From contig JAFCMP010000357.1 of the NCBI GenBank assembly GCA_017506865.1, positions 377,001 to 441,000 of the forward strand: DNA of 64,000 nucleotides, in the 5' to 3' direction. Below the pieces are notes generated by a model. The model made no database searches and had not been told where the DNA came from. It saw only the letters and a program-made list of their open reading frames with translations. This DNA comes from Tribonema minus. Taxonomy: Eukaryota; Sar; Xanthophyceae; Tribonematales; Tribonemataceae. Positions 1-64,000 of this stretch are shown here, piece by piece. Numbering within the stretch: position 1 is the first letter of the stretch; each line of letters starts with the position of its first letter. The position numbers were made by a program, and so were the translations under genes.

Positions 1-1458
1 TTTCATGTTGAAAAGGACGCTACAGCAGTGTTTGCTCTAGGTACTCTCAGGATGTTGCAGCAACCCGAATGTTTTTGACTATTTCATTGCAGTCATTGCG
101 CAGTCGTTGCATTTGCATCATATGCGCCGCTAATGCATACCGTGGACTAGTACCAGTCAGTGCTCATCAACCACTCACTCGGGTTGGGGTTAGAGTTAGC
201 TACGGATCAAGGTCAGGTTTGGTAAACACATTGTCGGTAAACGCACCTTTTTACCAGAATGCCTCAAAGCAGTTGAGCTGACTGTCATTTTACCGTCCCC
301 GACACGACTACTCGGCTTTGTGTATTGCTGCATACGTGCCTTGGCCTGCTGTGCTAGTGTGGTTTTTACTGGATGTATAGGGACCTGATGTAGTGATGAA
401 GCACTGCACCGCTCTGACGGTGCTGCCACGCCGTTGCAATTGCCATGAGCATTGTGAGCCCGGCACTTGTGTTGTGAAGATGGGTGGTCAGCATGGATTG
501 CATGCAGCAGAGCACACACAACTCAGCGGCTGCTGACACTCCGCAAGTGCAACTTCAGCATACTTCAAGTAGATGTATTTTCCTGAAAACCCAACGAGTA
601 GGCAATGTCAGCGATCAGCAATTGCCCCTTGCAGGTGGTCCAGGCTCGATCCCTGCAATTGGTTGCATGGCAATTAGTCGAGAGTGCATGCTCAGCGTGT
701 TGCGTCGGATCACGCAGCATATACGACACCCCATCATTACCATATTGACTTGTTTACCTCCAAGTCACACTACCATATTTCTCATCTTCAATACTCGCTG
801 CCATCGCCTTGCATGCGTCCACAGGTTGAGCGTGTAGTGGTAGGCCTCAGGGTCTGTCCCTTCACACACAGCGTAGACATTGCCCCTGCGGGGTTGGAGA
901 AGAGGGGGGTGACACCAGGGTTCATAGGGTACCCTGTCACCCGCTCCACGTGCACAGCGGGGGTACTTCGGGACTTCTGGGCAGAGACACTGGTACGTTA
1001 CGGTGCTTGTTGCTTGAACTATTATGTATTCATATTGTTGCGTACTACTGCGCTGGATAAACTGCTGGAGGGCAATCGTATCGAAACCGCCTTACACACT
1101 GGTGATTCGCATCAGGGTGCCTGTCAACGTGCAGAGCTGTATACATGCACACAGGTACAGGCACTTCCGCGCCCATTGCTCGCACCAAACTTTCAGACCA
1201 GCCCTCAGTATTGTGCTCAGCCCTCAATGTTGGTGTGCAGTGTATGCAAATGTATTGCTCAATCGCAGTCATCAACTGCGCCATCATGTGTTGAGTTCGC
1301 GCTTGCTCGTCTTCTCGACATGTCAAAAATGTCTTACTTACATATGGAGCATAATTCATTGCTGCCATCAACATATGAAGTTGCCGCTCTGACTGCGCCG
1401 GTGCCATGCAGACGATGCTATCGACGCCGCCGGAGCAAACTTCAACTCTGCTGCTCAG
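1..1458. other. Upstream region without a supported exon
   Basis: The N-terminal exons of the DUF1415-type gene should lie here or beyond the window edge, but I could not identify one by similarity. A 276-codon open frame at 684-1514 (+) has no recognisable domain and no codon bias like the confirmed exons, so I do not call it. Confidence 0.4.
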
Positions 1459-3799
1459 CGCCCCGTGCTTTGCTCGCGACTTCAACACCTGGGCCGCCTT
1501 CACGGAGGCCATGATAGCATCGCTCAGGCTCTTCCGTGTGGATGACATGATCAAGGTCATCGTGTTCCATCCTGACTATGTCAGGTCGCACGTGCAGGTG
1601 AACGCGCAAGGAACTGTCCGAGAGTATCCGACCTATCTACATGCAAAGTGCAAGCAACAGACTGTCAGAATAGAAAGCTTAAACTAGACATCAAGATTGG
1701 GAATTTGCGCGCGCCGGATAGCGCGGCGTACTGACGTCTGGTGCAGGGTTAAGAGGTGGCCTACGTACTGATCAAGTGTCTGTGTTTCTGTGCAAAACCG
1801 CCAAGGCATTGCTTTCATCTGTGCTCAAAGCCAAGGTGCTGAGACCCAGACAAGCTTTTGTCCCAGGAAGCAGGCAGGTGATCGGTGCAAGGTCTGAGTC
1901 TACTTGTGCCTCTACTGGTGTGACTCTACTCGTGACTCTAGTCATTGCAAGCCGTGCAAAAAGGATGCACTCGGTGTACACCTAAACATTACTCATGAGT
2001 TGCAGATCTGGCGATGCACTGAGAGACTTGCTGTGATGCTGGCACATGTCTCTACTGTATTGTCATGCAGGTCAGCCCTACACTGCGTCTGCATTACAGT
2101 TGCCGGTGGTGACCATGTAGGGCTCATATGCTCAAGATGGTATGGACACTGCATGCCAGGGTCTTGCGTGGCACCGTTCACCTACTGTTTACCTGGGCTG
2201 AACCCTTTTGATGACATTGCAGGACGTGTCAATGAGTGTATCGTATATATGTACATGAACACAATATTTCGAGCAGCACATTCAGAGTCAAGTAAGCGCG
2301 GGACCATTCTTCAGATGGGCAGACGAGTGAGCCCTTGCCACCATTGCACGTGCTTTGTAAAGCGCATTCTGCATGGCCCTGACAATCGTGAATCGGCCAT
2401 CGATCAACACCCAGCCCTGTCTTCGCCTTCATGTACGTCGCACGGCGATGTGTTTCTGAACTGACATTCAAAGCTCTTTTGTTGGTTCAAACTTGCAGCC
2501 CACGGAATCGCCTGCGCACGGGCATCTACCACCGACGTCGTGGATGCCCAAGATGATGGAGAACTTCTACAAGGGCCTGCAGGAGGACTTCCCGTACGGC
2601 GCCAGCGACTTCCAGAGGAGAGCGCCGTGTCCCGCCATCAATGTTTTGAGAGGTATGTATGCATGTACGCGCATTCGTTTGTGCGAATTCAAAGCGGCAT
2701 AGTCCTTGGCAATACTTGTGCGTGACATGGCATTTATAGCACCATTTTTTGTGGGAATTCAAAGCGGCATACACCTTGCGAAACGTTGTCCTGTAAAATG
2801 TACGTGACACCGCATGTATAGCAGCTCCAAGGTGGCATCGTGTTCTGGAATCGTGTGCAGCAAGCTCAAAGTGAACGAGCCCTTTGGGCCCTTGGGAAAG
2901 AGTCCAGCAGGCTCGGGTTGTGGCATTGCTATGTAGCGCGTGCAGATGCAAGTGCTGTAGAAATTAAGACGAGTCTGTGTATGATGTGTATGATTAGACT
3001 CAGCAGGGATGTGCCTATAGAGGAGGCCTTGATCAAGGACATGTGCAGCGTGAGTGTCGGCGTTGTGCTCTGCTGATGCTCTTTCACGTGGCAACAGGGA
3101 TCAACCTGCAAGGCATTTCATTTTCAACATCAAGGTGTTCACCTTGCACTCTGTGCAACTAATGAGGTTTGATGCACAGCATGCCTTTTGTTCAAAGTTG
3201 GTCAAAGAACAGTTGTGCTAGGCGGCATTTTTATTCGATTTCATCTTTCAAGTATATATCATAATCAGGATGCGATGCAGCGTAAACACTGTTGGCTCAA
3301 TTCGTGTCACACGATTTTGTGCAACGTGCAAACATAATCTCACACAGGCGCGTACAGGCTCGCAATGGTTCTAGCCCTCATTCCAACCCTAATGCTCATC
3401 ATGGTGCAAATGAGCAGATGGTGGAGGCGATTGCACGCAGACCTTATGTAGGGTGCTGCCATCGCAGTTGCGACGTCGGGGGGTGATGAGCTGATGCTGC
3501 TGAGCACCTGCACCGCAGTGCAAGCACTCGCTTCATGCCAAACTGCAACCGTCACTGACCCATCATTCATCACTGATGACTCGCGCTCATCCTGTGACTC
3601 GCTGTTTGCTGCAGCGGACATGCTGGAGAACGCAGTGGTGGAATCGCTGGTAGATCTTGGGGGCCAGCGCAGGTTCACGCGCGTGTCTGGCGCCAAGGTG
3701 TACTGTGCAAACACCAAGAATCTGGCAGCGGTCGGCGTGGATGTTTTGCAAGAAGAACTGGAGCGGGAAACGCGGGCGGTGGCTGCCCTGCAAGAATGA
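1459..3799 (+). CDS. DUF1415-family protein, three 3' exons (5' end missing)
   Basis: Three exons join in phase: 1459-1579, 2499-2652 and 3615-3799 (TGA stop), about 152 residues. Exon one reads APCFARDFNTWAAF and then FHPDY; exon two ends with RRAPCPAINVLR; exon three ends AVAALQE. The order FHPDY, a short linker, then an [R]xPxPxxxxLR segment followed by an amphipathic helix is the C-terminal layout of the DUF1415 family, found in bacteria and in algal genomes, of unknown biochemical function. The linker between FHPDY and the RxPCP segment is longer than in bacterial members. Donors are GTCAGG and GTATGT, acceptors TGCAG and TGCAG. The first exon starts with one base completing a codon, so at least one upstream exon exists; I did not find it, so subcellular targeting is unknown. 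Family assignment rests on motif recall, not a search. Confidence 0.6.
2665..2835 (+). repeat. Tandem duplication inside the DUF1415-gene intron
   Basis: Two units share the landmarks TTTGTG, GAATTCAAAGCGGCATA, CCTTG, CGTGACA and CATxTATAGCA in the same order, with small indels (unit of about 75-85 bases). It lies in the intron between 2652 and 3615 and does not include an exon border. Confidence 0.6.
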
Positions 3800-4683
3800 C
3801 ACTCTGTGGCTTTGTTCCATCATGAATGTTGTTGTGGTGCTGCTGCTTGGTGCTGTACTGAACTGCTGGCACAGGTACATGTCAGAGAGGAGAGCGCGAG
3901 AGAGTACAAAGGGTTTGCAGATGTGCTGTGTATCAACAGAACGCCAGCGTGCAGCGCCATGCCTTCAAGGACTTGGTGTCTGTCTCTTGAAGTTGATGTC
4001 AGGTACATGGAGTCCTCTTCAAAGTGCTCGATGCACATTCAAAAACTCAGCGGTTCCGACCAGGAACCTGAAGTCACACCAGACAGTGTCAGGATGAGCA
4101 GAATTGCATACACTGTGCACACAATACCTAAAAGTGTCATTACAAATGTCATGTGGTGACATGGCATCCCAAAACGGGAGGCTACTGGATGACATCCATT
4201 GATGATGATGACATGCTCATGTATCCAATAAAGACTATATTGGTCTTGTCGCATCAATTGATGACATAGACTCATGGGACTCTGCTATTACAGCTGTGTC
4301 AATGTGCGTCAATCATTGCTATGGCTTGCTGCCATTGCAGTGCCCTGAACTGTGGTGACAAGCTGCAGTACGAGCACCTGCCTGCAGCTCACAGACATGC
4401 TCATTACCTACTTGACTGCGGCATCAAGCGCCCATTGAAGTCGTAGAAACTCTCAAAGTATGGCTTCTGGACCACACCTCCTCCTAGGAGCTCGCTTGTA
4501 CGAATAATGTCAGTTGGCATCAGTGTCCAAGGACTCATCCTTGCCTTCTCATTGAGAATCTCATCAACTGAGACGCGTCTTAGAAGCCTTGCAATCACGG
4601 GGAGATACAAATTCTGACAGCTTTGCAGCAGGAGCGACATGTTACTTATGGTCAGTTCAGGTTTGCTGTGAAGCGGTAATGTC
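3800..4683. other. Intergenic, no gene seen
   Basis: Between the stop of the DUF1415-type gene and the 5S gene. Several short open frames exist on both strands but none has splice signals or recognisable motifs. The 112-codon minus frame at 4404-4742 runs through the 5S gene and is rejected. Confidence 0.5.
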
Positions 4684-4801
4684 GGGTACGGCCATATCAT
4701 GGTGACAGCACCAGCTCTCGTCCGATCGCTGAAGTTAAGCACCCTTGAGCGGAGCTAGTACTACGGTGGGGGACCACGTGGGAAGCCTCCGTGCTGTACT
4801 C
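4684..4801 (+). rRNA. 5S ribosomal RNA
   Basis: The stretch has the full order of eukaryotic 5S landmarks: 5' GGGTACGGCCATA, CAGCACC, the CTCGTCCGATC segment, the internal control A-box-like GAAGTTAAGC, TAGTACTACGGTGGGGGACC and the 3' GTGCTGTACTC that pairs with the 5' end. Length is about 118 bases. The 5' end (GGGTAC) and 3' end (GTACTC) form the terminal stem with one irregularity. It is transcribed by RNA polymerase III from the internal promoter. Only one copy lies in this window, unlike the tandem arrays usual in many eukaryotes. Confidence 0.93.
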
Positions 4802-4806
4802 TTTTT
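4802..4806 (+). terminator. RNA polymerase III T-run
   Basis: A run of five T residues immediately follows the mature 3' end of the 5S gene, the standard Pol III stop signal. Confidence 0.8.
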
Positions 4807-5230
4807 GCCCTGCACGGTTGACGCTGTATTGGTGTGCTTCTTGCACATGAAGAAACATTGTATGGCATGGGTCACAAACTTGATGTCATCGCAAGTTTTC
4901 AGGTGCACATCACTTGCAACACTTCACGTGGCATCACCATGCTGCCATTACATCATGGTGTGACGCATGAAAACAATGCAATGCCACCATTACCATTGTC
5001 AACCCCACATGAACAAAGGACAAGCGCCATGCCTGAGCAAAGGTGTCTATATTTGGCATTACGGAGCGGAGCGCCTGTAGGCCTATGTGCCATACACTTG
5101 GTCGCACACCGGCAGCAGGGTGACCACCGTGCCGCAACGGTGGCGGTAGCAGCAACACGCAACCTGTGCAACTGCCATTCAGCCAACACGCACTACCGAT
5201 CACTGCCACTACAAGCAGTCTCCGCCCCTG

Positions 5231-8200
5231 TCACCGCACGCCGGTCTCAACGCTGCGGCGCAGCAGCGGCAGCAGCAGCGGCGGCAGCATGGCGTTGTCG
5301 CTGCTGACGACGACGCTGCCCCTGCCGCTGCCCGCATCCAGCCGCAACCTCACCAGCACGCGTTCGCGTCGCCCCCCCGCCAAACTATACCCCGCAAACT
5401 GCGCCTCCGACCCCGGGCCGGCGGTAGCAGAGGTTCCGCTCCCAGGCACCTGCGCCAGATTCGCGGCGCACAGCAACCGCGCAGCAGCCTCCGCACGCGC
5501 TGCAGGGTCGCCGATGACTACATCGGCCGCAGCCTCGTTGAGACCCGTTAGCTGCGCCGCGGCGGCGGCGAAAGCGGCAGGGGAAAGCGCGGCCGGCGCC
5601 AGCAGCTCGCCCGCCGGCGGCTCCAGCGACACCATATGCGAGCCGCGGTCCGTGCGCAGCTCGAAGCGCACGGCCTTGGCCCTGCCGCCGAAGTCGACGG
5701 TCATGTCGACGCGCGCGCACGCGCCCGGCGGCAGCAGCTGCACCTCGCCCCAGCCCGTGAGCGGCGTGCCGTCGCGCGGCGCCACCGCGCGCACGCGCCG
5801 CACGTTGGCCTCCGACGCGTTCGTCAGCTGCAGCGCGAGGCTGAGCGCTGTGGACAGCGGCGCGCCCTCCGGCTGCGGCGCGCCGCGGCGGTACGCGTAC
5901 TCCACCTTGAGACCCCCCGCGATCTCCGGCCGCAGCAGCACCGCGCTGTACGACAGTTCCACGTGCAGAGATGGCGCGGCCTGCTGCGGCGGCGGCGGCG
6001 ACGGCGCCGCGGCGGGGAAGCCGAGCGGGTTGGGGGGGACGGGCACGCCCGGCGCCAGCGGCTGCAGCACGCCGTAGGATGTTGTCGGCGCCGGAACGGC
6101 AGCATTGAGGTTTAGTAACCCTAAGCCTTCCCCACCCAACGCCTCCACTTCGCTGTCGCTCACTGCTCCCTCCTCGGATTCGCTCTCGGACTCAGACGCG
6201 CTGCTGGACCCGCTGGCGGAGTCGCTGCCGCTGCCGCTGCTGCTGCCGCTGCGGCTGCCGCTGCTGCTCCCGCTGCCGCTGCTGCTGCCACTGGAGCTGC
6301 TGCTGCCGCTGCCGCTACTGCTAGCGCTTTCGGAGCCGCTCTCCGATCCTGACTCGGAGCCCTCGCTGGAGGAACTCTCCTCCTGCTCTTCCTCTTCCTC
6401 TGCGTAGAAATCGGTGCCCCCGACATGTCGCCTAATAGAGCCCCCCATAGGCTCTGGCGGGGGGGGGTCCCTTGCTGAGCAGTCAGCGCGCGTTGTGGCC
6501 CATGGGGGGAGGTCCTCGTATCCCCCCACCTTAGCCCCCACGGCGCTTGACAGCGAGCCGACTGTGATGGTGGCGGCCGTGGCGCTGGCGCCTGCCAGTG
6601 CGGCAGAGAATGACACAGCCCATAATGAGGACTTCGTGCCTGCATGAGTTTATTATGTTCATGGTAAGGTACAAGCCTTCCATGCAAGGCAGTATCTGCA
6701 TGTGTACATAGGGGTGGCCCACGAGTAGGAAGACAGCGGCGCGTTGCAGTGCAAGAACACAAGTACTTCAGGTGTGAAGTAGGCCAACTTTGTTTGCCTG
6801 GTGCCGCCACCAGGGGACGTTCACGGGAGCAAGCACGTGGACACTAGTAGCACACATGTGTGCCATTGTACAGTAAATCATGTCGTACACTCAGCTGTTC
6901 AAGTTCTCATGCACAGTCGTTGCTGACAAAAGCGGCGGCCGTCCATACTTAGCTTTGCAGCACAGCACCAGCTGCATCATCGTCTCGGTGGCTGCGTCGA
7001 AGACTTCTTTAAGCCAAAAATGCATTTGAAGCAGCTGATGAGCCTACCATTCAGGTGCCACTCAGACACAACGCGCAGCCACCACTGACCTGACAGAAGC
7101 GGCGGCGGCTTCGCGCACAGCAGCGCCGCCGCGGCGCGCGTGCGCAGCGCCACCAGCGCCGCCGCGTCAGTCGCTGCGCCGGGCGCCGCCAGCCCTAGAA
7201 GCGCAGTGAGCAGTCGCGCTCTGTCGCGAAGATCCGGAGACAGGTCGAAACGTGCGAGCTGCAGCACGTGTGCCGCAAGTGACTGGACGTTTTCGTCGTC
7301 GGGGCTGCGCAGCGCCAGCTTGGCGGCCAGGGTGAGCGCCTGGGGTTTGACCTGCGGCGGTGGTGAGGTTGGGCTGCTGTAAGAGGTGACGCTCCAATGG
7401 CAGCTGCATGGGGCAGCTGGGTAGCTTTGTGGAAACTTGCAGACAAGTTTCTGTGCTGCAAGTAGGCTGTTGATGACATCCAGCTACAAGGTGGTCAAAA
7501 CAGTGCGAAAAGCCTGTATGTCGTTCTGTTGCAGTGCAATCCTGGCAGTTGGTGCTCAGCAGCGGTGTGTGCGCTATGTCATCGAAGGGAACGGCAAAAC
7601 AGATCACCAAGTTTTAACCATCCGCGTTCATGCTTGAGCTTCATCGACTGTTGGCACGCTGCGCGCTGGGCTGTGCATGACCCTTGCAGGCTGCAAGTAG
7701 GTGCAGCATGCACCTACGAAGCGGTGATCTAGTCTGTCGTGTGCACACAGCTCAGTGGGTAAAGTTCATGTCAGCGGAAACATCAACTGCTGATCTGAAC
7801 AAGCTCACAGCTCGCATACAGGCCAGACAGGGGCTCCGAGGGGGCTGCATACAACGGCATGACCACGCCTGCTACACATAGCAATTAGAGCACAGATTCT
7901 GTGGCCATGTGATGCTCGCAGACAACGCATTGTGTGAGCGCATTACTGGATCTATGCATTGGTATGTAGGCTTGGCCAGCTGCTGGCTAGACGCTGACAG
8001 TGCATCCATTTGAGTAGGCGAGTGCATCCATACCAGCAATTCATGCTGACTGGACTGACAGCTGATGACTTTGCTGCGCTGCTGCCTTGCCAGTGCCCTG
8101 ATCTTCAAGTGTGAAGTCAGAGAGAATAAACTCGCAGCGACCTCCCTCATAGTCCATCGACAAAACCAGCTGCACGCAAACGTACCTCAGCGTGTAAGTC

Positions 8201-11200
8201 GCTAAAGTGTTTTGCAACGATGCGCAGCACATCTGGCGCCAGCGGGCCCAGCAGCGCACTGTACTCCCCAGCCAGCCACACCACACACGCCCGTGCCGGT
8301 GGCAACAAGACCCCTTCCTTCCCCCCCTTTTCCCCCTCCCCATCCGAGCCATTTGCATCGCCTCCCTCCAGTGCCCTGAATGAGCACAAAATTGTGAAAG
8401 GCTGGTCAGTGTTGTCCTGTGTGCTGGAAAGGACTGGGAAATGACTTGGGCACATCGGTCGCGAAGCATGTGCATTTGCTGCCATTGATTGCATGCATCG
8501 ATGGCAGGCAGTTGCAATGCTGTTGCTGGCACCAAAACAGTGAAAAAGGGTGCAATACCGACGCTTTTACGAGCTCATGCTGGGTGCCACTGTCGATTAC
8601 ACTACTACTTGCGATGTGCAACCCTGCTGACTCGCTGTAACTGCGCATGACCTGTTGCGCTGATGCATCGGATACATTTGGCTGCCATTGATTGCGTAGC
8701 CGGCAGGCAGTTTCACTGCCATCGCTGGCACCGCAACAGTAAGACAAGTGCACTACAATTGAAGTACGCATGTTGAATGCACATCAAGGTCAACTGGCGC
8801 TTGTGCTGGGTCCCAACGACTGCACATAACTTGACATGGCACTGATGCTTCAAAGTCACCCGACTCTGCAGCTCTTGTCATCGTCTCAGGCCACCCCCAT
8901 TACCGTTCAAGCACGCCCGCTCACTTCCAGGCCCCTCTGCAACACGCTATGACTACCCCCTAACTTCCAAACCTTCAACACCCGAAACATACTACTTCGA
9001 AGTATGCGCTATTGCAAAGCTTCATGATGGAAGCCTTACCTGACAAGCGCCCTGACCAGCGCGCGCGTCGCCCCCCCCGCAATGTCCGCCCCCCCATCGT
9101 CCGCGCGCCGCTGCAGCAGCTCCCGCGCCGCCGCCACCGCCGCCGCCGCCACCGCCGGCGCCGCGCTGTGCAGCGCCAGCGTCAACAGCCCCCTGAGGCA
9201 GCGATCAGCAGCCTCGGGCCGCTCCGCCGCGATGCGCGCCGCCGCGCGCACGGCGGCGCACACAAACGCCTTGTTGCCGTGGCGCGCGTACGACTGCAGC
9301 TCCCCAAGCACCAGCAGCCACGCCGGCGCCGCGGCGGAGGCGCTGTTACCGCCGCCGAAACTGCCGCCACCGGCGTTGGTGATGGCGAGGGGGGCGTCGT
9401 CAGGCGCGGCCGCGAGGCTGACCAGTATGTCCAGCTTGATGGAGGAGCAGAAGAGGGGGTCCCCCGCCTTGACGAAGAATTCGCGCAGGTATGGGCGGAA
9501 CATGCACGCGCGCTGCGCCGCCATGGAGCGCACGCCGCCGAGCACCGCAAACTGGATCTCGCGCTGGCTGCGCAGGATGCGCACCATGGCCTGCGCGGTC
9601 AGTGAGTCACGAGTGAGTGAGGCGATGTGAGGGTTACAATTGAAAGGCTGTGTTGCTAGCAGCCGTGTGCAGAAGCAGGTGCTGATATGCGAGGTTTAGG
9701 TGCACTTGAAATTGAAGTTGAAGTTGCACAGCTCCTGAACCAAATGGGAGGTATACTGCGACTTCAATGAATGTGCAGTTTAGCGATGCCAAAGATGCGA
9801 TATGAGTGCACTGGTTGTCATTGGCGGGGGAACTGCGCAGCATGGCTTTGGGAAATCAAAGTACCACGGTTGATGAAGGACACTGTCAGCACGTTTGCTT
9901 GCCTGCGCACATGCATGCCATATCACAGCGGCCTGTGACATTTCACACTGCGGCGACTGGTTCACAGAGCAGGACAATTCGCAACGTGGCGGCTGCGCTG
10001 CTCAGCAGACTTGCAATCTGTGCGCCGCATACTAAAGCTGGGGTGTCCAGTTACATGTCACCCTGAGCCCTGTGATGGTTGTACCAGGTGCAGTGCAGCC
10101 CCAAGGCACCCAACCTGCGAGTTCAACTCCCAAAATAAACATTACTCATGCCCAGCACCCAATCTCTCTCTGCCCTTGCTGATGTCCCCATATGCTCAAG
10201 CAGCGCAACAGGCACAATACCAGCCACGTGCATGCAATACCCAACCGCTGCAAGCAGCTCGTAACGTCACTACACGACCAGGCAAGCACTGCTCACCTTG
10301 GCGAGCTGAGCATCCACCGCATCCGACCGCGTCCCGCAGTAGAAGTGCAGCGCGCACACGGCCAGCACCACGCCGCTGTTGCGCGACTTCAACAGCGGCA
10401 GACTCACGCGCAGCACCAGCCTGTGATCTTCGTCCAGATTGGCCGCGCCAATGTCCTGCTCGCTCGCAACGAGCGTGCCCTCCGCTCCGCCAACGCCGCT
10501 GCCGCCTGCGCGGGTACGGTAGTGAGCAAATGTACATACATCAGTGTAGTGCAGGGGTCTGTGAAGCACTGAGAGGCCGATCGTAGAGGGAAGCGCGACT
10601 ACTACACCATCAACGAGAGTTTGGGTTGGGCTGAGGGCTCAGGGCGAGGGTGAATCAGGAGGCTGCTGCGTGCGCTGCGCATGGAAGAGTGGTTCTGAGC
10701 GTTGATGGCCATGCGACACTGCGCGGGGAAGGCACTCAGGAATGTAGAGCTGCTCTCGACATATGCGCCGCGGCCCCTCATGGCGGTGAAAGCTGCAGCA
10801 GTCGCAGTCGCATGAAATCAAGAGCACGGGCCGAGACACGCAATGGGAGCGTCACATCGTGAGCTTCCTGAACCTCACCTGTACGCAGGCTCGCAGAACT
10901 GTCCGGCGGAGGGTGCACCGGCGCCGCGCGTTCCTCCTCCTCCGTGCTCTCATCCTCCTCATCGCTGTAGAACGCCTTCTTCACCACGCGCCGCCGCGAC
11001 CGCTGCTGCGAAGCCGCTGCCGACGCCTGCTGCGGAGTTGAAGTTGAGGTTGTGGTGACGGATTTGGGGGTGGAGGCAGCGGGGGCCGCCGCCGCCGCCG
11101 CGGGGTGCAGTCGCCGAGCGCTGCTGCTGCTGCGCGAGGGGTTGGGGTCGGTGAACTGGTTGCGCACGTAGCGCGCCAGCACGTTTAGCAGGATGATCTG

Positions 11201-11884
11201 GCCCCACTCATCAATGTCCGCCAGCAGGTGGCACAGCTTGCGGTAGACGGGGTGCAGCAGCGCGTAGTTGTGGGGGCAGACCTCTGCGAATGCCGTCACG
11301 GCGCTGCCGAGAACCATCGTGGAGCCGTCCTTCAGCAGCTTCTCGAGTACCTTGCACAGCTCCGGCCCCTGCTCTCTGTCGAGGGCGTAGATCTTGGGGA
11401 TGGCGCTGGCGGCGCACTTGCGGACGTAGGGGGAGCTGTCCCCCGCGCACTTGCGCACGGCCAGCAGCTGTATTTGGATGATGTCTGGCACTCTGATGGA
11501 GGTCATGACACGCAGTGCGAGCGCCCTTATGAGCTGGTTGGATGCCGCCAGATCCTTCTGAAAGGAGTTGATGGAGAGCAGGGCGAGCTCCCTGCAGTTG
11601 GCGTTGGCGTCTGCGTAGTGCATGAGGTAGATGTAGACCATCTTCTTGACCTCCACGGAGCGCACCACTACGTTTTTGACGACATCGCTGAAGAAGTCGC
11701 TCATGTCCTTGCCCTTGCTGATCATAGCCAGCAGCCATTTCATTCCCTTGAGCTTGTCGGGCTCTCTGGGCCTGGCCAAGTATTCCTTGACTTTGGCAGG
11801 ACTCAAACTGTCCTCGAAGTAGTGCCCCTCGCCTTGCAAAGCGTTGACCTTGTTCTGCACGGCAGATGCAACGGCGCTCGTCAT
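5231..11884 (-). CDS. AP3B: AP-3 complex subunit beta
   Basis: Large subunit of the AP-3 adaptor, which sorts cargo from endosome/trans-Golgi to lysosome-like compartments. Six exons in transcript order: 11884-10879, 10505-10297, 9590-9040, 8375-8186, 7351-7090, 6639-5231. The sum is 3627 bases, giving 1208 residues with phase kept at all five junctions. The N-terminal armadillo trunk is clear (GMKWLLAMISKGKDM, VKNVVVRSVEVKKMVY, YVRKCAASAIPKIY), followed by LRSQREIQF and ACVVWLAGEYSALLG. Then comes an acidic/serine hinge (about 6100-6420, Ser-Gly/Glu repeats) and a C-terminal appendage with LHVELSY and VSLEPPAGELL. Human and plant homologues are near 1100 residues; the excess is in the hinge and poly-Ala/Gly loops. 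An in-frame ATG at 11935 would add 17 residues. Exon 1 also carries a DEEDESTEEEER acidic linker. The gene is divergent from the zinc-finger gene at 12182. Confidence 0.95.
6105..6420 (-). repeat. Trinucleotide-rich serine hinge of AP-3 beta
   Basis: Nearly pure GCNGCN/AGC-type triplet repeats encode a Ser-Gly-Glu tract. A serine-rich acidic hinge at this place is typical of AP-3 beta and is a phosphorylation target in animals; the repeat expansion explains the length excess here. Confidence 0.8.
8993..9004. repeat. Palindrome TACTTCGAAGTA (copy 1)
   Basis: Perfect 12-base palindrome in an AP-3 beta intron, shortly past the exon ending at 9040. Two identical palindromes occur at 28157 and 51063, also in introns. 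Confidence 0.7.
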
Positions 11885-12181
11885 GGCTCTCGCTGCTGCG
11901 TGCCTGCGCTGCAAGCACCTCTTATCCTCAGCCAAACGCCGAGAGTGTTGTGGTGGAATACTCGCGGGCAGTAAGTAGCGCCAAAGATGGTATCCGCTGC
12001 TGCGTCTCCACAGGGCGAGGTACAGTGGCCCACCTCCTCGAGCTCCTTCGAAATTCGTCCTTCCTGTCGTTCTTCAAGTAGGAGTTGAAGTCGATTTTTT
12101 TTTTCTGGTGCTGGTGCTGCTGGCACAAAAGGGTGACACGAGGAAGCCAGAGGAGCTTGCTTGCCACGGAGATCTGGCGCC
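11885..12181. promoter_or_regulatory. Shared divergent promoter region, AP-3 beta / ZNF593
   Basis: The two start codons are 297 bases apart and face away from each other, so both promoters and both 5' UTRs must fit here. No TATA box stands out. A 9-base T run lies at about 12095. Confidence 0.55.
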
Positions 12182-12628
12182 ATGGGGATAGGACAGAAGA
12201 AGTCGAAGGGGACCTCAAAGGGCAGCAAGACGAAAAACAAGCAGTACAAGAGGGCGCTGGACACCAAGCGGAGGCCGATGGACATCGACCAGGTGCAGGA
12301 CATCCTTGAGAAGGTGGCAGAGACTGGCAAGCCATTGAAATTTGCCTACGATGACGATCTGCCTGGTGGCGGCCAGTTCTACTGCGCGCCCTGTGCCAGG
12401 CACTTCACCGATCAGGGAACGCTCGACACACACACCAAGAGCAAGTTGCACAAGCGACGATTAAAAGACGTCGCGCAGAAGAAGTACACTCAAAAAGAGG
12501 CAGATGCGGGTGCAGGTAAAAGTAAGGAGGTCTACGCACCCGCTCATCCTGAGCTCGTTGCTGCTCGAGCAATGGAAGCAGAAACCATAGCACCAGCGGC
12601 GGCGGCAGCTGACGAAGACGACTTGTAA
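12182..12628 (+). CDS. ZNF593: ZNF593/Bud20-type C2H2 zinc-finger ribosome factor
   Basis: Single-exon gene of 148 residues. The basic N-terminus (MGIGQKKSKG), the DTKRRPMDIDQVQ segment, the C2H2 finger FYCAPCARHFTDQGTLDTH..KLH and the following RRLKDV are the signature of ZNF593/Bud20, a shuttling factor of the 60S pre-ribosome that helps late nuclear export. The length matches the family (130-170). I take the ATG at 12182 because the family begins with MG[R/I]-basic; an in-frame ATG at 12161 would add seven residues. The C-terminus is Ala-rich and ends EDDL. It is the only intact intronless protein gene in the window. Confidence 0.93.
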   Translation: MGIGQKKSKGTSKGSKTKNKQYKRALDTKRRPMDIDQVQDILEKVAETGKPLKFAYDDDLPGGGQFYCAPCARHFTDQGTLDTHTKSKLHKRRLKDVAQKKYTQKEADAGAGKSKEVYAPAHPELVAARAMEAETIAPAAAAADEDDL

Positions 12629-14478
12629 ATTTTTGGACCCAGAAGTGTAGTGCTGTGCATGTACATATATTTTGTGTGAATTAATGAGTTCAGTGCCTCA
12701 ATCTTTTGATTCTTCGTCGCTGATCATCTGTGGCAACTGTACCACCGCGTTGCGTGCGCTGCCGTGATAAGCCGAGCGCTCGAGGCAGAGGGCCGGTCCG
12801 CTGCCATTGCTCACAGTGCTGATGTACTATTGTCATACGCACATACAACTGGGGGGCACCTGTGTGAAATCAGCACTGGTGTTGCCCAACAGAGCTGCTG
12901 CTTTTGGTCTCCGTCAGCAGGGGATCAGCAGCATGGTCAGTACAACGCCGTCAGCACTGTTAGTGCAGTGCACAGATGTACGCCGTGCTCCTGGCGTAGA
13001 GCAGACTTTTCGCAATGTGGGGTGATGCAGACAGTGCTGAGCAATGCACCTGGTGCCCAGCACTGCAGCGGAGCGCCAGTGCAACCAATCCAGCAGTGCT
13101 CGTCGTCAGCTCTCGTTGCTTGTGACCACTATTTGATCTAATTAAGGTACAGGTATGCTTCCAGGTGATAAGATTCTTGTCGGTGCTCGGGAAGCACGTT
13201 TCAAGCACAACAGGTATGCCACCCTGCTCGTGCCTGAGTGTGTTTGTCATATTGAAAACCATTCCTGCATCATCCGTGATTACTGGTGGAAGGCACTTGC
13301 GGCTAACCATCCCTTGTCACCTAGAGCTCTACGATCTTTTGCTTCGTTTTCATATCAGTCAATAGTTGCTGTGCACTGCAGCTCACGACAGGTCAGACAT
13401 GCGTTGCGGCAGCAGGTGCTTGGGAGAAGGACCATAAGCGGAGCACATCTTGGCTCGCATTTGATGGTCATTTTGCTGACCTAAGCCAATGTCTGCCTTG
13501 AACCTCTGACTGCGTTGGGGTCTGCATGTCAGCACGTTGCCAAGACGCTGCACGGTGTGCAGAGCTGATTCACTGTTGATGCAAATGCATAACAGCAAGA
13601 GACGACGTGCGCTAATTTAGATTCTGTCACATTATGATTCATTACGCACGGTGCATACCGGCCCACGATGTTATGCTTGCAATCAACACTGCAGGTTTGT
13701 TGTAAGTAGCACTGTGCATGTGTTTGCAACAGTGGCGTGATCGCAGCAAACTCGGCATTTTGTTCAGTGCAGGGTTCTTCACACAACATGAAGCAAGGTG
13801 GTCAGCGAAAGCAAGCGAAGAGCATCAGTGTTCAGCAAAGGAAGAGGTTGAAGCCCGTTGAAGCCCACGCTATGCCATTGACAGCACTTTGTGAAACACT
13901 GCATTTAAGTGTGCTCATCTTGAATTGCCAAGGCAATTGCTCGTGCTGCACTTGCCCGTTCGGCGCACATGTATGGCAACAGCTTGATAGCTCAACTGGC
14001 AACGTGCCCAGAGTGATGAATTTACACAGTACGACAGACACCTCATGCCAGCCTAGACTGACTGACAGCGTACAGTGCACGCCGGCGCGCCATATCAGAT
14101 GCCTTTGGTCGTCTACATGAGGTCAGGAATCCCTCAGCAGCCTTCCACAAAGTGAGCATCCGCCGCAAAGACAGCATTCTGCATAACCTTGGTACACCGC
14201 TGCCCCTGAGGTGATATCATTACACCTCCTGCTTTACTACATCTGCAAGCCACCCCAGCAGCTTTGACACGTGCTCACACAAGGGTACTGTACCCACCAT
14301 ACCTGGTCCAAGCTCACAACACATGCACACCAAGTTACTTTGCATTCCGTTGACGCAACACACTCTCCAATGTTACTGATGCTAATGCACAGGCATCAGT
14401 GTCTGTCCTGCCAGTGCCATGCTTGATCAGACGCGACCGCCGCACTGCAGCCACTAGTGGTCCGCCGTGGCCAACTTC
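12629..14478. other. Intergenic region with one dispersed repeat copy
   Basis: About 1.85 kb between ZNF593 and collagen/mucin copy A (tail to tail). Apart from a dispersed-repeat copy near 13283-13352 I see no exon, RNA gene or strong motif. Confidence 0.5.
13283..13352 (+). repeat. Dispersed repeat R1, copy 1
   Basis: Shares the core TGGTGGAAGGCACTTGCGG, then ACCATCCCTTGTCACC and TAGAGCTCTACGATCTTTTG with three other places in this window (44395, 57337 minus, 63385). This copy is 5' shortened. Confidence 0.85.
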
Positions 14479-16079
14479 CTACACAGGGGCTCCGGTCACA
14501 GGCACGCCAGAGGGGGCAGGCGTCATGCCACCCGGACCTGGGGACATAGTTGGCGTAAACGTGCCGCCGCCGCCACCACCGCCGCCGCCGCCGCCACCGC
14601 CAGCAACAGGTGCGGCTGTGCCGGCGGCCATGGATGGTGCGACCGTTGCCGCTGCGCTGGGTGCAGCCGTCTGTCCAGCAGTTGGCGCTACGGTCTGAGC
14701 AGGGGTCGGCGCAGGAGAGGGGGCGGGAGATGGCACCGTAGTGCCGCCACCGGCGCCGCCGCCGCCGCCGCCACCGGCTCCGCCGCCGCCGCCTGCGCCG
14801 CCAGCACCCCCTGCATCAACAGCACAAGGTCAAGAGACGAGCGGGTGGAGTTGATGATGAGCTTGCCTGGTACAATGCCGATATTGCTGGCAAGCGCTGG
14901 TCAATCACTGGCATCATGTACTGCTTCTGTCTGTCTAACAAGCATGATCGTCCAAGAGATTAACTACACGCGATCCAGTCTACATACAATGAGGACTCGA
15001 GCTTCACTTTCCTGGTCCGCCGATGCCTGGAGCCCCAGGGGGACCCGGAGGCCCAGGGGGGCCAGGAATCACGGCGCCACCACCGCCGCCTCCGCCACCG
15101 CCGCCACCGCCGCCACTGCCGCCACCGCCGCCTTCGCCGCCAGCGGGCGGGACGCGACAAGTGCGGGCGTTAGGCAGCGGGCGCCTTAGCGCACAGAAGC
15201 TGCAGCCATTGGGGCAGCTGTTGCAGTGGTCAAGAGCCAAAGCAGGGGTGTTGTGTGAGCACGCCGCGTCTTGAGTGTTGATTGCAGGACTAAGCTCTTG
15301 TGTGACTTATATGCTTCTGTCTCAAAAGGCGATGCTGTCCGCTTGTGCAATATTGAGTGAGTCAACCTCAGGTTGAGTCAGCTTTGTTAATGCTTTGGTA
15401 AGATGATGAATGACATAACGCTACTGAGGGTGATGATTTCCTCGTATGCCGCTGGCTATGGTAGACTGCAAGAAAGCACAATGACACACATGAATGAAAG
15501 CAAGAACGGCACTTGTCATGCACGTACTTGCCACATTTGGGTCACCTAGACTGCACAAGCACAGGCCATGGACAAATGGGGGAGTCCTCCAAAGCTACAC
15601 AAGGATAGGCCACGGGGGAACGGAGATGTCCGGCAAATGGCAAAGCTTCATACCGTTTAATCACGCTATAATTTGGCAATACTATATGTCCAGAATGTAG
15701 GCAGGAAAAGGGGCATGGCAACAAACATTTGGGTGATGCCGCATGAGGACTTACCAGACGCAGTCAACGACGCCTGCGAAGCCCGTCGTGAAACGCGTCC
15801 AGTTGCAAGTGGACAAGTTTGTCCAGGCAGGGCAGCTGCGCAGGGAGCAGGGCGCAGAATACGGCAGCATGAGCAAAGCAACTTGCTATCGCCCAGAGGG
15901 CAGGCAGATCTCAAGATCAGCGCTGGTGCGATGTGCACTCACAGATTGAACGATGGCGGTGGACGGGACATAGGAACACCACGGCCTCCACCACCGCCGC
16001 CGCCGCCTTGAGCAGAACATAGCGCCAGCAAGAGCGCCGTTGCCAGGGACAGCGCGCAGGTACGAGGAGAGCACAGCAT
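14479..16079 (-). CDS. Secreted Cys-rich, collagen- and mucin-like protein, copy A
   Basis: Exons in transcript order: 16079-15943 (start and signal peptide, MLCSPRTCALSLATALLLAL, then a Gly run), 15835-15755 (CPAWTNLSTCNWTRF..VDCV), about 15289-15027 (AACSHNTPALALDHCNSC, then CALRRPLP, Gly run, GPPGPPGPPGAPG triplets) and 14810-14479 (Gly run, then PAPTPAQT-type repeats, TAG stop). Exons 1-3 join in phase if exon 3 starts after the TTAG acceptor at 15290. The join from exon 3 to 4 needs phase 1; a GC donor (CCAG/GCATCG) would give it, while the GT donor GGAAA/GTGAAG gives the wrong frame. Alternatively exon 3 ends the protein at the TGA after GGPGK. It is probably a secreted, O-glycosylated extracellular-matrix or wall protein; no homologue was recognised by name. 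It is the inverted partner of copy C. Confidence 0.65.
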
Positions 16080-17450
16080 GGTCTCTTGCTTGAGGGTCTT
16101 GTCAGATCTGCTGCTACCGAGCGAATGACTACCATTGCATTTGCTGGCGCCGGTCCGTTTGCTGGGCGCGGGGTCACGGCGAGGGGGCTAGGAACATTAC
16201 CACCAACAACCCCACCAACCTCTTGGCGTCTCACACGTTGAAGTTGAAGATGACTGGAAAAAAAATGTGCTCCCAAACCATTCAACCAACCACAACCAGG
16301 CCGACAGACCAGGTGGATTGCTGATGTGCAAACAGAGTTGCACGTGATCATGCCAACACAGCAACATGCACAAGGACAAATGCCATGAAAATATATTGGA
16401 TCAAATCATGCTGGGCCATCTCAACTCCAGAACATACACGCATACACCATCGAGATGTGACCTCAATCTGCGGCAATTTTATGGCGTCAAATGCGCTAGC
16501 CATCAATGAATTGAGCTGCTGCTGAGAGCATCTTGCACTCAATTTTGATCATAACAAAATTGTGCACACAGCACCTGACATATACGTGACCAAATTGCAG
16601 TAGTGCATCGCCATGTCCATGGAGGCACACAAAGCATGAGTGGATCTGCGTGGCAAGGTGCGAACGTTGGCAGCCAAGACAACGATGCCAGTGGTCCACA
16701 AGCCACAAAGCAAACACAAGCAAGAGAGCTTCAATCCTCAAGTCATCTATCATGTGGCTGTATATTTGAGCGCAGCGAGCTGCTTTGATGTGTGCACTCA
16801 GCAGTCGGAGCACTGCCAGCACTGATGCTGACACGCGCTGTTGTTTGCCCTACTGCTGATAAAGTCCCCTGCCCCCCGTGTTCAAATATGTACTGTGGAC
16901 TAGTCATGTCCACCAACAAACCTACAGGAGGGATGTTAGAGAATTCTTAGGGCTTTTGTACGATGCACTGCCCGCCTTGGACCGCGTACAGGACAGTGAG
17001 CCGCGGCGGAGCAGTGACGTGGCTATCGCCAGCTAGCAATAACTACTATGCTGTGATCGCGTGCACGCATGCATTCCACAGCGCAAGTCACCTGCCGTGA
17101 TCCATGCTCCCCCAACCCCATCGCTGATAGGTGGGGACAGGGGGAGCGCTTGGCGCACTTGCCTTTCTGTGCCAAATACATGGGGACTTGCCGCTCGTGC
17201 TGTCTGTGCCTCTACTCGACAGATTTGTCCCCTTGTGTTCCCATGGGACACCACACACACCCGCACAGAGCCTGGCGTGCGCAACCCGCTCATACCTAAA
17301 CTTCAACGGCGAGGTTTGCTACTCAGAGACCTCCGCAACCCCCGGCATGCGCAACCGCGCCACCACACAAGATACATGTTGCGCGCTGCTGATGCCGGTC
17401 TGCAGGCGCGGTGCGGCGTGCGCAGCGCTGTCGCATCATCGCCGCAGCAC
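14479..17450 (-). repeat. Inverted segmental duplication, arm A
   Basis: This arm and 33725-36572 (opposite strand) share the collagen/mucin gene, its intron sequence, and more than 1 kb upstream of it, including a block translating as FNGEV[CG]Y.ETS..RG/PG and a block around CCATGTCCATGGAGGCA. Divergence is moderate with indels, so the duplication is old. It ends just before the secreted-protein exon at 17497, which has no counterpart at the other arm. Confidence 0.8.
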
Positions 17451-17496
17451 GCGCACACTGGCGCAGTGTGCGAGGCGGCGGCGTCGCAGCAGCGGC
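16080..17496. other. Region upstream of copy A, no supported gene
   Basis: Mostly part of the inverted duplication. Open frames that read through 17260-17640 on the plus strand overlap the last exon of the secreted-protein gene on the minus strand and lack splice support. The segment near 17295-17400 is conserved in arm C, but I cannot tell whether it is coding. Confidence 0.45.
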
Positions 17497-18529
17497 TCAG
17501 CAGAAGACGGCGTTGACGTCCGCGCTGCTGTAGAAGCCCTCGTACATGTTCTGCCACGACCAGGTCAGGTGCTTGCTGGCCTGCATGCGCGAGCAGGCGC
17601 GCTGGTCGAGGTACGCGCCCTTGGACACTGCGCAGCATAGGGCAGCAGGAGTGAGGCAGCATGCGCATGTCAGTCGCAGGGCGCGCAAGTGCGATAAGGT
17701 GATATGCACAGAGGCAGTGAGCAGCGTGGTAGGTCAGTTGCTGCTGCCAGGGCAATCAGGTGCCATGTAAAGCTCGCAAGAATGTAAATCTGATCCTGCG
17801 CTGTTGGGTTGAGGGCAGCAGTACAAGCAGCAGCTCGCTGTCGTCACAACGTGTGTGATCAAAATGCCATGGTATCGACAAAGCCTGGTGTCAACATATG
17901 ATCTTGTACTGCGCTACAGTTGGGTCTTGGTAACGGGGAATCATCAGCAAGAAAGCTGATCATCAGCAAGAAAGCTGTACACGCACAGTGGAGCACTCAT
18001 CGCACAGGTGTTGTGCACATCCTTGGTACCTAACCAGCAAGGTCAGTTTGAGGACAGAGCATGCCATGATGATGCATGTTTTCATGGCAAAGTCGTGCAC
18101 AGAAAGGCGAGTTGACTTGACCCATGACGCCGACGCAGAAGAAGTGGGTTGATGGCTTGTGGATCCACCAAATCCTATTCTAAATGTGCTGCTTTTGAAC
18201 AATTTTACGTGAGCGCCAGCGTGGTAGCACAAAGCGGCGCAGCATCCTTTGCTGATCAAGCATATACTGTTCAGCAGCAGCACAGCTCACGCAGGTAGGT
18301 GAAAAGTGATAGCGATCCGACGCACAGCAAGAAAAACCGTCCGGCATTCGCAACTTCAATGAGCCGCATGCTGAGTGCGGTACACACCTCCTAGTCGCGA
18401 TGCAGAGCCCGAGTTGTCGACGCTGCTGCCGCCGCTATGCAAATGGTGCAGTGCGTCCAGAGTTTTTGGTGGCGTCTCCTCTGCGTTTGACGCCAATGCA
18501 CAGAGCATGAGTACGACGACGATTCTCAT
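17497..18529 (-). CDS. Small secreted protein, 90 residues, unknown family
   Basis: Two exons, 18529-18388 and 17627-17497, join in phase (G + TG) to 273 bases with a TGA stop. The N-terminus MRIVVVLMLCALASNAEE is a clean signal peptide with a predicted cleavage after SNA. The mature part is about 75 residues, contains ALHHLHSGGSSVDNSGSASR, then SKGAYLDQRACSRMQASK and the aromatic stretch LTWSWQNMYEGFYSSADVN, and ends VFC. Two cysteines (RAC and the last residue) could pair. Donor GTGTGT, acceptor GCGCAG, intron 760 bases. The strong codon bias of the second exon and the phase match argue for a real gene. I do not recognise the family. Confidence 0.7.
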
Positions 18530-19156
18530 GTCCTGTGCTGCTCGCTGCTCCCGCCCCCTACCGCGTGTAATATCGACTTCGCCCTGGTGTCTCCACGCTA
18601 TGCCTGTTGCTGCAAGTCTCCTAGCACGTGCACGCACAGCACTTTTGTTTTCCTGGCATCATTACTCGTTCTGCCGCAATTGTACGAGTCGAGTAGAGTG
18701 CGTGAAGTTCAAATTGAAGTGCTGTCCAGATTGCACAAAACAGAGTCACCTCTTGTCGCACAGCATATATTTCTGTTTGTAGATGTCTGAGGCACTTTGT
18801 TTAGCCATGGCGCGGTGACGTGCGTTGGTGGTCGCAGCGAAAAAAGTGACGCGCTCAGCGTTTTTCATCATTGTCAGCTTTGAGCCTCATGATTGTGCTG
18901 AACCTTTTTTGACAATGAAGTCATAGACTTAAGAAAACGCACAGCATGTGTGCGTGCCACACCTTCGTCTCATGCACATTCCTTCTAGAAGGGGAACGAA
19001 TGTCGTCATGTAGGGGTGACAACAGCCCACAAGAGCACCAGAACAAAAAAGGCAGAAACACATGGCTGCAGTAGCAATAAAGTGGACAGGCCAGGCACCA
19101 TGCTCATATACTTTCAAAAACCAGGCTCCACAAGTGCTGCAGTGTGACACCAGTCC
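18530..19156. other. Intergenic, nothing recognised
   Basis: Short spacer between two minus-strand genes; it should hold the promoter of the small secreted protein and the 3' UTR of the zinc-finger protein. Confidence 0.5.
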
Positions 19157-20374
19157 CTATTCCACTTTGCTCTGTCGCCGCCGCCGCCGCCGGCGAAATT
19201 GCCACAGATCATCCTGCATGGTATTTTCTCTGCGGATCAGCCACAGGACCACATAAAAAGCTACAAGAACCAGCACGGCCACTGCAGTGATCACCCCTCT
19301 CACGCTCCCCCAGTAGTGCCCCCAGTGCCTCACGGTCGCGGTCAGAGTGATGTCAGCGGGCGCCGGCAGCCGCAGTCTGCCGCCGCCGTCGCACGCGAAC
19401 GCGTTGCAGTAGCGCAGGGCTAGCGCGTCGTACAAACGCGGCGACGCCTGCTGCGGGAAGCACTGCGCCATCACGTCGCGGCAGCGGCGGCGGTGGGCAG
19501 TGAGCGTGGCGGCTGCACACGTTGGAGCGTCACAGCCAAACATGGGACAGAGGTCTGCTAAGCAGCGGCCGTGCGTGGGCGCCTCCTCAGGGTGTTTCGT
19601 GTCCAGGTGCTTGTCGAGGTATAGCTCGGAAACGAATATCTGCGGGGCGCCGGGAGACACAGAGTCGGCTCATGAGTCGTGTCAGTTGGTGAGAGGTCAA
19701 TGAGAGGATTGTGTGCATGTGGTATTCTTCTGCGCCGCAGGTGTTTTCCATGAGGTGCTGCATGGAGCTTGCCGTGCCGCAGCGGCACGTTGCACAAGGC
19801 GTTTGTTGCAAAGTTTTCGCGGCAGACGTATTGTGGCTGCCCAAAACTGAGTGGCGCATGCATATGGCACTCTAAGCCTTGCCGAAGTACCATTCGCCAC
19901 AGCACTTGCTTGCACACTAGTAAAGCAACAACGCACTGAGCTTGGCTCTTTGGGACAGTGCGTCTGGTGTTGTATGCAGAACAAATCACCACATGTGCGC
20001 CTGCTAGCACACGAATCCGTACAGTGATTATGGGCGATCAGACCAGGACCCTCTCTATTGCTTTCAACTACGTTTGCTGTTGGGCTTTGCATTTCACTTG
20101 AAAGCAAGTCGTCTCTTGGTTGCCTCTTGGATGTGATCGCACGCCTTTGTCCAACCGCACACACCTTAGAACAGTAGGGGCACCTCCATCCCGTGTATTT
20201 CACAAACGTCTTGTCAGCCTCCTGCTGTGCGTACATGTCATCTCCCAACTCGAGCGGGCAATCCGCCGGTCTCTCATGCTGGTCTGCACCTGGCACCGCA
20301 AGGAGCACCTGTGCATATTGAGAAGCACTCCCAAGTGTGAGCTGCCAGATTTGAGCACCCGAACTGAGCTGCAT
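19157..20374 (-). CDS. C2H2 zinc-finger protein with one membrane segment
   Basis: The last exon, 19639-19157, joins in phase 0 to an upstream exon ending at 20165. The junction rebuilds a C2H2 finger: WRCPYCSK / IFVSELYLDKHLDTKH. Next come CLADLCPMFGCD, a Cys/His-rich stretch and CFPQ. One hydrophobic helix (GVITAVAVLVLVAFYVVLWL) follows, then a short basic tail RRRRRRR. This layout, a finger followed by a HGRCLADLC motif and a C-terminal membrane anchor, occurs in a poorly studied plant/animal zinc-finger membrane family. The 5' end is uncertain: the frame is open to an ATG at 20374 (230 residues total), but acceptors at about 20300-20310 could attach a further exon with a signal peptide. 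Its function is unknown. Confidence 0.7.
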
Positions 20375-20829
20375 AGCTACGAGGGCACGTCACAAGCTTG
20401 TGGAACGCACAGGCAGATCAAAGGCTTGCCTGTGTAATGACGGCTCTGACAAATCGGGAATCTTGTCTGGAGCAACGCTGATGAGCTGACATGACAGCCG
20501 GATTTGGAGCCAATTCATGCGCTGTCTCAGTGGTCGGCAAAGCTAGTGCACGCACACAACAGCTTTCTTCGGTCAAAAGTTAAAGTTGAAGTGCAGACTC
20601 AACTGTTGAAGATATTTCCGAACAAACAAATATCGAAGCAGAAGCGCCTCTCTTAGGCACACAGGAGCTCGCATTCACTCTCGCTGCTTGGGGCGCAGAC
20701 CAATACACCAGCCAGCTTTCGCTGCGGCCAGCCGCCAGCCGCCAGCACCCAAAGCTGATGATGATGTATTCCAGCATGTCGTATCTGTCATAAGATGCGT
20801 CGGGCGCCACCACTTTGGCAGCAGCAGCA
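20375..20829. promoter_or_regulatory. Divergent spacer, zinc-finger gene / VPS33
   Basis: 455 bases between the presumed 5' ends of two divergent genes. A 77-codon minus frame at 20580-20813 could be an N-terminal exon of the zinc-finger gene, but no phase-matched donor was established. Confidence 0.4.
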
Positions 20830-23800
20830 ATGACTCAAAGAGTAGCGTCCCTCGAGGGTGCCGCCCTCAACCTAATAGCTCTCCGGGAGGACTGTAGAGA
20901 GGAGCTGATAACACTACTTACAGCCCTCCCTGGCCGAAAATGCTTAGTGCTGGACAGAGCACTGGGGGGACTTTTGAATCATGTAATACCGGAAGGCGCA
21001 AAGCTGCTGCGTGAGAAGGGAGTTGTACACGTGCGACAGCTGGGGAGTGGTGACCTAGGGCTGCCGCAGGATCCACACACAGGGAAACCTGAGCTGCCGG
21101 AGCATGTGGTGTATCTGGTGCGGCCGAGCGTTGCACACACAAAGCTCATAGCGATGCAGGTGCAGGATGGGGTGCGGGCTGGGGTGCCGCTCGATTACCG
21201 ATATAAGGTGAGCGTCGATCTCTGCTGCTGTCCTTGACTGACCTTCACCGCCGCAGCAACCGATGCTTCAGCCACTGCTGCCGCCAGCACTGCATCAGTT
21301 GACAGTAACGCTCGTTGTAGAAATCATTGGGGTACGCCAACAAACTGTGATTGTGCGCTGCGTCATGCGTGCACGACGTGACATCTAGGTATCAGGCTGA
21401 TCCCAGGTGTGTGCGCTTCAAATGCGTTGCCTATCATGCTAACGCGGCCAAGCGCAATACTGGATGGGGCTGGTAGCTGCATTGTGCAGTGCTGATCCAT
21501 TTCTGGTTCGTCAAGGCCTCGGTGCAACCACACCGCGTATTTATGCCGCCGATGCATTGATGCTGTCGGCCAGCAGCAGTACTCTTCACATGCCCGCGAA
21601 CACACGACAACTCTGCGCACCAGCAATCGCGGTCGCATGCTGCTCTCGATCTCTGGCGACCACTAGACACACAGGTGCTCTTTGCACGCCAGCAACCACA
21701 GCGTGTTTCTCTCGACCCCCTGCGCCGTGCCACTTTGCACGCCAGCGATCACAATCGCGTGTTTCTCTCGCTCCCCTTCGACACGCTGCACAGGTGTACT
21801 TCGCACACCAGCAATCACAATTGCGTGTTTCTCTCCGACCCTGCCCCCCCTTGACACGCTGTGCAGGTGTACTTTGCGCCGCAGCGCACGCTCATCTGCG
21901 AGCAGGTGCTCCGCGACGAAGGCGTAGCATCGCGCATCGACATTGCAGATCACCCCCTTGACCTCATACCCCTGGACACGGACCTTCTATCCCTGGAGCT
22001 TGAGGGGGCAGTGGGCGCGGCCCTACTGACCTCCACGGGGGGGGCTAGCTGGGGGTGCGATGCGGGGGCGGGGGTTACGGCCGTTGCCAGGAGTTTGATC
22101 AGGCTGCAGGCCATGTATGGGGCGATTCCCAATGTGAAGGCGATCGGGCCAAATAGTGCGGCTGCGCTGCGGCTCGCGATGCGTACGCGGCGCGAGGTGA
22201 GCGATGAGAGAGTGTCACTGGCATGTTGATGTTGTCCCCGTGTGCTTTGTCGTCGCCCGGAGGGTGCGGGGAAGTGCCATAGGTAGTTCACGCAAATCGC
22301 GGCATTGGAGACCAGGTCATGCGTTGCCAATGGCAGGTACAATCGTTTAAGGCGCTGAAGCCATTGGTGTCCTTGCAGGTGTGAATGGTCTGCAACTGGG
22401 CATAGAGCATCACTTGACGTGTGCAATGTCTTGAGGATTCGACTGTCTGTAGCCAGGGGGGGGCTCTGCACACCCATATACCGCACATTGCACGTTCTGC
22501 AAACAGAGGGTATGCAGACAATTTGACCACTGCCTGCCTCGAACGATGTGATTCTGCTCTCATTTGCCCCTTTGGACTACTTTGAGAGACCATGCCCCGT
22601 GATTCTGCTCTAATTTGCCCCTTTGGACTACTTTGAGAGACCATGCCCCACAACATCTTTGATCTTGTGTGAATGCCATGCACGTGTGCTGCGCCACGAC
22701 GAATGCCACATGCATGTGAAACCTGTGACATTACATATGCCGTGCTGGCACGCTGTTATATGTTTACCCTAACCCTAACCTAACCCTAACCTTTAAGTCG
22801 CCATGTCAAGGACCACTCTCGACGATGCACGCTGCCAATGCTGACATCGAATTGCTCTGACCCTTGTATGGTCACTACCATACTTACAGACCCATGAAAT
22901 GCCCATGCCACGCTTCACCTTGGCAGCAAGACTACGGTGTACAGTACTTGAAGCGAGGCCAATGTCTAGCGGCACCGACGTTGGGCACTGGGTGTTCATA
23001 GCGTGTTTGCAATGAGCCCATGAAGATGAGCGCTAATACTGCTGATAATGCTGGTCAGGTCGGTAGAATGCGTTGCTTCCTCATATCATGATCACAGACC
23101 CCCCTGCAGTCTGCCAGCCCCGAGTCATGCAACAGTCAGCGCTCTCTGTTCGGTGATAACCTTGTGGTTATCGTGTCGCAGTTGCTATGTGGCCAGGTCG
23201 TGGAGCAGTTATTGCTGACTGTAACTGAATAAGCGGTTCTTGCGTTGAGGCGTGCTGCAGGAATACGACCCCGCCAACCCTGCCCTGGGTACCTCTAATG
23301 TGGAGATCGACACGCTCATCATGCTCGATAGGTGAGTGAGACCTTCATCTTGATGTGAATTGTGTACTGTGAGTTCACATGTTCTCATATACTTTGAAGT
23401 ATATCAACGTGCGCATGCGTAGACTATGGAGGGCTTGGTTGCTCGGTGCATACATGATGTTTTGCATGTTTCCGTCGACGCACAAGTAGGTATACGAAGC
23501 TTCATGGCGCGGCGCTTCTGAACACCACCATCATTGCATCTGGGCACTCTCCATTTACACCATGCCACATGGCTATGCTGTGAGCGCAATCCATGCCAAA
23601 GCATTGACTGCACGTGACAGGCGCCTTGGAATAATGCTTGCAGGTCTTCAACTGTTCTCATCAACACGATCTGACATTGACTGAGAGCCTCAATATGACA
23701 ACAGATCTCATGCGATGTGGCAGCGCTCAAGTGGCGTTCTACCCACCCGGCGTAGTGTCACTGGTGCAAGTGTCCCTTTCCCGTGACCTCGCATGCATGT

Positions 23801-26800
23801 CCAGCTTCATGTGTGACGTGCCCTGTGCCGCTGCGCACACAGATAAACAAGCATTTGCGTACACCACACGCGTGCGATGACCACGCATGCCTGTCAATTA
23901 ATCCAACTTCACTGCCTGTAATTGTTCAACTTCACTTCATGTGTGACGCACCCTGTGTGCGCAGGTCGGTGGACCTGGCGTCCCCCCTGGTGACCCCCCT
24001 CACCTACGAAGGCCTCATCGACGAACTCCTGGGAATTGCCAACGGCTTTGTCAAGCTGGACGCAGAGGCGCTGGGCGAGGCAGAGGAGTCGAGCACTGCT
24101 GCGGACCTCCGCAAGCAGGTTGCAGTTCCACTGAACTCGAGCGACCCGCTGTACGCTGCCACCAGGGACCTGAGCGTGGAGAATCTGGGCCCGTATCTGC
24201 AGGGGAAGGTGGGTGGGTAGGTAGCAAGGTGTCGGAGCACTGCAGACTTGATGGTAAAGACACTGCAGTTGCAGTTCAAATGGGCAGATTCTGTGTGTGT
24301 GTATCGGTCACTTCTATGCACAGCTCGGCTTGAAGTGGAACGGAGGGTGCCTTTGCACGTCAGTGCGGCGTGTAATAGTCTTGCGGGCAATGGCAGGTAG
24401 CACCAGATGCAAAAACAGTTGTACTCACCAAGGTTTCATCTGAACACAGCGACATAGTGAGTGCAGACTTTCAACATCATCATCCGCGTACAATGCTTGG
24501 CCGATCTTGATGAAGTGGTTGCGACCCTCGCAGCGGCATTTCGTTCGCAGCAAGTAGAGTATCAGTGTTGTGTTGTTCTCCGCGCTTGTTCTAGAAACTG
24601 TTGCCAGTGCTTGTGATACGTGAGCATCACCAAAAGGGCTCCTGAGCACTGCTGAATACATTTTGGCCACGAACTGCAGCAAGGCCTTGGAAACTGGAAG
24701 TGTGACAGTGCTGCGCACTGCTTGAAGCTGATGACGCTCCATACCAATCACGTCTACGAGAGCTACGCATTTTTCGCGCCATTATAATTGGTGTTCGCCC
24801 GTGCTGAGTTTGGAAACAATTGTCAGTTCTTGTACATCATCATAAGGTGTGTGAGCATGACAAACGGAGCTGTGCTGCACAGCGTTGGCTGCTTCAGAGA
24901 GCAACAGCCCCCGCGAGAACCAGCCACAACAGCAGCATCATTGCTGAGCACTGCTTGCTGCTGGTGACGCTCCAGGCCAAGGACAATCAGCATCATCGCT
25001 GAGCGCTGCTGTGCTGCTGCTGTATCATTGCTGAGCGCTGGTGTGCTGCTGCTGGTGACGCTCCAGGCCAAGGACATCCGCGAGAGCTACGCGGCGTTCC
25101 GCGCCAACAAGGACCAGAGCATCACGGAGATCCACGACTTTGTCAAGCGCATACCGGGCCTCACGCAGACGTACAAGTCTCTGAATCAGCACATACATAT
25201 AGCGGAGCTGGTGAAGCGAACGACGGATGGTGCACCGTTCCGCCAGCGCTGGCAGACGGAGCGCAGTATGCTGGAAGGTCAGCTAATGCGTGATACTCGA
25301 CTCTTGAATCGCAATACTTGACTTGACTCATAACGCGATGGACTCAGGTCCGAGAGTGGAGATGTCATGCCAGAGGTGCTTGTGCAGGTTCGTTTTTATG
25401 CTCTGCATCGACTCATGACTCAAACCCATTTACCTGGTGTTGGTATGCGCTAGACAAGATGGTGAGAGTGCTGGTGCAGGCAGACAGGGAGCAGCACACC
25501 AAAGACGGCATGCATACCCTTGAGCGCTGCTGAGCGCTGCCATGCTGGGATGCAAACCATACGCTCCTCAATATAATGTTTCGCGCACCAAAACACTGCA
25601 ATGACGTGAGCGCACCAAGGAGTGGCGCACCCGTGAGCACTGCTGCGTAAGAGAAATGCAGACTGAACCGCTCCTGAACATGTTCCCTTGTTCCCCCCCT
25701 GTCTTGCACACCTTTACCACAGGAGAAGCGTGTTTTGACGCCATCGAAGACCTGATCTGCGAGCAGGCGCCGCTTGTGTCAGTGCTCCGATTGCTGTGCC
25801 TCCAGGTGAGCAGTTTTGACCTCAATTGTGCATCCAGGTGTCAGCAACGTGCAGAACATGCTCTGCACATGTGTCGAGCGTTGTCCTATGGTGGTCAATA
25901 CATACCTTTTTCACTCGGCCCATGCCCAAGGGGCAACGTGATGTTGTTGTTACATGAGGCAGTGTCAGAAAGAGACTCTTCAGCAGATGCACACATGCTT
26001 TGATGCGCGCTGGGCACACGAGCATAAAGCACGAACAGTAGTTATGTTGCATCGGTGTGCTGGTGCTTGTTGTCGTGCGTCAATGCGCACTGAAGTCAAA
26101 AATGACATTCGACTGTGCCACGAGCATTGCGTTGCTTGCCACCGCGGTCACGATGTCACTGCGGTATGCCATGTGCGACTGTCATTGATTCTCGACTCTG
26201 ATACTACATTGCCTTGCTGTGCATCAGTGTGGCTGCCGCTGCTTCGTGTCTGCTGGTATGCAGCGCTCTTCAGGATCACATTGCGCAGATGTAGTTCATC
26301 CAAGCTCAGTCGTCGCACATAACAAAACGCTGCTCGCTACATCATGATGCGCGGTGCCGCCTCACCTTCTTGTGACTGTTCTTACGCGTGTAACTGCTGC
26401 GTAACTGCCCTAACTGCAGAGCATCACTCGCGGCGGCATACCCAGCGGGCGCTTTGACGCGCTGCGCCGCGACATTGTGCAGACGTACGGGTACGAGACG
26501 ATGCACGCGCTAGCGGCACTTGAAGCAGCGGTACGTACCCACAACACTAAGTACTCGTTGAAGTTGAGGTTCACGCTACTGTGACAATGCCATGTGCCAT
26601 GAAGACACCATTTGATGGAACGTTTCGGTACCGTCTGGAGGTTGCATATCGATTGGAGCAGCACGCAGTCATATATTGACCCTTAGAGGTGCTTCACGTG
26701 CCTTGCTTCCGCATGAACGTTGGTAAATGTGTAACGTACTGCAAGTATTTTTTTGTATATGCCCCTTTTAGTGTCGCCTTATCACTAATTGCACATCGTT

Positions 26801-29407
26801 AAGCCCACATTATTTGAAAGTCAATGTTGTGCATGTGTCAAGACACATCAGCTCATTGTACTCTCAAGCACTGTGCAATTCCTGGATGTGCTCCGCGTAT
26901 GCCCTGTGGAAATGCCCAGTTCTGTGAGCTGTAGTGACTCTGGTGCTGTCAACATGTGCGCAGTAGCACATGCTAGCACTGCCTGCCTGTTGTTGCTTGT
27001 CATGAGCCGCCACGGTAGTTGATTTTGCTGCTCTCACAATCGCCTCGTGCGACCATGCGACACTGCGCCACAGTTGATCACGGCTTTGTGCGCTGGCCAG
27101 CGCAGCGTAGACCTACAAAACTGCCACCTTGGTTCTTGCACACTGAATCTCTGGGACCAGCTGGCTGACTGCTGTTGCATCATCTCTTGACGTGGCTGTT
27201 ATCGCTGCAAGCACGCAGCACTGATCTGCTTTGCCACCAGACACCACGCTGGAGAGACTGATGGCCATGGCGCGTTTGTGTAGCACACCAACGACAGCTT
27301 CCCGACTTCCAAGGCTGCGATTGCAGCTACCTGTCTCTGCTAATCCCCCCCCCCCCCCCCCCCACTCTCCAACACAATGTTCAATGCCCCCAAAGCCCAT
27401 AATCCACGCGCTCGCCCCACTCAAGTGACCCCGCCCTTCAGCTCAACCGCACCCCCTCCCGCCACCCGCAGGGCCTGCTGAAGCCGTCACCTCCCCCCCA
27501 AACACATTGCACAATGCCCCCAGAGACCACATTTCTCGCACCCACCCCATCTACATACCCCACTCTACAGACTCAACCCTACCCCCTCCCCTCCCATCCA
27601 CCCTTAGGGCTTGCTCCTCCCCCCCAACACACAATGCTCAACGCCCCTGAAGCCGCACACGCCCCATTCAAGTGATCCCGCCCTTCAGCTTAAGCCTACC
27701 CCCCCCTCATCCACCCTTAGGGCCTGCTCAAGCGCAACGGCCTCGTTTGGGTCGTCGACGTTCCTCTCACGCACGCCATCCAAGTACCCCACTCTACCAG
27801 ACTCAAACCTACCCCCCCCCACACTTCACTCCCAGGGCCTGCTGAAGCGCGGCGGCCTCGGCTGGGTCGTCGACACGGCGGCGGCGGCGCCGTGGGCCGC
27901 GCTGCGCCGCGCGCTGCGGCTGCTGAGCGATGTGACACCCGCCGCATCATCTTCATCATCAGCGTCAGCCGCGCCGCCGCCTCAGGATATGTCGTACGTG
28001 TGCGCAGGCTATGCGCCGCTGAGCGCGCGCGTTGTGCAGGCGATGGCGGGTGGGGGAGGCGCGGGGGATTTGGCGGCGGCGCTGCGCGTGCTGCCGACGC
28101 CCGTCCTGGACTTCAAACAGGTATGTATGGTGTTTCTGGTGAGAGAGAATGAATACTACTTCGAAGTATGTAGCTGGACTGCTAGTATCACGCGGGCGGC
28201 CATTTGTGCAAGGTGGCACTGATGCGACGACGGAGTACTGGCACATTTGCTGTTCGCGTAGGGTTTGAACTTCAAGCAGGCAACGTTCTGGGTGTCTACA
28301 TTTGTACATTAGCACGTGGTGTGGTGTCAACTGCCACCTCCTGTCATGATAGAAGGATGTCAAGAAGAACATGTGGATACTCACTTTGTAAGTACTTTTT
28401 TGGCATCCAGTGCAAGAACTTGAATTTGCTACTGCCCATGCGCTGAACATGCCACTCCCCTCCCCCCTGCACATGCCTGCAACAGTCATCATGCGTGCAG
28501 TGCTGCTGTGCTGTATGTGGTGCTGTGATGCCTCAGGGTGCTGCACCAACTGTTTCGCATACACTTGATCCACGAACAGCAATATATATGTTGTTGTGTG
28601 TACTGTGCTACCCTCAGGGCGCTGTTCCCGTTGATTTACATACAGCCATATCTAGTCCATCTACAGGGCTCAGCAGCAGAGTGCAGGTCAGTGAGTGTCG
28701 GGTTGAGAGAGGATGAGAAGGCGCCACGTACCTCCAAAAGAATCTTTGAGGTGTATCTCCAAAATAATCTTTGAGATGCCTTGCATTTGAGATGCAAAGT
28801 ACTTGTTGTGGTACTGTCTACTCAGAAGCGCTTGTCTGCGTTCTGTGATTTGTGGTGTGGCTTTGCTGCTTGCAGCACTTGTGCTGCTGCGTGACATGCC
28901 TGTGAAGCAGTGGGTAGGTATACATTGCAATTACTTACAGCTGTTCGCACTGTTGCATCATGTGATGCAATGGCTCCTGGTATGGAAGGCTGACGTCACA
29001 ACAACACTTGTCATACTGCGTCACAGACCCCTGTACAGCAGTTGTTGAACATCAACACACTCATCAGATACCAGCCTAAACTCCCTTTTGGTTGAGTTTG
29101 CACAACGCGGTGACCTGTCACATCCTTGTAAGCTGACCATTGACGCGCCCTGCGTGGCACCGCTTTGCCGCACATCCAGCAGGATGCGGATACACGGCAG
29201 CAGGGCTCACAGGAGAAGAAGCGGCCAGTGCTGCTAGTCTACTACGTGGGGGGCGTCACCTTTCTTGAAGTAGCCGCGCTCAGGTTCCTCGGCCGCCAAC
29301 GCGACTTTCCGTTTGAGGTCGTGGTCGCAACGACCAAGATACTGAGCGGCGATGCCTTTGTCAGGACGCTCATGCCGTCTTTTGACAACGGCCTGGCGCA
29401 AGATTGA
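20830..29407 (+). CDS. VPS33: Vacuolar protein sorting 33 (Sec1/Munc18 family)
   Basis: SM-family subunit of the HOPS/CORVET tethers that clasps SNAREs for endosome-lysosome/vacuole fusion. Nine exons: 20830-21207, 21867-22196, 23261-23331, 23965-24208, 25067-25277, 25723-25805, 26420-26530, 27836-28120, 29183-29407. The sum is 1938 bases, 645 residues, with all phases matching; VPS33 is usually 600-690. Hallmarks: VYFAPQRTLICEQ, DLIPLDTDLLSLE, LQAMYGAIPNVKAIG, TLIMLDR/SVDLASPLVTPLTYEG, VSVLRLLCLQ, IVQTYGYE, YVCAGYAPLSARV and, near the C-terminus, YYVGGVTFLEVAALRFL, the last diagnostic of VPS33. The last exon has a CAGCAG tandem acceptor (29180 or 29183, one Gln of difference). Three introns carry duplicated copies of the following exon's acceptor border. 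Confidence 0.97.
21600..21890 (+). repeat. Acceptor-border array before VPS33 exon 2
   Basis: Units of about 60-72 bases begin near 21669, 21729 and 21788 and end in the true border at 21861. Each resembles CACAGGTGTACTTCGCACACC, the true acceptor plus exon start being TGCAGGTGTACTTTGCGCC. Between the cores lies CAATCACAATTGCGTGTTTCTCTC. A weaker unit precedes them near 21620. Confidence 0.85.
22548..22649 (+). repeat. 51-base tandem duplication in VPS33 intron 2
   Basis: Two copies of a 51-base unit starting GTGATTCTGCTCT and ending GAGACCATGCCCC differ at a single base (C/A), so the duplication is recent. It does not include an exon border. Confidence 0.95.
22767..22792 (+). repeat. Interstitial telomeric repeat CCCTAA
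   Basis: Four units of CCCTAA, one shortened to CCTAA, lie inside VPS33 intron 2. The type (TTAGGG on the other strand) fits animal-type telomeres, as found in stramenopiles and haptophytes. Confidence 0.85.
24732..25105 (+). repeat. Acceptor-border duplications before VPS33 exon 5
   Basis: The true border GTGACGCTCCAG/GCCAAGGACA (25055 on) has a near-perfect copy at 24955-24986 that keeps the AG. An older, diverged copy at 24732-24780 extends over about 35 exon bases (CGAGAGCTACGC and CGCGCC are still recognisable). CATTGCTGAGC repeats fill the space. Confidence 0.85.
27466..27880 (+). repeat. Acceptor-border array before VPS33 exon 8
   Basis: Copies of (C/T)AGGGCCTGCTGAAG lie at about 27472, 27604 and 27716, followed by the true border at 27834. 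The copy at 27716 continues for about 40 exon bases and would encode GLLKRNGLVWVVD, versus the real GLLKRGGLGWVVD. Pyrimidine-rich CCCCCACTC stretches separate the copies. Confidence 0.88.
28157..28168. repeat. Palindrome TACTTCGAAGTA (copy 2)
   Basis: Perfect 12-base palindrome 37 bases into VPS33 intron 8, identical to those at 8993 and 51063. Confidence 0.7.
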
Positions 29408-29878
29408 CGCGCCAGCGTAATAAAGTGAGTGCACTCCACAGCCGAATTGGGGGAGGTTTCCTGCGCGTTGCTCGGGTACTGGCTGTTGCAAGTGTGCGCA
29501 TGTTTAAGTCGCACTGTCTGGCCAGTGATTGTCCTGCTGTTTTGTTGTGATGCTTGTTGAGCATGCATTGCGCAGCAGGACCAGCATTTGAAGCACAACG
29601 CACATGTACCCATGCGCGTATACTGCAGCCCGCAACTGTCGCACATCTGGTTCAGTAGATGACTGAATTATCATGGCAAAGCATGTGTGCGCGGCACCGC
29701 CGTGCTGGGTGGCCGCATGTAGTTGATGAGCTAAGATGAACATGTAAATTGTCTGTTTCCGTTTGCGTAGCCGCTCTGAATGCTGTCGCTCTTGGCAGCA
29801 GTACATGCACTGCACTCATGCACGCAGAGATCCAGTACAGGCAATTGAGGATCAGGCTTCATAGAGGGTAGCCATTTG

Positions 29879-30530
29879 CAGGACGGCACCGCCGTTGCGG
29901 TGGGCGCGTACCACACAGTGCTCAACAACGGCGGCCTCGTGTGCTTGGGATGGGGGTGTTCGGCAGCGCGGACAACATCAACGACGATGCGAGCGACACG
30001 CCAGCGCCTGTTGACCTGGTGGTCGACACCGTGGAGCAGCGCTGCACGGCGAGTGCTGTCGTCACCCCTGGCACCTACCACACGTGCACACTGCTCAGTG
30101 GCGGCCAGGTGGCGCGCTTCGGCCTTAGTGACGATGCGCAGCTGGGCCAGGGGAACACCGGCCAGCTGCGCGATGACCCCAGCGAATTTGGCGCGAGCGT
30201 TTCAATTGTCAACCTCAGCGCAGGCGGCGTCCAGCAGCTAGGCGAACTCGTGCGATGTGCTCGACAAAAGGCATGGTGAAGTGCTGGGAGCTCGATGACA
30301 AAGGCAAGCTTGTCAATGGCCAGGGCAAAACGGCACCTCTTGGCGCAGTGGCTGCCGACGTGGGCAACCTGTCCATCGTGGCACTGGGCACGGAGCGCGC
30401 AGCGAAGGCTGTGGTTCCAGGAGACGATCACAATTGCGCGCTCTCTTGACTGGTGGGGCGATGGCATGTTGGGGGTATGGAGACATGGACAGTTCGGCAT
30501 GGACAGTCGTGACAGCATAGTCAATGACAG
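29879..30530 (+). pseudogene. Broken RCC1-repeat gene remnant
   Basis: Beta-propeller RCC1 repeat motifs follow each other but in shifting frames. GAYHTVLNNGGLVCLGWG is in one frame, then VFGS..DDASDTPAPVDL, TYHTCTLLSGGQVA and DDAQLGQGN in a second, GMVKCWEL and DDHNCALS in a third, and GGAMACWGYG after a TGA. At least three frame changes and one stop are needed to read through, and no splice sites at the breaks explain them. The parent was a multi-repeat RCC1-like protein, a family often expanded in protists. It could also be an assembly with errors, but the neighbouring genes read cleanly. Confidence 0.75.
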
Positions 30531-31578
30531 AATGGAAATGGGTGACTTGGTCTGCCACTGTTCTGCTCCAGGGCTGATCAGCAGCTTTCATATCCTTGCA
30601 TCATTTCATGAATGTGTTAACCGTGTGGAACACCATCAACCAACTACGACTTGCAACAGCTTGCGCCGTGCATTGCGTCGTGTTGCCACCCTATCTGTTA
30701 AATTATGCGCACGTGCATTTGGAAATTGATTACTTTCAAAGATGGCATTCGTGGAGTCTGCAAGGCATCATGACTTGCAAAGTGTTGTTCAAGTTCTCAG
30801 GTCAAGTCCATAGCATGCTTCGTGAACAGTCATGGGGTATGGCATGACGTGGGGTTATGAGTTATGACCAATTCTGTTGAATACTGGCTCCAACTAAGTC
30901 GTCCATGACTTGTCTCTCATGCCTGGGCCTTCTGGTGGTTTACTCGTGCTTCGGGAGTGTACAGTGTTCTGAAGGCAAACTACTAAGATTCTTGGTTTCA
31001 TCGGTGTGACTCTCCCTGGCTCGGACACCGCCCCTTGCCCCCACGCGTTTCACGCTGTGTGTGGTTCTGTGATGATCACGCTGTGTGTGCTGCTGGTTCT
31101 GCTAATTCCAGAAGCACCTGCACAAGGCAAGCACAAGCGCGCAGCTTAGTACATCTGTCAGATCTCTCTGTGCGAGTGTACAGTCTGCAAGTCGCGAGCT
31201 GGTTAGTGAGGTGCGAGCCGGTTGGCTGAGCGTCTCGCTGAGCGTCGCCCGCCAAGCAATTTCAAGCAGCAGCCATGGGCGCCTTGTGGCTGAACGCTTA
31301 CCGTTGCGATGGTGTGACAGCGAGGTCGATGTACCTTCTCTGTCGGGCACGCGACACCGTGACCACATCATAACCGTGATGCGAGCGACGACTCAAGGCA
31401 TGATTCTCGCTGAAGCTGAGCTCGGCATGCTGTATGCAATCCTGCCTCGACGCAGGAGCGCCGTCTCCTGCTGTGTACAGTAGCATCCAAGGCTTGCAGA
31501 TTTGTCATAGCGAGTTTCTGTGTACATGCACGACAGCCAAATTCACCCTCAGCTTGTCACAAACATATTCATGCACAG
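30531..31578. other. Intergenic; probable 5' part of copy B
   Basis: The copy B exon at 31579 starts in phase 1 after an acceptor, so first exons with a signal peptide should lie here. I found no sequence matching the first two exons of copies A and C, so they were lost or have diverged. Confidence 0.4.
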
Positions 31579-33450
31579 GTGCTGGTGCTGGCGGCGGCGG
31601 TGGCGGCGGCGGCAGTGGCGCCGTCTGTGGTGGCGGCGGCGGCCGTGGCGGCGGCGGGGGGGGTGTAGGCATGCCAACTGCACCTCCATCGCCGCCACCA
31701 TCCACGGCCATCTCCGTCGCACCTAGCATGGCCCCCACCATGCAACCCACCATGCTTGGAACCACCACAACATTTGGCGGCGGCGGAGGCGGTGGCGGTG
31801 GTGGCGGTGCTGGTGGTGCTGGTGGTGCTGGGGGACCAGGGGGGGCTGGTGGTCCTGGCGGCATTGGAGGTGGCGGGACTTTTGGTGGGGGTGGCTTTGG
31901 TGGGGGGGGCGGCGGGATTGGTATGATACCGGGGTCACGTGGTCCGGCAGGCCCTCCTGGGGCCCCAGGCAAGGGTGGGCCAAGTTGTCGTTCTCACCAT
32001 CAAGAATCCTTAGTCATATGGGGAGTTGCATGATTGACTGTAGTGACAGTGGTGGGCGAATCTTACTGTTCAAACCCAGTGCATGCTGCACCAGTCATTG
32101 AGACAACAACCTGCTGCAGGGGGGTGCATACACAAGATCATGCTGTTGAACCTCGTACGGTCTGCTTTGATGGCAACTCCAAATGCATGCGCGCTGGCAA
32201 GGATGCTCAGCGTCCCTCAATACTGCTTCTACTCTCTCCAACCATGCACGCCGCACCATACTGTTTGCTTCCACAATGGCACTTCCTCAGAAGCCTGCTG
32301 CATTGCCACACCCGACATCAAAGCCATGTGTACACAGATGCACTCTTTCTTTTGCTGTCCTCTGACGCATTGTTGCGCCCCCCCCTCACTACCCGCAGGA
32401 GGCCCTGGCGGTGCCGGCGGTGCCGGCGGCGCCGGCGGCGCCGACGGCGCAGGTGGCGTGGGCGGCAGCGGCGGCGCTGGTGGACGACGCAGGCGACGCC
32501 CTACGACCGTACCATTGCCAGCCCCTTCTGCGGCACCGACTCTGGTGCAAACACTTGCATCAACGCCTCACGTCACGGCGCCTCAGACGGCGCCCGTCAC
32601 CGGAGCCTCCTCCATCGCCCCCACAGCTGCTCAGACGCCTGGAGCGTCACCGGCGCCCACGGCGCAGTCCACAGGTGGCGGAACGGCGCCGGGCACGCGC
32701 ACGGGGTCTCCCGCACCGTCTGCTGGGCCCACCACTGGACAAACGGCGACGTCAACGTCGGCCGCAACGGCTCCATCGACGGCAGCGGCTACACCTTCTG
32801 GCACGGCGGCACAGACGGCAGCGTCAACGCCGGCCGCGACGGCTCCTTCGACGACAGCGGCTACACCTACTGGCACGGCAGCAGAGTCTCCTGCGCCTTC
32901 CGGTGGGCCCACCGGAGGCCAGACCCCTGCGCCGACCGCTGGCGCTACTGCTGGCGCTACCGCTGGCATCACCGCTACTGCTACCGCTGGCGCGACCGCT
33001 GCCGCGACCCTTGGCGCGACCGCTGGCGCGACTGCTGGCGCGACCGCTGGCGTCACTGCTAGCGCTACTGCTGGCGCTACCGCTGGCGCTACTGCTCAGT
33101 CGACGGTCTCAGGGACTGCTGCTGGCACTTCCGGCTCGTCCCCTGCTCCTTCCGCTGCGCCGAGCGTGGGCCAGACAGCTGCAACAACTGCTGCTAGCAC
33201 TGCTCAGGCAACAGTCTCTGGCACCGCTGCGGCTTCTCCTGCTCTTCCGCCGGCCCCACTGTTGGGCAGACAGCCGCATCAACGTCTGCTGCTACGTCAT
33301 AACTGCGGAGGGCAGGTGCTGGCTGCTGGCGTGCTCCGAGTTAGGCAGCGGAGGCCTTCACGTGAGTCGACCATACCGCTGGAGGGGGAGAAGAGGGGGA
33401 GTGCACGCAAACTACAAGCTCATGCATTTCAAGCTGGTCAGAGCTGCTGA
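31579..33450 (+). CDS. Collagen/mucin-like protein, copy B (5' incomplete, frameshift near 3' end)
   Basis: Exon 31579-31974 encodes Gly runs, APSMAPTMQPTM, more Gly runs and a GPAGPPGAPGK collagen tail. It joins in phase 1 to 32399 on (GGPGGAGGAGG), followed by a long Ala/Thr/Pro/Ser/Gly mucin-like tract with about 13 units of ATAG type at 32940-33098. Compared with copy C, one C is missing near 33240: before it the protein ends SPAL, while in the next frame PTVGQTAASTSAATS-stop restores the family C-terminus. As read, the frame runs on to a stop at 33450 with an unrelated tail. The signal peptide and Cys-rich exons are not found. It could be a decaying copy. Confidence 0.55.
32940..33098 (+). 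repeat. 12-base coding minisatellite
   Basis: About 13 units of GCTGGCGCTACC type. Differences between units are mostly GCT/GCG and ACT/ACC, i.e. silent in the Ala-Thr-Ala-Gly frame and amino-acid-changing in the Arg-Tyr-Cys-Trp frame, which tells which frame is used. Confidence 0.85.
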
Positions 33451-34724
33451 GCAGCACGCTGAGTTTGCACACTATAGCTGAAGCCCAGCAGCAGCAGTAT
33501 GAAGAGAACGGTGACCTGCATGTTACTGTGTGCACTAGACAACAGTGTCTTTCCTCTCATGGCAGGCACATGAGGTTGAGCGATGCAGCAACAAGAGCAG
33601 AGTTGTGCCCTTGTTGCGAGCTCACTGAGTTGTTGATGAAGTTGATGCTGCAGGTAGGCAAGTAGAAAACCCAGGCCGTTGATGGTAATTACTTTAAAGG
33701 CAGCACCGGTCACATAGACGCTGTGGCAATGACGCCAGAGCGCTGCGCACGCCAAGCCATATGCATCATGCCCACAGACCAGCCTCAGCAGCGTGTAACA
33801 TGCATCATACACCCATGTGGTGGCGCGTGTGTGCGTGCCGCGGCTTGAGGAGGTCTCTGGGTAGCCCACCTCGCCATTGAAGTCTATGAGCGGGCGGCGC
33901 ACGTCAGGCTCTGTGTGTATGTGTGTGTGGTATCTCATGGGCAACGCAAGGGGCCACAACTGTTAAGTAGAGGCAAAAGCAGCACCAGCAGCAGCTCCCC
34001 ATGTATATGGCACATCAGGGCAAGTGCGCCATGGGCTATCTGTTAGCGACGAAATTGAGGGAGCACGGGCCACGGCAGGAGACGTAGGTTCACTGGAGCT
34101 GTGTGTTGCACGCGCGAATGCGATCGCAGCATAGCTAGCTGGCGATGGCCAAGTCGAAGCTCTCTTTTGTACGCATTGTGGCTTGTGGACTACTGGCAAT
34201 GTTATTTTGGCTGCCAGCATTTGCACCTTGCCACAAAAGCACTCGTGATTTGTATGCCTCCATGGACATGGGATGTACTGTTGTGATCAGCATTCCATAC
34301 TCAAGTGTATATCAGGTGCTGTATTCACAATGCTGATAAAATCACATGTCAGTGCACCATGCTCACAGCAGCAGCTCTGTTCATTGACGGCTACCCTAGT
34401 GCATGTGGTGTTCAAGTGCCGCAGATGCAGCAGATCTTGCTGGTGTATGTGTGTATGCGTGCATATCTGGACTTGAGAGTGCCTAGCACTTTTTGATCCA
34501 GTATCTATCATGGCATCTGCTCCATGAGCATGCTGCTGTGTTACTGATGACATCTGCGCATGTTGTGTGTTCGTGTTCCAGCGCATCAAACGACAAGTGC
34601 TGCGTTCTTCAACTTCAACGTGCTCTCACTAAAAAAAAACGGGGACGGCGCCCAACCCAGCTGCACACTGATCGCGTGATGCGCTCTGTAGCATCAGTCT
34701 GAGAAGATTTTCAGAGCAGAGACC
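33451..34724. other. Spacer between copies B and C; duplicated upstream block
   Basis: From about 33725 it is the counterpart of 16080-17450 on the other strand. A 173-codon minus frame at 33438-33959 covers a block shared with arm A; its frame is broken by indels in arm A, so it is not called. Confidence 0.45.
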
Positions 34725-36572
34725 ATGCTGTGCCCTCGTGCCTGCGCGCTGTGCCTGGCAACGGCGCTCTTGCTCGCGCTAAGTTCTGGACAAGGCGGTG
34801 GCGGCGGCGGTGGCGGCAGTGGTGTCCTGATGTCTCATCCGCCGCCAGCGTTCAACCTGTAAGTGCAAGTTTCGCATCTGACTGAGCGTATCTGACTAAT
34901 GAAACGGCTTGCGCACTCGCTACCTTGCTGCCTCTCTGGACGCTGCACGCTACGTCTGATGCTGCCGTCAGCAATCTGGAGCAAATACTGCTATTTCTAG
35001 CGGCATTGGTCCTCAAGCACCGGTGCTTACACGTTTTTGATTGATTATTTTGCTCCCTGCTCCCTGCGCAGCTGCCCTGCCTGGACAGACTTGACCACAT
35101 GCTACTGGATGCGGTTCAAGACGGGATATGCAGGCGGAGTTGACTGCGTCTGGTAAGTCCGCAGGCCACATCACTCAAATGCTCACATGTGCGCAGAGGT
35201 GCCATGCCCCTTTTCCTGCATTCAGATTCTCAGACCTGCAGTGTTGCCGTGTACATAGTGGTCAACCGGTGCAAACTTTGCAAAACGGACATTGTCGGAC
35301 TCTCCCGTTTCCGCATGGCCTGTGTTTGTGGGACGCATCAGGTGGCATGGCCAGGCGCCGCAGCTTGCGCAATGCATGCATGGCAAGTGCCGTCGCTGGT
35401 TGCATCAGCGTTGCTGGTTGCACCTGCGATGAACCATAGCCAGCTGCATACGAGGGAATAATCAACCTGAGTGGCATGAGTGTCGCTCATCACCTCGATA
35501 AAGCTTAAGCTGACTCACGGTGACTCATTATTGCACAGCCCGGTAGCACCGCATGAGACAAAACATACAATGTCACACAATAGCTCAACGTTGCACTCAA
35601 CACTCAAGACGCGGCGTGCTCACACAACACCCCTGCGCTGGCTCTTGACCACTGCAACAGCTGCCCCAATGGCTGCAGCTTCTGTGCGCTGAGGCGCCCA
35701 CTGCCGTATGCCCCCACTTGTCCCGTCCCACGTGGTGGCGGGGGTGGTGGTGCTGGCGGCGGTGGCGGTGGCGGCGGCGGTGGCAGCGGCGGCGGTGGCG
35801 GCGTTATTCCTGGCCCCCCTGGGCCTCCGGGCCCCCCTGGGGCTCCAGGCATCGGAGGACCAGGAAAGTGAATCTCAAAATCTCATTGCAAGTCGACTGG
35901 ATCACAATCATGGACGTAGTACTGTGGAACGAATATGCTTGTCAGCAATTAGAAGCAGTGCGTGCGTGATCAGCGCATGACAGCAATGTCGGCATCAGGC
36001 AGGCTCATTGTCAACTTCACCCGCTTGTCTCTATCCCTCATGCTGTTCGTGCAGGGGGCGCTGGCGGCGCTGGTGGTGGGGGCGGAGCCGGTGGCGGCGG
36101 TGGCGGCGGCGGTGGCGGCGGCGGTGGCGGTACCATGGTTCCACATCGCGTCCCCTCTCCTGCGCCAACCTTTGCGCAGACCGTAGCGCCAACTGCTGGT
36201 CAGACGCCTGGACCGTCACCGGCGCCTACCGCACAGTCCACAAGTGGTGGAACGGCGCCGGGCACGCCCGCAGGGTCCCCTGCACCGACTGCTGGTCAAA
36301 CAACTGCGTCGACGCCGGCCGCAACGGCTCCATCAGCGGCAGCGGCTACAGCGGTTAGCACAGCAGCAGAGTCTCCCGCACCTTCCGCTGGGCCCACCGG
36401 AGGCCAGACGCCTACGCCGACCGCTGGCTCATCTGCTCAGTCGACGGTGGCAGGGAATGCTGCTGGCACGGCTGGCACGTCGCCTGCTCCCTCCGCTGCG
36501 CCGACTGTGGGCCAGACAGCTGCATCGACTGCTGCTAGCACTGCTCAGGCGACGCCTGCTGCTACCACCTGA
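33725..36572 (+). repeat. Inverted segmental duplication, arm C
   Basis: Counterpart of 14479-17450 in opposite orientation, with about 16 kb (including VPS33) between the arms. The best-kept segments are the signal-peptide exon, the two Cys-rich exons and the collagen triplets. Confidence 0.8.
34725..36572 (+). CDS. Secreted Cys-rich, collagen- and mucin-like protein, copy C
   Basis: Exon 1, 34725-34858, encodes signal peptide MLCPRACALCLATALLLALS and a Gly run. Exon 2, 35072-35152, joins in phase (CPAWTDLTTCYW, GYAGGVDCV). Exon 3, about 35600-35870, carries AACSHNTPALALDHCNSC, CALRRPLPYAPTCPVP, a Gly run and GPPGPPGPPGAPG. Exon 4, 36055-36572, carries a Gly run, then PAPT/GQT repeats ending TPAATT and TGA. 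The exon 2-3 junction lacks a phase-matched acceptor (copy A has one), and exon 3-4 has the same phase problem as copy A. The third frame of exon 4 looks protein-like (Trp/Cys-rich, high GC3), but B-C differences are silent in the Pro/Ala/Thr frame, so that frame is the real one. It is probably an extracellular matrix or cell-wall glycoprotein. Confidence 0.65.
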
Positions 36573-37760
36573 CTGACGGCCTACAGGGATGGGTGATGGC
36601 TGCTGGCATGCTCAGGCGGCGCAGGCAGTGGTGTGAGTTGAGCATACTGCAAATTGGGGGGAGGAGAGGGGAAGGAGGCAATGTTGATGCGTCAGAGCTG
36701 CTGCCAGAGCAGTGTGTACATGTGTACGTGCTGCTGAGTTGAAAATTGATAGCTGGACTTTTGTGGCTGGATGTAGGGTGAACGCTGAAGCGACAAGAGC
36801 TAAATACGCCCCTTCCAGCGATCAATGGTGTGGATGCGACAGCAAGCAAAGTAAGGAAAACGTGCCGTTGATGATGACATAGATGGCAAGAAACATATAG
36901 ATAGAGAAGCCGCACAGTGACGTTTTGTGACCAACTGCATCGAACGCACCATTGCGCATGGGATACATACCTCATGTATGCAGATGCTCGGAGGCAGATG
37001 TGCGCTTTGCCTTCATTCGCCAGGCCACTGTCAACAGCTGACACGTCAGCATGGTATTGTGCACGTTGTGTCAAATATCTTTTGTACTGCATTGGATACA
37101 CAGACCCGCGAAGTCTACATGTCGTCTTTGCGTGTAGAGTGACCACATCACAAAAGGAGAGGTGGTCTACACATGTCGCGCGGATTGAAGCAAGCATGCA
37201 TGTTGCCGGCAGTTGAGCAGACACATACAAACTTTGTGATGTGTGCTGCCATGTGTCAAGCTTGTCAATGGTGTTTTGTGAGCGCAAGTGCAATGCATGC
37301 CAGAATGCTCAACTCAACTGATTGCGTTGAAACTTGTGCACACACACAAAATGCACGAGCAAAGCTGACATGCTGCAGTTTTTGTATGCTGCAATGGAGT
37401 CAGCTCCGGTACCATGTGTGCGCTCACGATTACGCAGCAGTAGAATAGAATACTGTTAGAATTGCAGTGCATCAAAAGTGCAGCATCACAAAGTGACAAG
37501 ACACTGAACTTCATGATGGCGGCGCGAGTCACACCAAGAAGCATGCCATTGGGAAACACAAACTTCAATTCTTTGCGCAAACGAAAAGGTGCCTATTTTT
37601 TATGTGACACCGCCATGGCGCGAGGCGCGCCACTCAGCTCTGCAAACCATGCAGCTTCCACACGCTCCTGCCCTCCCGCAAACCTACCACTATCAGCAGC
37701 GCTACTCCTCTGTACATGTTCCAGCGGCAGCCACGCACTGCCCGCGCAACAACACTAACC
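36573..37760. other. Intergenic, nothing recognised
   Basis: 1.2 kb between converging copy C and GAR1. Open frames up to 243 codons (minus, 36562-37293) have no motifs or exon-like composition. Confidence 0.45.
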
Positions 37761-37768
37761 CTAACCCC
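37755..37768 (+). repeat. Telomere-like repeat at the GAR1 stop codon
   Basis: CTAACCCTAACCCC; the minus-strand reading GGGGTTAGGGTTAG supplies the TAG stop of GAR1. Confidence 0.6.
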
Positions 37769-39047
37769 TCCCCCTGCCGCGCCCCCCGCCCCTAAAGCCC
37801 CCTGGACTCCGGCCCCCGCCCCGCCCCCCAGGTGGGCCCCTGCCAAACCCCCTGCCTCCTCCCCTGCCGCCACCAAAACTCCTGCCGCCAGGGGTAAACC
37901 CCCCTCTGCCGCCACGCCCGCCGCCGCGCGCGCCACCCCGGCCGCCGCCTCTGCCGCCGCCGCTGCTGCGTCCCCCTTCGCCTGAGAGTCCAGCAGGGTT
38001 GAATGGAGGTTCAGGGTTTTGAATTGTGACTTGAAGTGCTCGCCTAGCGAAGGAAGCGATGTGGCAGCCAGGCGCTGCTGCTGGCAGGGCGACGATGGTG
38101 TGCACTACAAAATGGCGACTGGCCGACGCATATCATCAGAGAAATATTGACAGCACGACTGCGACTGCAGATCTGGAACCTGCGTTGCCAGTTTCTGCTT
38201 CATACATCTATGATGCTGCGTACATCGCAGTGCAGCAACTTCAAGAGGGCACGCTTATGCATTTCAATCTGACGCACCTGTGAATCTGCTCATTGGCAGC
38301 AGCTTGTCGGGGCCGATGAAAACTTTGTCTCCGTCCTTGAAGGATGTTGCATTCACGCCGCCATCCGGTTTTACTGTGAAATAGGAGCCATTGATGGGCC
38401 CCAGGATCTCATCGACCTTGCCTATTTTTGTCTTGTTCTCGAGGTAGGCACCCGCGTTGAAGTAGGGCACCATGGAGTTGGTGAGCTTGTAGACCATCTC
38501 TCCCTCGCAAGCGTGGACAAATATTCCCAGTTCTGTATTTGAAAACAGAAACGCATCACGTAGGTCAGATCATGGCGCTAGCTTGGTGGCTCGCTTCACA
38601 GGCCAGCTGTCGACATGCATGGCGGAGCTGTGGTGTGTCAACCGCGTGGAGTCAACTCTGAGTGATAAGAAGAGACAACAGAGCAAATTGCTGCTGACGT
38701 ATACGTTGGAGGAAGTTGGCCGAACACAGCGCATGACCCTGGCGCTAGAAGGGTGGCGCCGCAGCGACCGTGTGAGCAGCGCTGGAGGGCTAGTAGTCTG
38801 TCATCGACATAGGGGACCTGTGGCAGCAACAAAGCGCGCTTCCATGATGCTGCACCACAGTTTCACCAGCCAGCATTGCCAAGCGTGACCTTGACAGGTT
38901 AATGTCTCTGGCCCACCCACCTACAACTTCCGATGGCGGTCCTTCATCGTAGCCTCCCCTGCCTCGCCCGCGGCCACCGAAGCTTCCACCTCTGCCAGGA
39001 GGTCCACGTCCTCTGAAGCCACCGCGTCCTCTGGGCGGTCGAGACAT
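37761..39047 (-). CDS. GAR1: H/ACA ribonucleoprotein subunit GAR1
   Basis: Core protein of H/ACA snoRNPs, needed for rRNA pseudouridylation in the nucleolus. Exons: 39047-38921, 38532-38278, 38029-37761. The sum is 651 bases, 216 residues, phases matching. An N-terminal GAR domain ([15 protein letters not shown]) is followed by the Gar1 core spanning the first junction ([56 protein letters not shown]) and a C-terminal RGG-rich tail. Length and two-GAR layout match yeast and human GAR1. The TAG stop lies inside a short telomere-like CTAACCCTAACCCC sequence. Head to head with the ABCD gene. Confidence 0.96.
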
Positions 39048-39329
39048 GGCTGTCGGCACGCACGCAGCACGCGATTTTGGCGTCCAGCCACAACTTCAGC
39101 AGGCTCTTGAAGTTTGGAGGTGTATCCTGCTACAGGTCTAGACCGACGGCGACGGCGGCAGCGGCGTTGACGTTTGACGAGTTTGGGCTGTTTTGAAAGT
39201 CAAAAACTTGGCAATCACTGGCTGGTGGTTGCGGAGGAGTCGGTGCTTTGAGCATTGCCTTGAGGTGGCGGCAGAGCAGAGGAAGCACGGATGGCCAATT
39301 AGGAAGCAAGCTGCACGTCAGGTGGAGCC
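39048..39329. promoter_or_regulatory. Shared divergent promoter region, GAR1 / ABCD
   Basis: Start codons are 282 bases apart and point away from each other. No TATA box is obvious. Confidence 0.55.
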
Positions 39330-42300
39330 ATGACTGGCGCCAATGTCGGAGGAGAGGCGGTGAATGCGTTCATGAAGGGGAAGAAAGGCGCCACAATATC
39401 CACTCTGGGATTCATTCTCAGCTTGGCAGGTGGGTGCGTTGGCCAGTATGCGCTGTTGTGCTGCTATGGTGCTGTAGGCATCGAAAGATTTAATGCTCAA
39501 GACCAAAGGTGATGGGTCGTTGCTTTCACACTGCAGCAGGCATCGCACAGCACCACTCGCCCCTGTTCGTGTCCGGCATCAAAGTTCAACTTGCCTCCCT
39601 GACTTCCAGTGTCATTGCATAAACAACGCCGATCACCTCTCATCCACTGCCAGCGCTGCGCCACTATGGCAAGTACTTGGGACCATCCATGCATGCAACC
39701 CATGGAGCCGGCACCGCCAAGCCAAAGGTGGATCGGGCTTTCCTGCTGCGGGTGCTGCGGCTCAGCAAGGTCATGGTGCCAGGGGTACTGAGTCCAGAGG
39801 CAGGGTTTCTGGCAGGAGTGGCGGGGCTGCTGCTGCTACGAACTTATCTGGACATCACAATGCTAGGTGAGCAGCCCCTTTTGATTCTATGTTGCTCTCA
39901 CCCACGTGCGTGTCTGAATCCTCAACCTGTGTGATTTGGACTGGAGGAGTAGTTTGAAGGCGCAAACAAGTGTGCTCCTAGCCACAGTCAGCACCACTGT
40001 GGCAAGTGGTGTCATTGACCATCCACTTGGCATTGTGTTTAAAACACCGTCAGCGGCCGTGCGGCCTGAAAGTCCATCAGCAGCAGCCGTGTTCAATGGC
40101 AGCGTTGGAGCGCATCAGCAGAACACCATATTTGTAGTGTTTTGCTGCAACATTTCAGCCAGAAGTCATTGGCAGCTTCGGCGCTACCTCGACAACAAAA
40201 CAGTCTACTGTTGTCATGCTGCCCTAGTCGATGCAATCGCTGTAGGCTGCAGAATCGTGGTTAAAAACTCTACAGGGCATTCATCAAGCATCGTCAAGGA
40301 GCTAGCAGTCACCTACATGTTTGTGCATGCCAGTTTCTCAGACGCACCTGCACTTGCTCCCTTCCACCCCCTGGGAACACCATCACACCCGCAGAGCTGA
40401 CCACAACGGTGGAGCGGGCCATCGTGCAGCGCGACGCAGGCAGCTTTGGGCGCGGCGTGCGCACGTTCGCCAAGTTCATGGTGCCGCTGAGCATTGTGAA
40501 CTCGCTGCTCAAGTACGGTCAGTCGGAGGTGGCGCTGCGCTTCCGACAGCGGCTCACCGCTCACATCATGGACAGGTGCGGTTGGGCTTCAAGTTGAAGT
40601 GACGTGCCAGGCTTGTTTCACCTGTGAATGTGTAGAGTGATCTGATGAAGGCAATGCTGAAGGACGCGGCATGGTGCCAAGGTCTACAATCACAAACGAA
40701 ATGGTCAGAAGGTTTGACAACATGGGTAACTTAGTGGTTTGCACAAGGGTGTGTTCCCAGCGATGGAGGGGTGACAAACATTCAACATCAGGATTCACAT
40801 CTTGGCGAGGTGGCTCAGTTGTGGTGCGGGTCTGATACCATAACCGACAAGCTGCTTGACACGACGGGGTTAAACTGATCAGAAGCCAACAATTTTACCA
40901 CACATAAGCGCCCATTGCCATTTGTCACAAGAATGCGAGCATTACTACTGTGCGATGTCCTGGTGTTAGAGCAAATACCAGTGATCTAACTTGAGCATGC
41001 CACAGAGAACAGCTCGCAGGTGCACGCCGCGTATTCATTGTTGTGTGCTTTCATGTGTCACCAGGGTCTGGTGCCGTCGCTAGTTGCCATGTCATCGGCC
41101 TCTTGATTGAATCCCCAGGCGCCCATCACTACATGCCTCATGTGGCTTGAGCTTTTCTGTGAGCGCTGTCATCAACAGTGCTCCACATGCAATTGGCAGT
41201 GCCATACTCCTCAAGTGCTGCTTACAGCTGGCGCTACGCCAGCGACGACAGCAGCGGGGCAGTAGCAGGTTTCTGAAGCACAGAGCAGCACGTGTCAGCA
41301 ACCAGTTACCATTTACCTTGTGTTACAGTAGTGCTGCAGTATGGCGGTGCAGCCATCATATGTTCATGCAGCCCATGTTGCCTGTATCAATGGCAGCACT
41401 GTTGAACTACAGACATCCGCTGCAAATCTGTTCCCTCTGTTCATGCCGTCTGTCGGTGTTTGCACCACCTTGTCACCCTTTGTTCATGCAGATATATGGC
41501 AGGCTTTACATACTATGGAGTGACCAACCTGGACGGGCGTTTGAAAAATGTTGACCAGGCCATCACACAGGTACGGTGCCTACATACTTTTCTGCGTACC
41601 TACAGGCTGTATCTACATGCTATCAAGCGGTACATAGCTGTATACACACACAAGACGTCGCACAAACCCTGAAGGGTGTACCTGCATGTTCCTGAAGGTT
41701 TCGCTGCTGTGCGCACACCTTCATCCTTTGCCAGCGCGAACTGCATAAGCAGCTGCGATGTCGTTTAGTGATGCTGTAGTGGTGCGGGCCAATGCATATG
41801 ATTTGGAAAGCAGTAATTGGACAGGAAGATGGCAGATGGCTCGAAACATTGTGATTGTTCGTCATAGATGTGCTGGCGAAGCTCTCCAACTGTCAGTTCA
41901 CCCACTTCATCTTCCCATGGTCAAGTTGTCACGCATCTATGCCCTCCCCTTGAAACTCTGGTTCGCGTCTCAGAAGAGCCGAGACACAAATACCCATTGT
42001 CCTTTACACGCACATGCCACCTTGTTGTGACTGGCCAGCTTACTAGGCCATGGTAAAGCAACAAACACTGTCAACGCCCACATATTGCGGGCATCATCAC
42101 TCTAAACGCACACACACACTTTAAATCCTCGTCTGGGAGTCGCCAATTGACACACGACCAGGCTTTGACCTTCTCAGGCGTGTGTAGCCTTGCTGGTCCT
42201 TGCCGCTGAGTCGCCAGCTGACCTCACGACAGCAGCACCAAACACACGCACCTTTTGCTCTATAGATGGCAACGATTACTCTTTGTTGCCTCGTGCCACC

Positions 42301-45300
42301 ATGCAGCGTGTTCATGTTGGACTCACCACCAGTCCAGGGCATGTATGCCATGGTATACACACATACCTATAATGGCTGATACGGCAGCACTGTGCTCACA
42401 CCCGATGCCTCTCCTCACCTCCCCCCCCCCCCCTCAACCACATTCTGCCAGGACGTAGAGCTATTCGCCGAAAGCATGGCGGACCTGTTCAGCAACGTCA
42501 CCAAGCCCATGCTGGACATCTGCCTGTATGTGCGCCGACTGGCACGTCGCGTTGACCCCCTGGCCCCCTACAGCCTCATAGCGTATCTGCTGGCGTCAGG
42601 GGTCGCACTGACGGCCATGAGGAAGCCGACGGGGCTGTACACCGCACTCGTGCAGCATCAGGTAGGCATGTATGCTTTGTTTCATGAGTGATTGGGGTAC
42701 CTATCCTACAGCCTCATTGCGCATCTGCTGTTCTGGGGGGTGGGTGCTGACGGCCATGAGGAAGCCGACGGGGCTAAATCCAACATTAGGTACATTGGTT
42801 TTTTCTGTAGACAGCGAGTATGCATAGTCATACGCAGTGGCACATTGACATGTGCTCCGTTTGCGTAGTGCAGCACACTGCACACATTCATAAGCTGCCG
42901 CTCGCTGCATACAGTCCTGCATTCCGTGTGCCCTCTACAAACATGCATGTGCTCTGTATATGGCGCATTTCACCACACCTGCAAACGCACATGCTCTATG
43001 CAGGGCGCTGCCCACTCTACACATACATACCTACACTCTGTGTGCCATGAGCTATGTATACACTACAGGAGGGCGTGTGCCGGCACGTCAACGGCCGCCT
43101 CATGACCCTAACCCTAACCCCAACCTTAACACATTGTAGGAGGGCGTGTACCGGCACGTCAATGGGCGACTCATCACGCACGCCGAGGAGATTGCGTTTT
43201 ACGGCGGCAACAAGAAGGAGAAGGCAGTGCTCAGCGCCGCCTTTGCCGACCTCGTGGCGCTCGTCAGGCGCAGCCAGCAGGTGATGATGACGGTGTTGTC
43301 ACTGCGGCTCAGCACTGTAACTGCCGCGGGGCTTGAGAGTGATAGGGGGGTGGTAACGGGCCGCGTTGAAAGATTTCTGGGGGTAATTTGCGGGTGCAGT
43401 CGAATGGGAGATACCTGTCAAAGGAACACACAAGTGCAGTGCTGAAGTGACGCAGCCAAGTCCACAGGGCGCAAACGAGACTCAGTGCGCCTTGTGCAGT
43501 CGCAAATTTGATGAAGTTTGTTGGGAACAGCCCGCGCTCACTACTTCAAGTTACTACAGTGTGCAAGTGACTGCGTGTACGTCTGTATGTGGTGGTGTCA
43601 ACGTGACCTGTCGTATCTGGGGGGGTGCACTTACTGCCACTGGAAGGCACACTCCAAAAAGTGTACTGAAAATAGTGAATATGAATGCGCAGCTTTCGTC
43701 CATATGCAGCGATGCGCACATGCGGTGTCGTAAGCATGTGCGTAACCATGTGGGATGCAATGCACGCATGATGTTATACATTGTGACTACAGTAGTGGTG
43801 TACATGTGCACTGCATGTTTCTGACAGGCGTGTTGTCATTGAGCCTGCGTCAATGTGCGCGCACGCTTCCAGAGCACAAGGCTTGAGACCAAAGCGTTGA
43901 GCACTGTGACGTGGCTTGTGTGCTGAGATGATACAGTGGCTGTTTGCAGGTTGTGTTTGGTGATTGCGTTGTGTAGTTAACATGAGTTTACAGGATGAGG
44001 TTTACGGTTAGGGTAAGGGTTATACAAGTCTCCCACACAAAAGCTAGCTGAGTGCCTTGTGAAAGATGCTCAGTGTACACCTTCAAGTTACACATGACGT
44101 TCACTTCGCTTTGCGTGGTGGCCACTGACAATGCCTTCTCTCCCCGGTATCTGACTGCTCATGACAGTTCCGGTACAGCATGGCTGTGGTGGACTCCATC
44201 GCCGCCAAGTACCTCGCATCCGTTGTGGGCTGGCTCACGGTCTCACGACCGTTCCTGAACCTCAAGGACCCGCGCTTCAAGGACGCGTCCCCGTCCGTGC
44301 TCTATCAGGTATGTATGTATCGAACCCATAAAACTTGAAGTCTTTTTACTACTGTGGATATGGTGACACTGTTTGACTCGTGGCCAGCTGGCGCAGCAGC
44401 GGCGATCACGGACATTGGTGGAAGGCACTTGCGACTAAGCACACCTTGCCACCTAGAGCTCTACGATCTTTTGATTTGTTTCCATGTATATGGCATGTCT
44501 TCAACTTGAGGAGCGCTGTGGCTGAGGCTGTTTAATGAGCTGTGAAGAAGTATTGCCGTTACTGCTCTCCTGTGGCATTGTCTCCTGCAGCATTTGGCAT
44601 TGCACCTGCGGCGAGATTCTGTACATAGCTCCGAAGAGAGACACGCCACAATATTGTATCTTTCACAAGCCACCAATTAGTAGTCACACATAAGCGGTGT
44701 GCCAACATCAGTGTATGCATGCATGCAGCGCGCCACGGTGCAGCTGCCGGTGGTGCACAGCAGCTTACGCCAGTTATCGGCTGCTTCCATCCATGATGCA
44801 ATTTTTTGTGTTTTGATGCGACCTTGGTTCGTGTTCTTGCATCATGTTAACACTGCTGCTGCGTCGTCACAACTGCCCATGTTGACAAGAATCAGGGTCA
44901 CGGTCAGATTGAGCATGGCTGCGCGTATCTGATTTTTGCTGTGAATCTGATGAAGCGGCCACCTCTGTACGCACTTCCCGTCAACCTCGCTCTTTTCAGC
45001 TGAATCAACGCTGCTGTACTTCAAAGGTATAGCCATGTCACCTCTAGCCAACAAGGCACTCACAACTGCGCGCGTGCCCAACGTGCAGGAGTACCATTCC
45101 GCTGGGCGCATGATGCTGAACCTGAGTCAAGCGCTTGGCAGGCTGGTCCTCTCAGGCCGTGAGCTGACGCGATTATCAGGCTTCAGGTACATCGATCATG
45201 TGCCTGTACATAATATGTACTTGAACATATAGTGCGCGCTGGCTCACGTGCACATGGGAGTAGCTTCACTTGAAGTAGCATCGGCACGTGGCTTGCGGGA

Positions 45301-48300
45301 CATGAGCTGACATGGCTTTGATACTTTTGGAGCCAAGCGCTTGGGGGGCTGGTCCTCTCAGGCCGTGAGCTGACGCGGTCATCAGGCTTCAGGTACAGAA
45401 CCTCCATGATCCCGCGCTCATGTGTTCATGTGCACATGGGAGCAGCATCATTTCTAGCATATTATTTCAGGCGCTTACTTCTATGCGATTTGGTTGACAT
45501 GAGCCAGCGTGGCTTTGAGAATATATCGCGGGTCACATGCGCTCGTTGTCGACCCACACCAGGTTCTGTTTGCAGCGGTTCATACGACGAGCACTGACTA
45601 CGCTCATGCCTCAATAGGCATTGTGGTGCCTCATGGCTTATGGCTGGCAACATGTGGACATGTGTTGTAAGGTCACCCATTCTGTAACTATCCAATCCCG
45701 CAAACAGCTATGGCATCCGGGGGGGCACATACAACTGTCTCTTAAGTCAGTGTGCAGTATGTGTACCATGTCGTACTTCAGTTGAAGTATCGGAAGACGT
45801 GTGTGACTGTGCCGCAAAGTGCGTGCGTGCAGACCTTGAAGTGCCGCTGATGCTGCGCAAGTCGAGTGTGGTCACGCGCGCACCGCAAGTCGTGGAGAAG
45901 TATATAGTGTCATTGGTTTTGCAATGCGCCGGTCGACTGCAGGTCATGACTTGTTGCATAAGTCCCAACCTGCTGCGATGGCACATGAGGCTCAGGTGCG
46001 GGCCATTGCAACACGCATTCATGGCCAACTAGTCTAGTAATGCATTCGCCTGCTTAGAAGTGCGCCCTGATCTCGCGTAGGGCCAGCTCTCTTGCTATGC
46101 TTTATCAACAACAGCAAGTCAATGCAGGCCACAAACTCGGCCATCTCATTCACCGCCCCTTCTTCAACCCGTGACGCTCCACTCCGCCACAGCGCGCGAG
46201 TCACCTCGCTGCTCGACGTCATCGAGGACGTGGCCCAGGGCTCCTACCACCGCACGCAAGTGCGCGCCTCCCCCCCCCCCCCCAACGGAACCCCCAAGAC
46301 CCCCAAGAGCTACCCTGCGACCCCCGTGGCGACCGCCAAACCCCCCCTCAAAACCCCCTCATCCCCAGCGCTCAGCGTCGCAAGCGGCGCCGCCGAGAAG
46401 TTGCTGGGAGACGCGGGAGTTGAAGATGATGAGAGCGGGGGGGTCGTCGAGGAGAGCGAACGGGTGATAGAGTTTGACGGCGTGCCTCTGACGACGCCCA
46501 ATGGCGACGTGTTGGTGCGCAGCCTTACGTTCAGGGTGGAGTCGGGCATGAACGTGCTCGTGGCGGGGCCCAACGGATGCGGTGAGTAGGGTCAAACCCT
46601 AGCTAGCGGATGCAGATAGTCATCAAACCTTACTAGAGCGTAGCCGACGGATGCAGTCAGTGCGCCAAACCCTACTTAGCTAGTGGGTGCAGAGAGTCCC
46701 CAAACCCTAGAGCGTAGCCAACGGATGCGGTGAGTGGTCAAACCCTACTTAGCTAGTGGACGCCGAGAGTCCCCAAACCCTAGAGCGTAGCCAACGGATG
46801 CGGTGAGTAGCCAAGCCCTACTTATCTCGTGGACGCAGAGAGTCCCCAATCTCTAGGGCGTAGCCAAACCCTGGCCAATGGACGCGGTGAGCTGGCTGTT
46901 AAACCCTTGCTAGCCCTAAGTGGCTGTGTTGCCTGCATGTTGCGATATGTGAGCATGGGCCGTGCACGCCGTTAAAGCGCTTGAGGTCATCGCTCAGGTT
47001 TCAGGCATGCAGATGGGAAGCGTAGTTTGTAGAGTTGCATCTGCTGTCCATGTCTGCTGTAAGTGTGTGTAGATACGGGGTGACATGGGCAAGTGGGTGA
47101 GTGAAGGTTGATACTTGCAGTGGAGCATTCGCCTTGCTGTGCAGCTGGTGTGCACTACGGTCATCCCTGCAGTCTCAGGACTTCATTGTCAGTAGTGGTC
47201 TGCTTCTGTGCATCATTTCACACAACAAAGCCGAAAACAGTGTACCCGTGCAACGCTGCTGTTCATGTTCCTCATTACGATTACCACGCAATCTGGGAAA
47301 GGCACAGGTGCCTGCGACAGATATGGTCAAGTTATTGCAGGTGTTAGAAGTATGCATCACACTCTCATAGTCCCCGCATGGCTGACAGTGCGAACTGCGC
47401 CTTGCGCAGCACTCTCCGCTGCAGCCCTACAGTCTCACCACAATGTCCTGCATGCGCCATGCATAGTCTTGACCACGCCTGCCTATCTCACGCGTGCAGG
47501 CAAGAGCTCCCTTTTCCGATTACTTGGCGGCCTCTGGCCAGTCCGAGGAGGGCGTCTGGTGAAGCCCATGCGGAGCAAGATGTTCTACGTTCCACAACGG
47601 CCATATTTAGCGTTGGGTAGCCTGAGGGAGCAGGTGCTGTACCCCCAAGCGGTGGACTCGCGCGCACCGGCAGCAGACGATGAACACCTTCTGGCAGTCA
47701 TGCAACAGGTGCAGTTCACCTTAAGGGTCAAATTTGCAAATTTGCACGTTGAACGATGTGATGCCGCTACATGATGGCTTCACAGCGGCGACACACTGAC
47801 AAGTTGAAGTACCATAGCTCATGCCATGTATGTGGTGACGCTCCTGTTGTGCTCAGCAAGTGTGTACTATGGCTCAGTGCACACGGATTCGGTCATCGCG
47901 CCTGTGCTCGTGTATGTCTCGTGGGGCCACAGTGATGCGGCTTCAACAACACTGCAGGGACCTCTGCGTTCCACACAGCAGGATGCCGACGAATTGCGAT
48001 CAGTCATGACCTGCAGCTGCTGTTTACGCAGACTAGTGTTGAAGAGGCTGCCACAGGACACATGTGTACACACGTGTACACGCCGGACAGTGCATGGCTG
48101 TCGCAAGGCGCACTGTTCACGTTGCTGACACCACCACCTCCCTTCTTGACAGGTGAAGCTGGAGTATCTGCTAGACCGTGAGGGCGGTTGGGATGCGGTC
48201 AAAGACTGGGCGGACGTGCTCAGCGGCGGCGAGAAGCAGCGCCTGGCCATGGCCCGCATGCTGTACAACAAGCCGCTGTTTGCCATTCTTGACGGTGAGT

Positions 48301-48918
48301 GGAGCGTCGCGCGCTTTCACTTGCCGCGGCGGCCAACAACGCTGAGCACTACTAACTGGTGCATGTCTCGAGCCATGGCATCTACCGCATGGTCCCAGTT
48401 TTGGGCGAGATAGCGTAAAAACGATGCTTATAGCCCAGCATATCAACAGCAGAATTGGGTCACGCCATTCCACTGCTAGCTTGCCGCGTATTTCGTGTGT
48501 GCGTTCTCCCTGCATGTCGCAGGCGGGCAGAGACGTTGTTGGATGTGAATCCCTGAAGGCGCTGCTTCAAATGCCCAGCAGGCAGTGGACTGTTGCAGTC
48601 GCAACTTCCTGAAAAATGCATGCTGCCTGAGCGCACGCTCTTTTGAAGTTCAACCGGTGCCAAACTGTCAGCAGTATTTTGTATAATTTCTTCGTTCCAT
48701 GCCGTTGCTGCGGTGTTGCTGCAGAGTGCACCAGCGCCGTGAGCGTGGACGTCGAAGGCTCCATCTATACGCTCGCGCGAGAGCTGGGCATCACGCTCTT
48801 CACCGTGTCACATAGGCGCAGTCTCTGGCAGTACCACGACTTCCTGCTGATGTTTGACGGCAGGGGAGGGTACGAGTTCAAGCGAATTTCGGACCAGGAG
48901 CAGGCCTTTGGGTCTTGA
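39330..48918 (+). CDS. ABCD: Peroxisomal ABC half-transporter, subfamily D (PMP70/ALDP type)
   Basis: Moves fatty acyl-CoA into peroxisomes as a dimer. Twelve exons: 39330-39429, 39654-39866, 40395-40575, 41492-41570, 42452-42661, 43140-43280, 44168-44308, 45089-45186, 46193-46581, 47500-47708, 48153-48294, 48725-48918; 2097 bases, 698 residues, all phases matching. The membrane domain contains [19 protein letters not shown] and the EAA-like [16 protein letters not shown] typical of subfamily D. The nucleotide-binding domain has Walker A GPNGCG/KSS split by intron 9, [21 protein letters not shown], signature LSGGEKQR, and Walker B AILD/ECTSAVS split by intron 11, then TVSHRRSL. No catalytic residue is missing. 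Four introns (after exons 5, 8 and 9, and before exon 6) carry duplicates of the exon border. Confidence 0.97.
42706..42775 (+). repeat. Duplicated exon 5 segment in the following ABCD intron
   Basis: Seventy bases starting CTACAGCCTCATTGC and ending AGCCGACGGGGCT copy exon 5 at 42568-42637. The middle has diverged; the last 29 bases are nearly identical. The copy stops before the donor. Confidence 0.92.
43066..43177 (+). repeat. Duplicated acceptor border of ABCD exon 6, with telomeric repeat between
   Basis: The copy CAGGAGGGCGTGTGCCGGCA (43066 on) precedes the true border TAGGAGGGCGTGTACCGGCA (43137 on). Both continue CGTCAA..G.CG.CTCAT. Between them sits CCCTAACCCTAACCCC (43106-43127). 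The copy keeps the AG and could serve as an acceptor. Confidence 0.92.
44345..44487 (+). repeat. Dispersed repeat R1, copy 2
   Basis: In ABCD intron 7. Matches copy 4 from TACTxxTGGATATGxTGxCAC through TTTGACTCxTGGCCA and the core TGGTGGAAGGCACTTGCG to GATCTTTTGATTxGTTTCCATG. Confidence 0.85.
45127..45540 (+). repeat. 206-base tandem duplication across the ABCD exon 8 donor
   Basis: The end of exon 8 with its donor (45127-45190, ...CAGGCTTCAG/GTACAT) is repeated at 45333-45396 (...CAGGCTTCAG/GTACAG). Intron landmarks follow in both units (CATGTGCACATGGGAG.AGC, TTGACATGAGC/GACATGAGC, GTGGCTTTGA.A), so exon and intron parts were duplicated together. Confidence 0.93.
46571..46892 (+). repeat. 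Walker-A donor array in ABCD intron 9
   Basis: The true exon end CCAACGGATGCG/GTGAGT (through 46587) is repeated with intact GTGAGT/GTGAGC at 46718-46735, 46791-46808 and 46875-46892 (as CCAATGGACGCG), with weaker traces at about 46605 and 46648. Units of 73-84 bases contain AAACCCTA and GAGAGTCCCC. The copied exon codes for part of the ATP-binding loop. Confidence 0.95.
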
Positions 48919-49174
48919 TGCCCCAAGACTTCCTCCAGTTGACGGAGGCCCTGATACAAAACACATGTGAATATACGCAGGCGTTATTGCTCTGCACCTG
49001 TGCTTGCTAATGTGTTCTCCTTGCACCTGCAGTTCTTCTGCAGTAGAGCGCGCGTCCCCACTTTTGATGCCCGACTTCAACTGTGAGTTCAAGTTGATGT
49101 TGCGTTTTGTTTGAAGTTTTGTCCACGTCACGTTTCTGTATCGTGCATGACTGAGAGTGAGCTTTAGCGATACC

Positions 49175-52100
49175 ATGCGAGCGCTAAGCCTCTCGTGTCT
49201 TGCGTCCTTGGGGTTGGTCAGTCGTATCGCCGCCTTCACGGCTGTGGCGCCCTGCCAGGCGCCTTTGGCCAGGCGCAGTTCGGTCAGATCTCGATCAGCC
49301 ATAAGGACAGCAGAAGCGGAATCTGTGCCGACGCCTGTGCTGAGCTGGACTGATTTGGGTGCTGCACTTGCCGAGGGCGATGGTCTGAAGGTGAAGCAGG
49401 CTCTAGATGGCTTGAAAGAGGCGGGGGAAACACGATTATGGGACAGTGTGACGATGTGAGTCAAGCCCGCTTGCATCAACTCTCTTCTTAGCAGATGCTT
49501 GCATGCTGTGCTGTGCACGCTACGCTGTGCGTCCTCTTCGCCTGGCTCCTGCCTAGTCCACACTATTGCATAATGTAATTGAGAGATCGCCAAGAGCTTC
49601 AGCTGAAGGCCACTTGGTGCGCTCTGCGCTTGCGCCACAAGCAGGTTCTACCAGCGCTACACTCTGGTAGAGATGATGGCTGCGACGGGCATTCGCGGCG
49701 ACATCATCGACAAGCTAGGCCTCAATGGCCGGCGAGACATCGACAGGATCGCATTCATCTTGTTTGGCTTGGTGGTGGGATCATTTCTGAGCTCGACCAG
49801 CCTCATTGAGTTCCTGCCAGGGCCTGACATTGTCAGGTTCACCGCATCATGGGTGATTGCTTTCATACCATATGGATTTCTCACGCTGGGCATCGCAAAG
49901 CCGGCGCTGCTGCAGAAGTCGCTGGTCAAGGCGTTTTCTGTCAACCCGGAGTATCGGGAGAGGCTTGCGAGGTGAGCGAGCAGCAGCTTACTCTGATATC
50001 GTAAAAAACATTGTGTTGCCATGCGTCACTCTGATCATTCAAGGGTCATATCATGCACGCCGAAGCTTGTGTAGTATTGGCGTTGAGTTATTACTAATAG
50101 TCTACGTTGTGTGTAATGCGTTGATCCTTCGTGATAACAAAACCATGCCGCATCGCTCTGCGCATCGCCTTTGCAAATGCCAGCAGATGACAGCTCCGAA
50201 AGCCGGCAATGCAACATATTCGTCACGGCAGATCCAAGTGTCTTGTCCATGCATGAGTGCGGCCTTTTTGCACTCATGCACAATGCCTCTGTCAGTACAC
50301 CGTTTGGTACAAACGTACTTCACTTTTATGGTACACCTGCGGACTTGCGAGTACAATCATCTCTGCAGACTTGCGAGTACACTTTCCTCCTGGCATTGTC
50401 AGGCTGCATATCGCTGCCACTTACTACGCCATTGCACAGGCTACACACTCATTGGTGTAAGCAAACCCTCAATGACATTGGAGGTTTTTGAGTTGAAGCG
50501 ATCCTGGCAACTGACATGTTGTACATAATTTGGTCTTGTGGTGGTAAAACATGAGTGAAAATTGCTGCAGTCACCTGACACAAGCTGGCAGTAATGCGCA
50601 GATACTACATTCAGAGCATGTTGGCCGTCTACATGGCTTTTACCGATCGTCTGCTACTTCCAGCCATACGCAAAGGACAAGCTCATCACGCTGTAGAACC
50701 TTTATGACACCTCGTACGTTTTTCACCACCATGTTTCAAGCACAATGTTGAGCTACTTAGTGTGTGCTGTTTGATGAGATGTGTGTTGAAACACGCAGCG
50801 GCCAAGATGCCTACCCTGTACCTGGGTTTGAACTTTAGTGCCTCAAGATATACGGCGTAGTGAACTCACACTCCAGAAGGATGAAGCAGATATGCCTCAG
50901 CATCTGTGTGTGTCTTGTAGGCATCAGCAAGATGCAGCCTGTACCTGCTGACATGCACTTTTCGCAGGTGTCAAACGCACACACAGAGTCGACTATTTGC
51001 ACTACGTGTTCGATAGCACTCCCATGTCTTACTTCACATACAAATTACTGAACGATGGCGCATACTTCGAAGTATACCGTTTCAACGGGCAGAATTCATG
51101 TATCCCATACTTGAAGTAGATGTTTGCATTCAAGGGTACTGGCAGAAATTTTCAGCAGTTTTGTACTGTTTTGTTCATGTGTACAAGCTGCAGTGCAATG
51201 GTACAGTTACTGGTGACTGCCCATTGCAGAAGACACTGGTGCAAGGCTTTATCAGGGACATTGTCAGAAACACCTTCACCAGTGACACATGTAAGGGCGC
51301 ACACATACATACATACATACATACATGCCCACATACAAAAGTAACCATTGTCATGCACTCGCTGCTCGCGCAGACACGAAGCGGGGCACTTTCTGGTGGG
51401 TTACCTCTGCGGCATGCCCATAGAGAGCTACCAGGCGGACTCCGTCACCAATGCGGTGGCGTTCTTTCCCGCGTTCTACAGCTCTGACGCGATGCTGCGG
51501 CGCATACCGGAGCCGGAGCTGCTGCGGCTAGCCGCCGTATCGCTGGGGGGGATTGTTGCGGAGTGCTTGCGGTTTGGGACGAGCGAGGGGGGGTATGCGG
51601 ATCTGATGCAGCTTAACGCGCTGCTGCGGTGCGGCGAGGAGAGGCTGTCGGACAGGGAGCAGCAGGTCAGTGCTCAGCAGTGGGAAGGGGGGTGGTATGT
51701 TGATGCTGCACCTCACAGACAGGGAGCAGCAGGGCAGTGTTCAGGCGCAGGCAGGGATGGTATGTATTCACTCTGCAAGGGATGGTATGCGTTTATGAAG
51801 TGAGTCTTGTGAGGCTCACGGACAGGGAGCAGCAGGTCAGTGCTCAGCAGCTGGAAGGGGCTGGTACGTATTGCTGCAAGGCATGGTTTGTATTCGCGAA
51901 GCGAACTTTGTGAGGCTCTTGGATAGGGAGCAGCAGGTCAGTGCTCAGCAGCAGGAAGGGATGATAACATATTTAAGTTGAGCTGCAAGGGATGGTATGC
52001 ATCTACGCTGCGGATTTGTCCGTGAGGCTCACGGACAGGGAGCAACAGGTCAGTGTTCAGCAGCAGCGGCGGCAGCAGCATCAGCAGCGGCAGCAGCATC

Positions 52101-53210
52101 AGCAGCGGCAGCAGCAGCAAAGGATGGCAATCACAATGCAAATGTTGCATTTGGCTCCTGTATGACCACAGTCATGAGCCTTGATGACAGAGCGGGTTCA
52201 TTGGACTTATCGTAAATTCAGCGTTCAAGTCTGTATATATAGGCATTAGAGCTGGAAATCGTGCTCCAATGTACATATGCTGTTGGCGGTTTTTGCAAAG
52301 ATAGTGCGCCTTGCGGAACTTTCAAGATGACTGCTCGAACACTGGGTGCCATCGGGCAGACAATGTTTTCGCACACAGCTTGTGCGACATGCGCCTTATT
52401 CAATCACAAAGGTCGCCCCGGCGTGACTGAACAAGAAGATGACAGTTGACAGGCAAACTTGTGCCATGGCGGTTTCCAAAGCTTTTCTAAGCATTGCGTA
52501 CATGGTGAAAACCTGCAGATTATACCAGGGACCTGGGCTTAGACGCAGTAGACGCCCGAGTAACCAGCGCAAGTAGAAAAGTGTGATGCTTGCACCTGCC
52601 TGTTCGATACGGGCGTTCTGATTTTTTGTACAAGTCATGATCTTGTCACAGGCGCTGATGTCTGCATTGACCAATACTGTCAAGGCTGCGCAGCTTCTGT
52701 GAGCTGTGCTTCGGCGCATCGCCCATCAGCACACCTGTGCATGTATGTATATTGCCCCCCCCTGCCATCAACCGTGGTTTCTGGCCATGGCCTGGGCGAA
52801 TGCCGACATTTCAGATTACTGTGAAGTATATGAGGCCATAACGCAGTGAGGGAACTAGTGTAGCCCCCTGGTAGCCCACTGCACAGGTGTTGCATGACAA
52901 TGCTGACATTTGATCATCAATGGTTGCCTCAACACGCAGTGCGAGACATACTTGACCTCCCTCTCAATTAACAATGCAGTCAATTGGATGGTCAATGGGT
53001 GGCGCATATGCGTATGCAATGCACGGTCTAAAACCCCTGCAACCCAATTTGCAATTTGCGCTGGTGCCGCAGGATCGCGTGCGCTTTGCGGCTGTCATGG
53101 CGCACTCATACCTCAAAACGCATGGCGATGCGTTGGATCGATTGACAGCGGCGGTGCAGCGGAGCGCCAGCGTCACGGACTGCATACGCGCCATTGAGGA
53201 TCGTGCATAG
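49175..53210 (+). CDS. Plastid membrane metalloprotease-like protein (HEAGH, VIR3/M41-like, no AAA domain)
   Basis: Four exons, 49175-49455, 49645-49971, 51374-51665 and 53073-53210, sum to 1038 bases, 345 residues, all phases matching. The N-terminus MRALSLSCLASLGLVSRIAAF..AP resembles a signal peptide followed by an F-containing plastid transit start, as in bipartite leaders of secondary plastids. Two membrane segments follow (IAFILFGLVVGSFL; FTASWVIAFIPYGFLTLGIA). Then comes RHEAGHFLVGYLCGMPI, created by a splice junction, carrying the zinc-binding HExxH; GGIVAECLRFGTSEGGYAD matches the helix that gives the third ligand in FtsH-type (M41) peptidases. The end is ASVTDCIRAIEDRA. Plants have similar AAA-less proteins (VIRESCENT3 group) needed for chloroplast development. 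The N-terminal ATG is supported by the leader. Intron 3 carries a donor array. Confidence 0.85.
51063..51074. repeat. Palindrome TACTTCGAAGTA (copy 3)
   Basis: Perfect 12-base palindrome in intron 2 of the metalloprotease-like gene, identical to those at 8993 and 28157. Confidence 0.7.
51651..52120 (+). repeat. Donor-border array in intron 3 of the metalloprotease-like gene
   Basis: The true end of exon 3, GACAGGGAGCAGCAG/GTCAGT (51651 on), is repeated at 51718 (GT changed to GG), 51821, 51922 and 52034, each followed by GCTCAGCAG or GTTCAG and GGAAGGG-type sequence. Three of the four copies keep GGTCAGT. The array ends in a CAGCAGCGG triplet repeat (52060-52120). Confidence 0.95.
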
Positions 53211-54247
53211 GGCGGCGTGTCAGCGCTTCTGAGCATCATGCGTGACTGATTGGATTGGAAAAGGGAGCGTTGTGGTCTGTGGTTAGGGTTAGAAGTATGT
53301 CTCCCATATACGCCACCACCGCTGTGTTTACTAATAGATGTCTATCACACGCTACGACAGTATTTTCTACATGCATACCTTCTTGGTCGTGGCGTTAGCC
53401 AAGCCTGGCCTGTACACCATGCGACCGTCGCACTATCCTGTCATGATCGGCGCGAATTCCTGCACGTGTAACCAATGCTGCGGCGTGATCATGCGTGAAG
53501 CAATACAATGTGCTGTCCATCACACACAAAAGGCCACTGCCCCCCCTGGCTGACATAAATGCCCCCCTGCTTTGGGACTTGGTTTGTTCAATGCTGCGGA
53601 CAGGGTGTGTGGCGGTGACAGGGGGCAGCTGTCGGATCTATTCAGAGCTGTAAGTGTTACTGAGCGGATAGGGTGTGTGTGGCGGTGTAGGACAGAATTC
53701 GGGGCCTGTTTCGACGGTTGGGATTAGGGTTCGGAGCCACTTCCCTTTGGAGGGTTGAACGGGTGATGCCTTGCGAGAGGGAAGTGGGCACAAACAAATC
53801 AAGAAGTGAACATCAACGCGGAGGTATCAGGCGGCGTTCAGCAGGCGGACGCAATGGGGGAAGGTGAGAGCCGCTGTTCCCAGCGTGACCCAGTAAGACG
53901 CCGGGTGTCGGCGGGCTGGCGCCATCCGCCATGCGGCTTCGATCTTCAGTGGTTGATGCCGTTCATGGGAGCACAGCTGCGTGTCGTGCAGAATTGGAGT
54001 GTACAAATCTCATGCGTGGGCTGGGCAACACTTTTCCGAGCCCGCAGCCACCTGTCGGTGCCACTCTTGGTACAAAAATCACCTTCAACCAACCGAGGCC
54101 CATCGCGCTTTTCTGGATCGGGTGGCCCAGAGCAGCCAATATCAAGCTCTCTTTGGCGACGGCTGTCCCAAGTGGTCTGCACGAGGCCCCCTCGCTTCCT
54201 CAGCTGACGTGTTGTGCGACCATCTCTGTTCGCCTTGCTCGCTGCCG
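53211..54247. other. Intergenic; promoter side of the RRM gene
   Basis: Contains GGTTAGGGTTAG at 53281 and a degenerate tandem of ACAGGGTGTGTGGCGGTG near 53605 and 53670. A 232-codon plus frame (53931-54629) reads through the first RRM exon in the wrong frame and is not called. Confidence 0.45.
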
Positions 54248-57200
54248 ATGGCAGCTAACAACAGGACCGTGTTTGTTGGCAACCTATCTTGGAACACGAC
54301 CTCGGAGGAGCTGCGAGACTTTATGGCGAGCCAGGGGGAGATCGTCAGCTCTGAGGTTCAGTGCCATGCTGACTCCGGGCGCTCCAAAGGCTGGGGGTGA
54401 GTGGACCGACTCGTACTGCGATGAACTCTCGGAGGCGTTTATCCTATCCCTCGGCCCTGCATGGCGACAGGCTTCTTGTTCATGCAGCACTGGGGCTGCC
54501 ACGATGAAGGAAAGTCGTGCTTATGGGACCAACTCCGACATGCAATCTTCCTTTTTGGCTGTCCAGAGCTGTGTTGGTTGTTATGGCACGGTCTCCGTCG
54601 CTGATGCCAATGCCAATGCGGGGCTGTGACGCCGGCAGTGGTTCGCCCACAGCTGTGTACACATACGCATGCAGAACATATAGTGATACAACTTCTGGTC
54701 GACATGATGATATATGAATATTTGTCACCCTTGTTTGCTGAAACCTTGCACACCGCTGCTAACCATGTAAACTACAGAGTTCTACTTTGTATAGGCTAGA
54801 GCATTGAAGCATGGTGCTGCCATCTGAGCGACTGAAAGACCCTCTGTTACGCCCCGGCCGCAACAGCTGCAGCTTCAGTGGAAGCATTGCCGAAGAAAAC
54901 CTTGGGCTGTCCAGGAATGAACCTGGTTCATGGTTGCATTATGTGTAGCATACATGCATCGCCGTAAGCAGTCTTCTTTGTGTGAGTGAGCTCAGCAAGC
55001 AACCCGCTGCCTCACTTTTCAGGTCAGCGTAGCAGTGCTCAAGTGGAGCTAGAGTTGCGCCAACATGAAGTGCTAATGCTGCCTACATGCCACTGTTAGA
55101 GTGCACGACCATTGCACGCTGGCAACCATCATCTGTGTGGCTGCTTGAAGTTTTTTTGAAAGTGTCGCATGCCATAGATATCCTGAGCTGGCCTCTCGCA
55201 TCTAAAGGTCTGATTTGAGAGCAGGAATGCTGCGCCTGACCCATCACCGAGTTTCAGTGAGCAGCAACACTGGCATATTGAGATTGGCACACAACTGCTT
55301 GGATGAAACTTTCTTGTTGAAAGGAAAGGAGCAGCAATCTCAAAACATGTAGCTACAGCAAAGCTTACAGCATTATTCCTGTTGAAGTCAAGTCTGGAGC
55401 TTTGCGGTACAAAACATTCTGATGTAAGTTTGATCGAGTCTGCTGCGATAGTCTAATCCAAGCCTCAACAGGTCTCGTGCTGTGCCTTCCAGCTTAACAT
55501 TGGGGCCAATTGGCAACAGCAAGAGATTGAAAATCTGATGGGCTAAGCGCTTAGCCCTCCAGTTCAACATAGGTGCATCAACGTTCGCTGACACACAAGT
55601 CCGACTTGGTAGTCAGCAGTACTCAATTACAGAACAACGACATCTTTCTCAGCCCTCATACTGGATGCATCAATATCTGGAGCTAGCTTTGCAGTGTGTA
55701 TTTGGGCATGCACGAGCTCCACGTGATTGGGTATGTTGAGACTGCTGGCAAGTGTGCGCTTTGCATGGTGTCGCACCATTGGTGTGCCATCAGAAGTGTA
55801 AGTTCTTCACAAGCGCACGCCCATCACCTGTGTGCCTTGGACTGCCATTTTCAGCCCAACATCACCCCCCAGCGAGTGGCTCTTGACAGCTTTCACATCT
55901 GTCATGCACTGAGAATTCCTTGCTATGTCTGTCATGCACTGAGACTTCCTTGCTATGTCGTGCAGCAAAAGTGATGCTGACTTTGTCACATTGTCAGCGA
56001 CGCCCCGTGCTCGTGATTGATCTCTCAACAACCTTGCGCTCCCTGACCTAATATGTCACCCCCTCCCCCAACTTCAACTTCAACTCACAGGCTCGTCCAG
56101 TACAGCACGCCCGAGGAAGCCACGGCGGCCATCGAACTCCTCAACAACGCAGACCTGGGGGGGCGGTCAGTTCACCTCAGATTCGACCGCACCACCATTG
56201 AGACCAGCGGCGGCTTTGCGGTGTTTGTTGGCAACCTGCCGTGGAGCGTCACCGACCTGGACCTGACGGCGCTCTTTGCAAAGTTCAACCCGTTCGACGC
56301 GCACGTGAAGACCAACATGACGGGCCGCAGCAGGTGATTGAAGCCCGGTAGTAGGGCTTGGGCCTGAGTGTTAGGGCTACATGGGGCTTGTGTGACAGAG
56401 GACCGAGTTGGATCGTGGGCTCTGCCAGCAGCCCTTGCATTAGGTTTTGTATGGGAGTGAGGCAGTGTGTACAGGTGTGGCGGCTTACATAGCTCGCTTT
56501 GGCGATACAACACGGTAACTTCTGTAAGGTGCTTGCGTGCACAGTCGCCATGGATGCCGAACCATCGCATAGGTTGGCTTTGGCTTTGGCTGTGTGTCCA
56601 TGTGTATGGGTTTGCATAGTCAAGGTCGTTAGTGCATGGCTATCACACATTTGTTGAAACTTTGGATTTACCGCCATCTGGCATGGGGGCGAGAATCGGC
56701 CTTTGAGCCTCTGCATTCCTCCAATTATGCCTCTGAAGAACTTCATACTTGAAGTCCACAAACAAGGTACCATTTTTTTCAGCTGCTGTCCTGACCTACA
56801 TTGTCTTGTTCTGCTTTGTCAAGTCCTGCACGTATGGTGTACTCCGTGCACGCAACATGGTTCATGGTAATGAATCGTGTATCATGGAGATGCCAGCACG
56901 ATAACATTATGCATCAAATTTCACGCATGGCTTCTGATGCCATCGCTGGCAGCGGCTTCAGTTCCGCCAGAAGGCTGAGCAAGAATCCATGTTTGTGCTA
57001 CATACACAACCAGACAGCATGTGCGGCGGTAGTCAGTGGAGCTTCACACCATCTTGGCTGACTTTGCTTTGGTGCCATCACCTTGCCCCAACCGCCTTGT
57101 GCAGAGGATTTGGCATTCTCCGGTTTCATTCCCCGGAGGAGGGCCGTGAGGCCATTGAGGCCATGAACGGCTTTGAGATTGAGGGCCGGCACATACAGGT

Positions 57201-60200
57201 GATACATGCATACCCCTGTTATCGACTCTATGCTGCATATACAGGTACTACTTGCATTTTTCTACTTTCAACTCTATGGCTGCCTGCCTGCCCGTGCACC
57301 TCTGTTACAATGATGAATTCACATGTTCTTCAATGAAAACGAATCAAAAGATCGTAGAGCTCTAGGTGACAAGGGATGGTTAGCCACAAGTGCCTTCCAT
57401 CAATAACCGTGGTCGCCGCTGCTGCAGATATTGGCCACGAGTCAAATGCTCTATTTCCACTTGAGCACGCTGGCACGTGTAAGCGATGTCAAATTGGAAG
57501 TAGAGATGTTCGTATCCACACTCATGCAACGCTGCTTAGTAGCAGCGCGGAGCAGTGTGCACGTTGCGCGCTGAATAGACATGTGATTTAGATGAGCCCC
57601 TACCTTTCACATGATGCATCAGGGGCATGTTGCCTTGGCAGATAAGCAGTATGTACTGCACTACATGATCTCTGGCGTACACTGTCATACAAACACATGT
57701 TGTTTCCACTGTTGCCAGTTTTAACCACGTGACGAAGGGCACTCACGTCTATTGTCGACACACACTTTCAGAACACACCTTTGGGTGATGTGGGGAGGGG
57801 GGGGTTATGTAACTGCCGTAATGGAGCGTCACCAGCTCCACCAGTGATGATGAGCCTACCTACATGCCTAGTGTCGTGAGTCTGCAGCTGGTGAGTGAGT
57901 AGGGCGCCAATGCCGCTCACACAGTAGTTGGTGATAAACGGATGGTCACGTTGGCGGCCTGCGGGTAACACTGGTGAAGAGCATGTGCTTCTGTCCATCA
58001 CGGATCAGATTCGCCTTTGTCAACGTTGAACAGTGACAGTCGACAGTTACTTCACAACACTCACTTGACAGTGTGTGATACATGAGCGGGAAGTGACAGT
58101 TTTGAAGGTATCAAACCACGGTGCACAGCTCGTCAGAAAGTGCCACTGCGGCCGCTCGATGCACTATGTTGTGCTGAAGAAAGCGGTCTTGGAGTGTTCC
58201 ACACAAAGAACGCAGCGACGCTTTGACAGTTTCGCAGATGAACTTGGTATGCAATGCCAGATGTGAGTCGCCATATAAGTTGAAGTTGTGTGGGCACCCT
58301 GAGCTCACACAGCAACGCACGCTGCACTGCACACCGTAGAGCTCAGATGTGGGCATTGCGGGCTCGTGTAAGCGACACGCAGGGATTTTGTGATGGCGGC
58401 AGTAGAATGCTGCGAAAGGCAGCGCACACGCGCGTCGGTGCTCAGCAAGTGCGTCGTATCCAATATACGATTCAGATGCGTAAAGACAAGCATGCGCACA
58501 TGCCAAAACATGTCCTGGGATTCAACAAGCACGGTCTCACGAGGTGCGTGGTAGCAGCTCATCACAGCTACTGACAAAACTGCAAACTGTTCCCGCAATG
58601 TAGGTGCGAGAAGATAGGGAAGGCGAGGTCCGCGGAGGCGGTGGCGGCGGCGGCGGCGGCAGGCGCGCAGCAGCAGGCGGCGGCAGCGGCGCCCCTGCTG
58701 AAGGAGCGGCGACGGAGGCAGCGCACACAAGTCCGGCGCCGGCTGCGGCTGCGCGCAAAGAACCGTCTGGCTGCACAGGTGATGATGCGCTTCTAGCATT
58801 GCAAAGCACCGCCTGGCTGCACAGGTGGCATCGCAAAGCACCGTCTGGCTGCACAGGCGCAAAGCACTGTCTGGCGGCACCGGTGATGCGCTCGTAGCAT
58901 CCGCATGATATACATCAGCAGGCGTGCAACTTCAAGTTCAACAGCGTGAGGCTGAGGATGACGGATGCTGCTTTGTCAGGCATCCTGCTGCAAAAGAAAT
59001 GCAGCGTCGTACGCTGAAAACATGTGAGTGTAGTACTCTTGAAAGTACAATCAAGTACAGGTGTATGGTACAACAAGTGCGAGTGCACTGCGGTACACCT
59101 GTGGGGTCTTGTCAATGCCTGGTACATCGCTGCGTGGATGAGGCCTTCTCCCAGCTTCTGATACCTTCCATCGCGCTTTTACAGTCGGGCAGGCGGGAGG
59201 AACATAAACAGGTGCACAGCGCATGCATATCCTCTGCCGCTGCCCTTCTATCGCTGCTGTACTTTTCCTACGACTGCTGCGCTTCACACATGTGAGAGTC
59301 GCAAAGTGCCCCCCCCCCCCCCCCCCCCCCCCCTCCCGGCTGCCATGCAAGACTTAGATGTAAGTTATATCATTATTCACCTAAACCAGTAGTCTAGGAC
59401 CTTGATGCTACATTAGCACCTCAACATTGGTCACGTACTGCAAATGCACACGCTTGAGCTTGGGATGCTTCAGGACCTGTTGGACCAAAGAATTCACTAG
59501 TCTACCATTGAAGCATTTTGTGCAATTGCCTGGTTGCTCGCAACAGACATTGAAGACTTACATGGTGTCATCGTGTGCGCTGCTCTGGTCGCTGCTGCAG
59601 TCTTTGTTGGCAACCTGGCGTGGACCACAACCACGGAGGACCTCACCGAGCACTTCTCCACAATGAACGGAATGGTCAGCGCTGAGGTACAAGCCACTGC
59701 CGCCGGCCGGTCCAAGGGGTGGGGCTTGGCCACATTCTCCACACCAGAACAGGTGGGCTGTCGGTGCTTCCTTGAAGCACAGTCATTTCACCAGTCCAAC
59801 ATTAAGTTGAAGTTGGGGAGGGAAGTCAAGTGGCACATCGACTGCCCCGAGTTAAAGTTTGTCATACGGGTGCAGATAGAGGTCTGAGCGGTTGGAAAGT
59901 GGTAGCATGGACTGGGTGTGACGTCCGTACCATAGGGTGTTTGAAGTTGCACAGCGGTCAGCAACCTCAACAACTGCAGATGCAAGCGACCATAACCTCA
60001 GCCGCTACGATGCGCGCGCGTTGCGTGCGAATGCAGCACTGTGTGGCTTGCAGCGTACGAACGCGCACTGTGTACAGTACAAGAGTGTACCGTGAACACT
60101 GCATTTCAAGCGCGTCGTCCTCTACAAACATTCGCTTCGCCACGCAGTTGGCCACTACTCACGGTTACAAACATGCTCCCATGCTGACGGCTGATGTAGC

Positions 60201-60684
60201 GCTGACAGTTGTTGGTGTAACTGGCTGCGAGCAATGGCTTCAACAGCTGTCTGGGCAAGCCGTGTGCAACACTGCAGCACAGCGGCAGATGACTGCATGC
60301 ATGTGATAGCATGGGACTGCATCGGCGGTCGAGGCTGGATGTAGTCTAAAGTGTCTGTACGCATGGCGCTGATAAGCATGTGCTTTGCCGAAAGCGGGTC
60401 ACCATAAAATGCGAGCAACCCTAGCTTACGCCTGTACCACATGGCATCTATGGCGCATTCACCGCGCATCATCCTTCAAGACACTGCACACCACTGCAGC
60501 AGCTGCTCGCGCCTCTGTTGCTGCGCTGCTGCCGTCGATCACCCACGTTTTCCCAATCGATCCCGCCTCATCAACCATCTTATCAACACCATGATGCCGT
60601 CTGCAGGCCACCGCTGCCTGCGAGCTCATGGCCGAAACCAGCCTGCACGACCGCCGCCTCACGGTGCGTCTCGACAAGAAGTAA
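54248..60684 (+). CDS. Three-RRM RNA-binding protein
   Basis: Six exons, 54248-54396, 56091-56333, 57105-57198, 58604-58778, 59601-59752, 60607-60684, give 891 bases, 296 residues, phases matching. RRM1 starts TVFVGNLSWNTTSEEL, with RNP1 rebuilt at the splice as RSKGWG/LVQYS. RRM2 is FAVFVGNLPWSVTDLDL, with RSR/GFGILRF and GRHIQ/VREDR. A Gly/Ala-rich linker (poly-GGC, 58625-58700) follows, then RRM3 VFVGNLAWTTTTEDL with RSKGWGLATF, ending TVRLDKK. RNP2 and RNP1 aromatic positions are kept (RNP1 of RRM1 and RRM3 has Trp-Gly in place of Phe-Gly). It resembles algal/plant multi-RRM proteins acting in mRNA processing or plastid RNA binding. No targeting leader is seen, so nuclear/cytosolic action is likely; the exact role is unknown. 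Intron 4 carries a donor array. Confidence 0.93.
55901..55960 (+). repeat. Short tandem duplication in RRM-gene intron 1
   Basis: Two adjacent units of GTCATGCACTGAGAATTCC followed by TTGCTATGTC, differing at one position. Confidence 0.8.
57337..57440 (-). repeat. Dispersed repeat R1, copy 3 (inverted)
   Basis: In RRM-gene intron 3, opposite orientation. Core CAAAAGATCGTAGAGCTCTA, then GGTGACAAGGGATGGTTAG and AAGTGCCTTCCA, extending into GGCCACGAGTCAAA. Confidence 0.85.
58762..58900 (+). repeat. Donor-border array after RRM-gene exon 4
   Basis: The true exon end CCGTCTGGCTGCACAG/GTGATG is repeated at 58808 (CCGCCTGGCTGCACAG/GTGGCA), 58840 (GT changed to GC) and 58866 (CTGTCTGGCGGCACCG/GTGATG). 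The first and last units share the tail ATGCGCT.(C/G)TAGCAT. Units are 26-46 bases. Confidence 0.93.
59308..59334 (+). repeat. Poly-C run
   Basis: About 26 consecutive C inside RRM-gene intron 4. It could form a G-quadruplex on the other strand; the length may be unreliable in sequencing. Confidence 0.85.
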
Positions 60685-62744
60685 TTCCCCCACCCTTCGC
60701 CACCCCAGAGCGTCCATCATCCAGTCCAGCAGCACGGCTCAGCACTACAGCATTGCTCAGTTTTGGCGCTAGCTGGGTGCGAGGCGCGCGCGTGCGCGCA
60801 GTGGTGTATGTGTAGGCACCGGCAGCGGCAGCAGCGGCTTTGCGATCAGTGGCAGCGGCTGTGGGCAGCGGCGGCGGCCTGCGGCGGCGGCGGTGGCGGC
60901 GGTGTTGTATACTATTGTTACTTGTAAGCGACGACGCCTCATGTGCATGTGCCTTAGCTGGAACATCCGGGGGGCGGGGAGTTTGTGTGTATGATTGTGT
61001 CGGCATGGGGGGGCGGGCAAGGGGGTCGGAGAGAGGGGGGGGTCCAGGGAGGGGAGGCAACTTAGGGCTAGGGGGGCTGCGCCTCGGTTCATCAAATCGA
61101 AGGCCAGGGCCCGGCCCTATACCTGACGATGGGGTGTGGGGGAGGCGTTGGTGTGCCTGGGGATGCGTGGGACTCACGAAGATCACACAATACATGGGGA
61201 GGAGGATGGGGTGTATGTAGGCGTGGGCGCAATAGGGGAACAACTGGGGGGGCGCTGCCGCGGGCTGTGTGGACTCTTCTGAAGCGGATCTCAGGGGGGG
61301 TGGCTTGGACCGGGGAGGCATGGAGAGCACAGGGCCTGCGAGATTCCTTACCTCTTGCGCTTCTGGCACCTTTCTGGGCCCTGTGAAAGATGTGTGTTCG
61401 TTTTTGTAGGGGCCCGTGGCGGCGCCCCCCTGCACGGGGGGCTGATTAGTGGGGGTGCGTGCGCCTGTCTTGTGGTCCATAGGTCCTGAGATCCCCATCT
61501 GGGTACCCCGACCTGATGCTAATACTGTCCCTATTTTCCTGCCGCGCATGTGTCTGGATTGCATTCTTTCTCTTGGTATGCTTCTTGTTGTGCGCTTGCA
61601 GCCATGTTTGTGTATGCTGCATGTGTCAGCTGCAGCGTGTTTTGGAGTGTTGCTGGTTTGCGTAGCGGTGCGTTCTTTTTGCCCTGGCAATGTGCAATTT
61701 GCGTGCTCACCTTTCATCGCATCAGATGCATACGGCGCAGTGCGCGTCAGCAGCAGCTCACAACAGAGGACCACAATGCACGTCCAGCGACATGTGTACA
61801 TAGGCAACCCGGCCTCCCTTGGGCCTTTATGAATACAAGTCTATACGTACATTTGACAAGCGGCATGAAAAAGAATGTCAACCAATGCTTGACAACTTGC
61901 CACCGATCATCCGTACCATTTAGTGCCTATTGCGATCAGCGCAGGCATGTTCATGTTTCATGCATATGCAATGGTCCAGTGCATTGTAACAGAGCGATAG
62001 ATCGCAGGTACACAATCCACTTGATGACTTGTCCGACAAAGCGATCAGCTTGCCACAAAGCTGTTGAGTTGAATGCATTGGCAGTTTGGTCATTGTCAGC
62101 GTAGAGGGCAGGGATTGACAGAGCTGGACGCAGTAGCAGTAAACATTGCAGGCAAACGGAGATTGCCGCAGCAGCCAGACCCTCGGACCTCTATATGTTT
62201 ATGCACCATGTCAGCGCTCCAGATGTACTCTTTACAATTGACAACCCTCCACATGGCGTCGAGGGAAGGATAGCAGGCGAACCAGGCTGTCATTGAGACG
62301 CGCAGGGGGCGCTGTACGAGGTTGACGTTAAGCGCGGTATGATGCATCACGCAGTGACAAGATGTCACACGTGCAGTATCGTCTATCTGGGCTGTTTCAC
62401 GTGCCCTAAGTGTGATGGTCACCGCCGCGCCAGAGAGTGACAGCCACGGCACCCATTGGCAAGCAGACACAGGACTCGCGACCTGTGTATGTGTGTTGTG
62501 GACGCAACATCTGTACAACAGGCATATCAGTGCTCAGCATGACCAGCAACAATCTCGATATTTGCTGAGCTAAGCCATTCAGGCCTGTATACTACCGTCA
62601 TCATGAGAGCACCTGCATTGCCGTGCCACCACAGCCGACAGCGGAAATGAACACAGAGCGAATCGGTGCGCAGGGCAGCTGAAGAATGGGTGGGAAAGGA
62701 ACCCCTGCTGTCATTAAGAAGCAACAACCGCAGGGACCATCTGC
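60685..62744. other. Intergenic; long low-complexity minus open frame, not called
   Basis: A 382-codon minus frame at 60659-61807 is the longest unassigned one. It is Pro/Arg/Ala-rich, arises from a G-rich plus strand (60960-61440), overlaps the last RRM exon and shows no domain. The rest is featureless. Confidence 0.4.
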
Positions 62745-62963
62745 CTAGATGTCATCAAAATCAATGCCAATGTCGTCAGCGTCGCCGCCGTCGTCCATCG
62801 CAATGTCCACAGCAGTTTCGTTGATTCTTGCGTGTTCCGGAAGCTCTCCGTACTGCTTGAGGTTTCTGGCTTCGTCGGCGTTGTAGCGGTGTATGATGTC
62901 CACCTTGTCATCCTGATATTCACGCAGGCCGCATAACACTATGTCACCAGCGCTCACCCACAC
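62745..62963 (-). CDS. EIF1A: Translation initiation factor eIF1A, last exon (partial)
   Basis: The last exon, 62963-62745 (72 residues, TAG stop), starts in phase 0 after a GGCAG acceptor. [27 protein letters not shown] matches the end of the OB fold, [22 protein letters not shown] the helical part, and the acidic tail ends IDFDDI, the conserved eIF1A C-terminus that contacts eIF5B. eIF1A promotes scanning and start-site choice on the 40S subunit. The N-terminal exons (basic tail, RLCHIRGKLRKK segment) were not found up to 64000, so they lie beyond the window or past a long intron. Confidence 0.93.
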
Positions 62964-64000
62964 CTGCCGAGTTGGGGTCAGAGTTAGGGGGACAGGGTAG
63001 GGTTAAATGAGGGCTTCAGGTGGGGGTAAGGCTAAAATCAGGGTCACTTGTGGTCATCAGCGTCATGTCACCACGCGGTAGCATCAACTTGCAGCGTGCG
63101 TGAGCAAGGGCAAAGGGGCAATCAGCCGTGTCATCATATGCTCATCACACAGAGCTGTGCGAATGCTAGACAAGGCATCATTGTCAGATGAGCTTCGTGG
63201 ACGCAAACTTGCACATTCAATGAGGTCTGATGTCGCATGTCATGCCACTGCAGGCAGATGCGTGGTCAGGGAGTGCTGTGATCGTGATACAGATCAGGAG
63301 CACTGAGGACCAACGCAAGCGATATGAGTCATTCGACTACTATGGATATGATGGCACAGTTTGACTCATGGCCAACGACTGCATCAACGGCGACAACATT
63401 TATTGGTGGAAGGCACTTGCGGCCAACCATCCCTTGTCACCTAGAGCTCTACAATCTTTTGATTCGTTTCCATGACTTTGTGCTTCATACTTGCGTACAA
63501 ACACCTCCCTGGACTGTGATCTGAAGGAATTGAAAACGCCGCATTCACATTCACCTTTTAAAATAGGAATGGCTACTCATCAATGACCGAAATGCGCGAT
63601 TTGTTGCCATTGAACTGTAGGGCTACACCACTTCCATTGAACTGTAGGTGTACACCACATGATCAGTTGCCTGTCTTGAGATGCCTATCGACTCCTCGAC
63701 AGCTTTCCATGGTGATCGTCGATCTGATGGCAGATGCAGCGCTCGTGAACAATACCACACCTGATGACAAGGGTCAGCACAGCTTGCTTGTGGTGATGCA
63801 GGCGCATGTCAAACTTGAAGTTGTAGGTGAAACTTGAAGTTGCACCACCGGGATGCAGAGGGTCCCTCAGATCAATTTTGACACTTGTTGCGGGACGGTG
63901 GACCCAGAGCCATGATTGGCAGTTGTTGTGAGACGGCACACCTTACTGCTGAAATGGTGCAGCCTTGCTGCCAATACCTGCACAGTAACTGCGGCTTTTG
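62964..64000. other. eIF1A intron (presumed) with a dispersed repeat
   Basis: No further eIF1A exon was recognised on the minus strand. Contains TTAGGG-like pieces near 62985-63006, repeat R1 copy 4 and AACTTGAAGTTG motifs near 63822. Confidence 0.45.
63330..63478 (+). repeat. Dispersed repeat R1, copy 4 (longest)
   Basis: About 150 bases: CTACTATGGATATGATGGCACA, TTTGACTCATGGCCAACGACT, then ATTGGTGGAAGGCACTTGCGG, CCCTTGTCACCTAGAGCTCTAC and TTTGATTCGTTTCCATGACT. One frame reads FIGGRHLRPTIPCHLELYNL, loosely like a conserved stretch of hAT-type transposases; this resemblance is tentative. Confidence 0.8.

Follow-up and report, generated by a model that had tools for sequence, protein, structure and literature searches.

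In a potato RdRp gene, a tandem genomic duplication across an intron-exon boundary made one new spliced intron, and a separate intron-only duplication of 83 bp lies nearby (PMC4974935). The Rogers model derives intron gain from tandem duplication of AGGT-bearing segments (Hellsten 2011; Gao and Lynch 2009; both cited in PMC3443670). In brown-algal ROCO genes, LRR exon shuffling involves whole 72-bp exons that are in phase and spliced (PMC11378527), and introners are dispersed similar introns (PMC9860276). A literature search in one collection yielded the potato case and reviews; none of the entries seen there described dead copies of splice junctions as widespread.

Here we analyse a window of 64,000 nt of Tribonema minus, a photosynthetic stramenopile close to brown algae and not a green alga (contig JAFCMP010000357.1, positions 377,001 to 441,000), together with genes sampled elsewhere in the same genome, in which sequence from exon borders is copied inside the neighbouring introns. 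The copies are tandem duplications running across splice junctions, with a unit of ~130 nt, of which ~53 are exonic. The analysis suggests that introns grow by short tandem duplications across exon borders, perhaps placed there above chance.

Exon-border copies in four window genes

Hand-built, in-frame models of four window genes comprise 27 introns. VPS33 (9 exons), an ABCD3-like gene (ABCD, 12), a metalloprotease-like (M41-like) gene (4) and an RRM gene (6) are complete and stop-free. Alignment to PDB chains covered ABCD and VPS33: ABCD is gapless at its affected junctions against a chain named ABCD3, and VPS33 against a chain named VPS33A except for two residues at intron 1. A direct-repeat scan of all 27 introns revealed 19 repeat families, of which 9 cross a splice junction and 1 more copies an exon end, so that intron-only and exon-edge families stand at 9 and 10; three dinucleotide shuffles of each of these introns gave 0 families. 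The affected sites, followed by two intron-only duplications for contrast, are:

21601..21885, + strand: VPS33 intron 1 acceptor array (repeat scan); true segment 21853-21885, junction 21866/21867; copies at 21601-21660, 21670-21700, 21701-21782 and 21778-21835
24706..25092, + strand: VPS33 intron 4 acceptor array (repeat scan); true segment 25047-25092, junction 25066/25067; copies at 24932-24985 and, older, 24706-24768; more repeats at 24988-25054
27462..27874, + strand: VPS33 intron 7 acceptor array (repeat scan); true segment 27827-27874, junction 27835/27836; copies at 27708-27759, 27595-27616 and 27462-27484
42608..42775, + strand: ABCD intron 5, copy of the upstream exon end; 42608-42636 repeated at 42747-42775; donor itself at 42661/42662, its copy degenerate
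43060..43177, + strand: ABCD intron 5 acceptor; true segment 43131-43177, junction 43139/43140; copy at 43060-43106
45124..45397, + strand: ABCD intron 8 donor; true segment 45124-45191, junction 45186/45187; copy at 45330-45397; unit of 206 nt, 93% identical
46570..46867, + strand: ABCD intron 9 donor, at the end of the Walker A exon; true segment 46570-46589, junction 46581/46582; 73-nt array of copies extending to 46867
51641..52066, + strand: M41-like intron 3 donor (repeat scan); true segment 51641-51710, junction 51665/51666; copies at 51712-51777, 51773-51860, 51873-51966, 51982-52017 and 52022-52066
57189..57278, + strand: RRM intron 3 donor, weak (73%); 57189-57232 repeated at 57235-57278
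58753..58888, + strand: RRM intron 4 donor (repeat scan); true segment 58753-58784, junction 58778/58779; copies at 58796-58827, 58828-58857 and 58857-58888
22548..22649, + strand: VPS33 intron 2, intron-only tandem duplication of 51 nt, 98% identical (contrast)
55898..55959, + strand: RRM intron 1, intron-only tandem duplication of 30 nt (contrast)

An earlier note on this DNA had listed three affected introns in VPS33, four in ABCD and one each in the metalloprotease-like and RRM genes, at both border types. The scan recovers acceptor copies in VPS33 introns 1, 4 and 7 and donor copies in M41-like intron 3, matching those counts. ABCD has four affected borders, but in three introns: the upstream exon end and the acceptor at intron 5, and the donors of introns 8 and 9; the RRM gene has the listed case at the intron 4 donor and an additional weak one at the intron 3 donor.

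Frequency of the copies in an enlarged genome sample

The enlarged sample adds genes from other parts of the genome to those of the window and comprises 121 introns and 242 junctions; the 27 hand-built introns are joined by 94 from a purpose-written gene finder trained on the window genes, for which a self-trained finder that merged genes was abandoned. Introns with a flanking exon score <12 (<8 in one scan) were dropped, as were 29 predicted exons resembling a neighbouring exon. Introns outside 60-6000 nt were left out of the exon-edge copy counts and of the splice-signal, codon, intronic-homology, unit-end, AGGT and TTGAAGT counts.

The adjoining exon edge is copied in the same intron at 46 of 242 junctions, in 39 of 121 introns and 26 genes or loci, with 84 copies in total, so the exon-border copies are real and extend beyond the window. 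An artefact of gene calling or assembly is extremely unlikely: 94 of the 121 introns do depend on the window-trained finder, but the pattern is also present in the 27 hand-built introns, two of whose genes were homology-checked; the copies are diverged, often multi-copy and spread over the 26 loci; and the controls yield almost nothing (vs 84 direct copies, reverse-complemented queries match 3 times and shuffled introns twice).

Once introns <150 nt and three introns flanked by exons that are copies of one another are removed, the whole sample holds 40 exon-edge (junction) and 27 intron-only families. Exon-only families are rare (2/69), in line with the earlier claim that coding-only duplications are scarcer; the same claim for intron-only duplications is borne out only weakly (9:10 in the window, 27:40 overall). 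Duplication families are scarcer outside genes: 25.7 kb of such DNA holds 6, whereas 57 kb of intronic sequence holds 41 (p=0.007). Introns with a copy are not significantly longer in the enlarged sample (medians 670 vs 564.5, p=0.13). The proposal of a widespread process stands in that genes across this genome carry local tandem duplications across splice junctions that add intron sequence; the anchoring it invoked is unproven.

Placement of the duplicated units

Copies are mostly truncated exon edges of ~20-130 nt with sharp borders, and the intronic half of the unit is still homologous in 28/38 families. In the coverage analysis, which left out introns <250 nt (106 remain), copy coverage runs on without a break between the edge of the exon and the intron; for windows taken from 80 nt within the exon it is 1-6%; inverted copies occupy 0-1.4% of windows. 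The near/deep ratio of intron coverage is 1.32 (95% 0.99-1.79), vs 0.64-0.77 in three unanchored simulations, and the junction sits closer to mid-unit than uniform placement permits (KS p 0.001-0.007). Donor edges are hit more often than acceptor edges (28/106 vs 13/106, p=0.014). At the exon end of the unit, no AG or GT motif stood out by eye or in dinucleotide counts. For most settings tried, the near/deep coverage and the mid-unit junction position call for more than wholly neutral duplication without anchoring.

At score 25, anchor-by-anchor scoring of the window picked out 7/54 junctions (13%) vs 7% of the anchors placed in introns; it was set aside for family counts, since anchor scores cannot tell events from copies; a second anchor count found a spanning copy at 29/182 junctions vs 53/543 intron anchors (introns ≥150 nt). 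Under a placement null on the 67 families, 20.1 junction families are expected, rising to 27.3 when detection bias is set at its largest, and 40 are seen (P=1.7e-4 against 27.3); for the window, the largest-bias null expects 5.4 and 10 are seen (P=0.011). The naive junction excess is due in part to the length of the units and to exonic copies decaying slowly. Uniform-placement reasoning that attributed the excess to unit length and detection bias as an artefact was rejected, as simulations fell below the observed ratio: ten unanchored neutral simulations give junction:intron-only ratios of 0.50-1.04 vs 1.48 observed.

Duplication targeted at the junction, in which transcription, R-loops, a base-composition step or a donor-proximal motif makes the border a hot spot, would render junction copies a primary product. 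This is a genuine possibility, though we lean against it. The excess over the largest-bias null and over the unanchored simulations, the mid-unit junction and the fewer families outside genes all favour it, as does a variant with 25% of events on junctions, which reaches a ratio of 1.38 with donor:acceptor at 65:29. Units ≥80 nt stand at 30:11 junction vs intron-only, a difference that persists when the most favourable simulation is the reference (p=0.003). Donor copies occur in 13/30 introns that have TTGAAGT, or its complement, among their first 60 nt, vs 13/91 of the other introns (p=0.0017; 9/23 vs 13/90, p=0.015, without two paralogous loci). Against it, 12% of events on junctions gives a ratio of only 0.86, coverage just inside the intron has no sharp peak, and most introns rest on the purpose-written finder. 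The anchoring proposed in the earlier note finds partial support in the family excess over the placement null and over most simulations, but the window genes alone (10:9) do not reject a middling unanchored simulation (p=0.15), nor the whole sample the most favourable one (median unit 200 nt, p=0.095). An excess at junctions, as much as ~2-fold and stronger at donors, is probable and may reflect a mutational hot spot at the border or a sample effect. More speculatively, exon-intron borders, donors above all, might be hot spots for ~130-nt tandem duplications in this lineage, coupled to transcription or splicing and perhaps aided by TTGAAGT; introns would then grow outward from splice sites, and the dead junctions left behind would form a fossil record that can be dated. 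Should the excess hold on transcript-supported introns, a splicing- or transcription-linked duplication process would be indicated.

Decay of the copies and comparison with known systems

Copies short of the junction by >15 nt (6/84) or >3 nt (17/84) were excluded from some counts. The 67 copies that end no more than 3 nt short of the junction comprise 19 acceptor copies, all with an intact AG, and 48 donor copies, of which 36 have GT and 4 more GC, so most copies keep GT or AG, as first noticed. In multi-copy families, exon-specific changes fall at codon positions as 0/1/16 (16/17 at third positions) and copy-specific changes as 31/22/37, a bias that is not significant (p=0.15); these codon-position counts omit 19/41 families of ambiguous frame. 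Only 5/28 copy indels are multiples of three, and 23/28 shift the frame. The copies look dead, decaying as if neutral and without coding constraint. The AG count and the exon-vs-copy mismatches (7.6/6.2/18.3% by codon position) point to slightly more conservation than would be expected from simple neutral decay.

It is very unlikely that selection keeps the inner copies as exons or splice sites, whether alternative or decoy. The retained splice dinucleotides (GT or GC in 40/48 donor copies), the third-position bias of the mismatches and the 29 neighbour-like exons called by the gene finder speak for such a role, as does GT directly after the copy end in 5/15 acceptor families, an arrangement expected of a cassette exon (binomial p=0.003 if the rate is taken as 0.07, a value chosen after seeing the result). 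However, it is the exon branch that carries the third-position bias, which is not significant for the copies, most indels break the frame, the copies are mostly truncated edges, and the PDB homologues of ABCD and VPS33 are collinear without them. The copies lack the reading frame and coding constraint expected of alternative or mutually exclusive duplicated exons, and no sign of selection supports the earlier suggestion of decoy or alternative splice sites.

The earlier note also suggested relics of intron birth around AGGT, in which an exon segment with AGGT is duplicated in tandem to give an intron; this origin is very unlikely. The copies did arise in tandem, and 80/121 introns have an AG|GT donor, but such birth makes donor and acceptor contexts alike, which holds for just 3/121 introns. 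Those are 114-184 nt long, a range in which copies could have been mistaken for exons by the gene finder; moreover, the copies sit within longer introns and carry intron sequence.

We consider the best explanation likely to be frequent local tandem duplication with neutral decay of the inner junction copies, plus a probable junction excess. Genes of this genome would undergo frequent duplications of ~20-260 nt. When a unit crosses a splice junction, the outermost original site (first donor or last acceptor) would stay in use, and the gene would survive because of it. The inner copy, exon edge and splice signal, would become intronic and decay neutrally, and repeated rounds could build arrays of up to ~5 copies and added intron sequence. 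The codon-position counts point to purifying selection keeping the real exon edge, and this constraint should let exon-edge copies be recognised for as much as double the time that intron-only ones can be.

Such dead junction copies are countable traces of intron lengthening in a lineage with long introns, and because the exon piece of each has a living twin under constraint, its age and breakpoints are readable. They are also an annotation hazard, having been turned into short exons by an ab initio gene finder (the 29 predicted exons removed).

As in the potato RdRp gene (PMC4974935), a tandem duplication crosses the exon-intron border and carries splice signals along; unlike there, the copies are intronic, apparently unused, decayed and often multi-copy, in about one-third of sampled introns (39/121). 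As in the AGGT intron-gain model (cited in PMC3443670), tandem duplication supplies intronic sequence, whereas here donor and acceptor contexts are seldom alike (3/121). ROCO LRR shuffling (PMC11378527) shares the intragenic tandem duplication of exon-bearing segments and the wider lineage; the copies reported here are for the most part truncated edges of exons, apparently dead, and the genes that carry them are of other kinds. Like introners (PMC9860276), they affect many introns of one genome, whereas the ABCD intron 8 donor, the sole sequence searched genome-wide, gave its two local copies, a count that is a lower bound.

Gene models and exon-edge copies in the window

The window covers positions 377001-441000 of contig C357, in an assembly that spans 158.2 Mb in 554 contigs. 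The hand-built models comprise VPS33, an ABCD3-like transporter (ABCD), an M41-like protein, an RRM protein and a single-exon zinc-finger gene. All five are stop-free and complete, and the first four contain 27 introns. Pfam supports Sec1, ABC_membrane_2 with ABC_tran, and three RRM stretches; the M41 match lies under Pfam's cut-off. In protein searches that scored only the candidates with the most shared words, ABCD had its best named matches in Ascophyllum, Ectocarpus and Pylaiella (identities of 55-61%, with 52-61% of the query covered), followed by oomycetes; for VPS33 the best named ones came from Pylaiella, Chrysoparadoxa and a transcriptome bearing the label Chatto- (46-50%). No near-identical protein to ABCD or VPS33 appears among the matches listed. 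The matches suggest that the host is a photosynthetic stramenopile close to the brown algae. A predicted six-exon gene (5231-11884, minus strand, 3579 nt coding) resembles, by eye, an adaptor-complex beta subunit.

Ungapped self-comparison of the 27 introns, each with 80 nt of flank (score at least 16, simple repeats masked), revealed 19 families of direct repeats, nine spanning a junction and one more copying an exon end, and three dinucleotide shuffles per intron yielded none. This bears out the earlier note, which had described exon-border sequence copied within the adjoining introns of these genes. In VPS33 intron 7 and in ABCD intron 8 one family each appears to be a piece of the adjoining junction array, so independent events number somewhat fewer than 19. 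Alignment to PDB chains covered junctions of two of the four named genes: ABCD aligns gap-free with a chain named ABCD3 over the junctions of introns 5, 8 and 9, and VPS33 with a chain named VPS33A at introns 4 and 7, with a two-residue gap at intron 1. Judged from these alignments, the copies in ABCD and VPS33 are not missed coding sequence.

The sample beyond the window comprised 52 loci from a genome search for ABC_tran and DEAD domains, chosen by protein family without regard to repeats, together with 100 kb from contig C511 and 20 kb from C1, at coordinates set beforehand. Genes were predicted with a hidden Markov gene finder for which the window genes served as the training set; it regains these training genes with the RRM start altered. 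A looser filter, simple repeats included, gave 134 families in 154 introns versus one in the shuffled set. For the main counts, 29 predicted exons, each like a neighbouring exon, were removed, leaving 121 introns: 34 from the window (27 hand-built, seven from the gene finder) and 87 elsewhere. Of 242 junctions, 46 (28 donor, 18 acceptor; 39 introns) have their exon edge copied one or more times within the intron. Both border types are affected, as had been claimed, and the pattern reaches past the window genes. Exon-edge copies total 84, versus three with reverse-complement queries and two in shuffled introns. Once two paralogues of a third locus on contig C146 are removed, 77 copies remain at 42 junctions in 35 introns of 26 genes or loci. 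These three neighbouring, seemingly paralogous ABC-transporter loci carry donor copies at like introns with similar unit lengths, and the duplications there may therefore be older than the gene copies. The window's 34 introns contribute six junctions under this exon-only test.

Placement of duplications relative to junctions

Family counts, made on 103 introns with up to 150 nt of flank, gave 69 families, of which 40 include an exon edge, 27 are intron-only and two exon-only. The earlier note had called coding-only and intron-only duplications rarer; for intron-only ones this holds only weakly. A placement null using each unit length and intron length predicts 20.1 exon-edge families of 67, and 27.3 if exon-bearing copies stay visible twice as long, versus the 40 seen (P=1.7e-4 for the latter). 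For the window, 10 of 19 compares with 3.6 or 5.4 expected (P=0.0002 or 0.011).

A second comparison used simulated introns, scored with identical code, in which tandem duplications fell without anchoring, sequence decayed neutrally, indels and deletions occurred, and exons were constrained. The ratio of exon-edge to intron-only families was 0.50, 0.55 and 0.62, and 0.54-1.04 in seven more settings, versus 1.48 observed; placing 12% or 25% of events on junctions gave 0.86 or 1.38. Against one middling simulation's fraction (0.383), the whole sample gives P=3.1e-4, or 5.1e-4 minus the two paralogous loci, and the window alone P=0.15. In the comparison with the most favourable setting (median unit 200 nt, ratio 1.04), p is 0.095 for the whole sample and 0.003 when only units of at least 80 nt are taken (30:11); intron-only units in that simulation have a median of 154.5 nt versus 51 observed. 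Among 60-nt windows of pure intron sequence, 17.3% of those no more than 80 nt from a junction have a copy versus 13.1% deep in introns, a ratio of 1.32 (95% 0.99-1.79), versus 0.64-0.77 in the three simulations first run. Junctions lie closer to mid-unit than uniform placement permits (mean exonic fraction 0.43, KS p=9e-5; p=0.001-0.007 with trimmed ends). An excess at junctions shows against the placement null and most simulations, but not for the window alone against the middling simulation nor for the whole sample against the most favourable one. A junction excess of duplications is likely but not proven, and hinges on machine gene models and simulation settings.

The upstream exon's final 60 nt are copied in 28 of 106 cases, versus 13 of 106 for the initial 60 nt of the exon downstream (p=0.014); donor families outnumber acceptor families 27 to 15 (p=0.09). 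An upstream acceptor copy should be reached first by a scanning spliceosome and hence be more harmful. Outside predicted genes, 25.7 kb of sequence contains six local repeat families (one in 7.45 kb of the window, five in 18.3 kb of C511), versus 41 in the 57 kb of trimmed intron sequence (p=0.007; p=0.085 for the window by itself). Intron-only families, at 0.39 per kb, are near the intergenic density of 0.23.

Structure and apparent decay of the copies

Among the 84 copies, 78 stop no more than 15 nt short of the junction and 67 no more than 3 nt. For the 41 junctions with a copy that meets the 15-nt limit, the unit has a median length of 130 nt (10-90%: 86-202) and the exonic part a median of 53. 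Anchored gapped extension detects homology on the intronic side, exceeding the 97.5% level of shuffled sequence, for 28 of 38 families (44 of 67 copies). We read the copies as probable tandem duplications that ran across the junction, with faster decay of the intronic half. The copies have sharp borders, the exon end shows no outstanding dinucleotide, and GT follows the copy in five of 15 acceptor families, which would suit cassette exons.

Codon positions were counted where a multi-copy family had one open frame only; 19 of 41 families were excluded for ambiguous frame. The copies look dead: mismatches between copies run at 15.8/13.1/20.7% by codon position (p=0.076), cases where one copy differs and another equals the exon at 31/22/37 (p=0.15), indels in multiples of three make up five of 28, and in-frame stops number two in the 590 codons of copies. 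Exon-versus-copy mismatches (7.6/6.2/18.3%), with their strong third-position bias, count against dead copies, as do the splice signals, which most copies retain as the earlier note had stated (AG in 19 of 19 acceptor copies, GT in 36 of 48 donor copies). We take the third-position bias to come mostly from change on the exon branch: sites where the exon differs while all copies agree number 0/1/16 by codon position, as an exon under purifying selection should show.

Sequence elements and known systems

TTGAAGT occurs about 10 times over base composition (153 versus 16 expected) and is absent from the 15 top 7-mers relative to an order-5 Markov expectation. It is mostly intronic (one instance at window 45270-45276), with 33 sense versus three antisense occurrences in the first 60 nt of introns, and is found there in 30 of 121 introns versus two of 121 at the acceptor end. 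Donor copies are commoner in introns carrying this candidate donor-proximal element. Other window features are as follows.

Further sequence features of the window
13318-13353: conserved sequence around CACCTAGAGCTCTACRATCTTTTG
44450-44485: the same
57333-57368 (minus strand): the same
63438-63473: the same
4684-4802: gene for 5S ribosomal RNA, lying between protein genes (Rfam RF00001, 105.9 bits)
22766-22792 and about 43106-43125: intronic, telomere-like short runs of CCCTAA (TTAGGG-type)

The four dispersed CACCTAGAGCTCTACRATCTTTTG sequences, in both orientations (zero expected by shuffling), are perhaps a short mobile element. Repetitive open-frame stretches at 32730-32873 and 36287-36466 have common 72-nt units, 63-83% identical to a reference unit, and might represent two related low-complexity genes near each other.

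Among the papers listed by the literature searches, none was seen to describe decaying junction copies as pervasive. Ectocarpus tandem repeats spread fairly evenly over site classes, and its autosomal introns have a median of 524 bp (PMC12477816); the median in our sample is 614 nt. A new intron in potato RdRp was made by tandem duplication over an intron-exon boundary (PMC4974935), and a review describes tandem duplication as the only route of intron gain demonstrated in vivo (PMC3443670).
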